Source: Clostridia bacterium
GTDB lineage: Bacteria; Bacillota; Clostridia; Lachnospirales; Lachnospiraceae
Assembly (NCBI GenBank): GCA_910574255.1
Contig: CAJTAK010000003.1
Coordinates: 269,501-333,500, forward strand
Reading direction: 5' to 3'
Length of the DNA: 64,000 nucleotides
Shown: piece by piece, positions 1-64,000 of the stretch
Layout of the letters: each line of letters begins with the position of its first letter
How positions within the stretch are numbered: the stretch's first letter is position 1
The notes under the pieces: model-generated
Told to the model about the DNA's origin: nothing
The model's database searches: none
Seen by the model: the letters and a program-made list of their open reading frames with translations, nothing else
Program-made: the position numbers and the translations under genes

Positions 1-2
1 AA

Positions 3-320
3 GGCAGCGGTTCCTACCATGCCCTGATCCCAGGGGCCGCTGCACACTGGGGACTTGCCGTTTCCGGCTGCTCCCCCTCGGAACCCCAGCGGATACTGGA
101 TGCCCTGGCAGACGGGAAACTGGTGGTGGCTATCATGTCAAAGGGACACTTTACAAGCGGCGGCCATTTTATCGTGCTGCGGGGCGTAAAGGATGGGAAG
201 ATCCTGGTGGCGGACCCCGCCAGCTACAGACGGAGCGGACAGCTCTGGGATCTTTCCATCATACTGAATGAAGCCAGCAGGCGTGCCGGCGCCGGCGGCC
301 CTTTCTGGATCATCGGCTGA
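3..320 (+). CDS. C39-like cysteine peptidase domain protein, C-terminal part
   Basis: The reading frame is open from the left edge, so this is the 3' end of a gene that starts outside the window. The visible 105 residues contain a GGHFIVLRGV stretch with the likely catalytic histidine, followed by an ADPAS motif with the likely catalytic aspartate. This His/Asp half is typical of Peptidase_C39_2 domains; the catalytic cysteine would lie in the missing part. In Firmicutes conjugative elements such domains are often at the C-terminus of a secreted cell-wall hydrolase (VirB1/CwlT-like) next to virB4, which fits the next gene. Assignment to wall remodelling for the transfer channel is inference from family and position. 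Confidence 0.6.
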   Translation, partial: GSGSYHALIPGAAAHWGLAVSGCSPSEPQRILDALADGKLVVAIMSKGHFTSGGHFIVLRGVKDGKILVADPASYRRSGQLWDLSIILNEASRRAGAGGPFWIIG

Positions 321-423
321 GCCGCCCTGCCCCAGTCCGGCCATGAAACCTGTTTACGGACGGTTCCGCTCTGAATTTACCCATGGCCGGAACTGACACA
401 CTGCGAAAGAGAGGTACTATTAC

Positions 424-3400
424 ATGAATAATCAAAATGACCATGATACCTATATCATCCCGCCGAACTTTGTGGATACAGGCACATTTTTCGGTGGCAT
501 GTTCCGGGCAAGGAATGTAATCGAGGCCGGCATCCTGGCTGCCGTGACCGGGCTGCCGGTCTTCCTGTTCCTTCCCCTGAGCCTGACTGCACGGATCATC
601 GTGCTGTGCCTGACAGCCCTGCCCCTCGTCCTGTTTGCCCTGATCGGCATATCTGGGGAAAGCCTGTCGTCTTTCCTGGTCATCTTCTTAAAATATATGA
701 AGAACCGCCGTATCGTAGGCGGCGAAGGCCAGGAAACGCTGCAGAAAGTCTCCGGCACAAAAAAGGGCAGAAAAGAACATCAGCAGAAAAAAAATCATCA
801 TGGGAAAACCATGACATCAGAGTATGCTGCCCCGGATGAAAAACAGACCAGAAATAAAGCCTCCGGTAAAAATGACAGGATCAGCGGCATATCCGGCTGG
901 AAACGCAAAGGGGAAGAAGATTTTCCCGCAGAATTTGACCAGGTGAAAGGATATGAAATACGACAGAAACTCCGTCCCAGCCAGCCACAGGCAAAGCAGC
1001 AGGCCGGAACACAGACAAAAAAATCTTCCAAAGGAAATAAGAGGACTTCAAAAAAGGATTCCGGAAAAAAGACCTCTGGAAAATTGGGAAAACCGGCTCA
1101 CAGAAACAGCCCGCATAAAAAGAACCACTCTGCCAAAAAACCGCTGTATACACCGGAACCCCAGTTTACCCACTTAAATCCGGTGGCAGACTACCTGCCC
1201 ATCAGCAGGATAGAAAACGGCATCATTTACACAAAAGACCACCGGTATGTCAAGGTGGTGGAGGTGATCCCCATCAACTTCCTGCTCCGAAGTGTCCGGG
1301 AACAGAGGAGCATTATCTATTCCTTTGTTTCTTATTTAAAGATAAGCCCCGTAAAGCTCCAGTTCAAGGTACTGACCCGCCGGGCAGATATCGGACGCCA
1401 CATGGACACAGTACGCCGGGAGATGGCGCAGGAAACCAATGAACAGTGCCTGCTCATGCAGGAAGATTACCTGCAGTTCATCCAGCAGATCTGTTCCCGT
1501 GAAGCGGTCACACGCCGGTTCTTCCTGATCTTTGAATATGAACCCTGGGGGAACACAAGGCGCACGGACGAGGAAGGGGAGGCCATCGGCTCTTTGCAGT
1601 CCGCCGTCCATACTGCATCCAATTATCTCCGCCAGTGCGGGAATGAAGTGGTTCTGCCGGATAACGAAGACGAGTTTACCATAGATGTCCTTTATAATCT
1701 CCTGTGCCGGAATGAGAGCGCCGCAAAACCCCTCCCTGTCCGGGCAAAAGAGGTGGTGGCACAGTACCTGGCAGACGGAAGGGAGGCGGAGATCGACCAT
1801 ATCCCGGCCGGGGAATTTATCGCTCCAACAAGTATTGACTTTACCCACGGAAGGTACATCTGCATTGACGGACTCTATTATGCTTACCTGCTGATCCCCT
1901 CTGACGGCTATAGAACCCATGTGCCGGCCGGCTGGCTCAGCCTGATGGTCAATGCCGGGGACGGGATCGACCTGGACATGTTCCTCTCCCGCCAGCCAAA
2001 AGAGCGCATCATCCAGAAGGTGGGCCAGCAGCTCCGCATCAACCGTTCCCGGATCAAGGATGCCAGCGACACCAACACGGACTTTGATGATATCGACAGC
2101 GCTATCCGGAGCGGCTATTTCCTGAAAGAAGGACTGGCAAACAATGAAGATTTTTACTTTATGAACCTGTTGATCACCATTACGGCTCCCAGCGAAGAGG
2201 ATCTGGAATGGAAGGTCAGCGAGATGAAAAAGCTGCTGCTCTCCCAGGACATGCGGGTATCCTCCTGCCACTTCCGGGAAGAACAGGCATTCCTCACTGC
2301 CCTGCCTCTTGTATCTGTGGAAAAAGGACTGTATGAACGCAGCAAGCGCAATCTCCTGACTGGGGGCGCTGCAAGCTGCTACCCCTTCACCAGCTATGAG
2401 ATGTGTGATGACAACGGCATCCTTTTAGGAGTGAATAAATACAACAGCTCCCTGATCATTGTGGATATCTTCAATTCTGCCGTCTACAAAAACGCAAACA
2501 TGGCAATCCTGGGAACCTCCGGTGCAGGCAAGACCTTTACCATGCAGCTTATGGCTCTGCGGATGCGGCGCAAGGGAATCCCCATTTTTATCATTGCCCC
2601 GTTAAAGGGGCACGAATTCCACCGGGCCTGCGCCAACGTGGGAGGTGAATTTATCCAGGTCTCACCGGCAAGCCCCCATTGTATCAATGTAATGGAGATC
2701 CGGCAGGTGGACCGCACTGTGAACGAACTGCTGGATGGTCCCGGCATCCAGCTCTCAGAACTGGCAGAGAAGATCCAGCGGCTCCATATCTTTTTCAGCC
2801 TGCTGATCCCGGATATGAACCATGAGGAGCGCCAGCTTCTGGACGAAGCCCTGATCCATACCTACAACAAAAAGGGCATCACCCATGACAACGCTTCCCT
2901 GGCAGATCCCAAAAATCCGGAACAATACCGTGAAATGCCGGTGCTGGGAGACCTTTACGAAATATTAAAAAAATCGGCTGCCACCAAACGCCTGGCAAAT
3001 ATCTTAAACCGCCTGGTAAACGGCTCCGCCAGCACCTTCAACCAGCATACCAACGTGTCCCTGGACAATAAGTATACCGTACTGGATATTTCTTCCCTGA
3101 CCGGAGACCTGCTCACTGTAGGAATGTTTGTTGCACTGGATTTCGTCTGGGACCGTGCCAAGGAAGACCGTACCGAGGAAAAGACCATCTTTATTGACGA
3201 ATGCTGGCAGCTCCTGTCCGGTGCCGGTGCCACGGGCACACGCCTTGCCGGGGATTTTGTTCTGGAGATCTTCAAGACCATCCGCGGATACGGCGGCTCT
3301 GCGGTCTGTGCCAGCCAGGACTTAAACGACTTTTTCAATCTGGATGAAGGACGGTTTGGGAAAGGCATCATCAACAACTCCAAAACAAAGATCATTCTGA

Positions 3401-3630
3401 ACCTGGAGGATGACGAGGCCATGCGTGTGCAGAGCGCCCTCCACCTCTCTGATGCGGAAATCATGGAAGTCACCCACTTTGAACGGGGCAACGGCTTAAT
3501 CAGCACCAACAACAATAACATCATGGTGGAATTTAAGGCAAGCCCTGTGGAAAAAGACCTGATCACCACAGACCGGAGGGAACTGAAAGACATCGTGGAG
3601 CGGATACGCCGGCAGAACGAAGCCGGATAG
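424..3630 (+). CDS. virB4: PrgI (VirB3-like)-VirB4 fusion, conjugative T4SS ATPase
   Basis: Type IV secretion ATPase energising assembly of the conjugation channel at the inner membrane. Residues about 30-90 hold two hydrophobic segments resembling the PrgI/VirB3 family. A very basic Lys/Arg/Ser-rich linker runs from about 100 to 245. The rest is VirB4-like, with Walker A GTSGAGKT at residues 697-704 and Walker B ending in DE at 925-926, followed by the CASQDLNDFF stretch typical of VirB4/TraE ATPases. The 1068-residue length exceeds a usual VirB4 (about 800) because of the N-terminal fusion and linker. ATG is preceded by AGAGAGGT. It is the first complete gene of the transfer block. Confidence 0.9.
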   Translation: MNNQNDHDTYIIPPNFVDTGTFFGGMFRARNVIEAGILAAVTGLPVFLFLPLSLTARIIVLCLTALPLVLFALIGISGESLSSFLVIFLKYMKNRRIVGGEGQETLQKVSGTKKGRKEHQQKKNHHGKTMTSEYAAPDEKQTRNKASGKNDRISGISGWKRKGEEDFPAEFDQVKGYEIRQKLRPSQPQAKQQAGTQTKKSSKGNKRTSKKDSGKKTSGKLGKPAHRNSPHKKNHSAKKPLYTPEPQFTHLNPVADYLPISRIENGIIYTKDHRYVKVVEVIPINFLLRSVREQRSIIYSFVSYLKISPVKLQFKVLTRRADIGRHMDTVRREMAQETNEQCLLMQEDYLQFIQQICSREAVTRRFFLIFEYEPWGNTRRTDEEGEAIGSLQSAVHTASNYLRQCGNEVVLPDNEDEFTIDVLYNLLCRNESAAKPLPVRAKEVVAQYLADGREAEIDHIPAGEFIAPTSIDFTHGRYICIDGLYYAYLLIPSDGYRTHVPAGWLSLMVNAGDGIDLDMFLSRQPKERIIQKVGQQLRINRSRIKDASDTNTDFDDIDSAIRSGYFLKEGLANNEDFYFMNLLITITAPSEEDLEWKVSEMKKLLLSQDMRVSSCHFREEQAFLTALPLVSVEKGLYERSKRNLLTGGAASCYPFTSYEMCDDNGILLGVNKYNSSLIIVDIFNSAVYKNANMAILGTSGAGKTFTMQLMALRMRRKGIPIFIIAPLKGHEFHRACANVGGEFIQVSPASPHCINVMEIRQVDRTVNELLDGPGIQLSELAEKIQRLHIFFSLLIPDMNHEERQLLDEALIHTYNKKGITHDNASLADPKNPEQYREMPVLGDLYEILKKSAATKRLANILNRLVNGSASTFNQHTNVSLDNKYTVLDISSLTGDLLTVGMFVALDFVWDRAKEDRTEEKTIFIDECWQLLSGAGATGTRLAGDFVLEIFKTIRGYGGSAVCASQDLNDFFNLDEGRFGKGIINNSKTKIILNLEDDEAMRVQSALHLSDAEIMEVTHFERGNGLISTNNNNIMVEFKASPVEKDLITTDRRELKDIVERIRRQNEAG

Positions 3631-3649
3631 CATACGGGATTACACACCG

Positions 3650-3709
3650 TATACGCACGGATTACGCAATCTTATTTTTATTACGTCCGTTATACGCACA
3701 GATTACGCA
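3650..3709. repeat. two near-identical 19-bp direct repeats
   Basis: TATACGCACGGATTACGCA (3650-3668) recurs with one change at 3691-3709, 41 bp apart, in the short gap after virB4. A degenerate third copy (ATACGGGATTACACA) overlaps the virB4 3' end near 3632. A protein-binding site is possible; the function is unknown. Confidence 0.6.
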
Positions 3710-3741
3710 TTTACAAAAAACCAGAAAGGAAGGTGGCGCCA

Positions 3742-4269
3742 GTGAAGACAAGGGCAGACCTGTACGGCCGGGAGGCTGCAGAGCTGCTCCGGATCATATC
3801 CATGTATCCGGGGCTTTCAGAAAAACAGTTATGCCGGTTCTACCCGGATAAGGAGGATGTCACAAAAAACCTGCTCTCCTATTTATCCAGACAGGGACGC
3901 ACCCGGCAGGCAGACACGGGGGGATATTTCCCCTACGGAAATGACCGTATGGAAACAGATTCGGGCATGGTACAGGCGGTATGGGTTCTGCTTGACTTTA
4001 TTGACAGAACTGAATACCACTCATCCAGTGAGTTCCCCGTGAAGATCGCTTTTTTCTCTGACGGCGAGCTGTACGAGATCATCCATGTCGCTTCCGGACA
4101 GGAAGCCCTTGTCACCCATGCCCTGCGGCAGAGCCGTGACAGCGGGAGCCGCCGTATCGTACTGGTGGACAGCCCAGAACAGATTCCCCTGCTGGAATTT
4201 CCGGGAATTACCGGATTCTGTACGGTGGATGCTGCCGGAAACGTAAGCTACTACAAAAAATCAACCTGA
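3742..4269 (+). CDS. conserved conjugative-element protein (DUF5697-like)
   Basis: A 175-residue soluble protein starting MKTRADLYGREAAELL. The N-terminal half looks like a small winged-helix fold (a helix pair around YPGLSEKQLCRFY), as in DUF5697 proteins of Firmicutes conjugative elements; I recall that family from its start sequence and cannot verify it here. The GTG at 3742 is preferred over the GTG at 3733 because AGGAAGG lies directly against the latter but 9-10 nt before the former. It sits between virB4 and two other accessory genes on the same strand, so an accessory role in transfer or its regulation is likely. No catalytic motif is visible. Confidence 0.6.
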   Translation: MKTRADLYGREAAELLRIISMYPGLSEKQLCRFYPDKEDVTKNLLSYLSRQGRTRQADTGGYFPYGNDRMETDSGMVQAVWVLLDFIDRTEYHSSSEFPVKIAFFSDGELYEIIHVASGQEALVTHALRQSRDSGSRRIVLVDSPEQIPLLEFPGITGFCTVDAAGNVSYYKKST

Positions 4270-4336
4270 AACAAAAACTGCCCTGATTGTGATGATACAG
4301 GGCGCTCATGCCACAACAACCAAAGGAGGGATGTGA

Positions 4337-4999
4337 GTGGACCGAAAAATCATCTCACGCCGGATCGCAGATATCCAGAACAGCCTTTCACGGCTGAACA
4401 ATAACATCTGCGCCATGGATTCTTTGGATATCCAGCGTTATCCGGAAAACTATGAAACCATGTCAACCGAAGCCGCCCTGCGGGCCGAAGGGATCGCCTG
4501 TCAGCTCAGGAGCCTCCTCTATGCCTCCACCTCTGTTCCCAAGACAGAATATCTGGTAAAAGCCGGAGAAGTTCACGGCATAGAAGTCCGTTTTGAAAAC
4601 GGCATCCTGGAGGTAATCATGCCCCGCCTTCTTCCCAAAAAGAAGGCACGCCAGAGCAGCCTGTTCCTGATCGACCCGCTCCACGCCGTTCTGGGGCAGT
4701 ACACAAAGGAGCACACCCTGCCCCGGTTTCGGGAATGTGTGGTCTGTATCTCCCATGTATATGACCATGAACTGCCGGACTGGTGCCTTTTAGATTATGA
4801 CAACCTGCAGCAGAAACAGATCCTGGACACCATCGCCCTGTATGTGATGGCAGACGACAGCGGACTCTTGTGTGATGCCTACAATACTACGGAGCTTGGA
4901 GATCAGGACGGCACCCGTATCTACATCATGGAAAAAAACCGCTTTGCCGGATGGCTTTCCAGACGGGAAAAAGACTTAAAATCCATATCGGATTTTTGA
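4337..4999 (+). CDS. conserved conjugative-element protein (possibly DUF6100)
   Basis: A 220-residue soluble protein with an N-terminal helix (RRIADIQNSLSRLNNNI) likely to form a coiled coil and a mixed alpha/beta body. I think it belongs to a DUF6100-type family found beside VirD4 genes, but this is recollection, not a search result. No enzyme motif is visible. Translation begins at GTG with AAAGGAGG 7 nt upstream. A short hairpin (GCCCTG/CAGGGC, 4280-4303) sits just before it. Confidence 0.55.
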   Translation: MDRKIISRRIADIQNSLSRLNNNICAMDSLDIQRYPENYETMSTEAALRAEGIACQLRSLLYASTSVPKTEYLVKAGEVHGIEVRFENGILEVIMPRLLPKKKARQSSLFLIDPLHAVLGQYTKEHTLPRFRECVVCISHVYDHELPDWCLLDYDNLQQKQILDTIALYVMADDSGLLCDAYNTTELGDQDGTRIYIMEKNRFAGWLSRREKDLKSISDF

Positions 5000-5046
5000 C
5001 CATTTCCGGAATTTTTTGACCTATATGCCGGGAACCGGAGAAAAAA

Positions 5047-5145
5047 CGGAAAAAACGGCTTTTTCCGGCCTGGCTTCGGCCCGGAATCTACCGAAGTTTT
5101 CAGCCACCCCGGTAAAAAACCGGGGAAATGCCGGCCCTGTGCCGG
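5047..5145. other. cluster of three hairpins before the next gene
   Basis: Three consecutive inverted repeats fill the gap: CGGAAAAA/TTTTTCCG (5047-5054/5060-5067), CCCCGGT/ACCGGGG (5107-5113/5119-5125) and CCGGC/GCCGG (5131-5135/5141-5145). None is followed by a T-run, so a plain terminator is unlikely. They end just before the AGGAGG of the TTG-initiated gene and could be mRNA processing or stability elements. Confidence 0.5.
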
Positions 5146-5163
5146 TCATAAGGAGGTGATCTT

Positions 5164-6285
5164 TTGCATGACAAAAACAGCTTCCCGCGGGAAGACACCA
5201 TCAGCTACCATCTGCTCGAACTGACCGCTATATGCGGCGAATTCCCCGTCCCCCTGCTCATACGCCTTCCCTGCAGTACCAGTTACAAGGAGTCCGTCAT
5301 CACCTTCCTGAAGAAAGAGGGGCTCCTGCGTACTTATTACCGGGATAAACTGCGGGGATACCGCCTGGGCCGCAGGGCAAAGAGTTTCCTGCTGGCGGAA
5401 AATCCGGAACGGTTTTCATTCTTCCTTACAGGGAACGGGGAAACACATAAATTAAAGAGCGAATTTTCCCGCCGCCTGCGCCTGCACCGTGTGGCTGAAA
5501 TTTTCGTCACCATGCAGAATGCGGGAGTCCGGATCTTCCGGGATGAGAAGCCTGAAGTTTTCTCCTCCAGAGGCTCCCCTGTCCAAAGCCTGGACATCCC
5601 AGCTTTTTACAGTTCCCGTGAGATTAAGGAAATCGGCGTTGAAGCCGTAAAAATCAGGGGCTCACGCATGGCCGGCGCACTCCTTGCGCCATCCGGGATC
5701 TTTACCGCTTATAACGGAGATTCCTATACCATGAAATGGGACTACCGGGCGGAAATAAAGGTACAGGTATTTTTAAAGCTCCTGCTGTGCTGCGAAAGGC
5801 TGCCTGCTCAGTATGCCCGGACCGAAATTTCCGGCCTGCTCCTTGGGAACGGCCTGGAACATTTCTACCAGATCCTTTCCGGCGCTGACACCGGTTCCCG
5901 CTGTTTCTTCCTTCTGGACGGGAACTATGCGCATTTTTACTACCTGACCAATGACCATTACGGGGATACGCTGCTAAGGCTCCTATGCGACCCGGTAAAA
6001 ATATCGGAACTTGACCACATGCTGATGCAGGGCCTTTACCCAAAGGATGCGGGACTTCCCATAGAGCATGACGCCCTGGACGGGAACGGAAATCCGGTCC
6101 TGTTCGGCTATTTTCTGGATATCCCCCGCATCAACCGTTTCCATACGGCGCTCCAGCTGCAGGAACGGACAGGAACCCTTATCTGCTTTGACTTCCAGAA
6201 GGAAGTTCTCCACCGCTCCTGCGGCGGACAGGCAGAGTTTTCCACCATCAGCTTTGCAAAATTTGAAAGGAGGTTTTTCCCATAG
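5164..6285 (+). CDS. unrecognised accessory protein, winged-helix-like N-terminus
   Basis: A 373-residue soluble protein I do not recognise with certainty. Residues 10-75 (ISYHLLELTAICGEFPVPLL through KEEGLLRTYYRD) read like a winged-helix domain similar to replication-relaxation family proteins; the rest is mixed alpha/beta with no visible catalytic motif. The start is TTG: AGGAGG ends 7 nt upstream, and the nearby ATG is out of frame. Its stop codon overlaps the proposed ATA start of virD4 in an ATAG junction, so the two are probably translationally coupled and the product may work with the coupling protein. Confidence 0.5.
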   Translation: MHDKNSFPREDTISYHLLELTAICGEFPVPLLIRLPCSTSYKESVITFLKKEGLLRTYYRDKLRGYRLGRRAKSFLLAENPERFSFFLTGNGETHKLKSEFSRRLRLHRVAEIFVTMQNAGVRIFRDEKPEVFSSRGSPVQSLDIPAFYSSREIKEIGVEAVKIRGSRMAGALLAPSGIFTAYNGDSYTMKWDYRAEIKVQVFLKLLLCCERLPAQYARTEISGLLLGNGLEHFYQILSGADTGSRCFFLLDGNYAHFYYLTNDHYGDTLLRLLCDPVKISELDHMLMQGLYPKDAGLPIEHDALDGNGNPVLFGYFLDIPRINRFHTALQLQERTGTLICFDFQKEVLHRSCGGQAEFSTISFAKFERRFFP

Positions 6286-8303
6286 ACAAGAAAAAATTAC
6301 TGAAAGGGCTGATCACGGCTCCCATAGCCATCCTTGCCATCCTGTATGCGGGCGGCTACCTGGGGCAGTTCATCGGCAACTATGCCCTCTGGAAGCAGGG
6401 CGGCGGCTATCCGGGGGACGGCACTTCCCCCCTGCCCGCTTCCCCCGGCCTGTCCGTCTGCCTCCGTGCAGCAGTGCATCCGCCATACGGAATTTACGGG
6501 ATATTTATCTGCATCGGACTTCTTGCGGTACTTCTGCTCCTGGTCATGCGGATCGGATACAGCGATACCGGAGAATATGACGAAGACCGGAATTTCACCT
6601 ATTCTGCCAAAGGCACCTACGGCACATCCGGATGGATGAGCCGGAAAGAAATGTCCGGCGTCCTGGAGCTGGTAGCAGACCTGCACCGTTATCAGGGGAT
6701 CGTGCTGGGCATGCTGGACCGGAAGGCGGTCTGCGTGCCGGAGAAGACACGGCTCAACAGCAACCTGGCAGTCTATGGTGCCAGCGGCTCCATGAAGACC
6801 CGTTCCTTCTGTATGAACCGCATCCTGCAGGGTGTATCCCGAGGGGAATCCCTGGTGATCTGCGATCCCAAATCGGAGTTATACGAAAAGTCCAGCGAAT
6901 ACCTGCGTGACAAAGGCTATACCGTCCGTGTGTTCAATCTGGTCAATCCCGAAAACTCGGATTCCTGGAACTGTCTTTCGGAAGTGGAAGGACAGGAACT
7001 GATGGCACAGCTCTTTGTGGATGTCATTATCAAGAATACCACTGGCGGCGGCAAGGGAGACCATTTCTGGGATTCCGCAGAAATGAACCTGTTAAAAGCA
7101 CTGGTGCTGTATGTGGATAAGGGCTACCCGCCGGAGAACCGGAACATGGGCCAGGTTTATCAGCTCATTACCCTCAATTCCGAAACAGCACTGAACAGCC
7201 TGTTTGAAGTCCTGCCCATCAACCATCCGGCAAAAGCCCCTTACAGCCTTTTCAAGCAGGCATCCGATTCTGTGCGGAGCGGTGTTATCATCGGGCTGGG
7301 GAGCCGCCTGCAGGTATTCCAGTCGGAACTGATCAAAAAGATCACGGCAAGGGATGAAATCGACCTGGAACTGCTGGGGCAGAAACCCTGTGCCTATTTC
7401 CTTGTGACCAGCGACCAGGACAGCACCTTTGATTTTCTGGCATCCCTGTTTTTGTCCTTTGTGTTCATCAAGCTGGTGCGGTATGCGGATAAAAACTGTG
7501 AGGGCGGAAGGCTTCCTGTGCCCGTCCATGTATTAGGGGAGGAGCTGACTGCCTGCGGCACTATCCCCGACCTCTCCCGGCGCCTGAGCGTGATCCGCTC
7601 CCGGAACATCTCCATGTCCTGTGTGTTCCAGAACCTTGCGGGACTGCAGAACCGGTATCCGCTGAACCTCTGGCAGGAGATCTTAGGGAATTGTGATGTC
7701 CAGCTCTTTCTGGGATGCACTGACCCCCTGACTGCGGAATTTGTCTCCTCCCGTACCGGACTGGCAAGCGTGGCAGTCTCCAGCAAGTCCAAGCAGTTAG
7801 GAACCTGGCGGATCTCCAACTACACGCCGGAGTACCGGGAGACCAGCGGTGTGGGAAAGCGGCCTGTGCTGACGCCGGATGAAGTGCTGCGCCTGCCCAT
7901 TGATGAAGCTCTGGTCATCATCCGCGGAAAGAAGACCTTAAAGGTGGATAAGATGGATTATTCCAAACATCCGGAATATCCCCTGCTGCGCTCCTGCAAG
8001 GCATCCGCTCATATCCCGGAATGGAGGCGGCTGGAAATGGAAACGGCTGCTGCAGCGGAACCTGTGGTAAAGCCTGCTCCCCAAAAAACAGTTACAAAGC
8101 AGGCAGGAAAAGCAGCTTCCAAACCTGCCCAAAAGACAGGGACGGAACCCGCCGCAAAGGGAACCGCAAAACCATCGGCAGCCGGCGCACAGCAGAAACC
8201 CCAAAAAACGGCAGCAGCTGATCCTGGGAAAGCTGTCCCTGCTGCATCTTCCGGCACACCTGCCGGGATCGTATCCACGGACAAAGATTCCATCATGTCC
8301 TGA
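6282..8303 (+). CDS. virD4: VirD4/TraG-family type IV coupling protein, apparent ATA start
   Basis: Coupling ATPase that brings the relaxosome to the T4SS channel at the membrane. From the ATA it has 673 residues, with two N-terminal membrane segments (about 9-30 and 67-83) as expected for VirD4. Walker A reads GASGSMKT (166-173), with Met where the last Gly is usual; Walker B ends in LGEE near 418-421 and is followed by the IPDLSRRLSVIRSRNIS box conserved in VirD4. The last 95 residues are an Ala/Pro/Lys tail. AAAGGAGG lies 8 nt before ATA; the next ordinary start in frame (GTG 6474) would remove the first membrane helix and lies far from any good ribosome site. Confidence 0.85.
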   Translation: MDKKKLLKGLITAPIAILAILYAGGYLGQFIGNYALWKQGGGYPGDGTSPLPASPGLSVCLRAAVHPPYGIYGIFICIGLLAVLLLLVMRIGYSDTGEYDEDRNFTYSAKGTYGTSGWMSRKEMSGVLELVADLHRYQGIVLGMLDRKAVCVPEKTRLNSNLAVYGASGSMKTRSFCMNRILQGVSRGESLVICDPKSELYEKSSEYLRDKGYTVRVFNLVNPENSDSWNCLSEVEGQELMAQLFVDVIIKNTTGGGKGDHFWDSAEMNLLKALVLYVDKGYPPENRNMGQVYQLITLNSETALNSLFEVLPINHPAKAPYSLFKQASDSVRSGVIIGLGSRLQVFQSELIKKITARDEIDLELLGQKPCAYFLVTSDQDSTFDFLASLFLSFVFIKLVRYADKNCEGGRLPVPVHVLGEELTACGTIPDLSRRLSVIRSRNISMSCVFQNLAGLQNRYPLNLWQEILGNCDVQLFLGCTDPLTAEFVSSRTGLASVAVSSKSKQLGTWRISNYTPEYRETSGVGKRPVLTPDEVLRLPIDEALVIIRGKKTLKVDKMDYSKHPEYPLLRSCKASAHIPEWRRLEMETAAAAEPVVKPAPQKTVTKQAGKAASKPAQKTGTEPAAKGTAKPSAAGAQQKPQKTAAADPGKAVPAASSGTPAGIVSTDKDSIMS

Positions 8304-8373
8304 AACAAGAATGCTATGGAACGGCCCATTTCCGGGTTGTGCTATAGAATAACAACACAATGGAGGTAAACAT

Positions 8374-9975
8374 ATGGCAAGAAAAAAAGAACTTATGGAA
8401 CTGGAAAATCCTACTATGGAAGAAAACACTCTCTTGGACGGAACCGGCATAAAGGATGGTGCTATTCCCGGTGAAGGACACGGCACACTGCCTGAAGCGG
8501 CTGGGGATGGCATGGACTTAAATGAACTGTTGGGCAGCATGGATCAGGAGCTGCCTGCAGAGCCGGATGTTGAGGACGAAATGCTCCCGGAGCTTACAGA
8601 AGAGGAAATGTTCGGAGAAGCATCGGAGGATCTGAACGGCTTCGGTACGGAGCGTGATGCCGCCCATGATGCCAGCAGTTCTGGCGAAGCACAGCCGGAA
8701 TCTGCAGCGTCTCCTGAAACAGATGCCCCTGCTGCAAAGACCAGACGCACCACACGCAGTAAGAAAGAGAAAACTTCTGCAGGAAATAGCGGGGAAACAA
8801 AGGAAACCGAAACAGGAATACCGGAGACACCGGAAGCAGTTTCTGATGGTGTGCCGGATTCCCCAGATACCGCCGCTGTTCCCGGTACAGACGAGCCGAC
8901 AGACCATGCCACAGATGAAGTAGAAGAAAACATTCTTCAGGAAAATGTGTCTTTTGCTGAAACAGGATCGGAAAGAACGATTTTACCCACTGGCACAACT
9001 GACTCAGAAAATACAGTTCCTGCTGCCGCTTCTTCCCGGCGTACTGCCGCCAGAAGCAGAAAAGAAGATGCCCCTGTGCTGACACTGGAAGTTCGGGGAG
9101 AAGTAGAGACTGAGGAATCCCGCGAGGATGTCATCTGGCATGAGATCCACAACGCCTACCGTACCAGACGTATCCTTACCGGGCAGCTTGGCGGAATCGA
9201 GCAGACGGACAATGGCAAGACCATCACGATTGTAGACTATAAAGGATTCCGGATCGTAATCCCTTTAAAGGAGATGATGATCAATATCGGCCGCAGCCCC
9301 TCCGGACAGGAATATACGGAGCTGATGCTGCGCCAGAACAAGATCCTCGGCAACATGCTGGGGGCAGAGATCGACTTTATCGTAAAAGGTATTGATTCCA
9401 AATCCCGCAGCGTGGTGGCAAGCCGGAAAGAAGCCATGCTCCGGAAACGGCAGATCTTCTATCTGGATACGGATGCTGCAGGGATGTACCGGATCTATGA
9501 AGGACGTATCGCCCAGGCCCGTGTGATCGCTGTGGCAGAGAAAGTCATCCGGGTGGAAGTTTTCGGAGTGGAATGCTCCATCATGGCCCGTGACCTTGCC
9601 TGGGAGTGGATCGGGGATGCTCATGAGCGTTTTTCTGTGGGCGACCAGGTACTTGTACGCATCCTGAGTGTGCGCCGTGACAGCCTGGAGGATATGGGGA
9701 TCAAAGCTGATATCAAGAGCGTATCCCAGAACACCAGCCACGACAACCTGAAAAAATGCCGCATCCAGAGCAAGTATGCCGGCAAGGTCACAGACGTACA
9801 TAAAGGTGTGGTCTATATCCGGCTGTCTAACGGCGTCAATGCCGTGGCCCACTCCTGCTATGACTACCGGACTCCCGGCAAGAAGGATGATGTGAGCTTT
9901 GCCGTGACACGGCTGGATGAAGAACGGGGTGTGGCTGTGGGAATCATTACACGGATCATCCGGCAGAATCTGTAA
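8374..9975 (+). CDS. S1 RNA-binding-domain protein with acidic N-terminus
   Basis: A 533-residue protein. The first 220 residues are acidic, Glu/Ser/Thr/Pro-rich and probably disordered. The remainder contains S1/OB-like modules: one around 250-340, one around 365-435 (YEGRIAQARVIAVAEKVIRVEVFG) and one around 455-530 (YAGKVTDVHKGVVYIRLSNGVNAVA). S1 domains bind RNA or ssDNA. It follows virD4 by 70 bp and probably ends the transfer operon, since a long perfect hairpin follows. Its role in conjugation is unknown; post-transcriptional control is one inference. ATG follows TGGAGG. Confidence 0.7.
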   Translation: MARKKELMELENPTMEENTLLDGTGIKDGAIPGEGHGTLPEAAGDGMDLNELLGSMDQELPAEPDVEDEMLPELTEEEMFGEASEDLNGFGTERDAAHDASSSGEAQPESAASPETDAPAAKTRRTTRSKKEKTSAGNSGETKETETGIPETPEAVSDGVPDSPDTAAVPGTDEPTDHATDEVEENILQENVSFAETGSERTILPTGTTDSENTVPAAASSRRTAARSRKEDAPVLTLEVRGEVETEESREDVIWHEIHNAYRTRRILTGQLGGIEQTDNGKTITIVDYKGFRIVIPLKEMMINIGRSPSGQEYTELMLRQNKILGNMLGAEIDFIVKGIDSKSRSVVASRKEAMLRKRQIFYLDTDAAGMYRIYEGRIAQARVIAVAEKVIRVEVFGVECSIMARDLAWEWIGDAHERFSVGDQVLVRILSVRRDSLEDMGIKADIKSVSQNTSHDNLKKCRIQSKYAGKVTDVHKGVVYIRLSNGVNAVAHSCYDYRTPGKKDDVSFAVTRLDEERGVAVGIITRIIRQNL

Positions 9976-10002
9976 TAGTTCTGTAAATATGACATACAAA
10001 AC

Positions 10003-10035
10003 ATGGAGCTGCAGTTTTGAATACTGCAGCTCCAT
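10003..10035. terminator. 12-bp perfect hairpin between convergent genes
   Basis: ATGGAGCTGCAG pairs with CTGCAGCTCCAT around a 9-nt loop. It lies between the end of the S1 protein gene and the end of the opposing membrane-protein gene. No strong T-run follows, so it is a probable bidirectional terminator rather than a certain one. Confidence 0.55.
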
Positions 10036-10082
10036 ATCCTGCCGGTTTTATATTTCCAATATAATGACACTGACTGTCTCTG

Positions 10083-10583
10083 TTAATTTGCCTCCTTTGC
10101 ACTTTCGGCCATCTTGATAATCTCTGAATCCTGGATTTCTGCAGGCTTATATTCCAGGACATAACTCACTTCAGGAGAACAGGTCCAGCAAAGGTATGCC
10201 GTTTCTCCGCTCTTATAGAGAGATGCAGGCCATTCCTGAATCATCATTTCTTCACAGCTGTCCATGAAATCGACTGCAAATAAAACACCAAAAGCAGTTG
10301 TATTCAGTCCAGTTATTTCAGAAGCATCCTGCTCATAATAATCCGTTTTTAATATATGGTAATAGATTTTAGTATCGTTATCCTCATTTGCGTATGTGAG
10401 CGTGGCTGCAAGTGTAGTTTCCGACTGCTTTTTATATTTATCACCTAACGCCTCTTCCATTTTTAGAATATCTTCTTCGAGTGTGGTTTTTTTATCTGAA
10501 TTCCTATACACCAGTATCCCTGCTACAGCCATGCAAATCACTATCATACAGGCCAAAATCCCTATCATTTTCTTTTTCAGCAT
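10083..10583 (-). CDS. single-span membrane-anchored extracytoplasmic protein
   Basis: A 166-residue protein with one N-terminal membrane anchor (residues 5-27) and an extracellular domain of about 135 residues containing a Cys pair (LCWTCSP). No family recognised. It is AT-richer than the transfer genes and transcribed against them, consistent with separately acquired cargo. GGAGG precedes the ATG on the minus strand. The divergent upstream region borders the first XRE promoter. Confidence 0.55.
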   Translation of the reverse strand: MLKKKMIGILACMIVICMAVAGILVYRNSDKKTTLEEDILKMEEALGDKYKKQSETTLAATLTYANEDNDTKIYYHILKTDYYEQDASEITGLNTTAFGVLFAVDFMDSCEEMMIQEWPASLYKSGETAYLCWTCSPEVSYVLEYKPAEIQDSEIIKMAESAKEAN

Positions 10584-10652
10584 AAATTATAGCCTCCTCT
10601 TATAAGCTGACAGTTAAATCACAATGATCACTACATTTATATAGTTGTGTTT

Positions 10653-10714
10653 ATCGTAGTAATTATACGATGTAAATGATTAAATTGCAACGATTTACCA
10701 AAGTATAATTTACG
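10653..10714 (+). promoter_or_regulatory. XRE promoter/operator region, copy 1
   Basis: An AT-rich block with TATAAT at 10704-10709 and repeated (C)GATT words (near 10668, 10678 and 10691). The same block, about 75% identical by eye, recurs 424 bp downstream before the second XRE gene. The -35 is weak, suggesting that the CGATT words bind a regulator, plausibly the XRE proteins. Confidence 0.55.
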
Positions 10715-10740
10715 ATATACACAAGCAAAGAGGCAAAATA

Positions 10741-11049
10741 ATGAATACGGTTCTTTCTACTATAATAGCATATCGTGAAGAGAGAGGCTGGACAGAATAC
10801 CAGCTTGCAGAACATTCCGGTTTACCCCAGACTACAATATCTTCCTGGTACTGTAAAAATACAATACCAACCATACCTTCTCTGGAGAAAATCTGCGCCG
10901 CATTTGACATTACGCTTTCCCAACTGTTTTCCCACGGCGGTGAACCCGTTCTGCTGACAGCATCCCAGCAGAAACTGCTGAAATGCTGGGCAGGATTAAG
11001 CAGCGAACAGCAGGCACTTATTTTTTCTCTGCTTGATAATATGAAATAG
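10741..11049 (+). CDS. XRE-family helix-turn-helix regulator (copy 1)
   Basis: A 102-residue DNA-binding protein. Residues 1-65 form a classic XRE/Cro HTH with YQLAEHSGLPQTTISSWYCK as the turn and recognition helix; the C-terminal 35 residues are helical and probably dimerise. It is about two-thirds identical to the next gene and has a matching promoter block, so the pair arose by tandem duplication. Likely autoregulatory. The ATG follows AAAGAGG. Confidence 0.8.
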   Translation: MNTVLSTIIAYREERGWTEYQLAEHSGLPQTTISSWYCKNTIPTIPSLEKICAAFDITLSQLFSHGGEPVLLTASQQKLLKCWAGLSSEQQALIFSLLDNMK

Positions 11050-11076
11050 CAAAGATAATTTCCTTTCGTTGTAATA

Positions 11077-11138
11077 ATCGTTAAAATTATACGATTCAAA
11101 CGATTAAATATAAACGATTTGTCAAAGTATAATTTACG
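11077..11138 (+). promoter_or_regulatory. XRE promoter/operator region, copy 2
   Basis: Second copy of the XRE control block. TATAAT is at 11128-11133 and CGATT words start near 11092, 11101 and 11115. The sequence from ATTATACGAT to the -10 region is closely conserved with copy 1, including AAAGTATAATTTACGA, supporting a shared regulator. Confidence 0.55.
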
Positions 11139-11167
11139 AAGAATAAAAGCAAAGGGGTGAATCTATT

Positions 11168-11479
11168 TTGGAAGATATTCTTGCGACCATAACTGCATAC
11201 AGACAAGAAAGAGGCTGGACGGAATATCAGCTTGCGGAACGCTCCGGCCTTCCCCAATCCACAATCTCCTCCTGGTATCGAAAAAATATGGTTCCAACCA
11301 TTCCTTCTTTAAAGAAAATCTGTCTGGCATTTGGAATTACTCTCTCCCAGTTATTATCGAAAGGAGAGGCTCCGGTTTCCCTGACAGAAGATCAAAGAAA
11401 ACTGCTGGAACGATGGGCAAGACTGAATAAAGACCAGCAGGAGGTCATCTTTGCTTTAATTGACAAAATGCAGGTGTAA
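11168..11479 (+). CDS. XRE-family helix-turn-helix regulator (copy 2)
   Basis: A 103-residue paralogue of the preceding regulator with the same HTH (YQLAERSGLPQSTISSWYRK) and a matching helical tail. It starts at TTG, with AAAGGGGTG upstream. It lies 55 bp before the RES-domain gene and could serve as its antitoxin or repressor, though it lacks the MbcA/DUF2384 domain of classical RES antitoxins. It may also regulate copy 1. Confidence 0.78.
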   Translation: MEDILATITAYRQERGWTEYQLAERSGLPQSTISSWYRKNMVPTIPSLKKICLAFGITLSQLLSKGEAPVSLTEDQRKLLERWARLNKDQQEVIFALIDKMQV

Positions 11480-11533
11480 ACAGACTTCTTTCACAAACAG
11501 TCAATGATATTTCTGTAAAATGGAGTAATAAAA

Positions 11534-12274
11534 ATGAATGACTTTAAAATCAAAACTGATACAGCACTCTTCTCTTTACTTAATATTAAACAGTTTAGTT
11601 ATGAGAGTTTAAACGGCAGAAAGAAGGAAAAAAATCAAGAACTGTTTCAGCAGGCAGTAATGTATATGCCCATAAGTGAACTGAATAATGAAATTTATTA
11701 TAGAGCAAGAATAATCAATCCATCTGACGGAAAAGATACAGGAGTTATTAGAGAAAATGGGATACCAGTAAGCGGATACGATGATCAACATTCTGGTGTT
11801 GCGCCTGCATCAGCAATAACACAAAGTGGAAGAGTAAATCACATTGGTGAACCAGTTCTTTATTTGGCAGAAGATATAAAAACATCATGTAAAGAACAAA
11901 AAGCTAACAAAAATGACTATATTTCTGTAGCCGAATGTACTGTAAAAAGCAAAATAAAAGTAATGGATTTTACGATTATGGTTTCGGACGGACTCAAGAA
12001 TTTATTTTCAGACGAAACAGTACAACTTTTTATTAGTAATTATTCCATTGATATCAGGGCATTTTATATCTTTATAAAAGATTACTTAACATCTCCAAAT
12101 TATGCAGAGCAAGGCTATGTAATACCATTGGATTTTTTAGATATCGTAAAAAAGAGAAGAAATGATATTTCAGGTATAAAATATAATTCTTCTTATACTG
12201 ATAAACATAATATCGCCCTGTGGGATGAAAATAGAAACAGCAAATGTACTAACAGCAAGGTAATAAAAGGATAA
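11534..12274 (+). CDS. RES-domain protein, putative NAD+-degrading toxin
   Basis: A 246-residue protein with the RES signature: arginines 57/59 in YYRARI, then SGR(98-100), the G105-x-P-x-LYLA core (105-112) and Glu121 in TSCKE. RES toxins of XRE-RES toxin-antitoxin pairs degrade NAD+; these residues match the family pattern of conserved Arg, Tyr and Glu. It is longer than minimal RES toxins (about 150-200 residues). The gene is AT-rich against its surroundings and follows an XRE regulator, which is the usual order of such modules. The call rests on motif reading, not a profile search. Confidence 0.68.
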   Translation: MNDFKIKTDTALFSLLNIKQFSYESLNGRKKEKNQELFQQAVMYMPISELNNEIYYRARIINPSDGKDTGVIRENGIPVSGYDDQHSGVAPASAITQSGRVNHIGEPVLYLAEDIKTSCKEQKANKNDYISVAECTVKSKIKVMDFTIMVSDGLKNLFSDETVQLFISNYSIDIRAFYIFIKDYLTSPNYAEQGYVIPLDFLDIVKKRRNDISGIKYNSSYTDKHNIALWDENRNSKCTNSKVIKG

Positions 12275-12323
12275 TAACAAATTTCAGCTTTCAAAAGAAG
12301 CAGGATTATCTCCAGCTTCAGCA

Positions 12324-12408
12324 CGTTTGCGGAAGGATTCGAACCTTCGGTGCGTTTCCGCACACCACCTTAGCAGGGTGGCACCATAAGCCTCTCGGAC
12401 ACGCAAAC
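12324..12408 (-). tRNA. tRNA-Ser(GCT)
   Basis: The minus strand folds as a class II tRNA: acceptor GTTTGCG/CGCAAAC, anticodon stem CCACC around CTGCTAA (anticodon GCT), a long variable arm (GTGCGGAAACGCAC) and the T-loop TTCGAAT. CCA is not encoded. It is the last of five closely packed tRNAs on this strand. Confidence 0.9.
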
Positions 12409-12414
12409 AAAAAA

Positions 12415-12497
12415 TGGATGGGGCAGGACTCGAACCTGCGGTGTTTCTTTGTAACGGATTTACAGTCCGCTGCCCTCGCCACTGGGCATACCCATCC
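12415..12497 (-). tRNA. tRNA-Tyr(GTA)
   Basis: Acceptor GGATGGG/CCCATCC with discriminator A, anticodon loop CTGTAAA (GTA), a long variable arm and T-loop TTCGAGT. The D-arm is somewhat unusual. CCA is not encoded. Confidence 0.88.
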
Positions 12498-12498
12498 A

Positions 12499-12572
12499 TG
12501 GGGTGACCAGGGGGAATCGAACCCCCGTAAGCAGAGCCACAATCTGCCGGACTGCCACTGTCCTATGGCCAC
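12499..12572 (-). tRNA. tRNA-His(GTG), no encoded G-1
   Basis: Acceptor GTGGCCA/TGGTCAC, D-stem GGAC/GTCC, anticodon loop TTGTGGC (GTG), T-loop TTCGATT, discriminator C and an encoded CCA. The base before G1 is T, not the G-1 normal in bacterial tRNA-His. Only two nucleotides separate it from the preceding tRNA-Glu. Confidence 0.88.
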
Positions 12573-12574
12573 AG

Positions 12575-12647
12575 TAGCTCCTGTGGGGCTTGAACCCATC
12601 ATTTCCGGCTTGAGAGGCCGGCGTCCTGACCTTTAGACTAAGGAGCC
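12575..12647 (-). tRNA. tRNA-Glu(CTC)
   Basis: Acceptor GGCTCCT/AGGAGCT (terminal G-U pair), anticodon stem CCGGC around CTCTCAA (anticodon CTC), T-loop TTCAAGC. Closely related to the neighbouring tRNA-Glu(TTC), suggesting duplication followed by anticodon change. Confidence 0.88.
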
Positions 12648-12651
12648 TTAA

Positions 12652-12724
12652 TGATCCCCATGGGACTTGAACCCAATACCTCCGGCTTGAAAGGCCGGTG
12701 TCCTGACCTTTAGACCAGGGGACC
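12652..12724 (-). tRNA. tRNA-Glu(TTC)
   Basis: Acceptor GGTCCCC/GGGGATC with discriminator A, anticodon stem CCGGC around CTTTCAA (TTC), T-loop TTCAAGT. First of the packed group of five, 60 bp downstream of the XRE gene on the same strand. Confidence 0.9.
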
Positions 12725-12786
12725 TTACTGCAGGCATTTTTCTGCCTGCGGTTCTATTGCTGTCATTTCCCTTTCTTACTTTCCAT

Positions 12787-13041
12787 TCATGCACTGATCT
12801 GTATCTGCACTGCCGTATCAGTAACCAGAATGTCATCCAGCCGCACCTGCAGGACTGCTGCAAGCACCACCAGATTATCTATTGTTGGCAGTGCTGCACC
12901 CTGCTGCCACTTGTATATGGCCTGCGGTGTGGCAAAACCAAAAACATCCTGCAGATCCCTTACCGACAGTCCTGCCTGCTTCCGCAGCTTTCCAATGTTC
13001 TGTCCTGTCTTTACCATATCTATAACCGGCAGATTCACCAT
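12787..13041 (-). CDS. small XRE-family regulator inside the tRNA array
   Basis: An 84-residue HTH protein (GLSVRDLQDVFGFATPQAIYKWQQG) with the compact XRE fold and a short C-terminus. The ATG at 13041 is preferred because AGGAGG lies 8 nt upstream; an in-frame GTG three codons earlier overlaps that site. It lies between tRNA-Lys and tRNA-Glu(TTC) on the same strand, so it is probably co-transcribed with them. Its target is unknown. Confidence 0.8.
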   Translation of the reverse strand: MVNLPVIDMVKTGQNIGKLRKQAGLSVRDLQDVFGFATPQAIYKWQQGAALPTIDNLVVLAAVLQVRLDDILVTDTAVQIQISA

Positions 13042-13084
13042 GATTCTCACCTCCTGCTATCAGAATTCCATATACAGGCGGTCA

Positions 13085-13157
13085 TGCTCCATATGGGACT
13101 CGGACCCATGACCACTCGATTAAAAGTCGAGTGCTCTCCCAGCTGAGCTAATGGAGC
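13085..13157 (-). tRNA. tRNA-Lys(TTT)
   Basis: Acceptor GCTCCAT/ATGGAGC, D-arm GCTCAGCTGGGAGAGC, anticodon stem CTCGA around CTTTTAA (TTT), discriminator A. Separated from the other five tRNAs by the XRE gene. Confidence 0.93.
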
Positions 13158-13250
13158 ATAAAAAATACCGCCTACCTCATACAAGATAAGCGGTACATAA
13201 ATCCATGTTCTGTTTCCGGCAGACATTTATATCTTGTCTGCATCCGGATA

Positions 13251-13394
13251 TCACACAGTTTTTCGCCTTTTTCTTATCTTACATGAGCGCATCTTAACCA
13301 GACTCTGTTCTTTTTCTTTACTGAACAGTGCCTCATAATGTTCGCTATGCAGATAATATGCGAAGCCATTCGCAGCGAAATTAACTGTTGCCAT
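13251..13394 (-). CDS. 47-residue basic microprotein
   Basis: A short frame starting MATVNFAANGFAYYLHSEHY and ending in a strongly basic tail (KIRKRRKT). AGAAAGGA lies 9 nt before the ATG, which argues for real translation. The composition (aromatic N-terminus, cationic C-terminus) could suit nucleic-acid or membrane binding; no family is recognised. It lies upstream of the tRNA array on the same strand. Confidence 0.5.
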   Translation of the reverse strand: MATVNFAANGFAYYLHSEHYEALFSKEKEQSLVKMRSCKIRKRRKTV

Positions 13395-13597
13395 GATTTT
13401 TTCCTTTCTGGACTCATCCGGTCCGCTTTGTTCTTAACTGTAACCACTATAACACCAATTTCCAGATTTGTCATTATACCAGTAATATAATTTGTGGATA
13501 ATCAGTATCAGGCTGATGCTGCCATAATAAGGAAAAAATCCAAAACCGCATTTTACTGACGGCTTCGGATTTTCACATTCAAATATCAATAATTCTA

Positions 13598-13804
13598 TCA
13601 AGCTCTGACAAGTCCGAGCCACTGCTCCACTTCTTTCACTGACGCATCAAAAATATCCGCAATATCCTCTACAGAATTTCCTTTTTTATACAATCTTTGA
13701 GCTATCTCTATTTTGGTCTTTTCAGCTCCTCGTTTTTCAGCTTCTAACTTCTCGCTTTCCACATAAGTCTTCAAAATATATTCTTTATCAAACAGCATCA
13801 TCAT
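13598..13804 (-). CDS. detached Rpn C-terminal domain (RpnS-like)
   Basis: A 68-residue protein matching the last 72 residues of the adjacent full-length Rpn protein: the same FxxEYILKTYVES start, the Lys/Glu-rich helix and the HTH-like AQRLYKKGNSVEDIADIFDASVKEVEQWLGL. It starts at ATG-ATG-ATG with AAGGA upstream, 12 bp after the full-length gene. It is a tandem duplication of the 3' end: either a relic or an autonomously translated short form like the RpnS proteins known to be made from within rpn genes. Confidence 0.65.
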   Translation of the reverse strand: MMMLFDKEYILKTYVESEKLEAEKRGAEKTKIEIAQRLYKKGNSVEDIADIFDASVKEVEQWLGLVRA

Positions 13805-13816
13805 AATATCCTTGAC

Positions 13817-14722
13817 CTACGCTTTAATAAGCCCAAGCCATTGCTCCACTGTTTCTATCGATACCTCGGATGCCTTTGCAATATCCTGAACGGAAATCCC
13901 CATTTCGTACATTCTCTGTGCAGTTTCCATTTTCGCCTTTTCAGACCCTCTTTTTTCTCCTTCCATTGCTGCTTCCTTTTCTCTGCTCTCCACATAAGTC
14001 TTCAAAATATATTCTTCATTAAACAATGTCATCATGATATCCACAACCTCCTTTTCACGTCCTGACAGATACTCGCGCAGTACATTCTGGTCCTTACAGA
14101 TGCGGATCGTCTCCAGAACCGCCTCCCTGGTTCTTCCATGCAGTTTCACCTGTTCATTATATATCCTTGTAAATGCCACATACTGATTGATGATATCCCC
14201 CTCTTTTCCATCATAGATCATTTTGACCTTTACATCAAGGACACTGTCATCCCCTCCAAAAAATTCCTTCGACAGAGAAAGGTATTCCGGTTTTGTTTTT
14301 CTATTACCGGTGAATATGACGTACATCTCCGGCCTTGGAAGCTCCAGCTTTTTGCTCCCATACACATTCTGTTTTGTGCTCTCAAAATATTCCTGATAAG
14401 TCTGGGCAAGATATAACAGGCAGCGTACCACGATATTGATGCTCCAGCTTGACTGCTGCTCTACCAAAATGACCAGCTTTTCCCCGACCTGAAAGCCGAC
14501 ATCATTATAATACTGATCCAGAAGGACATTGGTAATCGTCACGTTCCTGATGCTGTCCTCCGTTGCCTCATGGTCTTCCGGATGCAGCGCCTGGTACAGC
14601 TGCAGCAGATACTTCGGCTCTCGGAAGAGCGAAGTAAACACGCTGTCCTTCGCTGTATATTTTGCTATCTGTTCCGGCTTTTTTTCACTGCCGGCTGATA
14701 TGGTATTTTCTTCCTGATTCAT
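13817..14722 (-). CDS. Rpn family PD-(D/E)XK nuclease
   Basis: A 301-residue recombination-promoting nuclease / putative transposase-family protein. The PD-(D/E)XK core shows Asp74 and Glu88-x-Gln90 (EQQ), followed by a conserved YVIFTGNR stretch near 160. The C-terminal third is an HTH-like segment with SVQDIAKASEVSIETVEQW. Rpn proteins are DNA nucleases linked to recombination and, in recent work, to toxicity and phage defence. Inside the gene, AAGGAGG (14053-14047) lies 11 nt before Met230, the exact point where the downstream copy begins, so an internal short product is plausible. Confidence 0.82.
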   Translation of the reverse strand: MNQEENTISAGSEKKPEQIAKYTAKDSVFTSLFREPKYLLQLYQALHPEDHEATEDSIRNVTITNVLLDQYYNDVGFQVGEKLVILVEQQSSWSINIVVRCLLYLAQTYQEYFESTKQNVYGSKKLELPRPEMYVIFTGNRKTKPEYLSLSKEFFGGDDSVLDVKVKMIYDGKEGDIINQYVAFTRIYNEQVKLHGRTREAVLETIRICKDQNVLREYLSGREKEVVDIMMTLFNEEYILKTYVESREKEAAMEGEKRGSEKAKMETAQRMYEMGISVQDIAKASEVSIETVEQWLGLIKA

Positions 14723-14725
14723 TTT

Positions 14726-15048
14726 ATGCAGACACCTCTATCCTATTGTTTCCATTCCGGCCTGTATTATTTGCCGCAGGTTCTTTCTTGTCTTCTATCT
14801 TACCATAAAAAAACGAAAATTACAATTTGCTTATCCGCCTGCCCCCAAAATAACCATAGCCGCCTGCTTTTCATCCTCAAATTCCTTCCCACCTTCAAAT
14901 TGGCACACCACCGGCACAACATTGGCACGGTTCTGCTCTTTCCCCGTAAAGGCATCCATGCTATACTTGGTACAGTCAAAAATATGTAAAGCAGCCGTTT
15001 TCCATCCAGGGAGACGGCTGTTTTCGTCAGAAAGGTGGTGGTTTTACT
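14726..15048 (+). promoter_or_regulatory. leader region of the Tad pilus operon
   Basis: A 320-bp gap without a convincing gene. It holds a possible -10 (TATACT, 14962-14967) with a poor -35 and two TTGGCAC words at 14899 and 14922. A hairpin (CAGCCGT/ACGGCTG, 14992-14998/15014-15020) followed by TTTT lies only 8 nt before the first ribosome site. This suggests attenuation or processing control of the operon. Confidence 0.45.
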
Positions 15049-15549
15049 TTGTCCCAAACAATGTCCAAAGCAGCCGGCAGAGCCTCTCCCCATAAAGGCA
15101 GATCCTGCGGGAGTCCGGCAGCCATACTGAAAAATGAGCATGGGGATGTCAACTATTTCAGTACCGTAGTGTTCATCTTCATTGCGGTGCTCCTGCTGGC
15201 TTTCATCCTGAACCTGTTCAGCATCATCTCCACCAAACAGGAGCTGGACCACTGTGCAGACCAGATGGTGAAACAGATCCAGCTCTCCGGAGGAATCAAC
15301 GGTGAAACAGACCAGCTTTTTCAGTTCCTCTGTTCTCAGATCGAGGGGGCTGAAAACATCTCCTACTCCATTGATGCCTCCTACAAGTCGCCTACCCCGT
15401 CCGGCATGAGCCGGGCCATACAACTGGGCACCCCCTTTTACATCACCATTACAGGGCGGGCAAAACTGGGCGGTTTCTGGAACTTCAACCTGGTGAACAT
15501 CACGGTTGTTTCCAGAGGGGCAGGCGTCAGTGAGCATTACTGGAAGTGA
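15049..15549 (+). CDS. DUF4320/TadE-like pseudopilin
   Basis: A 166-residue minor-pilin-like protein: short cytoplasmic N-terminus, one membrane helix (about 36-58) preceded by a Gly-Asp near the processing-site position (EHGDVNYFS), then an extracellular domain. I recognise the pattern as DUF4320, which accompanies Gram-positive Tad loci. The TTG start has AAAGGTGGTGG at a proper distance; an in-frame ATG four codons later is the alternative. It opens the pilus operon. Confidence 0.7.
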   Translation: MSQTMSKAAGRASPHKGRSCGSPAAILKNEHGDVNYFSTVVFIFIAVLLLAFILNLFSIISTKQELDHCADQMVKQIQLSGGINGETDQLFQFLCSQIEGAENISYSIDASYKSPTPSGMSRAIQLGTPFYITITGRAKLGGFWNFNLVNITVVSRGAGVSEHYWK

Positions 15550-15557
15550 GGTGGACC

Positions 15558-16073
15558 ATGAAGAAACCATTCCAATGTATGAAAAGAAGCACAGGCAGGA
15601 ATCCCCTCGGAAATGACCGCGGGGATATTTCTATCTTCACCTGCTTTTTCGTGGTGGGGATCGTGATGCTGATCTCCTTCCTGCTACTGTACGCCTCCAT
15701 CCGCATCACCTGCATCAATATCCGCAATGGCGCAAAGATGGAGCTGAACAACCTGAGCGCCAGCATCTATGCAGATACCTACCGTTCCCAGAGGGAGACC
15801 AATTTCAGCGAATACTTAAATACCCTCTACTCCAGCAGCGATTATACCGCCATGCTGGAAGACATGGTGACAGACGGCCTCGCCAGCAAGATCCCTCTCT
15901 CCACGGATGACTACCGGGTAAGGGATATCCGACTTTCGTTCCATGTGACAGGCGACCGGGTGGAGTATGTGTTCACCTGCAATGTCGAGTTCTATGTCTA
16001 CATGTTCGGCCACTCCTATCCTGCCATTACCCGGCCCGTGGAACTGACCGGCTACCACAACACCAAATTTTAG
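15558..16073 (+). CDS. TadE-like pseudopilin
   Basis: A 171-residue second TadE-like protein with a processing-like RGDISIFTCF stretch and one membrane helix (residues about 27-50), then an extracellular domain. ATG overlaps the end of the previous gene region closely (stop at 15549, AGGTGG between them), so the two pseudopilins are probably made in step. They would cap or initiate the Flp fibre. Confidence 0.7.
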   Translation: MKKPFQCMKRSTGRNPLGNDRGDISIFTCFFVVGIVMLISFLLLYASIRITCINIRNGAKMELNNLSASIYADTYRSQRETNFSEYLNTLYSSSDYTAMLEDMVTDGLASKIPLSTDDYRVRDIRLSFHVTGDRVEYVFTCNVEFYVYMFGHSYPAITRPVELTGYHNTKF

Positions 16074-16119
16074 GCTGCAAAAGACAGACAGCCGCCAGCT
16101 ATGAAAGGAGCTTACTCTT

Positions 16120-16236
16120 ATGAAGAAACTGTTTACATCCAAAAAATTCATTCTCACCACCCTTTTCACGGCTCTTGCCGGATTCCTGGCTTTCCGCTTC
16201 ATCGGACGCCGCAGGGCAGCAGGCAGCAGTTTATGA
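16120..16236 (+). CDS. 38-residue single-span membrane microprotein
   Basis: MKKLFTSKKF followed by a hydrophobic helix (FILTTLFTALAGFLAF) and a basic end (RFIGRRRAAG). AAAGGAG precedes the ATG by 9 nt. It lies between pilin and DUF6550-like genes on the same strand and may be a small component or chaperone of the pilus machine. It overlaps no other likely gene. Confidence 0.55.
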   Translation: MKKLFTSKKFILTTLFTALAGFLAFRFIGRRRAAGSSL

Positions 16237-16338
16237 CAGCCGGACTGCCAATGTCCCATTATATTTCATTTTCTGTTGAAAAACCTTACTTTAAAACCGT
16301 AAGGGATATACAGAAAGAAAAAAGGAGATGACTGCTAT

Positions 16339-16917
16339 ATGAAGAAAATTTTAAGATCCAAAGGATTCCTTGTCTCAGTCCTTTCTGTTTCCTGTGTTGC
16401 CATCCTCGCCGTCTGCTGGCTGGTGAGCCGGGATACAAAGACCGACTTCCAGCCGGATGAACAGCCCCCGGATACCGTTCAGGAAGAATGGAAGGATACC
16501 CCGGATATCACGGATCCCACTGGAGATTCCCGGGTACATACAGATGCCGGCATCCCCGGTCAGAACAGTGCGGAGGAAAAACTGGAAGAATACCCGAAGG
16601 TAGCGGAAGAATCCGAACAGGATATTGTGATGGATTTTGTTCCTGCAGAAACAAAGGATGAAACACCTCCCCCGCCCCCGGAAGGCAAGACCATTACGGC
16701 AGATCCGGGCGGAGAGCATCCTGTGAATCCGGCCCCTGAGACAGCGTCCGCACCCACAGAGACCGGAAAGGAAGATGCCCCTGCAGCTGGTTCCACCAAC
16801 GAAAATGGCGCCGTATACGATCCCGTATTCGGCTGGGTAGTTCCCGGACAGGTCAACCAGTCTTCCATAGACAGCAGCGGAGACCCCAGCAAGATGGTCG
16901 GGAACATGGGGAACTGA
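16339..16917 (+). CDS. membrane-anchored Pro/Glu-rich protein (DUF6550-like)
   Basis: A 192-residue protein: N-terminal anchor (residues 8-28), a long disordered acidic and Pro-rich extracellular stalk, and a conserved end motif (GAVYDPVFGWVVPGQVNQ). I associate that tail with DUF6550 proteins of Tad loci in Lachnospiraceae elements, from memory. Probably a surface accessory of the pilus. AAAGGAG lies upstream of the ATG. Confidence 0.6.
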   Translation: MKKILRSKGFLVSVLSVSCVAILAVCWLVSRDTKTDFQPDEQPPDTVQEEWKDTPDITDPTGDSRVHTDAGIPGQNSAEEKLEEYPKVAEESEQDIVMDFVPAETKDETPPPPPEGKTITADPGGEHPVNPAPETASAPTETGKEDAPAAGSTNENGAVYDPVFGWVVPGQVNQSSIDSSGDPSKMVGNMGN

Positions 16918-17068
16918 TGATGCTCTGCAGAGTATCACAGATACACAACTGAATACTGAAACCGGAAAACCGCCTCCCGATGGTGGTTTTCTTTTGTGCA
17001 TCAACCCACAGAAAACACATCGGCAATACGTTTTTCTGTCACATAAAAAGATTGGAGTGTGATATTGT

Positions 17069-18766
17069 TTGAAACGCTTTTATGCCCTCCTCTGCTCTGC
17101 CGCCCTTCTGCTCTGCCTGTGTTCCTCACAGGCTCTTGCTTCCGGACAGGGCAACCTTGATGGAGGAGGAGGCAACATGAACCAGGGCACTTCCACCAAC
17201 TTCTGGTCTCCCGGAAATGACGGGGTAAGGGTAACGGTGGTGGATGCCCAGTCCGGAGCTGCCGTGAGTACGCCGGTGGATTTCGCCAACCGAAGCCAGT
17301 CCTCCGCAATGCTTCATTTCGGCAAGGTGAACAAGATCCAGTACCGGGATGGGGCTTCGCTCTCCTTACAGTCCGGCGTTCCCTATAACTGCCGCCAGCC
17401 CGCCTATTCCATGCCGGCCATCATAACCAGCAACAGTCGGCCTGCCACCATTGAAGCCATCAAGCGCTATTTCTGTTCGGAGTACGCCTGCATGATGGTG
17501 GCGGATGCCGCAGGCGTCAGTTATGAGCGTATGCTGTCAGGAGAATATAAGATCCTTTTAGAACCCATTGCCTACGTCACTTTTAACGGGGCAAAATACG
17601 CCTTTACGGCAACAGAGGCAGCACTCTACGACCAGCTTTCCGGCGGCTCCCTGCGGAGTAAGCTGCCCTCGGTAGCGTTCCAGAATCTCCCCCTCGCCCT
17701 GTTCCTGGAATACAGTGACCTTGGATTTCCGGCCTGGGGCGGAGGCAGGCGGGGAATACAGTCCAACGCAGATATCATAAACGCCCTGGGGATCGGCATT
17801 GTCTGGTTTGAAGAAATGGAAGAACCCGGCGGGGAGATCGAAGCGCCGGATGTGGAATACCGGGTGGATACTGATGTGATCACTGCCATCCGTCTGCAGA
17901 CGAATGGACGGTTGACTCCGGACAACCCGGCAACGGTCACCTTCCATATTATGGGAAGGAGCTACACCGTCCGGAACATTGTCATACCAGCCCACGACTC
18001 TCAGCTGGTATGGGTGAAATGGCACACGCCCCCTACACCCCAGACCATTACCATCACGGTGACGTTAAGCAGCGGCTTTACCGCCCAGGATACCTTTGTG
18101 GCGAAAATTGTGGACTTAAATGAAAAGATACCGCCTGACCCTTTGGCTACGGACATCAATCCCGGTTATTCTGTCCCTGCCCTCCCGGTGAACCCACAGA
18201 AACTCAGTGCAAGCTGGGGCGTCTGGAGCTGTTACTGGGTTCCTGACTGGCAGTGGTGCAGCCATGGAGAGGATGACGGCCACTGGGTAGACCGTGGAGA
18301 CTGGGAATATGACTATACCAGCTATTCTGCCTCCATCAGCGGCACCATGACTTTAATGCCGGATGATATCGTGCCGACAGCAAACGGGAAGGACATGAAG
18401 AGCGGGTACGGCGTCAAAACAGAAGTACGGGCCACACTATCCACAAACTCACCGGATGGGCACCACAGCAACCCGCAGACTGCCTTTTCCGTATTTCCGG
18501 AGTTTCAATATAATACCTACCTGCGGCTCCTGCAGCGTGTTTCCAGCGGACGCAGTGCAAAATTTGCCTTCCAGCCCAATGAGTTTTCCACCTACGGGCG
18601 CACCGTGCATTTCACACCGGTATGGTTTCCGGACAGCACAAGCTATGTGGTATATACCCAGGTATGGGACGCATGGACACCGGACGGAATGCTCTCGGTC
18701 AACCTGAATGACTACATCACCATCCACCAGAGCGTGTTTGATGACTGGTATACCAACCGTGAATAG
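17069..18766 (+). CDS. large secreted protein of the pilus locus, candidate adhesin
   Basis: A 565-residue protein with a Sec signal peptide (MKRF, hydrophobic core, cleavage likely after ALA at about 25). The mature part has beta-rich regions and an unusual aromatic segment near 390-415 (WSCYWVPDWQW, then HWVDRGDWEYDY). No LPXTG, LysM or membrane anchor is visible, so it may be held by the pilus or released. No family recognised. The TTG start has GGAG about 11 nt upstream. Its place inside the Tad operon suggests a tip or adhesion role (inference). Confidence 0.6.
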   Translation: MKRFYALLCSAALLLCLCSSQALASGQGNLDGGGGNMNQGTSTNFWSPGNDGVRVTVVDAQSGAAVSTPVDFANRSQSSAMLHFGKVNKIQYRDGASLSLQSGVPYNCRQPAYSMPAIITSNSRPATIEAIKRYFCSEYACMMVADAAGVSYERMLSGEYKILLEPIAYVTFNGAKYAFTATEAALYDQLSGGSLRSKLPSVAFQNLPLALFLEYSDLGFPAWGGGRRGIQSNADIINALGIGIVWFEEMEEPGGEIEAPDVEYRVDTDVITAIRLQTNGRLTPDNPATVTFHIMGRSYTVRNIVIPAHDSQLVWVKWHTPPTPQTITITVTLSSGFTAQDTFVAKIVDLNEKIPPDPLATDINPGYSVPALPVNPQKLSASWGVWSCYWVPDWQWCSHGEDDGHWVDRGDWEYDYTSYSASISGTMTLMPDDIVPTANGKDMKSGYGVKTEVRATLSTNSPDGHHSNPQTAFSVFPEFQYNTYLRLLQRVSSGRSAKFAFQPNEFSTYGRTVHFTPVWFPDSTSYVVYTQVWDAWTPDGMLSVNLNDYITIHQSVFDDWYTNRE

Positions 18767-19232
18767 CCATATTCTTTTTGTTTATGAGCTGCTGGCCTTT
18801 GCGTGCATCGCTGGATTTGCCGCATACGACCTGAAAAAGAAGCGGGTGCCCGACCGGGCGCTCCTGCTTTTCCTTCCCTTTGCCCTTGCTGCGCCCATGA
18901 TCCGCACAGGTGCATTCGGAACCGCCCTTCTGCCGCTCCTGTTTTTATACTCTTTTATGGGGGCGGCAGCAGGCTTTGTGATCTTACTGGCCGCTGCAAT
19001 GCTGTCAAAGGAGGGCGCCGGCATCGGGGGCGGGGATATCAAGCTGGCAGCAGTCATGGGGTTTATCTACGGCCCTGCCCGTATGCTGTCTGTCCTGCTT
19101 ATTGCCTCCGGCCTTGCGGCCTGTGTTTCCCTGGCAGTGAGGCACCAGAGAAAAAAGGATATGCTCTCCCTGCCCTTTGTACCCTTTCTGATGATCGGAA
19201 GCCTGATCGTTACAGTAACTGCAATCCTATAA
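18759..19232 (+). CDS. A24 type IV prepilin peptidase (TadV/CpaA)
   Basis: A 157-residue polytopic membrane aspartyl protease that would cleave the pilin leader peptides. The two catalytic-Asp motifs are visible: AAYDLKKKRVPD near residue 20 and GIGGGDIKLAAVMG near 90. GTG overlaps the last codons of the preceding gene and there is no strong ribosome site, so translation is probably coupled. Confidence 0.85.
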   Translation: MNSHILFVYELLAFACIAGFAAYDLKKKRVPDRALLLFLPFALAAPMIRTGAFGTALLPLLFLYSFMGAAAGFVILLAAAMLSKEGAGIGGGDIKLAAVMGFIYGPARMLSVLLIASGLAACVSLAVRHQRKKDMLSLPFVPFLMIGSLIVTVTAIL

Positions 19233-19319
19233 CTTTATCTGCCTTATGGAATCACACCATCTGCCTTACCCGGCAGAACCAGCGGCAGATCCATATTTTA
19301 AATGACAGGAGTGAAAAAC

Positions 19320-20216
19320 ATGAAACTGAATAACCGCTTTATCTTCGGCCTGCTCAGTATCCTGCTGGCAGCCGCTATCGCCTTTGTCGCCCTGCCCACC
19401 ATTGCCAGGCAGACCAATGGCAAGACTGAGATTGTCCGGATCACAAAACCCGTGCTGAAAGGAGAACAGCTCTCAGCGGACAATACAGAGACTGTGGAAG
19501 TCGGGAGCTACAACCTGCCTCCCAATATCGCCCACACCTTTGATGACGTGAAAGGGCTTTATGCCACTGCAGACTTATCCCAGGGCGATTATATCCTGAC
19601 TTCCAAGATCAGCACTGTCCCAGTCTCCTCGGATGTGGCTTTAAACAACATCCCCTCTGGGAAAGTAGCCATTTCCCTGACCGTTAAGACACTGGCTTCC
19701 GGTCTGTCTGACAAACTGCAGCCGGGCGACATCATCCGTATATACCATTTCCTGGATGTGGCGGAGGAAGTTCCTGAGCTACGCTTCGTCCGGGTGCTTT
19801 CCGTCACAGATGCCAAAGGTGTCAACGTGGACAACGCAAAGGAACCGGTGGAGGATGAGGAAAAGCAGCAGTCTGCTACCATCACGGTGCTGGCAAGCCC
19901 GGAGCAGGCACGGGTCATCACCTCCCTGGAAAATGACGGGGTTGCCCATGTGGCCCTGATCTCCCGGGGCAATGAAAAGCTGGCAGAAGAACTCCTGACA
20001 GAACAGGATGCGATTCTGCAGGAAATCTATTTCCCGGAGCCTTCAGAAGAGGAAGCGGAAGATACGGCAGAGGAAGGAGAAGCTGAGGGTTCCGAAACCG
20101 GTAATGCGGAAGAAAACGGGGAAGAATCTGATTCTGCTGAAGAAAACGAAACAACAAACGAAACTGGAAACAGCAGCAAAAATGGTTCAGAAAATAATCC
20201 GGACAACAAGACCTGA
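19320..20216 (+). CDS. cpaB: CpaB/RcpC-like SAF-domain pilus protein
   Basis: A 298-residue protein with an N-terminal membrane anchor (residues 8-27), a SAF domain (VLKGEQLSADNTETVEV onward, about 42-110) and the CpaB core with LQPGDIIRIY. The last 70 residues are highly acidic and Asn/Glu-rich. CpaB assists Flp pilus assembly at the cell envelope. ATG follows AGGAG by 8 nt. It sits directly before the ATPases, the standard Tad order. Confidence 0.85.
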   Translation: MKLNNRFIFGLLSILLAAAIAFVALPTIARQTNGKTEIVRITKPVLKGEQLSADNTETVEVGSYNLPPNIAHTFDDVKGLYATADLSQGDYILTSKISTVPVSSDVALNNIPSGKVAISLTVKTLASGLSDKLQPGDIIRIYHFLDVAEEVPELRFVRVLSVTDAKGVNVDNAKEPVEDEEKQQSATITVLASPEQARVITSLENDGVAHVALISRGNEKLAEELLTEQDAILQEIYFPEPSEEEAEDTAEEGEAEGSETGNAEENGEESDSAEENETTNETGNSSKNGSENNPDNKT

Positions 20217-20244
20217 CCGCAGGCAGAAAGGAGGAATGGTTTCC

Positions 20245-21099
20245 ATGTCCAAAATAATCACGGTCTGGGGCAGCCCTGGCAGCGGCAAATCCATGTTCTG
20301 CTGTATCCTTGCCAAAGCGCTGACCCGTGACAAACGAAAGGCCATCATCATAAGCGGGGAGCCTGGCATCCCCATGCTCCCGGTCTGGCTCCCGGAGCAG
20401 ATCACCACCACTGCCGTTTCCATCGGCCAGGTGCTGACCAGCGTGGAGATCGATACGTCTCTGGTAGCCAGCCATGTAACGGTGCTAAAAAATTATCCCT
20501 ATATCGGCCTTATGGGATACTGTGCCGGAGAGAACCCGTTAAGCTATCCGGAAACAGATTACCAGATGGTTTTACAGCTTATTTCCTCTGCAAAAAGGCT
20601 GGTGGATTATGTCATCCTGGACTGTGGTTCTGCTATGACCAACGTATTCACGCCAGCCGCCATTGAATCCGGGGATCTGGTACTTCGTATTGTGACTCCG
20701 GATCTGAAGGGCATCAATTACCTGAAGGCCCACAAGCCTCTGCTGGCGGACGGGCGTTTCCACTACCATGAGCACATGACCTTTGCAGGCATGGCCCGCC
20801 CTTTCCACGCCTTTGATGAAATGGGATATATCATCGGCGGGTTTGACGGCCTGCTGCCTTATGGGAAGGAGATTGACCGCTGTGCCACCGAAGGGGGCAT
20901 GTTCCAGGCCATCAAATACTGCAACTCCAAATATACTGCATCCTTAAATAAGGTCCTGGATGCCCTGGAGCAGATGGAAGCTGTAGAGCGTCAGGAAGAG
21001 GAAGCTTATGAGGCGGAATATGAAGACAGTGAATACGGAGAGGAGGAAGATGAACAGGACTGGGAAGATGGATACAGGGAGGTAGACAGTGATGAATAA
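20245..21099 (+). CDS. CpaE/TadZ-like P-loop ATPase
   Basis: A 284-residue ATPase predicted to localise the pilus machine. P-loop GSPGSGKS at residues 9-16 is of the ordinary type rather than the deviant KGGxGKT of MinD. YVILDCGSAMTN near 125 is the Walker B-like element. The final 35 residues are extremely acidic. ATG 20245 is 10 nt after AAAGGAGG; an in-frame ATG three codons earlier is too close to that site. Confidence 0.78.
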   Translation: MSKIITVWGSPGSGKSMFCCILAKALTRDKRKAIIISGEPGIPMLPVWLPEQITTTAVSIGQVLTSVEIDTSLVASHVTVLKNYPYIGLMGYCAGENPLSYPETDYQMVLQLISSAKRLVDYVILDCGSAMTNVFTPAAIESGDLVLRIVTPDLKGINYLKAHKPLLADGRFHYHEHMTFAGMARPFHAFDEMGYIIGGFDGLLPYGKEIDRCATEGGMFQAIKYCNSKYTASLNKVLDALEQMEAVERQEEEAYEAEYEDSEYGEEEDEQDWEDGYREVDSDE

Positions 21100-22507
21100 C
21101 TTAAATGATATTTTCTTTGCCCCCACGGAAAACGGTGCCCTGACCTATGAGCAGGTACTGGAGGATGTACAGCGCTACTTTTCCGAAAACCATGCTTCCA
21201 CCATAGCCGGCGCCGGAGAAAATGATTCAGAGCGTGCCGTCACCGTACTAAAAGAGCTGATGGTACAGTATCTGGTCAAGCGCAAGTACGCTGTCAAGGG
21301 ACTTACTACAGAGCAGCTCTGCGCCAGGCTTTATGAAGACATGGCCGGCTACTCCTTCCTGAAGAAATGGATCTACCAGCCCGGCGTGGAAGAGGTGAAC
21401 ATCAACGCATATAACGACATCGAGGTCATCATGAACAGCGGGCGCAGCATCAAGATCCCTGATAAATTTTCTTCCCCTCAGCATTCCATTGATGTTGTGC
21501 GGCGTATGCTGAACGCCTGCGGCATGGTCATTGACGATACCATGCCATCGGTCATCGGTTTCCTTGATAAAAATATCCGTATCTCTGTGGATAAAACGCC
21601 CATCGTGGATTCAGAGGTGGGGATCAATGCCTCCATCCGTATCGTCAACCAGAATACGGTCTCAGAGGAAAAGCTCCTGGATTCCGGGAGCGCCACGCCG
21701 GAGATGCTCCATTTCCTGACCTCCTGCATCCGCTATGGGGTTTCCGTGTGCATTGCCGGTTCCACCGGTTCCGGAAAGACGACCATCATGGCATGGCTCT
21801 TATCCAACGTCCCAAACAACCGCCGCCTTATCACCATAGAGGAAGGCAGCCGGGAGTTTGACCTGGTAAAACGGGATGATGAGGGAAATATTTTAAACTC
21901 CGTGGTGCATCTGCTCACAAGGCCCCATGAGAACCCTTCCATGAACATCAACCAGGATTTCCTTCTGGAACGGGTACTGCGAAAGCATCCGGATGTGATC
22001 GGCGTAGGGGAAATGCGGTCAGCAGCGGAAAGCCTGTCGGCAGCCGAAAGCTCCCGTACCGGCCATACGGTCTGCACCACCATCCACTCCAACTCCTGTG
22101 AGAGTACCTACCGCCGTATGATGACTCTTGCCAAACGGAAGTATAACATGGACGATTCCATCCTGATGCAGATCATGGTGGAAGCCTACCCGGTGGTAGT
22201 GTTTACCAAGCAGCTGGAAGACCGTTCCCGGAAGATCATGGAAATCATCGAGGGGGAAGATTACCTGGATGGGAAACTGCTGTACCGTTCCCTCTATAAA
22301 TACGAAGTAGTGGATAACGTAACGGATGAACATGGAAGCGCCCACGTAGTAGGCCACCACCGCAAGATGGAAACCATGTCAGAAACATTAAAAAAACGGC
22401 TTTTAGATAATGGGATTTCCTACAAAGAACTGCAGGAATTCTCAGACGGCGGAATGTCTGCGAAAGAAACACCCCGAAAAAAGCCATCCGGAAGGGAGGT
22501 GAAATAA
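21092..22507 (+). CDS. tadA: TadA/CpaF secretion ATPase
   Basis: A 471-residue hexameric motor of the Tad pilus. Walker A GSTGSGKT is at 223-230, the Asp-box region ITIEEGSREF at about 248, Walker B VIGVGEMRS near 300 and the His-box GHTVCTTIHSNS near 328. ATG overlaps the end of the preceding gene by 8 nt with GGGAGGT upstream. The length is normal for TadA. Confidence 0.93.
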   Translation: MNNLNDIFFAPTENGALTYEQVLEDVQRYFSENHASTIAGAGENDSERAVTVLKELMVQYLVKRKYAVKGLTTEQLCARLYEDMAGYSFLKKWIYQPGVEEVNINAYNDIEVIMNSGRSIKIPDKFSSPQHSIDVVRRMLNACGMVIDDTMPSVIGFLDKNIRISVDKTPIVDSEVGINASIRIVNQNTVSEEKLLDSGSATPEMLHFLTSCIRYGVSVCIAGSTGSGKTTIMAWLLSNVPNNRRLITIEEGSREFDLVKRDDEGNILNSVVHLLTRPHENPSMNINQDFLLERVLRKHPDVIGVGEMRSAAESLSAAESSRTGHTVCTTIHSNSCESTYRRMMTLAKRKYNMDDSILMQIMVEAYPVVVFTKQLEDRSRKIMEIIEGEDYLDGKLLYRSLYKYEVVDNVTDEHGSAHVVGHHRKMETMSETLKKRLLDNGISYKELQEFSDGGMSAKETPRKKPSGREVK

Positions 22508-23440
22508 TTGCACTGGATCTATCTTATTTGTTTTACGCTGCTGAGTGCCGGATTCCTTGCGCTCTTTGAAGTACGCCCACGGGATTTTACGGATGTTATT
22601 TTCAATACAGGAAGGAAGACGGCAACCCTCTCAGATGAGCTGAACGTACTGATGGGAACGCCTGCAAAAGGATTTTTTAATCAGGATTATGAGATCAAAC
22701 AGATCTTAAAGGATACCGGACGGGCCGACCGCTATGAGGCAGTTACCCGGCTGACCCTGATTCTTTTTGCGGTGGGAGCAGTCCTTGCACTTCTGATAGG
22801 CAACGTATATCTGGTTCCTATCCTGGGCATCGGTTTCTCTCTCCTGCCCATGTGGTATCTCCGCAGTACGGCGGCCAGCTATAAAAAACACCTGAACGAG
22901 GAATTGGAAACGGCTATCTCCATCGTCACCACTTCCTACCTGCGGACGGAGGATCTGCTCCGCTCCGTAAGGGAGAACCTGCCTTATATCAATGAGCCCA
23001 TCAAGGCGAACTTTGAGGCATTTGTATATGAAAGCGAACTGATCAACGCCAATATGACCAGTGCTATCAATTCCCTGAAAATGAAGATCCCCAACCGGGT
23101 CTTTCACGAATGGGCCAATATCCTGATCCAGTGCCAGTCGGACCGTTCCATGAAAAATACGCTGCCGACCATCGTGCAGAAATTTTCCGATGTCCGTGTG
23201 GTGCAGTCGGAGCTGGAGGCCATGATGCAGGGACCCAGGCGGGAGGCCATTACCATGATGTTTCTGGTCATTGCCAACGTCCCTCTGTTGTATTTCCTCA
23301 ACAAGGACTGGTTTCATACCCTGATCTACACTACACCGGGCAAGATTGCTCTGGCGATCTGTGCAGCCATTATTCTGTTTGCACTGACGCAGATCATGAA
23401 ACTCAGCAAGCCCATTGAGTATGGAGGTGACGGCACATGA
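22508..23440 (+). CDS. tadB: TadB-like pilus platform protein
   Basis: A 310-residue membrane protein with helices near 1-19, 79-115 and 253-300 and a cytoplasmic T2SSF-like domain between. Forms the inner-membrane platform with TadC. TTG start, GGGAGGTG just upstream, immediately after the tadA stop. Confidence 0.85.
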   Translation: MHWIYLICFTLLSAGFLALFEVRPRDFTDVIFNTGRKTATLSDELNVLMGTPAKGFFNQDYEIKQILKDTGRADRYEAVTRLTLILFAVGAVLALLIGNVYLVPILGIGFSLLPMWYLRSTAASYKKHLNEELETAISIVTTSYLRTEDLLRSVRENLPYINEPIKANFEAFVYESELINANMTSAINSLKMKIPNRVFHEWANILIQCQSDRSMKNTLPTIVQKFSDVRVVQSELEAMMQGPRREAITMMFLVIANVPLLYFLNKDWFHTLIYTTPGKIALAICAAIILFALTQIMKLSKPIEYGGDGT

Positions 23441-24315
23441 CACTGTTAGCACTGATCGCTATCATCTTTTTTGGCTTCGCAGTCTACAATCTGTCCACAG
23501 CCTTCGCGGACATTCCTACCAGCAAAACATCTAAAATGATGATGCTGGCCCGGAAACAGCAGGGAACGAAAAAGGAACAGCTCCTGGATGTGTATATCAC
23601 GAAAATCGCCGGACTGTTCGCCCCTTACCTGCGGCTGGACAAGTTAAAAAGAAATAAACTGCAGGCAGCGCTCAACATTGCCGGACTGGAGCTGACCCCG
23701 GAAGTTTACACAGCCAGGGCATGGGTAACCGCCGGAGCTGTCGGGCTTAGTGCCATCCCTCTGGCGTTCCTGATACCACTTTTTGTACCAGTTCTGATCG
23801 GAACGGCCGTAGCATTATGGTTTTCTACCTATTATGCGGCATTTGATTTTGTAAAAAAGCGGCGCAGGCTCATTGAAGCGGAAATCCCCCGCTTTGCCCT
23901 GACCATTGGACAAAATCTGGAAAACGACCGGGATGTGCTGAAAATACTGACTTCCTACCGCAGAGTAGCTGGCCGGGATTTTGGCGCTGAACTGGACCAG
24001 ACCATAGCAGACATGAAGACCGGCAATTACGAAAATGCCCTCATCCGCTTTGAAACCCGTATCGGGAGTCCTATGCTCTCGGATGTGGTGCGGGGTCTGG
24101 TCGGCGTTCTGCGTGGGGATGACCAGCGTATGTACTTCAAAATGATCTGTTTCGACATGAGGCAGATTGAACAGAACAACCTGAAAAAAGAAGCAGCCAA
24201 ACGGCCGAAAAAAATCCAGCGGTACTCTATGATGATGCTGATCTGTATCATGATCATCTACCTGGTAGTCCTCTGTACGGAAGTTCTAAGCTCCCTTGGC
24301 GCATTCTTTGGATAA
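23437..24315 (+). CDS. tadC: TadC-like pilus platform protein
   Basis: A 292-residue partner of TadB with membrane helices at the N-terminus, around 100-135 and at the C-terminus, and the T2SSF-like region RFALTIGQNLENDRDVLKIL. The start overlaps the tadB stop in ATGA, so the two subunits are coupled. Confidence 0.85.
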   Translation: MTLLALIAIIFFGFAVYNLSTAFADIPTSKTSKMMMLARKQQGTKKEQLLDVYITKIAGLFAPYLRLDKLKRNKLQAALNIAGLELTPEVYTARAWVTAGAVGLSAIPLAFLIPLFVPVLIGTAVALWFSTYYAAFDFVKKRRRLIEAEIPRFALTIGQNLENDRDVLKILTSYRRVAGRDFGAELDQTIADMKTGNYENALIRFETRIGSPMLSDVVRGLVGVLRGDDQRMYFKMICFDMRQIEQNNLKKEAAKRPKKIQRYSMMMLICIMIIYLVVLCTEVLSSLGAFFG

Positions 24316-24350
24316 ACGCAGACCGGTTTTTATGGAAAGGAGGCGGTCAC

Positions 24351-24596
24351 TTGTACCCCAGCAGTTTTCCTTAGCGCAGCATTTTACAGCAGTCCATAGA
24401 CAACGCCGTCCTTCCACGGCAGAAAGAATACAGACAGGAGTTGCCCATGAACAGACACAGAAAACATCCCCTGCCCTCTGCGGCAGAAGCAGAAAAACAG
24501 CGGTTCCGCCGGCTGCTCCGCCAAAAACCTGCGCTCTATCCGGACAGGCCAAAGGGCAGAAAAGACAGACGGAAAAGACCAATCAGGCGGCCTTAA
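24351..24596 (+). pseudogene. small basic Tad-locus gene interrupted by an in-frame TAG
   Basis: TTG at 24351 follows a perfect AAAGGAGG, but the frame meets TAG after seven codons (24372-24374), then stays open to 24596. The continuation (RSILQQSIDNAVLPRQKEYRQ, then MNRHRKHPLP and a very basic end) reads as one 81-residue protein if TAG replaces CAG. An internal ATG at 24447 with AGGAG could still yield the 49-residue basic C-terminal part. No CTA-anticodon tRNA is encoded in the window. A nonsense mutation is the simplest reading. Confidence 0.5.
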
Positions 24597-24646
24597 AAAG
24601 CCGGTATTGTATCCCTGTAACCATACATAAAAAATAGGAGGTTTCC

Positions 24647-24868
24647 ATGAGAAAAATCACAACCTGTATCCGTAACAAAGCAAACCATTTCATCATCCGT
24701 GCCCGGATGGCAGTCTCCAATCAGCGTGGGGATTTCTATATCTCGGATGCCGTGAAGATTATCATTGCAGTAGTGCTGGGCGCTCTGCTCCTGGCGGCGC
24801 TTACCCTGATCTTCAATGATACGGTCATCCCCAGGATCACGCGGGAGATTGAAGGACTGTTCGGATAA
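24647..24868 (+). CDS. Flp-type major pilin (DUF6133-like)
   Basis: A 73-residue prepilin: basic leader of about 27 residues, then Gly-Asp-Phe-Tyr and a hydrophobic helix (AVKIIIAVVLGALLLAAL) with a short C-terminus. The likely cleavage site is at RGDFY, matching the pseudopilins in this operon. TAGGAGG precedes the ATG. Last gene before the operon terminator, a position allowing high expression. Confidence 0.78.
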   Translation: MRKITTCIRNKANHFIIRARMAVSNQRGDFYISDAVKIIIAVVLGALLLAALTLIFNDTVIPRITREIEGLFG

Positions 24869-24890
24869 TACAACGGAATAAAAACTTTCG

Positions 24891-24930
24891 GGGCCAGGCC
24901 GCAGAATTTTGCGTCTGGCCCTCCTTTTTT
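24891..24930 (+). terminator. rho-independent terminator of the pilus operon
   Basis: GGGCCAG pairs with CTGGCCC (24891-24897/24915-24921), with further pairing of CGCA and TGCG inside, followed by TCCTTTTTTATTTTT. A strong terminator right after the pilin gene. Confidence 0.9.
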
Positions 24931-25104
24931 ATTTTTATAAGGGATTTTTGAAAGAACTGATTGAACTTTATAAAAATTTAAGAATTTTTTAGTTCAAATT
25001 GGCCATTTAGGGATTTCAAAAGGTGGGTAATGAAAGTGAGCAGATATCTACACCTTCATTACAGATGATTTTCAATTCAAATGATTCATGTGTGCAGGAG
25101 GTGA

Positions 25105-25461
25105 ATGAAATTGAATCAAAAAAAGTGTACTATTTATCCTTTTTTAAAAGCAGTACGCGGCTGTTGGCACAACGCCCTGTTTATCAAATGCAACCATACT
25201 GTCTGCCCTCACGGCCAGTCTCCCCCCTGTGAAGGATTCCTGATGGCTGTGGATGCAGACGGCTCTCCGATCCTTATGCCTGCGAAAGTCTTACAGCAGC
25301 TGTCCGGGGAATCTATCGAACCGGAAAGCTGTCAGGCTGTGATAGGTAAACGAACCTTTGAGAGCGTATACGGCCTGTATATCGAGTGGCACACCGTATC
25401 TTCCACAGGCTGCCCGCTCATGGAACTATGTCGGGCCTCTGATAAATACCATTGCTTCTGA
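25105..25461 (+). CDS. Cys-rich small protein, unrecognised
   Basis: A 118-residue protein with nine cysteines, including CWHNALFIKCNHTVCPHG, suggesting metal binding. AGGAGG lies three nt before ATG 25105 and nine before an in-frame TTG two codons later, so the exact start is uncertain. It begins the block after the pilus terminator; TTGAAA (24948-24953) with an AT-rich -10 may be its promoter. An upstream 12-codon frame (25030-25068, AAGGTGGG before it) could be a leader peptide. Confidence 0.5.
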   Translation: MKLNQKKCTIYPFLKAVRGCWHNALFIKCNHTVCPHGQSPPCEGFLMAVDADGSPILMPAKVLQQLSGESIEPESCQAVIGKRTFESVYGLYIEWHTVSSTGCPLMELCRASDKYHCF

Positions 25462-25517
25462 AAAAGGAAAATGAAAGAAATCAAATCTGCCATAAATGGC
25501 AGGAACGGAGGTGGCAA

Positions 25518-25934
25518 ATGAAAACCATGAAAAAATATAACCTGAAATGTCCTTACTGCGGCTCTCCGGCCATCTGCCGGCCTGCCAGCACCGTCTACGG
25601 GGCGGATACCATTGACCGGAAAAGCTATCTGTATGTCTGCTCCCGCTGGCCCGCCTGTGACGCCTATGTAAGCGCCCATAAAAAGGACCGGAAACCCATG
25701 GGAACCATGGCAGACCGCAGGCTGCGGCGCAAGCGTATCCTGGCACACCGGGCGTTAGAAAAGCTGCGGATAGAACGGCATATGGACAAATGGGCGGTCT
25801 ACGTATGGCTCCAGGCAAAACTGGGGCTTGATGAAAGCCAGGCCCATATCGGCATGTTTTCAGAAGAGATGTGTGAACGGGTTATTACCCTGTGCCGCTC
25901 CCCCGCAGACCCGGACAGCGGCATGGCGGCATGA
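25518..25934 (+). CDS. DUF3268-type zinc-finger protein
   Basis: A 138-residue protein. CPYCG at residues 11-15 and CSRWPACDAYVSAHK near 42-56 form a four-Cys zinc finger with the conserved CDAYV-x-x-H motif, followed by a basic helix-rich region (DRRLRRKRILAHRAL). I recognise this as DUF3268. Probably a nucleic-acid-binding regulator. ATG 25518 follows GGAGGTGG. Confidence 0.75.
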   Translation: MKTMKKYNLKCPYCGSPAICRPASTVYGADTIDRKSYLYVCSRWPACDAYVSAHKKDRKPMGTMADRRLRRKRILAHRALEKLRIERHMDKWAVYVWLQAKLGLDESQAHIGMFSEEMCERVITLCRSPADPDSGMAA

Positions 25935-25949
25935 AAGGAGGCGGTATTT

Positions 25950-26528
25950 ATGAAGCGAAACAATCCTTTAACGAAAGAACAGCAGGCGCTGGTGGAGAAA
26001 AACCTTTCCCTTGTCTACTGGGTCATCATGGAGAGCATCCATGTCAATGAAACCATTTACGGATTCGGATATGAGGATCTGTATCAGGAAGGCTGCATCT
26101 GGCTGTGCCATGCGGCAGCCACCTATGATCCCGCATGTTCCCAGTTCCCCACCTATGCCAAAAAGATCGTGCGTAATGGCCTGCTCTCCTACTGCCGGCA
26201 GATGTGCCTGAAACAGCGCCGCATTACATACCTGGCTGTGGGCCTGCATGGGGAACTGCTCGCTGACGGGGAGCCTGTAGCACAGCCGGATGACTTTCAC
26301 GCACAGTTAAATATGATAGAAACCCTTGACCTTCTCGCATGGGCCGAAAAGAAATATCAGGGTGTGGCAAAGCTCGGCGTCAAAGCCCTGGAGCTGAAGC
26401 TGAAAGGCATGAGCATTTCCGACATTGCCGGTCTGTATCATGTGCCGCCTCCCCATGTAGGCGCATGGATCTCCCGCGCCGCCCAGAAGCTTCGGAAAGA
26501 CAGGCTGTTTCTGTCAGGGCTTTTATGA
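25950..26528 (+). CDS. sigma-70-like factor (first of three)
   Basis: A 192-residue protein with a region-2-like stretch (VEKNLSLVYWVI, GYEDLYQEGCIWLCHAAATYDP, then FPTYAKKIVRNGLLSYCR) and a C-terminal HTH (MSISDIAGLYHVPPPHVGAWISRAAQKLRK) resembling region 4. It may direct RNA polymerase to element promoters or act as a sigma-derived regulator. AAAGGAGG precedes it, 15 bp after the zinc-finger gene. Confidence 0.78.
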   Translation: MKRNNPLTKEQQALVEKNLSLVYWVIMESIHVNETIYGFGYEDLYQEGCIWLCHAAATYDPACSQFPTYAKKIVRNGLLSYCRQMCLKQRRITYLAVGLHGELLADGEPVAQPDDFHAQLNMIETLDLLAWAEKKYQGVAKLGVKALELKLKGMSISDIAGLYHVPPPHVGAWISRAAQKLRKDRLFLSGLL

Positions 26529-26584
26529 CTGCCGCCCCAGGCAGTCTCCTACCTAACCGGAATAAAAACACAGGAGGATTTTTT

Positions 26585-27280
26585 ATGGCATTAAAAACAC
26601 TTTACACGGCTGTCGGACGCTTTGAGCGCAGGACCAACGGCTGCCGGCGCTACTGCCCCGTCATTGTTCTTGGGGGAAAGGAATACATGGTTGATGTCCA
26701 GGAAATGGTCATCTGGAGCTGCCTGAACTGGCGGATCGTCCGCATGGAGGAGATCGGTCTGCTCTATGCAAAGACTTTTCCGGGGCAGGAGGATGTGGTA
26801 GACCGTCCCTGGCGGGAGTGCGTGGAGCGGCTGCTGACACGGGGCCTGCTGGTCTGCGGCAAAGGGGAAACCGAATATGATGCCCTTTATGACCTGCTCT
26901 CTTCCATGTACATCATTCCCACAGATGGCTCCCGCCTTCTAAGGATATTGTCATTTTTGAAGCTGGTCTTTGTGAACCATGTGCCGTTTTCTGCTGCCGG
27001 CCGACTGTTCCGCCGGGACCAGCGTACCGAAAACGAAAAACAGGTCATGGCCCTTGCCAGACAGGCACTGCTCTCCACAGCAGAACTGATCCGGTGCATG
27101 GAAAAGGATATCCGTTCTTTCCCCACGGAAGAGAGCATACTGGACGGCCTTTATGACGATCCGGATACCACCAGCGACAACATCAGCTGCCTGATGCGGC
27201 TTTCCGCTAAAAGCCAGGCGGTCACGCTTGCAGTTGCGAACCTGTACCTGCGCCAGCAGATTATTTTTGAAAGGATATGA
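26585..27280 (+). CDS. unrecognised element protein
   Basis: A 231-residue soluble protein. The N-terminal half is compact alpha/beta (TAVGRFERR, then KEYMVDVQEMVIWSCLNWRIVRMEEI) and could hold a winged-helix-like domain; the rest is helical. No catalytic motif is visible. ATG 26585 has AGGAGG 8 nt upstream. It overlaps or abuts the next membrane protein gene, with which it is probably co-translated. Confidence 0.55.
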   Translation: MALKTLYTAVGRFERRTNGCRRYCPVIVLGGKEYMVDVQEMVIWSCLNWRIVRMEEIGLLYAKTFPGQEDVVDRPWRECVERLLTRGLLVCGKGETEYDALYDLLSSMYIIPTDGSRLLRILSFLKLVFVNHVPFSAAGRLFRRDQRTENEKQVMALARQALLSTAELIRCMEKDIRSFPTEESILDGLYDDPDTTSDNISCLMRLSAKSQAVTLAVANLYLRQQIIFERI

Positions 27281-27285
27281 TACTT

Positions 27286-27774
27286 ATGGAACAATGGTTG
27301 AACTCTCCTTTTACCCTCCGGCTGAAAGTTTTTCTTTTCCTGCTTACAGGAACCGCCATCCTCCTGATGGCTGCCGCTGCATTTTTTATTTCCCGCGACC
27401 GGCTCCTGCTGGTTTTGAGCGGCATTATCTTCTTCTGCTGCCTGCTACGTAGCATGGGGCTCCTGATCGTGATCCTGCGTGGGGACTATGAGACCATCAC
27501 GGGCATCTGCACAGCCGTTTCCTCACAGCCGTTACGCAGGTATCAAAAAATAGAGCTTACAGACAGCCGGGGAGCTGCTGTTATCTTACTTTTGGGGAGA
27601 CAGATAAAAATAAAACCGGACAGAGTTTACTGCTTCTATTTCCGGAAAGCCTCCCGCCCTTCCCTGGGCAGTGAATATCTGAACGCCTCCCTCTCCACGG
27701 ATCTGTTTTTAGGCTACGATTCCGGCCTGCCGGACAACAGGCTGGAAACAAAAAAATCAGATTCTGCAGAATAA
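27286..27774 (+). CDS. two-span membrane protein, unrecognised
   Basis: A 162-residue protein with hydrophobic helices at about 10-33 and 40-64 and a cytoplasmic C-terminal domain. ATG 27286 lies 10 nt after AAAGGA; an ATG three codons earlier overlaps the preceding stop but is too near that site. No family recognised. Confidence 0.5.
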   Translation: MEQWLNSPFTLRLKVFLFLLTGTAILLMAAAAFFISRDRLLLVLSGIIFFCCLLRSMGLLIVILRGDYETITGICTAVSSQPLRRYQKIELTDSRGAAVILLLGRQIKIKPDRVYCFYFRKASRPSLGSEYLNASLSTDLFLGYDSGLPDNRLETKKSDSAE

Positions 27775-27885
27775 CAGGGTCTTGATTCCTGTTTATATAT
27801 AGGAACCTTTACATATTTGCATGGCTTCCAACTACAAAATATTGTATTTCGCCGCTTTAAATATCTATATATAGTATATGTAAAC

Positions 27886-27914
27886 TTGACAGACACAATA
27901 TATGGTGTTATACT
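27886..27914 (+). promoter_or_regulatory. near-consensus sigma-A promoter
   Basis: TTGACA (27886-27891), a 17-nt spacer and TATACT (27909-27914). This is the strongest promoter seen in the window. It fires into a structured RNA region rather than directly into a gene; the predicted transcript start is near 27921. Confidence 0.85.
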
Positions 27915-27920
27915 TACCTT

Positions 27921-28074
27921 GTAATTGATTTTTGTGCGTATCCTTGCAGGATTGCAGACGGTTTTGTCTGTATAGCGATGAGACAGTCGCATTGCACACG
28001 CTGTTAAGTTTGTATATAAGTGTCAGTGGCATTGCTGCGCCCATATGGGCCGGATTCCTGCTGGCACTTTTTTT
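27921..28074 (+). ncRNA. candidate structured RNA with cloverleaf fold
   Basis: The transcript would fold into an outer stem TGTGC/GCACA (27933-27937/27994-27998) enclosing three hairpins: ATCCT/AGGAT (27940-27944/27948-27952), a 7-bp stem with core CAGAC/GTCTG (27953-27959/27966-27972) and GCGA/TCGC (27975-27978/27987-27990). A terminator with seven T's follows, so a free RNA of about 155 nt is likely. The SSB-like gene begins 35 nt further on, so a terminator-controlled leader is the alternative. The three-armed shape is tRNA-like, but there is no tRNA sequence. Confidence 0.6.
28020..28074 (+). terminator. terminator of the structured RNA / leader
   Basis: GTGTCAG pairs with CTGGCAC (28020-28026/28061-28067, one G-U) around an inner hairpin GCCCATATGGGC (28039-28050), followed by TTTTTTT. 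Placed between the strong promoter and the SSB-like gene. Confidence 0.75.
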
Positions 28075-28108
28075 ATAGATAACAAGGCCAGTGGCAGAAA
28101 GGAGTGTT

Positions 28109-28519
28109 ATGGCACAGATTTTTGCATTTGGACGTGTGGAGAATGACCTGGTTCCCCAAAAGAGCCAGAGAGATTCCACCTATGTCTGTTTCGGTTTTAC
28201 CGAGCAGACCGGCAAGGGGCAGTTCCAGTATTACCAGGTCTGGGCATGGGATGATGAGGTATCCCGCCTGATGCAGCTTGGTGTAAAGAAGGAAAGCCGG
28301 TTATGGATCACCGGCACACAGCGGCTGGTGGACTGTACCTCAAGCCATGGGAAGGAAAAGGCGAAGGTCTTAAAGATCTATCTGTCCAACTTTGGATTTC
28401 TTCCCGGCCGCTTTCCAAAGGAAAGCCCCGCCGATTTTCCAAATGACCCTGAGACCGCAGAATCCGCCCCTCCCCCTGTGGAGGTACTGGACGGAGAACG
28501 CGAGTCCCTGCCGGAGTGA
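28109..28519 (+). CDS. SSB-like single-stranded DNA-binding protein
   Basis: A 136-residue protein whose first 100 residues read as an OB fold (MAQIFAFGRVENDLV, YVCFGFTEQ, FQYYQVWAW, RLWITGTQRL, KVLKIYLSNFGFLPGR), the order seen in SSB-type proteins. The C-terminus is acidic and Pro-rich and ends LDGERESLPE in place of the usual DDDIPF-type tip. The ATG follows AAAGGAG. It would protect ssDNA during transfer or replication. Confidence 0.75.
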   Translation: MAQIFAFGRVENDLVPQKSQRDSTYVCFGFTEQTGKGQFQYYQVWAWDDEVSRLMQLGVKKESRLWITGTQRLVDCTSSHGKEKAKVLKIYLSNFGFLPGRFPKESPADFPNDPETAESAPPPVEVLDGERESLPE

Positions 28520-28541
28520 TTCCCATTCCGGCTCCAGAAGA

Positions 28542-28598
28542 GGAACCGTACCGGTTTTCAGAATGATACTGAAAAGCCAGTATGGTTCCTCTTTTTTT
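28542..28598 (+). terminator. rho-independent terminator after the SSB-like gene
   Basis: GGAACC...TTTTCAG pairs with CTGAAAA...GGTTCC (28542-28560 region with 28569-28589), followed by TCTTTTTTT. The long stem contains one small mismatch region. Confidence 0.82.
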
Positions 28599-28654
28599 GT
28601 GCATGCAGAACATGCAGGTTACTTTTAACAATAACAAAGAAAGGATGGTAAAAA

Positions 28655-29467
28655 ATGAAAAGCGACAAAGCCCTGTGGGGCAGCATCAGCATTCTTGTGG
28701 GGGCGGTTATCGCCATACTGGCACTGATAAGGGGTGCCTGGCAGTCCTGGCTCCTGATCGGGGTATTCACCCTTTGGGGGCTGTGGGTCACAGCGGTACT
28801 CTTACGGCCTTACATGCAGCAGGCAAAACGCCGCAGGATGCGTGAACAGCTTACAAGGAAACGCCTGGCGGAAGGGATCGCCTCTTCACAGCCCCCTGCA
28901 TTTCCTGTCATGGAAGCCTCAGAAACGGAACTGCTGCTGCTCCGCCATGTCAACCACCGGATCTCTGCCTATCTACGGGCAGTTTATCCTGATGTACGGT
29001 GGGAGTGGTGCGAAAAGAGACCGGAAAAATTAGTGCTGGCGGGAGGAACCGGACGCATCCGCCTTTACGGCATCCCGGATTTTGACCATGCAGATGTATG
29101 TGTGGATCAGGATGCCAGCATCAACTGTAACATGTTAAAGATCGTTCCCCTCTCAGAGGCCGGAGGATGTGAACCGGAAGATACCATTCCGCCCAATAAG
29201 CAGCCGGTAGACCCCCAGATCTGGTATGAAGTCCAGGGAAGGAAGGTTTTGGAAGCTCTTGTGGCAGACTTAAATTCCAGAGGCCACAGCCGTCTGACCA
29301 TCCATGAGGACGGTGATATCTGCATCGAGGAAGATACGGAGGAGGTGGCAAAAGAGCACCTTGCCGGCTTTCCGGAAAAAACGTACTGGCCCCGGCTTCT
29401 GCAGGTTTTTGAGCGTAACGGGCTGGCGGCTGAAATCATGGCGAATGGCATCCAGATTTCCTGGTAA
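28655..29467 (+). CDS. two-span membrane protein with cytoplasmic domain
   Basis: A 270-residue protein: helices at about 8-26 and 30-50, a very basic stretch (KRRRMREQLTRKRLAEG) and a soluble C-terminal domain of 190 residues. No family recognised. The basic patch facing the cytoplasm would suit DNA or membrane contact. GAAAGGATGG lies before the ATG. It begins after a terminator and may open the DUF932 operon. Confidence 0.5.
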   Translation: MKSDKALWGSISILVGAVIAILALIRGAWQSWLLIGVFTLWGLWVTAVLLRPYMQQAKRRRMREQLTRKRLAEGIASSQPPAFPVMEASETELLLLRHVNHRISAYLRAVYPDVRWEWCEKRPEKLVLAGGTGRIRLYGIPDFDHADVCVDQDASINCNMLKIVPLSEAGGCEPEDTIPPNKQPVDPQIWYEVQGRKVLEALVADLNSRGHSRLTIHEDGDICIEEDTEEVAKEHLAGFPEKTYWPRLLQVFERNGLAAEIMANGIQISW

Positions 29468-29499
29468 GCCCGCACACAATAAGAAAGGAGCGAAACAGA

Positions 29500-30570
29500 A
29501 TGAAAGAAGGTCTTTCCCTGGAAGAAATGGCCGCCGAGATCACCCGGCAGAGTAAGTTAAAAGAAGATTATCTGGTGGATACCAGAAGCCTGCAGATGGA
29601 GCCCTATGATTCTCAGGTCTATCTCCACATGTTTGATGGAAAAACCGAACCTGTGGAGCCCATGCAGGTCAATACCATCGCCCATCGGCAGCTGGGAACT
29701 CATTTAAAGATTCCCGCATCCTACTATGACCGGATGCTTGCGGAAAAACCGGAGCTTCTTGCTGCCAATGTCAATGCCTGGTTCCAGCATGCCCCGTCTA
29801 AACGGCTGCTGCGTACCATGGGCGGCACGGCAAGGGCATTTTTAAGTAACCGCTACCGCCGGATCGATAATCTGGAGATTGCCCAGGCAGTCCTGCCTAT
29901 TATCGGACGCATGGAAGGCGCACGTTTTGAGAGCTGTCAGATCACGGACAGCCGGATGTATATGAAAGTGGTCAATACCCGCCTGGAAGCGGAGGTTGTG
30001 CCGGGAGACATTGTGCAGGCCGGCGTTATCATATCCAACAGCGAAACCGGTATGGGTGCTGTCAATATCCAGCCCCTTGTCTACCGCCTGGTATGCAGCA
30101 ACGGCATGATCGTCAATGATGCACAGACCCGCCGCAACCACGTGGGCCGGGTCAATGACATGGAGGAAAGCTTCCAGCTCTATTCCGAAAAGACACTGGC
30201 CGCCGATGACAAAGCTTTTATCCTGAAGATCCAGGATACCGTCAGGGCCGCCGTGGAGGAGGCACGCTTTTCCCAGGTGGTCGGCATGATGCAGGACGCC
30301 GCAAAAGCAGAGATGAACACCAAAGATGTCCCTGGCATTGTGAAGCTGGCCAGCCGGGAATTCCACATCACGGATGATGAGGGAGAAGGAATCCTCCAGC
30401 ATCTGATTGAAGGAAAAGACCTGACCCTGTACGGGCTTTCCAACGCTGTTACAAGGCACAGCCAGGATGTGGAGAGTTATGACAGGGCCACCCAGCTGGA
30501 GAGTATCGGCTATAACATTCTTTCCATGCCGGCCCGCCAGTGGAACCGGATCAACCAGGCAGCCGCTTAA
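29500..30570 (+). CDS. DUF932 phage/plasmid-like protein
   Basis: A 356-residue protein with the conserved DUF932 order: HRQLGTHLKIPASYYDRML near 70, LLRTMGGTARAFLSNRYRRIDN near 110 and LVCSNGMIV near 200, then a helical C-terminus. DUF932 proteins are common on plasmids and phages and their exact role is unproven; they are usually near recombination or replication genes, as here. GAAAGGAG precedes the ATG. Confidence 0.85.
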   Translation: MKEGLSLEEMAAEITRQSKLKEDYLVDTRSLQMEPYDSQVYLHMFDGKTEPVEPMQVNTIAHRQLGTHLKIPASYYDRMLAEKPELLAANVNAWFQHAPSKRLLRTMGGTARAFLSNRYRRIDNLEIAQAVLPIIGRMEGARFESCQITDSRMYMKVVNTRLEAEVVPGDIVQAGVIISNSETGMGAVNIQPLVYRLVCSNGMIVNDAQTRRNHVGRVNDMEESFQLYSEKTLAADDKAFILKIQDTVRAAVEEARFSQVVGMMQDAAKAEMNTKDVPGIVKLASREFHITDDEGEGILQHLIEGKDLTLYGLSNAVTRHSQDVESYDRATQLESIGYNILSMPARQWNRINQAAA

Positions 30571-30613
30571 TACAGCCAATAAAAAACAATTCAAATCCAA
30601 GGAGGAAAACAGT

Positions 30614-31453
30614 ATGTATAACACCCAGAACAACGCTTTGGCAGAACAGGAAAAATTTATGCTCCCGGCAGCCATGCCGGAAGGAGAATTCACCCAGGAG
30701 GAACTGGCAGAGGACATGGACGGCCTGCAGATGAGCTTCCCCCGGATCAAGATCCCGGGCGGCGGTGCTCTGATGTTCGAGATCCCCTCCGATGATCCGG
30801 AAAATCCGGATTATGCCAAAACCCTGGAAGGGGTCATCCTCTTCAACCATCCCAACAACGCTTACTGGCCGGAGGGCAGCGAGTATGACGACAACTCCAA
30901 TCCCCTGTGCTCTTCCGTAGATGGAAAGCAGGGGATCGGGGAGCCGGGCGGTTCCTGTGCGGCCTGCGCTTTAAACCAGTTCGGCTCTGCTGCAGAAGGG
31001 GCAGGCAAGGCATGCAAGAACATGCGTGTGCTCTACCTGCTCCGCAGCGGTGAGTTCATGCCGTTACAGGTAACTCTGCCGCCCACCAGCTTAAAGCCCT
31101 TCCGTGAGTTCATGAACCAGTCCTTTATGCTCCGCCGCCGTGCGACCTATGGCAGCGTGGTACAGATCGCACTGAAAAAAATGAGCAACGGAAAAGATGA
31201 CTACAGCGTCGCCACCTTCCGCCGGCTGTACGATTTCAGCGGCGAGGAGCTGGCACAGATCCGACAGTTTGCAGATGGTTTCAAGACACAGATCCGCATG
31301 ATGCTCCAGCAGCGTGCAGCCGTCAATGAAACACAGCATGACGATGGCTGCGATTACGGTAACAGCAATGTGGAAGTCCTGCCGGCAGGCGGAGGCGGAA
31401 AGTTTAACTACGGACAGCCCCTTGACGGAGAACGTGAAGCCCTGCCCGCATGA
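30614..31453 (+). CDS. Cys-rich DNA-metabolism protein sharing the SSB-like tail
   Basis: A 279-residue protein. CAACALNQFGSAAEGAGKAC (residues about 116-135) with an upstream Cys (LCSS) suggests a zinc-binding knuckle, followed by a beta-rich region (RVLYLLRSGEFMPLQVTLPP). The C-terminus ends LDGEREALPA, almost identical to the SSB-like protein encoded 2.1 kb upstream. An ssDNA-binding or annealing role is inferred from this and from the DUF932 neighbour. GGAGG precedes the ATG. Confidence 0.6.
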   Translation: MYNTQNNALAEQEKFMLPAAMPEGEFTQEELAEDMDGLQMSFPRIKIPGGGALMFEIPSDDPENPDYAKTLEGVILFNHPNNAYWPEGSEYDDNSNPLCSSVDGKQGIGEPGGSCAACALNQFGSAAEGAGKACKNMRVLYLLRSGEFMPLQVTLPPTSLKPFREFMNQSFMLRRRATYGSVVQIALKKMSNGKDDYSVATFRRLYDFSGEELAQIRQFADGFKTQIRMMLQQRAAVNETQHDDGCDYGNSNVEVLPAGGGGKFNYGQPLDGEREALPA

Positions 31454-31496
31454 TCGGATGTAACAGATATGGCCTGATGCCATATGTAACGTATCA

Positions 31497-31534
31497 AAAG
31501 GATTCTCCCGGTTTACTTCCGGGGGAGTCCTTTT
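31497..31534 (+). terminator. hairpin terminator before the second sigma-like gene
   Basis: AAAGGATTCTCCCGG pairs with CCGGGGGAGTCCTTTT (two G-U pairs) around a 7-nt loop. A second hairpin, ATATGGC/GCCATAT, lies just upstream (31467-31485). Confidence 0.72.
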
Positions 31535-31557
31535 CGCATTTAAAGGAGGAAATTTCT

Positions 31558-32097
31558 ATGAAATCTGAAATACCACTAACCCCGGAGCAGCGTTTGTTTG
31601 CTGAAGAAAACCATAATCTTGTCTATAAATTCTTAGCAGAAAATCACCTGCCCCGCGATGAATTTTATGATGTAGTCATTTTCGGTTATCTACGTGCAGT
31701 TTCCCGCTATTTTAATGAACTGAAATTACAGCAGTATTCATTTGCTACTATTGCATGGCGCAGAATGTCAGCATGTATATCTGACTATAGAAGAAAACAA
31801 AGACGCCCCAAGCACAATGCCGATGTAGTTAGTCTGCATATCAAGCCAAACGAAGATAGTTTGGCTTTAGAAGAAACTATAGCCGCACCTAATCCATATA
31901 TGTGCCAACTGGAGGAACAGCTTCTCCTGCACGACCTGGCAAAACGGGTATCCAGGCAGCAGATGAACATCGTGCATCTGAAATCCTGTGGGTACAATGA
32001 CCGTGATATCGCTCACAGGCAGAATACTACCATGAAACGTGTCCAGGAACTTCTGGAGGAAATACGAACTGTATTGATGGAGATGTGCTATGAATAA
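31558..32097 (+). CDS. sigma-70-like factor (second of three)
   Basis: A 179-residue protein with a region-2-like part (EENHNLVYKFLAEN, FYDVVIFGYLRAVSRYF, FATIAWRRMSACISDY) and a C-terminal HTH (GYNDRDIAHRQNTTMKRVQELLEEI). It differs clearly from the first sigma-like protein, so the element carries divergent regulators. ATG follows AAAGGAGG. The gene overlaps the next by 8 nt. Confidence 0.75.
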   Translation: MKSEIPLTPEQRLFAEENHNLVYKFLAENHLPRDEFYDVVIFGYLRAVSRYFNELKLQQYSFATIAWRRMSACISDYRRKQRRPKHNADVVSLHIKPNEDSLALEETIAAPNPYMCQLEEQLLLHDLAKRVSRQQMNIVHLKSCGYNDRDIAHRQNTTMKRVQELLEEIRTVLMEMCYE

Positions 32098-32437
32098 TAC
32101 TAACAATTTTGAATCTTTTTTAGAGAAACGGAATGATATTCTGGATGGTCAGGCGTATCAGCTATTACGACTTTTGACATGTCCTGAAATCGAGCAGACA
32201 GAAACACTGTCCGAATTCCTATGGGATATGGCTTTCATTGGCCCGCTACTGGAAACAGCGGAATCTTTACTTCAAAAGGCCGGTTTTTCAACCTGTTATC
32301 CGTATTATGGAGAAAATGAAATTCCCTGTATCCATACCAGTCTGTGCCAACATCCGAACTGTCCGTTCCTGACAGATTCTCACATGGATTTTCCCAAAAC
32401 ATCAACTAAGAAACAGAATGGAGGTCAGAAAGAATGA
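32090..32437 (+). CDS. unrecognised 115-residue protein
   Basis: Acidic helical N-terminus (SFLEKRNDILDGQAYQLLRLL) and a C-terminal Cys pair region (SLCQHPNCPFLTD) that may bind metal. It overlaps both neighbours (8 nt with the sigma-like gene, ATGA-type with the next), so the three are translated together. It may be a partner or anti-sigma protein, by position only. Confidence 0.5.
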   Translation: MNNTNNFESFLEKRNDILDGQAYQLLRLLTCPEIEQTETLSEFLWDMAFIGPLLETAESLLQKAGFSTCYPYYGENEIPCIHTSLCQHPNCPFLTDSHMDFPKTSTKKQNGGQKE

Positions 32438-32688
32438 GAAAGAAAAAAGAAGAAAAAAAGAAAGTAATGCTCTGTGGCCAGCTGATCTGCCCTGTTACGA
32501 TCGGAAAACCTGCCATCTTTGCGGCCGGGGGGAACCTCTACCGTACCTCCCGTGTTGTGGCACTGCATAAGCACACCATGGATGAGGTTCATTTTGAGAC
32601 CATGAACACCCATTACCATTTATCTATGAGCCCTTTTCCGCTGGCGGCCATGAGTCCGCTCCCTGTGAGACTGGCCGCATGTGCATAA
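32434..32688 (+). CDS. small basic element protein, unrecognised
   Basis: An 84-residue protein starting with a Lys/Glu tract (MRKKKEEKKK) and continuing VMLCGQLICPVTIGKPAIFAAGG-type beta-rich sequence with LYRTSRVVALHKHT. A recurrent type in such elements as far as I remember; function unknown. The start overlaps the previous stop. Confidence 0.5.
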   Translation: MRKKKEEKKKVMLCGQLICPVTIGKPAIFAAGGNLYRTSRVVALHKHTMDEVHFETMNTHYHLSMSPFPLAAMSPLPVRLAACA

Positions 32689-32741
32689 ATGGACTTTAAG
32701 TAACTGTGGCGGCAGTGTTTCACTGTCCGCCTTCATGTTCC

Positions 32742-32775
32742 GGCCGTAGTTAATCCCAGACTGCGGCCTTTTCTT
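32742..32775 (+). terminator. rho-independent terminator
   Basis: GGCCGTAGT pairs with ACTGCGGCC (32742-32750/32760-32768) and is followed by TTTTCTT. A second hairpin with GGCGG/CCGCC and CAGTG/CACTG arms lies at about 32709-32731. Confidence 0.75.
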
Positions 32776-32810
32776 ATGGATATGCTTATGGCATACAGAC
32801 AGGAGGCATT

Positions 32811-33698
32811 ATGAATATAAAAGAATTTGCAGAGCGTATGAAATCATCCATTTCCAATGTCCTGCCGAAGGAAGTCACTATGATAGAACAGCTGAAAATA
32901 AACGGCATTTATTCCTATGGAATCCGTATTTCAGAGCCAAATTCCCATACAGGGATCACCATTTCCCTGGAACCCTTTTTCGAGACATTTCTGGATACAG
33001 ACAACTGGACGAGAACCGTTGACTATGTTCTCGATTTTTACAAAAACCAGGCTCTGCCAGAATCTCTGGATGCGGAATGGCTTTATGATTTTGAGCAGGT
33101 CCGGTCAGGGCTGTATTACATTCTTGTAAATTATGAAGCAAATGAAGAACTTCTCCATAAGGTGCCATACACAAAATTTCTGGATCTGGCAAAAATATAC
33201 TATGTGCAGTGTCCCCTTGGGGAATCAGATACAGGAACTATTCTTGTACGGAACGAACATCTGAAAGATTGGGGGATATCCATCTATGAACTGGATAAAG
33301 CAGCAGAAGAAAATACGCCCCGTCTTTACCCGGCATCTATCACCTGCCTTATGGATGAAGCCGGACTGGGAAATCTTCTCGGCGTTCCTTTTGAACTGCC
33401 GCAGGAGCCGCTGATTCCCATGTTTGCTCTTTCCAATACCCAGAACGATCATGGAGCCACGGCTGTCTGCTATCAGAAGATTCTGGATGATTTTTCTCAG
33501 AAAATACAGGATGACCTGATCCTTCTGCCCAGTTCTGTCCACGAAATGCTTTTGATACCGTTACATAAAGATGATGATATCCCGTCCCATAAAGAAACGG
33601 TTTATGATGCGAACCGTTATATTCTGGAACCTTCCCAGTTCCTGTCTGATAACGTATATCTTTTCAGCAGGAAAGACAAACAAATTACGATTGCCTGA
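32811..33698 (+). CDS. DUF5688 family protein
   Basis: A 295-residue protein. The C-terminal ALSNTQNDHGATAVCYQKIL and LILLPSSVHEMLLIPL stretches are typical of DUF5688, a family frequent on Lachnospiraceae elements and often in tandem on phage-like or conjugative cargo. Function unknown. The ATG follows AGGAGG after a terminator, so it probably opens a new unit. Confidence 0.7.
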   Translation: MNIKEFAERMKSSISNVLPKEVTMIEQLKINGIYSYGIRISEPNSHTGITISLEPFFETFLDTDNWTRTVDYVLDFYKNQALPESLDAEWLYDFEQVRSGLYYILVNYEANEELLHKVPYTKFLDLAKIYYVQCPLGESDTGTILVRNEHLKDWGISIYELDKAAEENTPRLYPASITCLMDEAGLGNLLGVPFELPQEPLIPMFALSNTQNDHGATAVCYQKILDDFSQKIQDDLILLPSSVHEMLLIPLHKDDDIPSHKETVYDANRYILEPSQFLSDNVYLFSRKDKQITIA

Positions 33699-33803
33699 TA
33701 CTCCGGCAGGAAAGTTCCCCAAAGGATACTGCCCTGCCTTTTGGTATTAAAGCAGACTGGAAACAGATTCCTCATTTTTCACAAGGATAGAAAGGAAACG
33801 ATT

Positions 33804-34700
33804 ATGGATTTACTTAAAAAATTTGAAAGTGTTGAAATAAAAGCGGATACCCGGATCTCAGAAGCAGACCGAATCTTCTGTGAAGCCCATCAGGCGGCTT
33901 ATGACCTTGCCCGAAGCTCCCTGGCAGAACTGGAATTTTTCTGGGAAGATATGCGGAGCCAGCAGCGGGAACTTCTGGCTCCGGCAGACGCATCTGCTGA
34001 TACCTACCTTACTACGTATGGTGAGTTTCAGCTCTCCAGTGACAAAATCCGGGGGCAGCTTCAATCCCTGCATGCCCTGTTTATAGACCATCTAGTTTCA
34101 CATTTCTCGAAAACCTATCATTTTTCTATTGACAAGGGCGACGTAAAAGACCATCTGATTCCGCAGGAACCAACGGACCGCTGGGTGGATGATTATAAGG
34201 AACAGGCACTAAAGTATACGCAGGAACTGGAAAATCTGACGCTCCACTATACAGACATCCTGGAGCAGATATTCCTACAGACTGGCGGCAGGGCTTTTTT
34301 CGAGCAGGCGCTTCATGAACTGAAAGAAAAATGTCACAGCGCCGCCTGGGATTCTGGCAGCGGCCGTGCAAAGTTTGAACAGAAAAAATGCGTCCTGCAG
34401 TTTACAAATTATGCATGCAGCTATCGCAGCTACTATAGAAGCGAATCCTGGGAGCTGATCGGCAGAATGAAAGATATCATACGAGGAATTTCCCATTTTG
34501 AAACCGGCGGATTTGATCACACTCCGGCAAGTCTCTCAAGGCTTCTCGGGCGGGAATCTGATTCCGGCCAGTGCGAATTTCCGGATTGCAAAAAAATACA
34601 GTCACTGAGGATGTTCAAGAATGGGCGGGTGGATCTGAAATTTACCAGTGAAGCTTATGTCCTGCAGTTCGTGGATGAATACTTAAAAACCATATGTTAG
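33804..34700 (+). CDS. unrecognised helical protein
   Basis: A 298-residue, mostly helical protein with likely coiled-coil segments (residues 25-60 and 130-165). ATG 33804 follows AGAAAGGA; a GGCAGG/CCTGCC hairpin with TTTT (33715-33742) lies upstream. It ends 13 bp before the methyltransferase-helicase gene and may be its partner. Confidence 0.5.
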   Translation: MDLLKKFESVEIKADTRISEADRIFCEAHQAAYDLARSSLAELEFFWEDMRSQQRELLAPADASADTYLTTYGEFQLSSDKIRGQLQSLHALFIDHLVSHFSKTYHFSIDKGDVKDHLIPQEPTDRWVDDYKEQALKYTQELENLTLHYTDILEQIFLQTGGRAFFEQALHELKEKCHSAAWDSGSGRAKFEQKKCVLQFTNYACSYRSYYRSESWELIGRMKDIIRGISHFETGGFDHTPASLSRLLGRESDSGQCEFPDCKKIQSLRMFKNGRVDLKFTSEAYVLQFVDEYLKTIC

Positions 34701-34713
34701 CGAGGTGATACCA

Positions 34714-37700
34714 ATGAAATATGTCTATCGGGATGAACCCATTCCGCATGATAAGCGGAAAGAACTCAATGAGAAAGTCCTTTACCTGATCGACAGCAAC
34801 ACTGCCGGTTCCTGTTCCATCAGCCGGGAGGATATCTACAACGCCTATACCGGTGACGGCGGGCTTCATGCCCTGGAACGGCAGGACTATGAGAATTACC
34901 ATGCCTACAGCGAGGCAAAGAAAGAGATTGAAAACGGCCAGTTCTTCACCCCACCCCGGCTGTGTGAACTAATTACAGCCTGCCTGAGATTATCGGAGCA
35001 TGATCTGGTGGCAGACCTTACCTGCGGCATGGGAAGTTTTTTTAACTTTATTCCAACAGAAGCAAACATCTACGGCTGTGAGCTGGATGTCAATGCGGTA
35101 AAAGCAGCAAGATTCCTTTATCCGGACGCCTCCATCGAGTGCCGGGATATCCGCACCTGTCAGCCGGACACGCGGTTTGACTATGTGGTAGGAAATCCGC
35201 CCTTCCATTTAAAATGGTGGACCAAAAGCGGCAGAGAATTGTCTTCCCATATGTATTACTGTCTGAAAGCGGCAGAAGTATTAAAGCCTCTCGGCATCCT
35301 TGCCCTGATCGTACCTGCATCCTATCTGTCTGACACCTTTACGGACAGCGGGCAGATCCGGGAGATGGAAAAGCAATACAGCTTTCTGGGACAGGTGACG
35401 CTCCCGGAAGATGCATTTTCCCATCTGGGTGTCAGCAGATTTGCAACAAAGCTGCAGTTCTGGCAGAAAAGGACTGCCGAAGAAGGCTGGAAACCTCAGC
35501 CTTACCATACAGAGCCAGATGATACTCTGGAACAGGACTTTGATGTACAGGAAGAAGCCGCATACATCCATAAAAAGATGATAGCATTTGCCAAATCGGC
35601 ATTAGAAAACAATCAGTCAAGGATTCTTCTGGAGCTGGCGAAATCACGCAGTACATCCGGTGATTTTAAATACCAGGCTCAAAAACTCCTGTACCATATC
35701 AAGGCACATCCGGCCATCCGGCCATCCTATGCCAGATGCTGTGAATATCTGCACCGCTTTTACACCCAGCGCAAGCCTGAAGGCATGAGTTATGAACAGT
35801 GGTGCAAGACACAGCTTACAGAAAAAAAGGTACTCACTTATCTGCAGAAAGCACTGAAAAAACAAAATCCTGTGCCGGAAACAGATAAAATCTGCCTTAT
35901 CAAGAGAAAAGGCGATTTCATTTATAAAGGCTACAGTACGGCCGCACGCCGGCAGCTAAAAGACAGCCAGCGTCTGCCTGTGCCAATCTATCGGGCAGTT
36001 TATGATAATACCCTGAAGGATTACCCCGGCTATGAAAAACTGCTTTCCAGAAAGCGGGCAGAATACGAAAGGCAGAATCTTGCTTTTGCAGAAATGGAGG
36101 AAGATCCAAAGCTTGCAGACTGGCTGAATGACTTTTCCCTGTGGGATTCTTCTCTTATGGAGCAGATCCAACTGAATGGGATCCAGAAGCATGACATCAA
36201 CCTTACCCTCCAGAAACAGTATGCGCTCCTGCAGTGGGAGCAGGGGAGTGGAAAGACGCTGGCCGGCATTGCGACAGGATTGTACCGGATGCAGAAACAG
36301 CACGTACACAGCACCTGGGTGGTATCTTCAGCGATCTCCATCCGGAATAACTGGAATGTGGTGCTGGCAAACTATGACCTGCCCTGCATCCTGATCCACC
36401 GGCTTGCTGATCTGGAACGTATCCAGCCCGGATATTTTGTCCTTATCACGCTAAGCAAGGTAAGCTCCTATAAGAAACATTTGAAAAAACATGTGAAACG
36501 GCTGAACCAGAATATCCAGTTCATACTGGACGAAAGCGATGAGATCTCCAATCCCGGAAGTGCCCGGTGTCAGGCAGTGCTTTCCTGTTTCCGCCGGTGC
36601 CGGATGAAACTGCTTACTACGGGAACCAGCACCAGGAACAATATTTCGGAATTTGCACCACAGCTGGAGCTGCTCTACAACAATTCCGTCAACATGATCT
36701 CCTGGAATCAGTATATCTATCACCATAATAAAGACAGTGAAGCGGATAGCGAACCGGATTATGAGCCCAACCCTTATTTCGGGCAGCCAATCCCTGCCTA
36801 CAAGAAAGGCTATTCCCTGTTTGCATCCTCCCATCTGCCGGAAAAGATCACAGTATTCGGCATGGAGAAGCGCACACAGGATATCTACAATGCAGATATT
36901 CTCAGCGATATTTTAGGAAAGACCGTTATTACAAGAACCTTTGAAGAGGTTTCCTGCAAGGATATCAAGCATATCCACCAGGTGCTGCTCCGGTTCCCTC
37001 CGGAAGAAAAGGAAGTCTACCAGAAAGCAATCCATGAATTTTATCAGATGCGGGATAACTATTTTGCTTCTACCGGCAATTCCAGAAAGGATTCCATGAT
37101 GCGCCTGGTCCAGCAGATTGTCCTTCTCCTGCGCATCGGCGCTGCTCCAGATACCGTGCAGGAATACACGGGGGATACCCCTGTCAAAGTCATGACAGCC
37201 GTTGAGATGGCAGCCGAGTGGAAGGATGAGACCATTGCTATCGGAGTACGGCATGTTACCGTATTGGAATCCTATGAAAAAGCACTGCGGGAATACCTGC
37301 CGGACCGTCCTTTGTTCGTGGTCACTGGTTCAAACACCAGCTTTGCAAAAAGGCGGGCGCTCAAGCAGACACTGCAGGACAGTGGGAATGGGATTCTTCT
37401 CTGCACCCAGCAGAGTCTTCCTTCCAGTGTCAACTTTGATTATGTCAACAAGATCATTATCCCAGAATTACATTACAATAACTCCGGCATGAGCCAGTTC
37501 TACTTCCGGTTCATCCGGTATACCTCAACAGAACAGAAGGATATCTATTTTCTCACCTATGCGGGCAGTATTGAATCCAACCTGATGCAGATGGTTCTGG
37601 CAAAGGAAAAGCTGAACCTGTTTATGAAAGGGCAGGATGTGGATCTGGATGAAATCTATGACCGGTTTGATGTGAACTATGACCTGCTGTCCCTCCTGAT

Positions 37701-37764
37701 GCGTCAGGAGAAGGATGAAAACGGTGTCCTCCAAATCCACTGGGGTGAACAGCAGATTGCATGA
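34714..37764 (+). CDS. N6-adenine DNA methyltransferase-SNF2-type helicase fusion (DarB-like)
   Basis: A 1016-residue protein. The N-terminal half carries methyltransferase motif I (DLTCGMGSFF from Asp101) and motif IV NPPF (161-164), preceded by an FFTPP motif as in type I/II gamma-type N6-adenine enzymes. The second half has helicase Walker A QGSGKT (510-515), a DEsD-type Walker B (DESDE, from Asp606) and later SNF2-like motifs (TGTSTRNN, FRFIRYTS). No nuclease motif is seen, so antirestriction or protection of incoming DNA, as for phage DarB proteins, is more likely than restriction. GAGGTGA precedes ATG 34714. Confidence 0.8.
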   Translation: MKYVYRDEPIPHDKRKELNEKVLYLIDSNTAGSCSISREDIYNAYTGDGGLHALERQDYENYHAYSEAKKEIENGQFFTPPRLCELITACLRLSEHDLVADLTCGMGSFFNFIPTEANIYGCELDVNAVKAARFLYPDASIECRDIRTCQPDTRFDYVVGNPPFHLKWWTKSGRELSSHMYYCLKAAEVLKPLGILALIVPASYLSDTFTDSGQIREMEKQYSFLGQVTLPEDAFSHLGVSRFATKLQFWQKRTAEEGWKPQPYHTEPDDTLEQDFDVQEEAAYIHKKMIAFAKSALENNQSRILLELAKSRSTSGDFKYQAQKLLYHIKAHPAIRPSYARCCEYLHRFYTQRKPEGMSYEQWCKTQLTEKKVLTYLQKALKKQNPVPETDKICLIKRKGDFIYKGYSTAARRQLKDSQRLPVPIYRAVYDNTLKDYPGYEKLLSRKRAEYERQNLAFAEMEEDPKLADWLNDFSLWDSSLMEQIQLNGIQKHDINLTLQKQYALLQWEQGSGKTLAGIATGLYRMQKQHVHSTWVVSSAISIRNNWNVVLANYDLPCILIHRLADLERIQPGYFVLITLSKVSSYKKHLKKHVKRLNQNIQFILDESDEISNPGSARCQAVLSCFRRCRMKLLTTGTSTRNNISEFAPQLELLYNNSVNMISWNQYIYHHNKDSEADSEPDYEPNPYFGQPIPAYKKGYSLFASSHLPEKITVFGMEKRTQDIYNADILSDILGKTVITRTFEEVSCKDIKHIHQVLLRFPPEEKEVYQKAIHEFYQMRDNYFASTGNSRKDSMMRLVQQIVLLLRIGAAPDTVQEYTGDTPVKVMTAVEMAAEWKDETIAIGVRHVTVLESYEKALREYLPDRPLFVVTGSNTSFAKRRALKQTLQDSGNGILLCTQQSLPSSVNFDYVNKIIIPELHYNNSGMSQFYFRFIRYTSTEQKDIYFLTYAGSIESNLMQMVLAKEKLNLFMKGQDVDLDEIYDRFDVNYDLLSLLMRQEKDENGVLQIHWGEQQIA

Positions 37765-37776
37765 AAGGAGACAAAA

Positions 37777-38208
37777 ATGAATTTTTATGAAACCAAAATG
37801 GGCAGTATTTTTTTTAACCGCCAGTTACCGGAGCTGATCAAAGCTCTGCAGGAAATCGCCGCAGCACTTTCAAAGCCGGCGCCTGCAGCCGTGAACCTGA
37901 CGGGCCTGGAAGAACCGGATTTTTTACATAATCTTTTTTATGGTCATTATGAGCCGGATATCTACGGCTGCGTAACGGCTCCATCCAGGCTGGATCAGAA
38001 AGTGAAGGAAACGGAGAAAGCGCTCCTTCCTGCCCTTGGGCAGTCCAAAAGGCTCTTTGAGCAGTACCAGGCGGCGGTTTCTGAAAGAGACAGCGCCATA
38101 GCAGAGCAATCCTACATCTGCGGATACCGCACCGCTGTCCAGATGATCGTAAGCGGGCTTGCGGCCCCGCAGACAAAACCGTCAGGAGGTGCCGGGAATG
38201 AATCCTGA
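37777..38208 (+). CDS. small helical element protein (possibly DUF6809-like)
   Basis: A 143-residue protein: FLHNLFYGHYEPD in the middle and a helical C-terminus ending in YICGYRTAVQMIV. This arrangement reminds me of DUF6809 proteins, unverified. It lies 12 bp after the methyltransferase-helicase gene and overlaps the next gene, so it belongs to the same operon. Confidence 0.5.
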   Translation: MNFYETKMGSIFFNRQLPELIKALQEIAAALSKPAPAAVNLTGLEEPDFLHNLFYGHYEPDIYGCVTAPSRLDQKVKETEKALLPALGQSKRLFEQYQAAVSERDSAIAEQSYICGYRTAVQMIVSGLAAPQTKPSGGAGNES

Positions 38209-38743
38209 AAATAATCCGGCTGACAATATGCCAAAGCTTCCCATGGAAATTTACGGGCATGTACTGATGCAGTCAGCGGAAATAGACGAATATCAGAAAC
38301 AGGAGCTTACCCTGTCCTATGTGGATCTGGATGGTTCCCATGAGCTGAAAACCTGTTATGGCGATGTCCTGAAAACCATCAACGCACTTATGGACTATAC
38401 ACGGATGCTGGATATCGTATGTGATCAGTGGGAGCTGACTGGTTTCCACCGTGCTACTTACGAATACCACGCAGGTAAACTGAGAGAGATTGCAGATAAA
38501 TTTCAAAAGGCAATCGGCTATGATTATGCCGCCGCTGTGGAAAAGTGCCGTAAAAAGAAAGCCAGGAAACAGGCATACAGCGATGTAGGCGAAGATGCAC
38601 TGGCGCTCGCTGTCCGCAGCCAGCAAAAGGCAGCAGAAAAACAACTGGAAGACCAGAAAACAGAAGAGCCGGTTTCATCAATAGAAACCAGTCCCCCCTA
38701 TCCGGCGGAAAATACTCTGCCGGCGTGGGAAGACGATTTTTAA
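38198..38743 (+). CDS. unrecognised protein with acidic-Phe tail
   Basis: A 181-residue protein, helical with a basic centre (EKCRKKKARKQ) and a disordered C-terminus ending AWEDDF. The tail resembles SSB-type C-terminal tips (acidic residues then a terminal Phe). ATG 38198 has AGGAGG 8-9 nt upstream and overlaps the end of the preceding gene. Confidence 0.5.
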   Translation: MNPENNPADNMPKLPMEIYGHVLMQSAEIDEYQKQELTLSYVDLDGSHELKTCYGDVLKTINALMDYTRMLDIVCDQWELTGFHRATYEYHAGKLREIADKFQKAIGYDYAAAVEKCRKKKARKQAYSDVGEDALALAVRSQQKAAEKQLEDQKTEEPVSSIETSPPYPAENTLPAWEDDF

Positions 38744-38776
38744 AAAAACTTATTTTGCAGGATTGGAGGTATCCCT

Positions 38777-39310
38777 ATGAATAACAGCGAATTACGAAAA
38801 ACACTGGAAGAACATCTTGACCTTTTAAAAAGAAACCTTGCCGTGGCATCCCTGGAGGTATTAAAAACCAAATACAAAAAACCTTTTGACGAACTGCGGC
38901 ACAATATCAAGTCCACAGCCACAGCCTATGTAAAGCAGATCACGCTGGAAAATATCCGCATCCGTGCGGACTTTATGGACGAGGCACAGCCGCTGATCCA
39001 GGAAACCATTGACCAGTCCGGCATTCTGAAGCAGATCTCCGCGGCTGCTTTTAAGAGACAGGATATTGAGGAGATCGACCAGCTTGCCCTGACACTGAAA
39101 GAGCAGATCCGCCAGGCCCTTATTCCTTTTTATGACAAGCACATCTGTCTGTATCTGGATGAGGAATGTTTTGGGAATCCGCCCAAGGCGCCTAAATTTT
39201 ATAATGAAGCAAGTGGCTGTATGTGGAAAAACGATACATGGATACCTGCAGAGGTGGAAAAAGGAGTGATACTTCTCCCGGCACAGAAGATGCCCAGAAC
39301 AGCAGCATAA
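38777..39310 (+). CDS. unrecognised helical protein
   Basis: A 177-residue, mostly helical and coiled-coil-prone protein (residues 1-110) with a C-terminal segment YNEASGCMWKNDTWIPAEVEKG. No known motif. A GGAGG site precedes the ATG. Confidence 0.5.
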   Translation: MNNSELRKTLEEHLDLLKRNLAVASLEVLKTKYKKPFDELRHNIKSTATAYVKQITLENIRIRADFMDEAQPLIQETIDQSGILKQISAAAFKRQDIEEIDQLALTLKEQIRQALIPFYDKHICLYLDEECFGNPPKAPKFYNEASGCMWKNDTWIPAEVEKGVILLPAQKMPRTAA

Positions 39311-39359
39311 CAAAAACACATGGCAAAGAAACAATACACCCCCAAAGAAAGGAGACACT

Positions 39360-39734
39360 ATGAAAATATTTGATTTGGAGAAATACGGGAATACCTATAA
39401 GATCCAGCTGAATGTTACTTCCTATACGGAAGGCAACCTCGCTATTACAATGACTTCCTGGGAAGACGGAGAGGCGGAACCCTGGAATGTCCTGACCGTT
39501 AATCTGAACTCTATCCGGCCTCAGAACTGTGCATTTATTGATACCAATAACAATGGTGAAGATATCCTTGCATGGATCATCCGGCACGGCCTGGCAGTCC
39601 CTACCGGCACTTATGGCCGCAGCGGTTTCTGCAGTTATCCGGAATACCGGTTCCGTCCGGAGATCCTTCAGGAGATTGACCCGGATGGATATGCTTCCTA
39701 TCTTCATGACTGGAAAGAGAGGTATGCCGAATGA
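39360..39734 (+). CDS. DUF4313-like protein
   Basis: A 124-residue alpha/beta protein. The order (GNTYKIQLNVTSYTEGNLAITM, PWNVLTVNLNSI, FIDTNNNGEDILAWIIRHGL) matches my memory of DUF4313, common on Firmicutes and Bacteroidetes conjugative elements. Function unknown. It overlaps the next gene in ATGA. Confidence 0.6.
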   Translation: MKIFDLEKYGNTYKIQLNVTSYTEGNLAITMTSWEDGEAEPWNVLTVNLNSIRPQNCAFIDTNNNGEDILAWIIRHGLAVPTGTYGRSGFCSYPEYRFRPEILQEIDPDGYASYLHDWKERYAE

Positions 39735-40399
39735 AAATCGAATTGTACCCCAAAAACATACTGGAGGCACTCTGGAAGAAAGATAAAAAATGGTTTTCGG
39801 ATGGCAATGGTCAAAGACCGGTCTGCCTGCGCTGCGGAAATCCTTTGAATGACCGGCTTATGGTTAATTCGTTAAGCCGCCACGCAAAAATCTATATCTG
39901 CCAGCAATGCGGATCAGACGAAGCCATGCGTGATTATGGAAAAGCTGTTATGCCTTTTGAGAACTGGTATGGAATATCCGACAAGCGGTTTCAGGAACTG
40001 CAGAAAAGCAAAAATCCGATGCTTACCACAAGGTGTGCTTTTCTGGAAATCTTTCAGAATCCGGATGATGACAAAAATACACGGAAAAGGCCTGACAGTG
40101 AGATTTCCTATTCCCGCTCTGATTATGACGGATACAGGTGGTGGACCACCTGGTTTCACTGCCAACAGGAACCAACACCTGAGAATCTGAGCAAAGAGAT
40201 TGACCGATTCCAAAATGCCCTCTTCTGTATGCCGGAATTTAAAACACTGGGAACAATGCAGAATCTTTGCACATTTGCAGAGCCTGTAGGCGATTCTGAG
40301 TTTAATCTGTATTCAGAAACATTGCACCTCTATATCTGGATTCGGATGCTCACACAGCCCCGAAATTATAATTTATATATTCATTATTATAAGAAATAA
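39731..40399 (+). CDS. zinc-ribbon protein, unrecognised
   Basis: A 222-residue protein with CLRCG (near 32-36) and CQQCG (near 57-61), a four-Cys zinc ribbon, then a helical and aromatic C-terminal region. Start coupled to the preceding stop. It ends the long plus-strand series; a strong terminator follows. Confidence 0.6.
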   Translation: MKIELYPKNILEALWKKDKKWFSDGNGQRPVCLRCGNPLNDRLMVNSLSRHAKIYICQQCGSDEAMRDYGKAVMPFENWYGISDKRFQELQKSKNPMLTTRCAFLEIFQNPDDDKNTRKRPDSEISYSRSDYDGYRWWTTWFHCQQEPTPENLSKEIDRFQNALFCMPEFKTLGTMQNLCTFAEPVGDSEFNLYSETLHLYIWIRMLTQPRNYNLYIHYYKK

Positions 40400-40437
40400 C
40401 TGTTTTCCAACAGTGCAGGTTCATTGATTGTATTTCA

Positions 40438-40478
40438 GAAAAGCGCCCGGCATATACCGCCTGGCGCTTTTCCTTTTT
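40438..40478. terminator. bidirectional rho-independent terminator
   Basis: GAAAAGCGCC pairs with GGCGCTTTTC (40438-40447/40463-40472), followed by CTTTTT. It separates the long plus-strand block from the convergent sigma/HTH pair. Confidence 0.85.
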
Positions 40479-40513
40479 ATATGGCACAAACCACCTTGTT
40501 CCTGCCTGCTCCT

Positions 40514-40696
40514 TTACATCCTGAACTGGCCAATGCATTTCAACAGTATGATACAAAGCTCCTGATAAAGGTCTTCGTCAAATCTGTTGTTCACAATGGC
40601 ATTCTTTACCAGAAGCGGCTTATACATTTCCAATAAATCTATGACTGCTGCCTCTTTTCCTTCTTTTGCCTGTAACAGTAATTCCTTAAAATTCAT
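40514..40696 (-). CDS. small HTH protein of the conjugative-element regulator pair
   Basis: A 60-residue protein (MNFKELLLQAKEGKEAAVIDLLEMYKPLLVKNAI, split here only for description) resembling the start of a sigma region 2, as in the short HTH proteins paired with sigma-like genes on Tn916/Tn1549-type elements. It overlaps the sigma-like gene by 4 nt and is translated with it. Ribosome site AGGTGAC upstream. Confidence 0.65.
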   Translation of the reverse strand: MNFKELLLQAKEGKEAAVIDLLEMYKPLLVKNAIVNNRFDEDLYQELCIILLKCIGQFRM

Positions 40697-41100
40697 TTTG
40701 TCACCTCCATCTTTCTTCTGATCTTCTGTGCTGTCCGATAATACACTGCCGTCACGCCTTTGTATCCCAGCTCGGTTTCTTCTGCCAATGTTTCAAAACT
40801 CTTTCCGTCCAGCACTCTCGCAAGAAATATGTACCGTTCCCGCTCACTAAGCTCTTTCAATGCCTGGAGAAGCACACTGTCCTCCAGCTGCATGAGAATG
40901 GGCAGCCCAAGAAACATGTCCTGCTCTATGCTGCATTCCGGCATAAACAGGAAATCCTCGGTGAGGCTCTCAATCTGCCGGCGCCTGTCCAACTGTTGTA
41001 TATAATCATTTCTGCGGCGCTGCACTGCAGTTGCCAGATACGCCGTAAAACGATTCTGCATAATTTCTGTTTCGCTTTTTCCGTTATTTTTATGCCACAT
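40693..41100 (-). CDS. sigma-70-like regulator (third of three)
   Basis: A 135-residue protein with a C-terminal region-4-like HTH (LSERERYIFLARVLDGKSFETLAEETELGYKGV) and a basic N-terminal part. This size and pairing with a 60-residue HTH protein is typical of conjugative transposon regulators. AGGAGG precedes the ATG, itself preceded by a 13-bp hairpin in the leader. Confidence 0.75.
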   Translation of the reverse strand: MWHKNNGKSETEIMQNRFTAYLATAVQRRRNDYIQQLDRRRQIESLTEDFLFMPECSIEQDMFLGLPILMQLEDSVLLQALKELSERERYIFLARVLDGKSFETLAEETELGYKGVTAVYYRTAQKIRRKMEVTK

Positions 41101-41115
41101 GGCTTTTCCTCCTAA

Positions 41116-41148
41116 AATTCCAGATTTTTAGTTGCAAAATCTGGAATT
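41116..41148 (-). promoter_or_regulatory. leader hairpin before the sigma-like gene
   Basis: AATTCCAGATTTT pairs perfectly with AAAATCTGGAATT around a 7-nt loop, just upstream of the minus-strand AGGAGG. It could mask or stabilise the start of the mRNA. Confidence 0.6.
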
Positions 41149-41244
41149 GGAGGTGAGCGGCATCGGGTAATACAAAAAGAACCATTACCCGTTTTACACC
41201 CCAGATAATCGTTCTTTTTCCAATCTTTTCTATCTTCCCCTAAA

Positions 41245-41517
41245 AAGTAGCGCAATGCACTACCATTCAGGTCCTTCTCTACCCACAAAAAACTTATGAT
41301 TTTTTTAACGAAATTCCCCTGCCGATGCCCGGCTTAAGACCATTCCCCAATGTCTGCCATGCGTCCTCTCCCATGGCACAAAAAAGACACCCAAATAAGA
41401 CTCTGATGAACCATGTTTTTTTTGTTCACCAGATGTCTGGGTGTTTAGTAGGTTATCACTCTACTTTTTAGAGTGTTTATACCATTTTTACTTTTATAAA
41501 GTGTGGCACTACACTAC
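41245..41517. promoter_or_regulatory. paired operator-like sites in the divergent region
   Basis: AAGTAGCGCAATGCACTAC (41245-41263) and AAGTGTGGCACTACACTAC (41499-41517) agree at 14 of 19 positions. CTAAAAAGTAG (41240-41250) and its exact reverse complement CTACTTTTTAG (41461-41471) bracket the region. CACTCT/AGAGTG forms a small palindrome at about 41457-41475. The region lies between the minus-strand sigma-like gene and the plus-strand XRE gene, so these are probable XRE operators. Confidence 0.55.
41381..41444 (-). terminator. hairpin with T-run, possible attenuator
   Basis: ACACCCA pairs with TGGGTGT (41387-41393/41438-41444), with inner pairing TGAAC/GTTCA and AGAC/GTCT. Read on the minus strand it is followed by CTTTTTT. 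It lies in the leader of the sigma/HTH pair, 280 nt before the start, so premature termination could control these regulators. Confidence 0.5.
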
Positions 41518-41535
41518 TTATAGGAGGTGACCACA

Positions 41536-41922
41536 ATGTCTTTATCTATCAATGATGCCAAGGTCTTCGGTGCTGCGCTGAAGAAAGCCAGAAAGAAAAA
41601 ACATCTGACGCAGGCACAGTGTGCGGAATTACTGGAACATTCCCTATCCTTCCAAAAGGATCTGGAACGTTGCCGCTGTTCACCCAGCATCGAAAATTTC
41701 TACCATATCTGCAGATTACTGGATATTTCTGCGGATGATTGTATTTTCCAGGATCACCATGACAGAACCGGTTCTACATACCAGGAGCTGTTAAGGCTGC
41801 TCCCACTTTGCGATGAAAAAGCTTTATCTGTCCTTGTATCCACAGCTACTGCACTCATTAGAGCAGACTCCATTCCTGAACTTGAGCGCTTGTCTGTAAC
41901 TGTCTGCAGTAACGAAAAATAA
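41536..41922 (+). CDS. XRE-family regulator
   Basis: A 128-residue protein with an N-terminal HTH (FGAALKKARKKKHLTQAQCAELL, then PSIENFYHICRLLDIS) and a C-terminal helical domain. ATG 41536 follows AGGAGGTGA; a GTG three codons earlier overlaps that site. Divergent from the sigma/HTH pair and next to two matching operator-like sites, it is probably their repressor. Confidence 0.8.
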   Translation: MSLSINDAKVFGAALKKARKKKHLTQAQCAELLEHSLSFQKDLERCRCSPSIENFYHICRLLDISADDCIFQDHHDRTGSTYQELLRLLPLCDEKALSVLVSTATALIRADSIPELERLSVTVCSNEK

Positions 41923-41935
41923 TATTCCGAAAAAT

Positions 41936-41982
41936 AAAGAAGCCAGCGCTCAGATTTTGCTATCTGTTCCGCTGGCTTCTTT
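41936..41982. terminator. strong bidirectional terminator
   Basis: AAAGAAGCCAGCG pairs perfectly with CGCTGGCTTCTTT (41936-41948/41970-41982). T-rich sequence lies on both sides (reading either strand). Confidence 0.85.
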
Positions 41983-42264
41983 ATGATTGCATGGAGACAT
42001 TGCCCATGTCTGTTCTTATGTGATGAAATAAGTTTCAGCTGAATAATCTACAAATATCTATGTTCCTCTACCAGGACGGATTCGATTCCCCTTAATCCAT
42101 ACAGGGAATTATCTCCCTGCCTCTTGTATCATGGTGTATCTACATTTTACTATGGGTCTCGTTTCCGCAAATAAGACATAATAACCATTCTTCGGATTTC
42201 ACCAACTGCCTTCACACTTTTGAATCCTTTCCATTAGACATCAGATGACCCGAACAGAAATCAT
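41983..42264. other. non-coding stretch between regulator and resistance island
   Basis: No gene is visible in this 280-bp interval. It holds a CAGGGA/TCCCTG hairpin near 42101-42118 and is AT-rich. It is the apparent boundary between element backbone and resistance cargo, but I see no attachment-site duplication. Confidence 0.4.
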
Positions 42265-42657
42265 TTATTCCTTTGGCGCGGCATACTTACTCCGCACCGC
42301 CTCCGGCAGTTCTTCATACTGCACTTCGTCCCAAGAAGTCACACCGCGCACCGGCACGACTTCCTGGGAAATGAACACGCCGTCCTGCAATTCTTTCGAT
42401 GTTCCAAATGTAATCTCTTTTTCCTTCCCGTTCTCATCATAAGAGGTGAGCGTATAGGAATACGGGAGGTTTCCCTTGAAATTGACCACACCACCCTTGG
42501 AGTCGTTTTCATCGATTTTGCTGTTGTCAATCTGTGTATAATAGATGGTGGCTTTGCTGCCATCAAACAATGAGGGAACCGTAAACGCAACGACGGCAAT
42601 CAAAAGTACTATGACCGCTGCAAGGATGGCAAACACTGTTTTTTTCTTAGATTTCAT
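42265..42657 (-). CDS. YxeA family (DUF1093) extracytoplasmic protein
   Basis: A 130-residue protein with one N-terminal membrane anchor (residues 6-28) and the YxeA pattern: IYYTQID, YSYTLTSYDENGKEKEITF, VRGVTSWDEVQYEELP. The start chosen has GGAGG 8 nt upstream; longer in-frame starts overlap the preceding gene. It follows the LanFEG-like transporter and probably belongs to its operon. YxeA proteins often accompany peptide-resistance ABC systems; their role is unclear. Confidence 0.78.
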   Translation of the reverse strand: MKSKKKTVFAILAAVIVLLIAVVAFTVPSLFDGSKATIYYTQIDNSKIDENDSKGGVVNFKGNLPYSYTLTSYDENGKEKEITFGTSKELQDGVFISQEVVPVRGVTSWDEVQYEELPEAVRSKYAAPKE

Positions 42658-42671
42658 ACTCATATCCTCCA

Positions 42672-43448
42672 TTACCAACCCTTTTTCAAGGGCGTTTTTG
42701 TTTTTTTCCTGGCAGACCACCGCCTATCTGTGCCGGACTTCATGGTCAGGAGAATGACCGCCGTCAACGCAATCATCAGAGCCATACTTCCGCAGCACAG
42801 CGGAGTATTCCAGGTGACATCATAACTTCGATATCCAATCATTCCCAGGCTGGCCGTTATGGGATAAAGATTGGACAATTTTACACTGCCGGCTGCGAAC
42901 ATCCCGCCATAACCGTAAACAAAGGCAATAATGACGCCGGTCATATTGCCTCCCGAAATACAGGCGGAAACCGCAATGATGGGCAGAACGGCGATATAAA
43001 GGCACAGACAGTTGAAGCTCATCTGTACTGCCGTCTGTACCACTGCGGGAACAGTAAGCCCCGGAAATCCCGCAATCAGATTGCCGAGAACGGTCAGCGC
43101 CGCGCAGGCCAGCCCGAACAGGGCGGAAACCAGTCCGCCGACCACCAGCTTGCCACACAGCAGAGCGCGGTAGGAAACGGGAATCGTCACAATGTTTTTC
43201 AGCGTATCATCCTTTTCCTCCCTGGCAATCATATAGCCAGTAATCAGGGTGATACATACAGGAAAGATAGTTGTAGCATTATTTTTGATAACCTGCTCCG
43301 CCAGAAAGGAAAAGGTCCACACAGAGCCATCCTGAGCCGTGGAGCTGAACAGGGCCAGCAAGACGGACAGCGCCATCAAAAGAACACCGGCCCACAGGAC
43401 ATGATAGCGTTTCAGTTTCCAAAGCTCGGTTTTAATCATCCGAAACAT
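42672..43448 (-). CDS. lantibiotic-immunity-type ABC permease (LanG/CprC-like)
   Basis: A 258-residue ABC-2-type permease with six predicted membrane helices, beginning MFRMIKTELWKLKRYH, the typical start of LanE/LanG permeases. It would work with the neighbouring permease and ATPase to remove cationic peptides from the membrane. Follows its partner with a 2-bp gap. Confidence 0.78.
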   Translation of the reverse strand: MFRMIKTELWKLKRYHVLWAGVLLMALSVLLALFSSTAQDGSVWTFSFLAEQVIKNNATTIFPVCITLITGYMIAREEKDDTLKNIVTIPVSYRALLCGKLVVGGLVSALFGLACAALTVLGNLIAGFPGLTVPAVVQTAVQMSFNCLCLYIAVLPIIAVSACISGGNMTGVIIAFVYGYGGMFAAGSVKLSNLYPITASLGMIGYRSYDVTWNTPLCCGSMALMIALTAVILLTMKSGTDRRWSARKKTKTPLKKGW

Positions 43449-43450
43449 TT

Positions 43451-44236
43451 CTATTCCCCCCTTCTCTTATACAGGCGGTCGATCAGCAGTACCGACAAAA
43501 TCGCCATAACACTCAAGGTGGCAGCGGTCTGAAAGGTAGAGGGAATGAGGTGCGCTAATTCCGTCAGGTTCATGGAAATGCCATGGTCCGCCATATTACC
43601 AGCAAACCATAGATTTGTCAGCGGAATGGGGAACAGCAGGCAGAGCTCTTTAGGGAGTATACTATACAGGCCCTCCAGCGTCAGGCTCAAAACACTGTAA
43701 AATACACACAGAAGGATGGAGAAAATATAGGTCCTGCTGAAAAAGACCACAAGAACCACCAAAGGCAGGGTTCCGGCTGTGATAAAGATTCCCAACATAA
43801 CAGACGCCAGCAGCTTGTAAGCAAGACCTCCCACCTCCGCCACCACACTGCCGCACAAAATCGTGGCGAATGTGGAGGCGAGGGAAAACAGGATACCCAT
43901 GAGGAACAGCACAATAATTTTTGTCAAAACCATCTGTGTGCTTGTCACCGGGATGGTCCGCAGGCTTTTGAAGGTATCATTGTCCCGCTCCATAAAGAAC
44001 AGCATGGTTGCCAGAACGCCAATGACGCAGGGCAGGAGAAGTAGCACGCCATACCCCATGATAAAGCTGAACAGCGCGTCAAAAATCTCGGCTTTCGTGT
44101 CATAGCGCCCCATAATGCGGGGCGTCATCGCTACGGCCGTCACAGGAAGGGGAAACAGAAACGCTGCCAGCACCACCAGAAGCACAAACCGCTTCCGCTT
44201 CAGTTTCCAAAACTCACACTGGATCAGTTTAAGCAA
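43451..44236 (-). CDS. lantibiotic-immunity-type ABC permease (LanE/CprB-like)
   Basis: A 261-residue ABC-2-type permease with six helices; N-terminus LKLIQCEFWKLKRKRF. The TTG at 44236 is preferred because AGGAGG lies 8 nt upstream; GTG/TTG codons a few residues earlier overlap that site. It overlaps the ATPase gene's end, so expression is coupled. Confidence 0.78.
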   Translation of the reverse strand: MLKLIQCEFWKLKRKRFVLLVVLAAFLFPLPVTAVAMTPRIMGRYDTKAEIFDALFSFIMGYGVLLLLPCVIGVLATMLFFMERDNDTFKSLRTIPVTSTQMVLTKIIVLFLMGILFSLASTFATILCGSVVAEVGGLAYKLLASVMLGIFITAGTLPLVVLVVFFSRTYIFSILLCVFYSVLSLTLEGLYSILPKELCLLFPIPLTNLWFAGNMADHGISMNLTELAHLIPSTFQTAATLSVMAILSVLLIDRLYKRRGE

Positions 44237-45152
44237 TCCCAACACCTCCTGTCACCTTCTTGAAGTAGTCCTCCAGAGTGTCCTCGCACAGATGGGCCTC
44301 GGAAACAGTAATATCATGTTCCACGAAACAGCGGATCATCTCCGGCATGGGGAGGGAGGTGTCCATCAGGAACAGCGTGTGTTTATCTTCAATCTGATAG
44401 TCCTGCGCCTTGAACTGACGGGCCAGCAAACTGGATGCCCTATTCGCATCAGAAAGGATAAATCGGATGTATTTGCCGTTCCTGCTCTCCAGCTCTGCAA
44501 GGCTTTCTTCCTCCAGCAGTTTCCCCTTGTCAATAATCCCGATATCATCCGCCAGCAGCGCAATCTCGGAGAGGATATGGCTGGAGATCAGGATAGTCTT
44601 GCCCTGGGCGTCGCACAGCTCCCGGATAAAGGAACGTACCTCCGCAATGCCAATGGGGTCCAGACCATTGATGGGTTCATCCAAAATTAACAGCTCCGGG
44701 TTGTGCATGATGGCCAGGGCAATGGCAAGCCGCTGTTTCATACCAAGAGAATACTGGGCATAGAGCTTTTTGTCCCGATAGGGCAGACCAACCAGCTCCA
44801 AGGCGTTTTGGATTGCGTTATGCTGTTTCACATCCCGAAGCACCGCAAAGATTTTCAGGTTTTCCGTTCCGGTCAGGTTTGGATAAAATCCCGGCGACTC
44901 GATCAGGCTGCCCACACGGGGCAGAATTTCCCTGGCTGCGGTGCGGATGTCCTCACCGAAAATGTGCAGTTCGCCGGAACTGGGGGCCGTCAGGCCCAGG
45001 AGCATTTTCATGGTGGTGGTTTTCCCAGCTCCGTTGCGGCCCAGCAGGCCGTAAATCCGCCCCCGCCGGACGTGAATGTTCAAGTCGGAAACGCTTTTCT
45101 GGCTTCCATAGAGTTTTGTCAGTCCAGCCGTCTCAATAATACAGTCATTCAT
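44229..45152 (-). CDS. lantibiotic-immunity-type ABC ATPase (LanF/CprA-like)
   Basis: A 307-residue ATPase: Walker A GRNGAGKT (about 36-43), signature YSLGMKQRLAIA, Walker B LLILDEP and the H-loop SSHILSE, as in BcrA/LanF proteins. The ATG has AAGGAGG 9 nt upstream. With two permeases behind it and a divergent two-component system, the locus has the same parts as CprABC-CprRK of Clostridioides difficile (peptide resistance). Confidence 0.85.
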   Translation of the reverse strand: MNDCIIETAGLTKLYGSQKSVSDLNIHVRRGRIYGLLGRNGAGKTTTMKMLLGLTAPSSGELHIFGEDIRTAAREILPRVGSLIESPGFYPNLTGTENLKIFAVLRDVKQHNAIQNALELVGLPYRDKKLYAQYSLGMKQRLAIALAIMHNPELLILDEPINGLDPIGIAEVRSFIRELCDAQGKTILISSHILSEIALLADDIGIIDKGKLLEEESLAELESRNGKYIRFILSDANRASSLLARQFKAQDYQIEDKHTLFLMDTSLPMPEMIRCFVEHDITVSEAHLCEDTLEDYFKKVTGGVGIA

Positions 45153-45182
45153 TGGCAATACCTCCTTGTCGTTTGTGACATT

Positions 45183-45242
45183 ATCATAGCACCTTCTCCT
45201 TGAGAGAACCTTGCGGCAAACTTGAATTTACCTTGAGATTGG
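45183..45242 (-). promoter_or_regulatory. response-regulator box and promoter of the LanFEG-like operon
   Basis: Four CTTG words on the plus strand start at 45199, 45210, 45221 and 45232, exactly 11 bp apart (consensus CTTGAnnnnAC). Read on the minus strand the last repeat ends 10 nt before TATGAT (45188-45183), placing the box over the -35. Tandem 11-bp repeats are the usual binding pattern of OmpR/LanR-type regulators. A second promoter for the plus-strand regulator gene may use TATAAT at 45276-45281. Confidence 0.75.
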
Positions 45243-45314
45243 AACGCTGTCCTATGCAGGATATGAAAAAAGAGGTATAATACACCCAGTCGGAACTGTT
45301 GGGAGGTGTGCTGC

Positions 45315-46001
45315 GTGAAAGACAAACCGATTCTTGTTGTGGACGATGAGCTTGATCTGCTGGCTATGGTCCGATCGATTTTTGAGCGGGCGGGATTTAC
45401 ACAGATCATAACCGCTTCCTCCGGGGAAGCGGCTTTGGATGAATTTTTTAAGAAAAAGCCTGCAATGGCAATTCTGGATGTGATGATGCCGGACATGGAC
45501 GGGTTTGAGTTGCTGCGGGAAATCCGTCAGATCAGCGGGATTCCCGTCCTGATGCTGACCGCTAAAGGAGAAGCCGAGGACAGGTGCCGAGGACTGGAAC
45601 TGGGGGCAGACGATTATCTGGTCAAGCCTTTTCTGCCCAAGGAGCTTCTTCTGCGGGTCAACGCAATTTTGAAACGGGCATATCCCGACGGCAATCGGAC
45701 GGTAATTCTTGCTGCATCCACAGTGGATTTAGACCGTGCGGAGGTCCGCCGGGGCGAAACGGTTTTCTCTCTGACCGGAAAGGAGTACGCAATTTTTCTG
45801 AAGCTGGCGGAGAATGCCGGGCGTGTCGTCACCATTGGCGCTCTATGTCAGGCCGTCTGCGGAGAAATCTGGACAGGATATGAAAATACGCTCATGTCCC
45901 ATATCCGTCACTTGCGGGAGAAGATCGAAGATACTCCATCAGTGCCAGTCTCTCTCCTGACCATCAAGGGCCTGGGCTACAAACTCGTGGTAAAGGGGTG
46001 A
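45315..46001 (+). CDS. OmpR-family response regulator (CprR/LanR-like)
   Basis: A 228-residue regulator: receiver with acidic pair D10-D11, phosphorylation site Asp55 (ILDVMMPDMDG) and KP motif near 105; winged-helix output domain in the last 100 residues. GTG 45315 has GGGAGGTG 7 nt upstream. Divergent from the LanFEG-like operon and flanked by its box, so it very likely activates it. Confidence 0.85.
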   Translation: MKDKPILVVDDELDLLAMVRSIFERAGFTQIITASSGEAALDEFFKKKPAMAILDVMMPDMDGFELLREIRQISGIPVLMLTAKGEAEDRCRGLELGADDYLVKPFLPKELLLRVNAILKRAYPDGNRTVILAASTVDLDRAEVRRGETVFSLTGKEYAIFLKLAENAGRVVTIGALCQAVCGEIWTGYENTLMSHIRHLREKIEDTPSVPVSLLTIKGLGYKLVVKG

Positions 46002-46006
46002 TCATT

Positions 46007-47371
46007 TTGAATCCGATACAAAGGTTTTTCCGGAAATATTTCCTTTCTACAATCGCAGCTCTGGCGCTGTTCCTGTTGATGAACCTTGCGCTTGCGGTCG
46101 CAATCCGGGTGATTGCTGACTGCCGTACTTCTGCCCCCGACTTGTCGGTATCTGCTCTCTCCGCTATGGTGTCAGAGGTGAGTGGTGTGATTGAGGCGGA
46201 ACCGGATTTGTCCCGCATACTGTCCAAAAACCACGCCTGGGCCATGCTGTTGAGCGACGATGGCGCGGTTATCTGGGAAGAACAGATGCCGAATGATCTG
46301 CCCCGCTCTTATACAGCCGCTCAGATTGCCCAATTCAGCAGATGGTACTTGCAGGAATATCCAGTATTTGTCTGGCAACATCCAGCCGGACTGTTTGTAT
46401 TGGCCTATCCCGTAAATAGTCTGCAACGATACAACTTTGCTATGGAAACCGGCGATGTTTGGGCTATGGTCATCACAGTGTTTGGCATATTTCTTGTCAG
46501 TATCTTACTGATGCTGTTTTTACTGTGGCGCAACACGCGCAGGGTAGAACAGGCGGTAAAGCCCATTCTGACAGGTATCATCGCAATGTCCCAGGGTAAG
46601 CCGGTTCAATTAGAGGAACACGGCGAGCTTACGGACATCAATGCGGAATTGAACTGGGCCAGTGAACAGCTCCACAAAAAAGACACGGCCCGCGCCGATT
46701 GGATCAGTGGAATTTCCCACGATATACGCACCCCGTTGTCGGTCATGCTGGGCTACGCCGGGGAAATCGAGGACAACGACGCACTTCCGTCTGATGTTCA
46801 GAAACAGGCTGGTTTAATTCGTAAACATGGGGAAAAGCTGCGGCAGTTAATTATTGACTTGAATCTTGTGTCAAGACTGGAATATGCTATGCAGCCATTG
46901 CAAAAAACCTCTGTCAGTCCGGTTGAGTTATCCAGGCAAGTCATCAGTGATTATATGAATAACGATCTGGACGAGCAGTATGTGATTGACCTTTATGCAG
47001 GGGATGGTGCTGAATCAATTCTAATTGAGGGTGACAACACTTTGCTTACCCGTATGCTGGAAAACTTAATTGGTAATAGCATTGCCCACAATCCGGATGG
47101 ATGTCATATTTGTGTTTCGGTTGAATTGACTGACAGAATGTGTAAACTTATGGTTCAGGACTCTGGCAAAGGCATGGACGAGACTGCTTTACGGATGTTA
47201 AACGCAGCAGAGTGTGTTAGCTTCACACAAAGCAATGGTAGCGGGATTCCTCATGGAAACGGCTTGAAAATCGCAAGACAGATTGTTTCTGCCCACAAGG
47301 GAACGATCAAATTTTTCGAAACAGAACCTCATGGGGTAACTGTTGTTGTGAAGCTTCCAACAATGAAGTAG
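46007..47371 (+). CDS. sensor histidine kinase (CprK/LanK-like)
   Basis: A 454-residue kinase with two membrane helices (about 12-35 and 150-175) around an extracellular sensor of about 110 residues, HAMP-like linker, H-box ISHDIRTPLS, N-box region and GNGLKIARQ at the end. The TTG at 46007 is preferred because AAAGGGG lies 8 nt upstream; a GTG three codons earlier overlaps that site. Forms the sensing pair with the regulator just upstream. Confidence 0.83.
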   Translation: MNPIQRFFRKYFLSTIAALALFLLMNLALAVAIRVIADCRTSAPDLSVSALSAMVSEVSGVIEAEPDLSRILSKNHAWAMLLSDDGAVIWEEQMPNDLPRSYTAAQIAQFSRWYLQEYPVFVWQHPAGLFVLAYPVNSLQRYNFAMETGDVWAMVITVFGIFLVSILLMLFLLWRNTRRVEQAVKPILTGIIAMSQGKPVQLEEHGELTDINAELNWASEQLHKKDTARADWISGISHDIRTPLSVMLGYAGEIEDNDALPSDVQKQAGLIRKHGEKLRQLIIDLNLVSRLEYAMQPLQKTSVSPVELSRQVISDYMNNDLDEQYVIDLYAGDGAESILIEGDNTLLTRMLENLIGNSIAHNPDGCHICVSVELTDRMCKLMVQDSGKGMDETALRMLNAAECVSFTQSNGSGIPHGNGLKIARQIVSAHKGTIKFFETEPHGVTVVVKLPTMK

Positions 47372-47401
47372 GGCGGCAGAGGAGCAAGAATCTTCTCTAG
47401 T

Positions 47402-47427
47402 GGGTATGGAGATTACTCCCCATACCC
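47402..47427. terminator. hairpin between convergent operons
   Basis: GGGTATGG pairs with CCATACCC around AGATTACTCC. It lies between the kinase gene's end and the end of the opposing permease gene; no T-run, so only a likely terminator. Confidence 0.5.
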
Positions 47428-47478
47428 CTAATCAAAACCGTGCGTGCTATTTAACATATAAGACTTTTCACCTTACAT

Positions 47479-49806
47479 TCATTGCTCATTGATAGTTTCA
47501 GTAATTGCCATATTGCGTATACGCTTTGCCGGAGTATAAATTGATATAATACAAGAAAAAACAACCAGTAAAAGTACAAGGGCAATAGTAGTAAAGGGAA
47601 TATTCCATGAGCCGCCAAAATGGGTAATAACAACCTTTGTGTAAATCAGATAGTGAAGCAGCAGTCCAAGTATAATTCCGACAGTCGTACCGCAGACAGC
47701 GTATGTGGCTGCTTCAGCAGTTATCATTTTTGTAACCTGTCTGCTTCCCATACCAACAGCACGCATAGCCCCATACTGTTTAATTCTTGCTGACACACCC
47801 ATTGAAACACTGTTCATAATGTTCAAAATGGTTATTAAGGAAATGATAGCAAGGAAACTGTATGCCGCAATTCGGAACACCCAGTAGGAACCATTGATCT
47901 CATCATCTTCCTCTCTGTTGTCTGCAATTACATTTCCTTCTGACAGTCCATAAATTTTGTTTACCGCTGCATCAGATACATCTTTTTCTAATACAATGCC
48001 TACCATAGCATAGCCTTGTTCGCCTATCAGACGTGTGCAGGTTTCTTCCGAACATACCACAACGGTCGAACCGCTGATGCTTCCCACACCCTCAGACATA
48101 ACACACGCAACTTCAAGTTCTTCGGAACCTATTTTTATTTTATCTCCCACATCCAGTCCTGTATGGTTACTGTAGACTGCCATGACATATTGAGAATTTC
48201 CATACACTTTTGCTATATTTCCGCTTACAACGGATTTCCTGAAGTTGTCCATCATGGTATCTCCATAGGAAAATAAATCAACCGTTGACATATTCCCGTT
48301 AATTTCTGCGGGATAGCTCATGCTATACATCATGCCAAAAACAGACTCTACCCCCGATATTCCGGAAATTTCTTCTGATATGCTTTTATCTATGGAATTA
48401 GACTCATCCTGACTGGTAACCGTAATGTCCGGAGTTAAATCACTCACTGATGGAAGCAGCCTGTGAACAATATCAAGACAAGCGGAAAAAGTCAAAAAAA
48501 GCATAATTGTAAGGGCAAAGGAGCCTGTCATAAGGACTAAGTTTTTCTTAACTCCTGTTGCATGGTGGACACCAAGGGAAGTTTCCACTTTGAAAAGCCT
48601 TGTATTTGCCGCATGGACGATTTTTTTGTTTGTTTCTGCGTTGCCGGATATTGCTGCTATGGGCGAAACTTTTGCTGCCTGTTTAGCCGGGGATTGTGCT
48701 GCAATAAACACGGTAATGATACCTATGGCTACCCCACAGAGGATACCACTTATACTTACTGAAAATAGTGGCATATCTACCCATTCGCCTTTTACGATAA
48801 ATTTTAGTATCAGACACGATACCCAACAAATTACCGTTCCTAACGCACAACCAATAGGAATTGCTGTTTTACACCAATTCAGTGCTTCAAGCCTTACAAA
48901 ACGTACAATCTGTTGTTTACTTGCACCAATGCAACGCATCATTCCGAAAAATTTTGTCCGTTGGGCAACATTACTGTTCATGCAGCTTGAAATCATAAAG
49001 ATTCCTGCAATTAGTATAATGACAAAACAAGCTATCACCAAAGGGTAGAGTTCATTTACGCTTTCATTGCTGCTCGCCCCTAACAGGCTCAAAACGGGCG
49101 TGTTTTCACTAATATTTTCAGAAGTGAGCGAATATTGCTCTTTTATACTGGCAATCGTTTTTTTCAAACCGTTCTCACTTTGAAACCGAATATAAAATTG
49201 AGATGTAGGTTCTATGCCATTCAAATTTCTCACTTCATCAAACGCAGCTTTGCACATATACATACAGGTTCCGTCAATAATGTCGTTAAATTCCTCATCA
49301 TCTTCATAAAATCCTGATATTGTATAAGTAAAATCGCCTGCGAGCGTATTAAGAGTAATATCATCGCCTATCTGGACTTTGAAAAGCTCCTTTGCGTCTG
49401 CACTAATGGCAATTTCCTTTTCATTTTGTGGGTAGGAGCCTTCCAACGGATAATTCATCATATCTGTGACGTAGGCTTCTTCGACGCCATACAGCACAAC
49501 ATTTTTTCCGTTGATATAATAGTTGCAATCTGCATTTTCATTTATTACATCATACCATGAGGAGTATGCCACATCAGAATTATCTATAATCTGTTCGGCT
49601 TTATCCTCTGGCATATTTTGAAGAACAATATGCCAATCTCCGTGATTACTCCGCATTGCTGTTATCTGTCCGTTTGTCCACATCTCCAGCAAAGAAAAGA
49701 TTGCAGTTACAAGGAATACAGCAAGAATAATGCAAATGCGTGTCATGCGGCTTTGCCGCCTGTGAACCTTTGCGGAAATCGGGATAAGGCTTAAATAGCT
49801 TTTCAT
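47479..49806 (-). CDS. FtsX-type ABC permease (transporter 2)
   Basis: A 775-residue permease with two FtsX/MacB-like halves: N-terminal helix (about 23-43), an extracellular domain to about 255, three helices with MRCIGASKQQI, a second extracellular domain (about 445-640), and three C-terminal helices with MRAVGMGSRQV. It works with the ATPase encoded just upstream. The ATG overlaps the ATPase stop in ATGA. Likely expels or detaches antimicrobial peptides. Confidence 0.85.
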   Translation of the reverse strand: MKSYLSLIPISAKVHRRQSRMTRICIILAVFLVTAIFSLLEMWTNGQITAMRSNHGDWHIVLQNMPEDKAEQIIDNSDVAYSSWYDVINENADCNYYINGKNVVLYGVEEAYVTDMMNYPLEGSYPQNEKEIAISADAKELFKVQIGDDITLNTLAGDFTYTISGFYEDDEEFNDIIDGTCMYMCKAAFDEVRNLNGIEPTSQFYIRFQSENGLKKTIASIKEQYSLTSENISENTPVLSLLGASSNESVNELYPLVIACFVIILIAGIFMISSCMNSNVAQRTKFFGMMRCIGASKQQIVRFVRLEALNWCKTAIPIGCALGTVICWVSCLILKFIVKGEWVDMPLFSVSISGILCGVAIGIITVFIAAQSPAKQAAKVSPIAAISGNAETNKKIVHAANTRLFKVETSLGVHHATGVKKNLVLMTGSFALTIMLFLTFSACLDIVHRLLPSVSDLTPDITVTSQDESNSIDKSISEEISGISGVESVFGMMYSMSYPAEINGNMSTVDLFSYGDTMMDNFRKSVVSGNIAKVYGNSQYVMAVYSNHTGLDVGDKIKIGSEELEVACVMSEGVGSISGSTVVVCSEETCTRLIGEQGYAMVGIVLEKDVSDAAVNKIYGLSEGNVIADNREEDDEINGSYWVFRIAAYSFLAIISLITILNIMNSVSMGVSARIKQYGAMRAVGMGSRQVTKMITAEAATYAVCGTTVGIILGLLLHYLIYTKVVITHFGGSWNIPFTTIALVLLLVVFSCIISIYTPAKRIRNMAITETINEQ

Positions 49807-50486
49807 TCGCGGCACCTCCCTAAATCGGTCAGCACACCGTCTGATACCTGTAAAATTCGGTCTGCGCTCTGTGCAATGTTCCTATTATGAGTAATCATAA
49901 TAATGGTTTGCTCATACTTCCTTGACGCTTCTTTTAACAGGGCAATGACTTCGCTGCTGTTCTGCGTGTCAAGGTTTCCTGTTGGCTCGTCGGCAAGGAT
50001 TAACGACGGGCGCGTGATAAGGGCGCGTCCGATTGCCACACGCTGCTGCTGTCCGCCAGATAACTGGCTCGGCAAATGGTTACGGCGTTCTTTCAGATTA
50101 AGAACAGTAAGCAGTTCTTCCAGATATTTTTTGTCCGGCTTCTGATAGTCAAGCAGCACCGGGAAAATAATATTTTGCTCAACGGTAAGCTCCGGCACAA
50201 GATTGAACGCCTGAAAAATAAATCCGATATTCCTCCGGCGGAAAACGGTAAGTTTGCGGTCGTTCATGGAAAAAATATCCTTGCCGCCAATCGTTACCTT
50301 TCCAGATGTAGGCGTATCAAGTGCGCCTATCATATTGAGCAGCGTACTTTTTCCGGAGCCGGATTCTCCAACGATAGCCACATACTCGCCTTTTGGAACG
50401 GAAAAGCTCACTTTTTTCAAAGCGTGTACGGCAGTTTCGCCGCTTCCATATGTTTTACAGATATTGTTGACTTCCAATAAGTTCAT
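49803..50486 (-). CDS. MacB/BceA-type ABC ATPase (transporter 2)
   Basis: A 227-residue ATPase with Walker [10 protein letters not shown] (about 40-48), Q-loop [13 protein letters not shown], signature [11 protein letters not shown], Walker [13 protein letters not shown]. This LolD/MacB-type subclass partners FtsX-like permeases. A response-regulator box lies directly upstream. Confidence 0.9.
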
Positions 50487-50518
50487 GTGTAAACACCTCT
50501 TTCTGTTTTGATAGCCCC

Positions 50519-50562
50519 ACTATAACAGAAAAATCCTACACCAATATTACAATCAGCCTACA
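50519..50562 (-). promoter_or_regulatory. response-regulator box and promoter of transporter 2
   Basis: On the minus strand three TGTA words (TGTAGG, TGTAAT, TGTAGG; from 50562, 50551 and 50540) repeat every 11 bp. The last ends 10 nt before TATAGT (50524-50519). The first overlaps the stop of the upstream kinase gene, so the transporter has its own regulated promoter inside the operon. Confidence 0.72.
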
Positions 50563-51604
50563 ATTTTGTAGGAATCAGGAAATTCATTGTGAAAGAGGTT
50601 CCGCTGCCTAATGTACTGTCTGCTTCAATCGTTCCATTATGGGCTTCCACAATCGCATTTGCTAATGACAGTCCAAGCCCGATACCCTGCGTGTCTTTAG
50701 AAAAACGGCTGCGGTAAAACCGCTTGAAAATATGGTGCAAGTCCTCCGGGTGTATGCCGCTGCCGTTATCCTTTACGGTAATCTGAACAATAGAAGTGAA
50801 CGCCCGCCACTCAATACGGATCATACCGCCATTTTCAGTGTGGTCAAGGGCGTTCTTTACAAGGTTGCTGATTGCTTCGATTATCCAGTTGCGGTCACAT
50901 AAAAGTGAGATTTCTTCATTGCCTGATAAGCAGATTTCTTTTCCCTCCTGTTCGGCACGAAACAGGAAATGCTTTTTTACATTCTCTGCAAGCTCGGACA
51001 CATTTTCTAATGACTTTTCTAACACAATCGTACCCGCGTCCAGCTTCGTAATTTTCAAAAGGCTCTGTACCAGGGTTTCGATACGGTCAAGCTCCTGCTC
51101 GGAAAGCTGGCTAAATTCCTGTATTGTCGGAAGTTCCTGTTCTTTTGCTTCGCCCTGTATAATGCCATTGTAAATATTGAGGGCGGCAAGCGGTGTCTTT
51201 AGCTGATGTGAAATATCCGATATGGTACCTCGTAAAAATTTTTTTGAACTTTTTTCATTCTCGGCATGAGCGTTCAGGATTGCAACCAAAGAATTAACTT
51301 CATGGAACAGCCTGTATAGCTCGCCCTCGTCGTTACACTCAATGGTAATGTCTTTGTTGCCGGAAATATATTCTGTAATCTGCGATATGGCATTTTCCAT
51401 GATTTTATGCTGTTCCCTAAAATACCCGTAACAAAGCAGCAATATGACAGATCCCATACATACGCCGCAGATTATGACGTAATATGCCGCATTTCTACCC
51501 GCAAAAGCCGCTAATAATACTGAAAGTAACGTAAAAAACACGATAGAGAAAACCATACTGGCAAAAAGGATTTTGATTTTTCTGTTTGCAAATATTTTCA
51601 TCAT
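50558..51604 (-). CDS. intramembrane-sensing histidine kinase (set 2)
   Basis: A 348-residue kinase with two closely spaced membrane helices (about 11-35 and 38-60) and almost no extracellular loop, as in BceS-type kinases that sense through their transporter. H-box SDISHQLKTPLAAL, then N- and G-boxes (NLVKNALDHT, GIGLGLSLA). The start overlaps the regulator stop in ATGATG. Confidence 0.83.
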   Translation of the reverse strand: MMKIFANRKIKILFASMVFSIVFFTLLSVLLAAFAGRNAAYYVIICGVCMGSVILLLCYGYFREQHKIMENAISQITEYISGNKDITIECNDEGELYRLFHEVNSLVAILNAHAENEKSSKKFLRGTISDISHQLKTPLAALNIYNGIIQGEAKEQELPTIQEFSQLSEQELDRIETLVQSLLKITKLDAGTIVLEKSLENVSELAENVKKHFLFRAEQEGKEICLSGNEEISLLCDRNWIIEAISNLVKNALDHTENGGMIRIEWRAFTSIVQITVKDNGSGIHPEDLHHIFKRFYRSRFSKDTQGIGLGLSLANAIVEAHNGTIEADSTLGSGTSFTMNFLIPTKL

Positions 51605-52296
51605 ATCCCCGGTTCCTCCGTATTCCATTTGTAGCCCATACCGCGAACAGTAACAATCCTTTTGGGTTCTCCCGGATTGTCCTCAATTTTTGTACGAAGC
51701 CTGCGGATATAAACAGTAAGAGAATTATTGTCTATATAATTTTCGCTGCAATCCCATAGTTTTCCTAAAATCTGTTCCGGGGAAAGTATCTGGTCGGGGT
51801 TTTCCATGAACAGGCATAACAATTTATATTCACTCGCCGTCAAATCAAGCAGTTTCCCCCGTTTATAAACCTCTCCTTTTAGAAGTCTTATGCTTATATC
51901 GTTGGAGTTCAGTTCTGTAACAGCGGTATTGAAATTCTCGCTCCTGCGGAGCAATGCGTTAATCCTTGACATAAATATTGCCAGCTTGAAAGGCTTTGTA
52001 ATATAATCATCGCCCCCAATATCAAGCCCCATAATAATATCTGTTTCTTCATCAGCAGCAGTAAGAAATATGACAGGCACTTTTGAAGTCAGGCGTATCT
52101 TTCTGCAAAAATCAAAGCCGGAACCATCGGGAAGCGATACATCCAGAATGACTAAATCATATTTATCATTTACCCATAACGTATCAGCTTCCAGTGTGGT
52201 ACGGGCAACGTCTATTTCATATCCCTCTTTTTTTACGGCAAAAGACAGACCGCTGATTAAACTTAAATCATCTTCCAATAAAAATAATCGTTTCAT
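51601..52296 (-). CDS. OmpR-family response regulator (set 2)
   Basis: A 231-residue regulator with acidic pair near residues 9-10, Asp52 (VILDVSLPDGSG) and a winged-helix output domain. It lies 18 bp after the lipoprotein gene and probably reads from the upstream operon; its target is very likely the TGTA box before transporter 2. Confidence 0.85.
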   Translation of the reverse strand: MKRLFLLEDDLSLISGLSFAVKKEGYEIDVARTTLEADTLWVNDKYDLVILDVSLPDGSGFDFCRKIRLTSKVPVIFLTAADEETDIIMGLDIGGDDYITKPFKLAIFMSRINALLRRSENFNTAVTELNSNDISIRLLKGEVYKRGKLLDLTASEYKLLCLFMENPDQILSPEQILGKLWDCSENYIDNNSLTVYIRRLRTKIEDNPGEPKRIVTVRGMGYKWNTEEPGI

Positions 52297-52314
52297 TTGC
52301 TGTGTCTCTTTCCC

Positions 52315-53187
52315 CTATGAATTTGCCATAACAACTGCCTTTAGTTTCTGTACGCTTTCCTCCGCCCCGCAGGAGCGAATCATGTCCGAGATTTCTCGAT
52401 AAGCCTCCTTTGCACTCTCCGCCTCCGAGGGAATATAGACCCACTGACTCATAAAGCTGTGGGCATAATTGCAATGGATATTGCCGGTGTAAATCTGCAC
52501 AACGGGGTCCTCCACCTTACAGCCAGTCTGCTGGGCGCAGTCTGAACGGAAGGAAAAATAATTCTGACCGTCTTTTACATAAATAATGTTAATTTTTAGG
52601 TCCTCTTTTGCAATATTCATTCTTTCACTGATTCCGGCCTCCTGATTGTAGGCGTTTTCCGCTTCGACCTTTTCAAAGTAAAAGCGATCCCGATGTGCTT
52701 CGACAATATCATCTTCCATATCCCGATATTTTTCCGGCACCAGGAGATTCAGCGTCAGATCGTCATAAACAAACTGTCCCGTCAAATCACTGCCGTCTGC
52801 GGTTTCGATTGGGTTATGCACAAAGTAGTTCCTGCTCACGCGAATACAGCGTCCGTTAGGGTCGATTTCCTCCGCAAACTGCATCCCATTCATGGTATAG
52901 AGCGGCGTACTCGCATCATCCATAGCCTGATAGTTGTAGAAGTCCGCAACGAAGGCCCCCGCTTTGTCCTCCAGTTCGGCAAGAAGATGGGCGCTGCGGG
53001 CCGCGATCTCCAGATATTGCACAGGGTCGTCCTCGCCGGTGTACTGTACCTGGGTCGTATAGATATGGCTCTGCTCCTGTGCCGTCCCCTCGTTGGCAGC
53101 CGATGCGGGCGTTTCTTCTTTTCCGCCACAGGCGGTCAGACCTGCAAGACAGGCCAACGCCAGGATTCCACATAAAAACTGTTTCAT
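52315..53187 (-). CDS. lipoprotein, bacteriocin-associated (DUF1430-like)
   Basis: A 290-residue lipoprotein: signal peptide with lipobox LTAC (Cys20) and a folded extracellular domain. RCIRVSRNYFVHNPI and LTLNLLVPEKYRDME recall the extracellular part of bacteriocin-associated membrane proteins (DUF1430), from memory. It may bind the peptide substrate and pass it to transporter 3. AGGAG precedes the ATG on the minus strand. Confidence 0.55.
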   Translation of the reverse strand: MKQFLCGILALACLAGLTACGGKEETPASAANEGTAQEQSHIYTTQVQYTGEDDPVQYLEIAARSAHLLAELEDKAGAFVADFYNYQAMDDASTPLYTMNGMQFAEEIDPNGRCIRVSRNYFVHNPIETADGSDLTGQFVYDDLTLNLLVPEKYRDMEDDIVEAHRDRFYFEKVEAENAYNQEAGISERMNIAKEDLKINIIYVKDGQNYFSFRSDCAQQTGCKVEDPVVQIYTGNIHCNYAHSFMSQWVYIPSEAESAKEAYREISDMIRSCGAEESVQKLKAVVMANS

Positions 53188-53282
53188 AAAAACTCCTCCG
53201 TTCGTTTTATTCTATCTTAAAAAGTAAATAGACTGACATTCGGAAACCGGAGGCAACCTGCCTCCGGCTTCCAGACGAGCAT

Positions 53283-55853
53283 TCAGTTTTGATGCAGCCG
53301 CTCGATGATACTGACCTTTGCAATCTGCCGGTACATAAGCGCCGGTATTGCAGCCGTTAAAAGGAGCAGGAACGGATAGACCGCCAGCATGGGCCACATG
53401 ACAAATTGGTAGGTGAAAAACCAAATCCCACTGGAAATGCCCCTTACGATTACCACCGAGAACAAAGCCCCCAGGACGGCGGATGTGATGATTGTTCCCG
53501 CCGCATAGTACAGCCCCTCAAAGGAGAGCATACGCTTTAACTGCTTTCCGGTCATGCCAATGCTTTGCAGCATGGCAAATTCCTTTTTGCGGGTGATGAC
53601 ACTGGTCAGAATGGAGTTGACAAAGTTTGTAATCCCAATGATCCCGATGATGATGCTCAACGCCCCGCCGATGGTGATAATCAGGGAGGTCAGGCCCTCA
53701 AAGGAGCTGACATAGGTCGATTTGGACTCAAAGTCCATACTGGGTTCCACGCTGTCGATATAGCTTTTCAAAAACTCCTCCATAGCTGGTTCTGTCCCCG
53801 GCTTCACGTTGAAGGGGAAGTTGACCAGGTGCGGCTGGTCGCAGAGGGGCAGATAAATTTCCGTAGGGAGATAGAGTCTTGAAGCGCCGGTATTGCGGGT
53901 AGTAGTGGTGTTTTCGTTTTTTCGGACCTTTGCCATAATGGTAAATTCATAGCTCTCCCCAATGGTATCGGAGAGGCCGTCCTTTCGGATATGGTTCAGC
54001 TGGATGGTATCTCCAACATGGATATTCGGATTGTCGATCACCGTTCCATCATCTGTACATTCCACGCTCAACAGGATATACTTGCCTGTTTTCAGCTGTT
54101 CCAGGTCGATGGTTCCCTCTACCGCCTCCATCGTGTTCAGAACAAAATCATCTGCGCCGTATATGTCCACAAAAGGATTTCCGTTCTCGTCTTTATTGTA
54201 GTTTGTAAATGCGGCGTGGTCGGTAGAAAAGTTTTCTTCCAAAAGGCGGGAGGTATAGAGCCTGCCGCCGTCGTCAAAGTTTTCATTCTGCCGGACGGCC
54301 TGGATAAAGCTCTCCGTCAGATCGCCTTCGCTCTTTTCAAACTGGTACTGGAAATAGTCCGCAGTGGAAATCACAAAGTCAACATTCAAAAATTTCTCGA
54401 TATACTTGTCAATATCAAATCCACCGGACAGGGTAAATACCGTATTGAACAGAACAATGCTTAATGTCATGGACACGATGACCAGCACGGTTCGTTTGCG
54501 GTTGCGGCCCAGGTTAGCCAGAGCCATGAAGTGGAGCTTCGCGCCGTGGGTGGACTTCTTGTCCGTGACCTTGCGGCTTCCGAATGCTGCCGCGTCGTTT
54601 TCCGTGTAGCGGATGGCCTCAATGGCCGAAACCGTTCCGGCGATTTTGGCCGGCTTGCGGACGCTGATAAAAACGGTCAGCAGGGCAAAGGCGGCGGAGC
54701 CAATGAAGATCAGCGGATTGACCGTCACACTAATCCCGGCGTCGGCAGTATAGGTTGTGCCATTCATCAGGAACGGCACCAGGGCACGCCCAATCACAAA
54801 GCCAATCAGTAGTCCAATGGGGATGCTGACAGCACAGAGCCTGATGGCCTGCCGGTTAATCAGCCGCTGGATCTGGCGTTGTGTTGTACCCAGGGTCTTG
54901 AGCTGCCCATAGGATTGAATATCCTGAATGACGGAAATCTGAAAAATGTTGTAGATAATCAGATAGCCCGTTATGATAATCAGCAGAACGCCCACGATGC
55001 CGGAAATCAGCATGGCAGGGTTTTCTGATAATGCGCCGCTCTGGTAAGCGGGACTGATGCCCGCAATGATATAACTGCTGTCCCCCGGACTGCCGCCCAT
55101 AGTGTCGCAGGTATAGCCAGCTTCGGAAAGAAGCTGATGCAGACGGCTTTCCACATCGCCTCTGCCCTGAAACATGATGTAGGCGGTCACAACACCGGAA
55201 TAGTCGTTGTCCACGGGGTAGGTATAGGTCAGAATGTCTGAATGAGCGTCAAGAAAGGCTTTTGATATGATCAGCCGCCCGATGTTGCTCAAACTGTCGG
55301 TTTCCCAAAAGCCACAGAGAGTAAAATCTGTGGTATACACAATGCCCTTGACCTCATAGGTCAGCGAAACCGTTTCCCCAACCTGTGCCGGAACGCCCAG
55401 AGCCTCCAGCGTTTTTGTGTCTGCGATAATCTCATTTTCCGCGACCGGCCGACGGCCTGTTGTGGGGGTATAGCGGGCAAACTCCAGGGCGGTATCATCC
55501 ATATACCACAGGTCAGACCGCCAGCGTTCCAGGCCCGGATTTTTCAGCCGGTAGGAAACTGCCTTTGCATAAGCGATGCGTTCGATCAGGGGACTGCCCG
55601 CCACATTGTTGTAAACCTCGTCGCTGATATAGGTCAGAGCCGCCTGACCATCGCCGCCTGCCTTGCGGATGTTCTGGTCGTGAACCGTGTCCAGCAGGCC
55701 GGAACCCAGGGTGAAAATCGTGGTAAACAGGATCGTCGTCAGAATGATTGCGATAACCGCAATGATGTTCCGGCTTTTGCTGGCCTTGTAGTAGCGGCCG
55801 GACAGTCTTTTCATGACTGCGCCGTTGTTGTTTCCGAATAAAATATCGTTCAT
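53283..55853 (-). CDS. FtsX-type ABC permease (transporter 3)
   Basis: An 856-residue permease with two FtsX halves, each a helix bundle with an extracellular domain (residues about 50-270 and 510-700); motifs [14 protein letters not shown] and [15 protein letters not shown] 55853 follows GGAGG. It pairs with the ATPase just upstream and with a lipoprotein downstream. Confidence 0.85.
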
Positions 55854-55866
55854 GTCTGCGCCCTCC

Positions 55867-56532
55867 TTACTGGGAAATCCTGCCGTCCTCGATGCGGATA
55901 ATGCGGTCGGCAAGCTGGGCGATCTCGTTGTTGTGGGTAATCATCACCAATGTCTGGCGGAACTTGCTGCTGGTGACTTTCAGAAGCCCCATCACATCGG
56001 CGCTGGTCCGGCTGTCCAGATTGCCGGTTGGCTCGTCCGCCAGGACGATGGCAGGCTTGGAGACCAGGGCGCGGGCGATGGCCACACGCTGCTGCTGCCC
56101 GCCGGAAAGATTATTCGGCATACTGTTCAGTTTATTCTCCAGAGCCAGCAGGCGCACCACCTCGTCCATGAACTTCTGATCGACCGTATCGCCGTCCAGC
56201 TCCACGGGCAGGACGATGTTTTCATAGACGTTCAGAACGGGGACAAGGTTGTAATTCTGGAAGATAAAGCCAATGTTGCGGCGGCGGAAAATGGTGAGCT
56301 GTTCATCCTTCAGGCCGGCCAGCTCTTTGTCTTTCACCTTGACGCTGCCGGAAGTAGGCACATCCAGCCCGCCCATCATGTTCAGCAGTGTGGACTTGCC
56401 GCTGCCGGAGGTCCCCACGATGGCGGCAAACTCCCCCTGTTCAATGGAGAGAGTCACGCCGTCCAGCGCCTTTGTAACATTCGGCTCTGTGCCGTAGTGT
56501 TTTTTTAGATCGGTTGTTTGCAAAATGCTCAT
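55867..56532 (-). CDS. MacB/BceA-type ABC ATPase (transporter 3)
   Basis: A 221-residue ATPase: Walker [11 protein letters not shown]-loop [12 protein letters not shown], signature [12 protein letters not shown], Walker [15 protein letters not shown] 56532 is chosen for the AAAGGATGG site upstream; an in-frame start four codons earlier is less well placed. Its promoter carries a two-repeat box like that of the third regulator operon. Confidence 0.9.
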
Positions 56533-56562
56533 GATAAACACCATCCTTTCTGTGATGCCGTT

Positions 56563-56595
56563 ATCCTAACAGCCAATCCTCACAGAAATGTCACA
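56563..56595 (-). promoter_or_regulatory. response-regulator box and promoter of transporter 3
   Basis: Minus strand: TGTGAC (56595-56590) and TGTGAG (56584-56579), 11 bp apart, then 10 nt, then TAGGAT (56568-56563) as -10. The box matches those at 58.7 kb and 63.9 kb. Confidence 0.7.
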
Positions 56596-56612
56596 GATGG
56601 CTGGGTTTTTCG

Positions 56613-56646
56613 CCTTGAAATGTTACAATACTGTAATAGTTCAAGG
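56613..56646. repeat. imperfect 15-bp inverted repeat
   Basis: CCTTGAAATGTTACA and TGTAATAGTTCAAGG (two mismatches) around a 4-nt loop, between the CPBP gene's end and the transporter 3 promoter. It could be a terminator for the former or a second binding site. Confidence 0.5.
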
Positions 56647-56664
56647 CAGCCGTTTGATTGAGGG

Positions 56665-57510
56665 TTATTTCTTAAATGTAAGAAAAGCGCAGACAAGGGC
56701 ATATCCGGTCACAGCAATCAAAGAAGCCTCCACACCAAATCCGCCTCCCGTCAGCCATATATTGTCCGAAGGAATGATAACGGAACAGATCGGATTGCCA
56801 TACGCTCCCTCTGCGGTGGTGATGTGTAGTATGTCTGTGACCATAACAAAATTCCATACAGCGTGCATAAGCGCCCCATTGCTGATGGAATTTCCTTTAT
56901 AAGCAGCAAGCGAAAACATAACACCGACCAGCGTACCGCTTATCACTAAAAGCAAAACACCTGCAATCGTAAAGTATTCCATAGACGGAATATGCGCCAA
57001 ACCAAAAAGGAGCGATGGCGCCAGTATAGCAGCGTATTGATTCCATCTTCGCTCAAGCAGCGTCATGATGAAACCGCGAAACAACATTTCCTCCAGCACA
57101 CCGGCTTTTAAAGCGGTAATCATAGAAGCGATTACGATAAAGACGCTTTCACTGGGCGCAGGCATATGTGTTTCTGCTTTACCAATGGCCAGAAAAACAA
57201 TGACAACAAAGGCAGGCAAGAGAGTGGATAAAAGAATGCCCCAGCCTTGGATGTTCCATGTGATTTTGAAATCACTCATCTTCAAATGCAGAGCTTTGTT
57301 TGTGTAAAGCCAAAAGAGAAACGCGGTAACAAAAGTACAGCCCAACATTCTCAATATGACATAGAAACTTGCATTCTGGAATTTGACAAGTGAAAAAAGC
57401 CGGTCAAAAATGATACTGTTCGCCAAATCTCCAGCCAAAAACAACAGAAAATAGGCAGCGATGTTTACAAGCGTTTTAGATGTCGAAAAGGAAGGAAATT
57501 GCGTTTCCAT
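56665..57510 (-). CDS. CPBP-family intramembrane metalloprotease
   Basis: A 281-residue polytopic protein with the CPBP/Abi motifs EEMLFRG (near 155), LAHIPS (near 190) and a distal ALMHAVWN with the third histidine. Such proteases are frequent bacteriocin immunity factors, fitting the surrounding transporters. ATG 57510 follows GGGGGCT. Confidence 0.82.
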   Translation of the reverse strand: METQFPSFSTSKTLVNIAAYFLLFLAGDLANSIIFDRLFSLVKFQNASFYVILRMLGCTFVTAFLFWLYTNKALHLKMSDFKITWNIQGWGILLSTLLPAFVVIVFLAIGKAETHMPAPSESVFIVIASMITALKAGVLEEMLFRGFIMTLLERRWNQYAAILAPSLLFGLAHIPSMEYFTIAGVLLLVISGTLVGVMFSLAAYKGNSISNGALMHAVWNFVMVTDILHITTAEGAYGNPICSVIIPSDNIWLTGGGFGVEASLIAVTGYALVCAFLTFKK

Positions 57511-57573
57511 CAAATAGCCCCCTTGGTTTGAATTTTGAACATGTAGATTGATCACTCAACAAACTGGAATTTA

Positions 57574-58128
57574 TCATTGCGAATGTTCAGCCAAATATTT
57601 CAGAAATTCTTCTGTTTTTGACCAGTACAAAATCCCCCAATTTTCAAAATTCCATTCTTCCATATAATCGTTACATTCAAAATCAATATAATATATCAAT
57701 CTGTTCTGCACCACAAAATTTGTGGGAAAATAATCAATGTTGGTGTTTGCGGGATAGAGCAGACTGCACATATCTTTTATCTGTTCTATGTATTCGTTTT
57801 TCATACAATCAGATTTTACAAGTTCATATATGGTTCTGCCCTCGATATATTCTTTCAAAATCCTTTCATTCACTATATCAACATCTATCATTTCGGGGAT
57901 TCTGATACCAATTTTTTTCAGTCTATTATAATCATTTATCTCTGCCTGAATCTTATTGCCAAACTGATAATAACTGCATGGCTCGTGATGTATCTGCTTT
58001 AAAACATACTGTTGCTCTCCATCGCTTGCTAAATAAGAATAACCGCCTTTACCTTTTCCCAAAAGCCCAATAATCTTATATTCTTTTCCATTTACGAGTA
58101 ATGTGTTAGGCATATTTACGTCAACCAT
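57574..58128 (-). CDS. small kinase-like protein
   Basis: A 184-residue protein resembling a shortened protein-kinase/phosphotransferase fold: glycine-rich LLGKGKGGYSYLA near 20-32, a lysine in QYVLKQI, and NFVVQNRLIYYIDFECNDY near 145 as the catalytic-loop/metal-binding area, where His/Asp of the HxD motif is not evident. So it may be inactive or bind only. GGAGG precedes the ATG. It sits with cargo genes of unknown role. Confidence 0.55.
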   Translation of the reverse strand: MVDVNMPNTLLVNGKEYKIIGLLGKGKGGYSYLASDGEQQYVLKQIHHEPCSYYQFGNKIQAEINDYNRLKKIGIRIPEMIDVDIVNERILKEYIEGRTIYELVKSDCMKNEYIEQIKDMCSLLYPANTNIDYFPTNFVVQNRLIYYIDFECNDYMEEWNFENWGILYWSKTEEFLKYLAEHSQ

Positions 58129-58150
58129 TTCTATACCTCCAAATTCCAGT

Positions 58151-58681
58151 TTACCGTTTCCATTTATCCAGCTTATACCCCTTCTGCTCCAATCTGGCCC
58201 GGAAAGCCTCCAAAAAGTCCAGGAACCGTTCCTTTTCTTCCGGCTGATGGATGTTCTTGGGGCCATACATGGTTTTGCTGCTGGTGCCGCCAATGTCCAG
58301 CAGTTCCCCAAAACTGCCGTAGTCCTTTCTGTACTCCAGACAGGCTTTGGTGATCTTAGGGTCATAAGACACATTGACAATACTGTCCATATCGAGGAAC
58401 ACCGCCTCCGAGTGGTTCTCCAGCGCACTGTCCACCTGGATCAGCACAATGCAAAAATCACTTCGCCGGTAGCCCATAACATAGAAACAGAACGTGGTAG
58501 TATTAGTATCAAAGACAAATCCTTCCTCAAATTTGGAAGAATACATACAGGCGTAGAGAACTTCGTAGCTGTCGCCATCCTTCACAGTTTCGTTAAAAAT
58601 CTCCCGCAGCCGTTTTTTCTTCGCCGCGCAGTCTGCCGGATCGTACTCCGGCGCTTTCGGTTTTCTGGAAAACAGTCCCAT
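58151..58681 (-). CDS. unrecognised 176-residue protein
   Basis: A soluble protein with a basic N-terminus (MGLFSRKPKAPEYD) and a helical region FLDFLEAFRARLEQKGYKLDKW at the end. AGGAGG precedes the ATG. Its promoter carries the third-regulator box, so it is likely to be induced together with transporter 3. Confidence 0.5.
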   Translation of the reverse strand: MGLFSRKPKAPEYDPADCAAKKKRLREIFNETVKDGDSYEVLYACMYSSKFEEGFVFDTNTTTFCFYVMGYRRSDFCIVLIQVDSALENHSEAVFLDMDSIVNVSYDPKITKACLEYRKDYGSFGELLDIGGTSSKTMYGPKNIHQPEEKERFLDFLEAFRARLEQKGYKLDKWKR

Positions 58682-58720
58682 GATTGGTTCCTCCTAATCT
58701 AAATTATTTACAAGGCTAAT

Positions 58721-58753
58721 ATTGTAACAGGCAATTGTCACAGAAATGTTACA
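58721..58753 (-). promoter_or_regulatory. response-regulator box before the 58.7-kb gene
   Basis: Minus strand: TGTAAC (58753-58748) and TGTGAC (58742-58737), 11 bp apart, then 10 nt, then TACAAT (58726-58721) as -10. Flanking sequence is also similar to the transporter 3 promoter. TTGTAACA/TGTTACAA also form an inverted repeat here. Confidence 0.68.
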
Positions 58754-58773
58754 AGCGGCTGGATTTTGAAACT

Positions 58774-58918
58774 TTATCTGCGGGGCAGAAATATGGAAAC
58801 CATAGAGCCTTGTCCCAGCGAAGAAGTGGCCTTGATGTAGACACCCTGCATGGTGACGGTCTCACGGGCCAGGTGCAGTCCGATGTCGATGCCGCCCTCC
58901 GGCGTGTACTTTGCGGCG
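58774..58918 (-). pseudogene. histidine kinase C-terminal relic
   Basis: The minus strand encodes AAKYTPEGGIDIGLHLAR-type sequence followed by ETVTMQGVYIKATSSLG and ending SIFLPRR. This equals the end of the kinase at 62.2-63.2 kb but lacks in frame about 50 residues between YTPEGG and IGLYLVRE. No start is present. It is immediately followed by a regulator box, as an intact kinase-box-transporter cassette would be. Confidence 0.72.
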
Positions 58919-58935
58919 CTTGATAGCAGGCACAG

Positions 58936-59433
58936 CTATATGTACTCATGGAGCCAATCAATTCCTGGATAAAACGCCCCTGTCCGAATAAAATATTCAA
59001 CTGCCTTGATACCCGTTTCAATATCGGTAAGCGCATGAATTTTGGCAATCGGCGACTGACCTCCGCTTTTAAGATCTGTATATATACTTTTGTCTGAAAA
59101 ATCCATTTTGCTGACCTGGCCGGCAGTATCCACAAATGCAGGATTATAAGAAAAATAAGTGTTTTCTCCCAAATCGCCCCAAAACCAGATTGCGATCCAT
59201 TTGCCGTCACAGTTTACTTCAAGCCAATTATCCTCTCCGCATGGGTCTAAGAATAAATAAATATTGATTCCACTGGGAATTTTCTTTAAGACCTCCGCTA
59301 TCACCTGTTCTGTGATTTTTTCTCCATGATATTCCTGATAGGGCGGGTCAAAATATTCAATGTGCTGAACCTTGATTGCTTGAGAGTCAAACGGCGGAAT
59401 ATATGCTTGCTTTGGAATCATCTGCGATTTCAT
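58936..59433 (-). CDS. unrecognised protein, possible immunity protein
   Basis: A 165-residue soluble protein with no clear motif; the central beta-rich stretch (INIYLFLDPCGEDNWLEVN, WIAIWFWGDL) and size recall Imm1-like immunity proteins, which I cannot confirm. AAAGGAG precedes the ATG. Its end abuts the kinase relic, so it arrived with the rearrangement or was inserted there. Confidence 0.45.
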   Translation of the reverse strand: MKSQMIPKQAYIPPFDSQAIKVQHIEYFDPPYQEYHGEKITEQVIAEVLKKIPSGINIYLFLDPCGEDNWLEVNCDGKWIAIWFWGDLGENTYFSYNPAFVDTAGQVSKMDFSDKSIYTDLKSGGQSPIAKIHALTDIETGIKAVEYFIRTGAFYPGIDWLHEYI

Positions 59434-59541
59434 GATTTTCTCCTTTCATACTTGAACCCCTGTGTTTGTCAGTGTATCTATGGGGGAATATGTAAAGCAT
59501 CACTGCTCTGAGGAAAACATAGCTTTCTGGATATTCTTCTG

Positions 59542-59892
59542 CTAATATGAGCTGTCAAAGTAATTCCCGCTTTTCGGCAGATTCTTGAACATATTCATGA
59601 TCATGTCATATGTCATGGATGAAGTATCAATCTCCAGTTTCTTCCCGTCCTTTAACTTGATTACGGTAACGTTATCACCCACGTAAGCAACCGTATTATC
59701 ATCAAGGTACTGTATCATTCCTGTCATTTCCGCAAATTTTTTCACCGGATATTCTCCCGTCTCCTTGCACATTTCCCAAAATTTTTCAGTATCTTCCCCT
59801 GTCATATATGGCTGTTTGCCGTCTATAACATACCATGAGAGACCCGTTGCCGGATCTGTATATTTTGGTGCTGTCAACGCCCATTCTTCCAA
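59542..59892 (-). pseudogene. 5'-truncated gene fragment
   Basis: An open frame of about 116-138 residues (WALTAPKYTDPATGLSWYV through MIMNMFKNLPKSGNYF) that has no ribosome site; the frame extends upstream to a stop near 59958 without a good start. It looks like the C-terminal end of a larger protein. Function unknown. Confidence 0.5.
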
Positions 59893-60198
59893 TGTCTTGT
59901 CTTTGTACCACGTGGTCAGGCCGCTGTCATTTGATACTGTGCCTTGCTCCTGTTATACTTGTTCGTTGATACATTGTTCTGATAAAAATTCTGCTCTATT
60001 CCATTTACGCTCTTTTTTCAAATCCATTGTTGTCATTTTTTCACGGCTCATCTGTCGTTCCGAACCGTTCCTGCTCCCTCATAATAAGTCCGAGCAATCT
60101 ATTACAAAACGCATTTCCCTACCGCTTCCGCAATCAGGGTGTCCTTCACTTCAATGTCATACCCATGCACTGTGAAATGACTGTTATATTCATTGTTT
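59893..60198 (-). other. patchwork of short reading-frame remnants
   Basis: No complete gene. Three short minus-strand frames end here in succession: one ending TLIAEAVGKCVL, one ending MREQERFGTTDEP and one ending SEQCINEQV. They look like the tails of deleted mobile-element genes, though I cannot name the families. This marks a recombination scar between cargo genes. Confidence 0.4.
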
Positions 60199-61221
60199 TT
60201 ACTTAAATCTATACACTGCTATTACAATACATACATTTATTCCAATCACAAGAATATGCTTTTTCCATGTCAGACTTAAATATCCAACAAATTCCCGGAT
60301 AAAAGCATTCAGTGTAAAATACCATTTTGTTTTAGAACCGAAACCCACACATCTTATTCCCTGCCTCTTTGCCAGTATTAACGCCCTGAACATGTGATAA
60401 GCAGTTGTGACAACTATAATTTGTGGATTCTGTTTATTTATCAGTTTTCTCGAAAACCGTAGGTTTTCCTCCGTGGACACAGATTTCTGTTCCAAAATGA
60501 CTTTTTCCGCACTTACGCCTTTATCAATCGCATAATCTGCCATAGCTTTACTTTCTGGAATATCCTCTCCTGAACCTTGTCCGCCAGACATAATCAGTAC
60601 AGCATTTGGATTATAGCACAGCAATTCTATTCCTTTTTCAATCCGTGCTGCAAGTAACGGCGTAACCCTGCTTCCAATAATTCCTGCCCCCAGTACAATA
60701 ATGTAATCTGCGTTTCTTTTCTTTTTTAAGTGAAGAAGATTGAGCACTGCGGAAAGTGAATACACTGCCAGCACCAACAATATATATACTACTATGAAAC
60801 TAATAATTTTATACAGCATTGTACCTAATGTATTCTTTCCCAAGTTTCCAATTACCGGCCAGACCGCCAGATAAATACATAACAGAACAGAAAACAACAT
60901 TGATAATAGATTTGTCGGTTTTATTCCTTCATGTCTAATAACTCTTACCCCTTCTATAAAGAACACAAGAATCAAAGCCACTGGAAACAAAGCCACACTG
61001 CCTACTGCTAAAACAAACATAACAATCAGTATTCCAATCACTAAAGCATGCGCTGCCAGCCATTCTGAACATTGGTATAAGACAAACAACAAAAATATCG
61101 CCAGACACATCATCATAATCAAAAACGAGGCTCCACTCCATAATGTTCTGGAATCATGAAACATAATTCCTGCGAATATGCAGACTGAAACAAAAAATAC
61201 AAAAAATGCAAACTGCCACAT
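60199..61221 (-). CDS. YdcF/ElyC-like DUF218 membrane protein
   Basis: A 340-residue protein with about six N-terminal membrane helices and a DUF218 domain from residue 175 (DYIIVLGAGI, LLAARIEKGIEL, VLIMSGGQGSGEDIPESKAMADY, EQKSVSTEENLRFS, VVTTAYHMFRALILA). Such proteins act in envelope metabolism. AAGGAG precedes the ATG. Relation to peptide resistance is unknown. Confidence 0.8.
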   Translation of the reverse strand: MWQFAFFVFFVSVCIFAGIMFHDSRTLWSGASFLIMMMCLAIFLLFVLYQCSEWLAAHALVIGILIVMFVLAVGSVALFPVALILVFFIEGVRVIRHEGIKPTNLLSMLFSVLLCIYLAVWPVIGNLGKNTLGTMLYKIISFIVVYILLVLAVYSLSAVLNLLHLKKKRNADYIIVLGAGIIGSRVTPLLAARIEKGIELLCYNPNAVLIMSGGQGSGEDIPESKAMADYAIDKGVSAEKVILEQKSVSTEENLRFSRKLINKQNPQIIVVTTAYHMFRALILAKRQGIRCVGFGSKTKWYFTLNAFIREFVGYLSLTWKKHILVIGINVCIVIAVYRFK

Positions 61222-61313
61222 AATATACTCCTTATGCCATCTTGCAGCCAGACTATCAAGCTGCCTGCAAAATGGCAGAAAATATTTCTAAATAATAACA
61301 TTTCCCATCCTTG

Positions 61314-62135
61314 CTAAGCCATGTCATCTCTAAGTGCATCAATAATATTTTCTTTCCTGATTTTGCTGGTAGCATACAACATTGTAATAAAAACAATACA
61401 AAATACACCTAATATGCTGATTATCATGCTTTGCCACGGAAAACGATACGAAAATCTTTCAAGCTGTTCATTCGTAACCAGCCCTTTATAAATCAGCCAT
61501 GAAAGAATACCTGCAATCGGCACTCCAAACAGAATCGTGCGCAATCCATAAAAGAAACACTCGAAATTCATCATCCGGTTAAAACCATGTTCCGACATTC
61601 CAACCGAACGCAGCATGGCAAGTTCCCGCCTCCTGATGCGGATGTTTGTTGAAATCGTATTAAATACATTTGCAACCGCAATCAATGAAATCATAGCTCC
61701 AAAGGCGTAAATAAACACATCTACAACAAAAGTGATGCTCCGGAACAGATCAACTGCGGAAGATAGATTTATAAGCGTATAATCATAGGCAATCCCCGCA
61801 TCTGTAATTTCAGACTGAATCTGCGCCATTGTCTGCGTAGGCGTATCTGTCCAAAAAGTCAGACCTGATTTAGTAAGTCCCGTTAATCCGTCAAAATCAG
61901 CGTTCATTGACCATGGAATCACCATAAAAAATAAGTATTCCGGTGTAGAATCAAGCGGAAGCGTATCTAACGGATAATTATCCACCACGGTTACACAGAC
62001 TGTTTTTGCCATTCCCCAGTCCAGAAGGTCATTTTCCCCCACATCAGAATAAATGGTAAATTCCATCAAAGCGTTTTCATCGTTGGGAATTATACCACGT
62101 CCAATAAGGAAAACGAGTTTGGATGATATAATCTT
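61314..62135 (-). pseudogene. FtsX permease, C-terminal fragment (transporter 4 relic)
   Basis: The frame is open from a stop at 62138 with no suitable start; it begins inside an extracellular domain (LIGRGIIPNDENALMEF resembles the usual GR-x-P-x-x-x-N-E region) and ends with a complete C-terminal FtsX half (AMLRSVGMSEHGFNR). The N-terminal two-thirds and the ATPase gene are gone. It lies directly behind the third kinase, where a transporter would be expected. Confidence 0.7.
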
Positions 62136-62157
62136 TCACTCTCCCGTTTCCGGAATT

Positions 62158-63183
62158 TTAACCATAGGGAAGGAATATGGAAAATACAGAGCCGTATCCC
62201 ACAGCGGAAGATACCTTGATATAGCCGCCCTGCATGGTGACGATCTCACGAACCAGATACAGCCCGATGCCGATGCCGTCCACATCGTGTACTTCCTCTT
62301 CCCGGTAGAAGCGTTTGAAGATCATGCCCTGTCGGTTTTCCGCAATTCCCTTCCCACTGTCCGCAATGTCGATTTTCACATACAGCTCCCAGCTTTGGAC
62401 GGTGACGCGAATCGTGCCGCCCTCCGGCGTGTACTTTACAGCATTATCCAGAATATTGAACAGGGCCTCGCCGGTCCATTTCCTGTCATGGGCCAGCGCC
62501 AGATCAGGCGGGCAATCCACACTTACATGAATATTTTTCTTTTCGGCGTTAAGCAGGATACCGCCCAGCGCCGCCGCAAGGGTATCATAGAGCGGCTGTA
62601 TTTTTCTGTCCAGAGAAATCACGCCGGTTTCCAGCCGGGAGGTCTTTATCATAGCCTGCATAAGAAAATCCAGCTTATCAAGCTGTCCGCTGGATGCCTG
62701 TAAAAACTCCCGCTGTTTTTCCTCCGGCACGGACTGTTCAAGCAACGTGGCGTTTACCATCTGGAGGTTGGCAATCGGCGTTTTCACCTGATGGGATATG
62801 TCGGAAATCAGTTCCTGCAAATCAGCCCGGTCCTTCGCCACACGCTCCCGATTCTCCCGCATGACTTCATACAGACGCAGCAGCCGATGATTGATTTTGT
62901 AAAACAGATTTTCTTCCTCATGAATTTGCGGCGGTGGGGCCGCCCCATCCAGCATATCATCCATCGTCCGGCAAAGGCTGTCCGAAAATAATACCAGCTT
63001 GCGGCGGAGAAACGCCACAAAAACAGCAACGCAGGCAAAAACCAGAATGGTAAACAGCAGGCCCAGCCAGACAAGAATCAGGTTCCCGGTAAGCAGATAC
63101 ACCGTAGCAAGGGCAGCCAGCGAAATGCCACATAAAAAGGCAGTCCCTATGGCACAGGCCCGGTTGACAGAAAGCCCTTTCAC
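62158..63183 (-). CDS. intramembrane-sensing histidine kinase (set 3)
   Basis: A 341-residue kinase with two close membrane helices (about 7-28 and 33-55), H-box SDISHQVKTPIANL, N-box NILDNAVKYTPEGG and G-box GIGIGLYLVRE. GTG overlaps the regulator stop, and GGAGG lies 8-9 nt upstream. Its own transporter is truncated next door; the box evidence points to transporter 3 as its target. Confidence 0.84.
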   Translation of the reverse strand: MKGLSVNRACAIGTAFLCGISLAALATVYLLTGNLILVWLGLLFTILVFACVAVFVAFLRRKLVLFSDSLCRTMDDMLDGAAPPPQIHEEENLFYKINHRLLRLYEVMRENRERVAKDRADLQELISDISHQVKTPIANLQMVNATLLEQSVPEEKQREFLQASSGQLDKLDFLMQAMIKTSRLETGVISLDRKIQPLYDTLAAALGGILLNAEKKNIHVSVDCPPDLALAHDRKWTGEALFNILDNAVKYTPEGGTIRVTVQSWELYVKIDIADSGKGIAENRQGMIFKRFYREEEVHDVDGIGIGLYLVREIVTMQGGYIKVSSAVGYGSVFSIFLPYG

Positions 63184-63863
63184 TTTTTCAGCCCTCCAAT
63201 CCACATATAGCCCATGCCGTAAACTGTTTTGATATATTGCAGGCCGTCCACTTCAATTTTACCCCGGATGCGGCTGATCGTAACCGTCAGAGTGTGTTCA
63301 TCCACAAAATTTTCGTCCGCATCCCACAGCTTTTCAAGAAGCATCTGACGGGTCAAAACGATTTTGGGATTTCTCACCAGCACTTTCAGCAGTCTATATT
63401 CTAGCGGCGTAAACGTAATTGACTCCCCGGACAGTTCTGCGGTCAGCTCCGAGAAATTGATGGACAGCGTACCGTCCGCATAGCAGTCGCCGCCTGTCTG
63501 CTTTTGGATGCGGCCAAGCAGAGCCGATATCTTTTTACGGAATACACTGATGGGAAAGGGTTTTGTTACATAATCATCCGCGCCCAGCTCAAACCCTTTC
63601 AGCATATCGCTTTCCATGTCATTTGCCGTCAGAAAAATCACAGCAGTATCAGGGCGGCGCTCCTTGATCTGTTCGCAGAAATCAAACCCGTTTCCATCCG
63701 GCAGGTTCACATCCAGCACAATCAGGTCATAGTCCTGCGCTTCAAAGAAACGAACCGCCTCCGCACTTGTCACAGCGGAATCTACAGTATAGCCGGACGC
63801 AGAAAGATTGTAGCACAGTGTATTGTTCAAAAGCCGGTCATCCTCCACCACTAAGAGCCGCAT
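63180..63863 (-). CDS. OmpR-family response regulator (set 3)
   Basis: A 227-residue regulator with acidic pair near 8-9, Asp51 (IVLDVNLPDGNG), KP motif near 100 and a winged-helix output domain. Its promoter holds a TGTGAG/CGTAAC box with the same 11-bp and 10-nt spacings as those before transporter 3 and the 58.7-kb gene, so it probably controls all three units. Confidence 0.86.
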   Translation of the reverse strand: MRLLVVEDDRLLNNTLCYNLSASGYTVDSAVTSAEAVRFFEAQDYDLIVLDVNLPDGNGFDFCEQIKERRPDTAVIFLTANDMESDMLKGFELGADDYVTKPFPISVFRKKISALLGRIQKQTGGDCYADGTLSINFSELTAELSGESITFTPLEYRLLKVLVRNPKIVLTRQMLLEKLWDADENFVDEHTLTVTISRIRGKIEVDGLQYIKTVYGMGYMWIGGLKK

Positions 63864-63900
63864 ACGTTCACATCCTTCCAGTTCTATTCTTCTATCATGG

Positions 63901-63933
63901 ATAGTATCATTGAAATGTTACGAAAATCTCACA
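63901..63933 (-). promoter_or_regulatory. autoregulatory box of response regulator set 3
   Basis: Minus strand: TGTGAG (63933-63928) and CGTAAC (63922-63917), 11 bp apart, then 10 nt, then TACTAT (63906-63901) as -10, ending about 40 nt before the start codon. Confidence 0.65.
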
Positions 63934-64000
63934 AGAAAAAATTATATCATATTTTACTTTATTTGTGTCAGCACTCCCATATCCATCTCATACACCCTAT

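Follow-up and report, generated by a model that had tools for sequence, protein, structure and literature searches.

Which regulator controls which genes, when three two-component systems share one locus with three peptide-resistance transporters? The question is raised by a stretch of 64,000 nt, here called the window, from Clostridia bacterium GCA_910574255.1 (contig CAJTAK010000003.1, positions 269,501-333,500 of the forward strand). In system 1, the ATPase (44229-45158) and two ABC2_membrane_4 permeases of an ABC transporter (42672..45158, - strand) are adjacent, as in CprABC/NisFEG-type immunity transporters, while regulator 1 (45306-46001) and kinase 1 (45998-47371) form a divergent pair on the + strand (45306..47371). 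TIGR03740, the lantibiotic protection ATPase model, is the best match for this ATPase, yet its score of 239.7 bits falls below the cut-off of 309.75, and the transporter is for this reason named only LanFEG-like, or LanFEG/CprABC-like. The genes of systems 2 and 3 all lie on the - strand. System 2 consists of BceAB-like transporter 2 (47479..50486; ATPase 49803-50486, FtsX/MacB_PCD permease 47479-49815) with regulator 2 (51601-52296) and kinase 2 (50558-51628; pair 50558..52296), system 3 of BceAB-like transporter 3 (53283..56544; ATPase 55867-56544, FtsX permease 53283-55913) with regulator 3 (63180-63863) and kinase 3 (62158-63204; pair 62158..63863). Between transporter 3 and kinase 3 is g58, which codes for a 176-aa protein (58151..58681, -) without a match at 0.001 in Pfam and NCBIfam searches. 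Pfam finds a receiver and a winged-helix (Trans_reg_C) domain in all three regulators. In relatives, regulator, kinase, ATPase and FtsX-type permease of systems 2 and 3 are kept together, which is the BceRS-BceAB-type set, and in the window the set of system 3 is broken up. Judged by Pfam domains and gene order, the modules are BceRS-BceAB-like (systems 2 and 3) and NisRK/CprABC-like (system 1).

Five promoters, all on the - strand, share one layout (half-sites are given 5' to 3' on that strand). That of the LanFEG-like transporter (45183..45236) has four half-sites at 11-bp steps, TCAAG at 45236-45232, 45225-45221 and 45203-45199 and GCAAG, with one mismatch, at 45214-45210, then 10 nt and the extended -10 TGC-TATGAT (TATGAT, 45188-45183). 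That of transporter 2 (50519..50572) combines an inverted repeat with half-sites at 11-bp steps (TGTAGG 50562-50557, TGTAAT 50551-50546, TGTAGG 50540-50535), 10 nt and TGT-TATAGT (TATAGT, 50524-50519). Upstream of transporter 3 (56563..56637) an inverted repeat precedes the direct repeat TGTGAC-N5-TGTGAG (56595-56579; half-sites 56595-56590 and 56584-56579), again followed by 10 nt and an extended -10, TGT-TAGGAT (TAGGAT, 56568-56563). The g58 promoter (58721..58753) has TGTAAC-N5-TGTGAC (58753-58748 and 58742-58737), 10 nt and TGT-TACAAT (TACAAT, 58726-58721); the regulator-3 promoter (63901..63933) has TGTGAG-N5-CGTAAC (63933-63928 and 63922-63917), 10 nt and TGA-TACTAT (TACTAT, 63906-63901). 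The original prediction had the last repeat end 10 nt before every -10 hexamer. This is correct for all five promoters when the words are read as 6-mers (CTCAAG, TGTAGG, TGTGAG), but not with its 5-mer TGTAG, which puts TATAGT 11 nt away. It had not mentioned the extended -10, a TG at spacer positions 8-9 in all five window promoters, whose hexamers all fit TANNNT. A search for -35 elements in these promoters gave TTGACA matches at 16-18 nt that never exceeded 2/6.

Such a pattern might have been chosen by eye and be due to chance. The bare layout, in which two words agreeing at 5/6 positions or more stand 11 bp apart ahead of N10 and TANNNT, indeed occurs in the window about as often as chance predicts (9 sites, where a Markov model gives 6.95 on average, sd 2.33), and it was dropped as evidence for that reason. 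Searched in the genome without the -10, the regulator-3 word gave 13 matches and the reversed pattern 9, so that it is not selective and was given up as a genome-wide rule. One of its matches, on contig C4 (L008), falls inside a paralogous module, with the ATPase gene on one side and the permease gene on the other. With the actual words, by contrast, the layout occurs at 3, 1 and 1 window sites and at none in 60 simulated windows for each word. Because the words came from the window itself, how far relatives conserve them says more. In 849,616 bases of loci the strict regulator-3 box has 124 matches, against 0 in the reversed sequence; 50 precede regulator 3, 52 precede A3, 7 precede g58 and 15 are elsewhere. 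After removal of promoters sharing 90% identity or more with one already in the set, the window's own being included, TANNNT was found at +49 in all 27 distinct promoters of the LanF (45-kb transporter) family and at +38 in 23 of 24 in the A2 (50-kb transporter) family. When offsets were counted without favouring 10, offset 10 was found in 33 of the 42 A3 promoters, any other in 1, and in 34 of the 64 RR3 promoters, any other in at most 3; the figure of 42/42 for the A3 spacing is not independent, because box choice there gave TANNNT a bonus. The box is absent from 13 of the 64 distinct RR3 promoters and kept in 7/7 loci with g58 (5 distinct promoters). The extended -10 TG, which played no part in site picking, is present in 48/52 RR3, 27/42 A3, 3/4 g58 and 22/24 A2 promoters, yet in only 5/27 of the LanF family, where it is mostly absent; four of the five sets of promoters have it in one register. 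Relatives are non-independent samples, and some loci (L052 and L054, 100%) are copies of the window's own. With word and spacing kept across dozens of diverged promoters, a chance origin is extremely improbable: the observation is real, and conservation makes the layout convincing.

The shared layout suggests which regulator controls which genes; alone it ties no promoter to a regulator, because it is general for this regulator family. The words, which had been said to differ by system, do follow their regulators in the fetched loci (80 for regulator 3, 30 each for regulators 2 and 1). The regulator-3 word is present in 72/80 regulator-3 loci and in none of the other 30 + 30, the regulator-2 pattern in 21/30 of its own loci and in no other, the regulator-1 pattern in 26/30 of its own, 0/30 regulator-2 and 1/80 regulator-3 loci, the sole exception (L088) having its own regulator-1 module. 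Read by eye, a TGTAAC/GCGGAC box belongs to the LanF-like gene that neighbours a regulator-3-type gene in L039, and at the same spacing TGCAAG occurs four times for the LanF of L055, whose neighbour is another regulator. A lead only is given by the recognition helix in the regulator-1 family (HIRHLR with TCAAG, HIRRIR with TGTAAG): this covariation is confounded with descent, and L190 combines HIRHLR with another word. The own genome has 78 regulator matches, and seven paralogous transporter modules were examined. The layout was read by eye in L039, L042, L044 and L045, with TTATCT instead of TANNNT after the box in one of three L039 promoters; no box was seen in the promoters inspected in L040, L041 and L043, and the idea of a box at every paralogous module was abandoned. 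The strict regulator-3 pattern has no match in L039-L045 or L047.

Assignment of transporter 3, g58 and its own gene to regulator 3, as originally proposed, fits both the boxes before these genes and gene order in relatives. Among 79 regulator-3 loci with a kinase, the ATPase gene is downstream in 62 and at most 250 nt from the kinase in 48, and in L055, L077 and L084 the start of g58 is 102-109 nt past kinase 3. The 56.6- and 58.7-kb boxes could also be read by another regulator-3-like protein, such as the 54% identical paralog on C7, or by both, or be left from a lost module, with g58 outside regulator-3 control. What is left of a kinase-3-like gene, a piece of its 3' end (58783..58911, -; 67.6% to kinase 3 residues 310-346), lies directly upstream of the g58 box; judging from this position, the promoter probably stood behind a different copy of the kinase at one time. 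Three promoters of the C7 module have related words (TGTRAC with TCGGAC or GCGGAC). These words, however, deviate in one half-site, regulator 3 is intact and nearest, and in L055 (96%) and L056 (93%) a regulator-3 gene, a g58 copy and its box share one locus, g58 starting 102 nt behind the kinase in the former and 929 nt in the latter. These alternatives are unlikely, although cross-talk with this paralogous regulator elsewhere in the genome, beside its related word, may occur.

Under the favoured assignment, all three peptide-resistance transporters are very probably controlled by the two-component system to which they belong, through 11-bp head-to-tail boxes at fixed -10 spacing. The sites, their spacing, their conservation and the gene order are observed; that the regulators are phosphorylated, bind and activate, and which of the half-sites are the strong ones, is inferred. 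The phosphorylated OmpR/PhoB-type regulator would bind head-to-tail, its half-sites spaced by one turn of DNA (11 bp). The two core-proximal ones, around -39 to -34 and -28 to -23, fall where a -35 element would be. As the half-sites are 10 nt above an extended -10 and there is no good -35, the regulator would recruit RNA polymerase as activators do at pho boxes. Regulators sitting on the usual -35 position, which the half-sites overlap, might instead repress, blocking RNA polymerase until release; but fixed helical spacing, extended -10 and lack of a good -35 are what a -35-replacing activator needs, and, as far as the accessible parts of the sources go, the related regulators PsdR/ApsR, NisR, GraR and CprR turn their targets on, which makes repression very unlikely. 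In the activation scheme each regulator would dictate its own word, TCAAG for regulator 1 (in remoter kin TGTAAG), TGTAGG for regulator 2 and TGTRAC/TGTGAG for regulator 3, the latter also driving its own operon and g58.

The BceAB-like promoters have a further element, absent from the original prediction. At 50.5 kb, the inverted repeat CCTACA-N4-TGTAGG (50572-50557, -) overlaps the box; at 56.6 kb, ATTACA-N4-TGTAAC (56637-56622, -) is upstream, and the start of its right arm precedes that of the direct repeat by 32 bp. Inverted repeats of this kind, with 4 nt between the arms, lie upstream of the transporter in the A2 and A3 families as in both window promoters. The A3 family has it in 30/42 promoters, with a gap of 31-33 in 22 and of 42 in 8, and lacks it in 12/42; the RR3 family has it in 1/51 and the g58 family in 0/4. 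It would probably be the first, high-affinity site, joined directly to the direct repeat in system 2 and placed one linker upstream in system 3. Fang et al. 2017 reportedly describe a main site, a linker and a secondary site in B. subtilis PbceA/PpsdA, and the 32/42-bp linker with the swapped half-site order makes concrete predictions on two-site loading by BceR-like regulators.

Boxes are also found before accessory genes between kinase and transporter, a fact that had escaped the original prediction. Several genes inserted there (g58, a SUKH-like gene) have their own direct-repeat copy, with 7 boxes counted before the SUKH-like gene, and the slot also holds other proteins resembling immunity proteins of polymorphic toxins. 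A tentative reading, which we hold to be somewhat doubtful, is that the regulator-3 operator is a portable tag on inserted immunity-like genes, while transporter promoters carry a helically phased inverted and direct repeat with swapped half-site order. If so, toxin-immunity-like genes would join a peptide-sensing regulon, and the half-site order opposite to that of the regulator's own promoter would give different thresholds to sensing and defence operons. More generally, three similar resistance modules become a testable wiring diagram, from regulator to pump, with the uncharacterised g58 in a peptide-response regulon, and word, 10-nt spacing and TANNNT make a search rule for Clostridia, without matches in reversed controls of the loci examined.

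In the pho box, the operator stands where a -35 would be, 10 nt upstream of the -10. The window boxes likewise have head-to-tail half-sites at 11 bp and fixed -10 spacing at the -35 place, as expected of OmpR/PhoB-type operators; on sequence grounds they are pho-box-like operators, a known arrangement for this regulator family. Accessible parts of the literature describe pho boxes (PhoB/PhoP) and OmpR-family operators as two 11-nt direct repeat units, with 7 well and 4 less conserved positions, bound head-to-tail at strict spacing to core promoter elements (PMC4415409, PMC10294691, PMC6222199), and a C. difficile regulator's site was taken as an 11-nt direct repeat (PMC6222199). The window operators share the repeats and the strict spacing, and differ from the pho box in words and signal, in their link to peptide-resistance transporters and, at the two BceAB-like ones, in the inverted repeat. 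In BceR/GraR/PsdR operators an inverted repeat, its arms separated by 4 nt, lies upstream of the transporter operon, at vraFG as AAGTGACA-N4-TGTCATTT, comparable to GTCACA-N4-TGTGAC of the analysed loci, and the GraR site ACAAAWKTGT is comparable to ACAAAATTGT inside the system-2 inverted repeat (PMC3128592, PMC10858260). There, no significant direct repeats are reported for GraR and GraXSR do not autoregulate, whereas the window BceAB-like promoters have, besides the inverted repeat, a conserved direct one at fixed -10 spacing, and the promoter of regulator 3 itself carries a box. As to lantibiotic genes, the NisR operator TCT-N8-TCT and the spa-box of SpaR share with system 1 an 11-bp-period repeat at the -35 place before the -10, and C. 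difficile CprABC shares its three-gene LanFEG/CprABC-type transporter (PMC9958725, PMC5786555, PMC10601699). System 1 differs by its word, TCAAG in four copies, and by adjacent regulator and kinase genes divergent from the transporter, cprR being unlinked to cprK in C. difficile according to the same sources. The available parts of PMC3023708, PMC3968067 and PMC9229153 contain nothing on these operators, and titles and abstract starts, a search scope outside which most subscription papers fall, did not describe the combination in Clostridia. What is known, then, is the OmpR/PhoB-type layout; what is new is another instance of it, in clostridial BceAB-like and CprABC-like modules.

The window belongs to a genome of 5.04 Mb (78 contigs), and its right third carries three two-component systems with their transporters, all of the ABC type. 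One transporter, with regulator 1, is LanFEG/CprABC-like (42.7–47.4 kb); a BceAB-like one goes with regulator 2 (47.5–52.3 kb); and BceAB-like transporter 3 (53.3–56.5 kb) has its presumed regulator 3, with the kinase, 5.6 kb upstream (62.2–63.9 kb). A 290-aa protein (52315–53187) between permease 3 and regulator 2 scores 69.8 bits against TIGR01654 (bacteriocin-associated membrane protein), below the cut-off of 189.35. The 11-bp direct repeats predicted at five promoters are present, all on the minus strand; at 45.2 kb a third copy has one mismatch, and copies at the other promoters are less perfect. Given a common 6-base register for half-sites, the constant 10-nt gap claimed between the last of them and the -10 hexamer is exact in all five: CTCAAG-N10-TATGAT (45.2 kb), TGTAGG-N10-TATAGT (50.5 kb), TGTGAG-N10-TAGGAT (56.6 kb), TGTGAC-N10-TACAAT (58.7 kb) and CGTAAC-N10-TACTAT (63.9 kb). 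The TGn of an extended -10 immediately precedes each hexamer, and TTGACA is matched at no more than 2 of 6 positions at 16–18 nt spacing in all five. Stripped of its words, the layout stays at chance level across the 64 kb (9 seen, 6.95 expected, sd 2.33); with words, themselves picked from the window, there are 3, 1 and 1 sites versus 0 in 60 simulated windows.

The spacing was followed in relatives. For regulator 3, 80 loci at 75–100% identity were taken, the best 80 of 153 relatives, which are filed as Lachnospiraceae or Oscillospiraceae, as further Clostridia or as unclassified bacteria. Regulators 2 and 1 contributed 30 loci each, from 39 and 37 matches listed, 200 genomes of the family having been searched for each, own genome counted in. 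Each promoter set includes the window's own copy, and promoters were discarded if at least 90% identical to a retained one or shorter than 110 nt. Before LanF, the ATPase gene of the LanFEG-like transporter, TANNNT stands at +49 from the first of four half-sites in 27/27 promoters (27 retained of 28); before A2, that of transporter 2, it stands at +38 in 23/24 (24 retained of 24), the sole exception, L147, being anchored on a weak repeat. This anchored count is preferred for A2 because a loose half-site pattern is also high at offsets 21 (one step earlier) and 7. The regulator-3 family comprises 63 promoters of A3, the ATPase gene of transporter 3 (42 retained), 80 of the regulator itself (64 retained) and 7 (4 retained) of g58, a 176-aa gene without family match (58151–58681, minus strand). 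When every TANNNT 0–30 nt past an 11-bp pair is counted, A3 gives 33 at offset 10 and 1 at another, regulator 3 gives 34 at 10 and no more than 3 at any one of the rest, and g58 gives 4 at 10 with single cases at 18 and 30. With pairs defined more loosely, in sets thinned less strictly, 38/56, 58/61 and 5/5 stand at 10, respectively, a further 10 regulator-3 promoters having no pair; the box is absent from 13/64 regulator-3 promoters in one count and from 12 in another reaching further upstream. The extended -10 TG occurs in 48/52 regulator-3, 22/24 A2, 27/42 A3 and 3/4 g58 promoters, and in only 5/27 of LanF.

As originally predicted, the words differ by system. Patterns built on TCAAG, TGTAGG and TGTRAC/TGTGAG are each matched almost only in the locus set of their own regulator, with 0 matches in controls; composed after these promoters had been viewed, they describe them rather than provide a blind test. 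The regulator-3 pattern has 116 matches, in 72/80 of its loci, while those of regulators 2 and 1 occur in 21/30 and 26/30 of theirs; the one match in another regulator's set is at L088, a locus that carries a regulator-1 module itself. A strict regulator-3 box is matched 124 times in 849,616 bases of regulator-3 loci versus 0 in reversed sequence (50 before regulator 3, 52 before A3, 7 before g58, 15 elsewhere). Two LanF cases, read by eye, tell regulator from transporter: the LanF-like gene of L039, adjoining a regulator-3-type gene, has TGTAAC/GCGGAC, and LanF of L055, adjoining another regulator, has TGCAAG four times with the spacing unchanged. Most regulator-1 relatives (L162–L191) combine either recognition helix HIRHLR and TCAAG or an HIRRIR-like helix and TGTAAG, L190 being an exception. 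Seven paralogous modules with transporters were fetched from 78 own-genome matches to regulator 3, and the layout recurs in L039, L042, L044 and L045, not in the promoters inspected of L040, L041 and L043. In L039 (C7:90500–100500) three boxes precede the transporter, the LanF-like gene and the regulator, one half-site being TCGGAC or GCGGAC; one of these promoters has TTATCT in place of TANNNT.

An element missed by the original prediction is an inverted repeat, GTCACA-N4-TGTGAC (at least 10/12 matches), upstream of A3 in 30/42 promoters. From its right arm to the direct repeat, start to start, the distance is 31–33 bp (22 promoters) or 42 bp (8), classes that differ by one helical turn; the window's copy (56637–56622, minus strand) has a gap of 32. 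It occurs in only 1/51 regulator-3 and 0/4 g58 promoters. System 2 has an inverted repeat of its own, CCTACA-N4-TGTAGG, which is fused with the direct repeats. In 38/42 A3 promoters the final base is C in the distal half-site and G in the proximal one, an order reversed in 40/52 of regulator 3.

Regulator 3 had been assigned to transporter 3, g58 and itself, which fits gene order and boxes in relatives. Among 79 regulator-3 loci with a kinase, A3 lies downstream in 62, within 250 nt in 48. The g58 start is 102–109 nt behind the kinase in L055, L077 and L084, and 929 nt behind it in L056 (93%), followed by the gene g57, CPBP, A3 and permease gene B3 as in the window; the box precedes g58 in 7/7 loci. 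The window departs from these loci in the material that separates kinase 3 from g58: a truncated FtsX permease (61314–62069), a DUF218 gene, the small gene g59 and, directly upstream of the g58 box, a kinase-3-like 3'-end remnant (58783–58911). The truncated permease and the remnant are apparently debris of a second module within the regulator-3 locus. Positions 57183–64000 (6,818 nt) recur with 100% identity in L052 and L054, two contigs that bear other names, pointing to recent transfer or to a single species under several names.

The slot between kinase 3 and transporter carries varied small proteins (L056, L057, L067, L079, L083, L097; window 58151–59433), g58, g59 and others being without family, and some look like polymorphic-toxin immunity proteins. 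Seven of the 15 boxes found elsewhere precede a 262–268-aa gene there (L057, L058, L060, L070, L079, L083, L105), of which the L057 copy, the one scanned, matches SUKH-1; among the slot proteins scanned, Imm-NTF2 (L079), DUF4303 and ankyrin (L097) and GNAT (L057) also occur, not every gene having its own box. Across L056–L131, the permease adjoining the conserved ATPase is either 69–92% (35 pairs) or 24–35% (24) identical to the window's, none of the 59 neighbouring pairs falling between, and the ATPase is 80–96% identical throughout; in L044 (own genome, C25) the values are 92% for the ATPase and 45% for the permease. From these comparisons, the permease looks as if repeatedly swapped behind one sensor set.

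If transcription starts 7 nt downstream of the hexamer, half-sites would lie around -39 to -34 and around -28 to -23, where the regulator would bind head-to-tail. Loading may be cooperative, the main inverted site being filled first and the promoter-proximal direct repeat second. In work of 2017 by Fang and colleagues, BceR and PsdR of B. subtilis reportedly occupy a main site, then a second one. New here are these members, the target assignment and the box before accessory genes; within reach of the literature searched, with few subscription papers, so is the phased inverted and direct arrangement in clostridial BceAB-like promoters. The layout itself is already established for regulators of this family: half-site positions fit the head-to-tail binding on 11-nt repeats described for OmpR/PhoB-type regulators (PMC4415409, PMC6222199) and the strict spacing of PhoB (PMC10294691). 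The upstream inverted repeat agrees with the inverted repeats bound by BceR, VirR and GraR (PMC3128592), and the layout is like that of NisR, where the -35 belongs to a TCT-N8-TCT repeat (PMC9958725).
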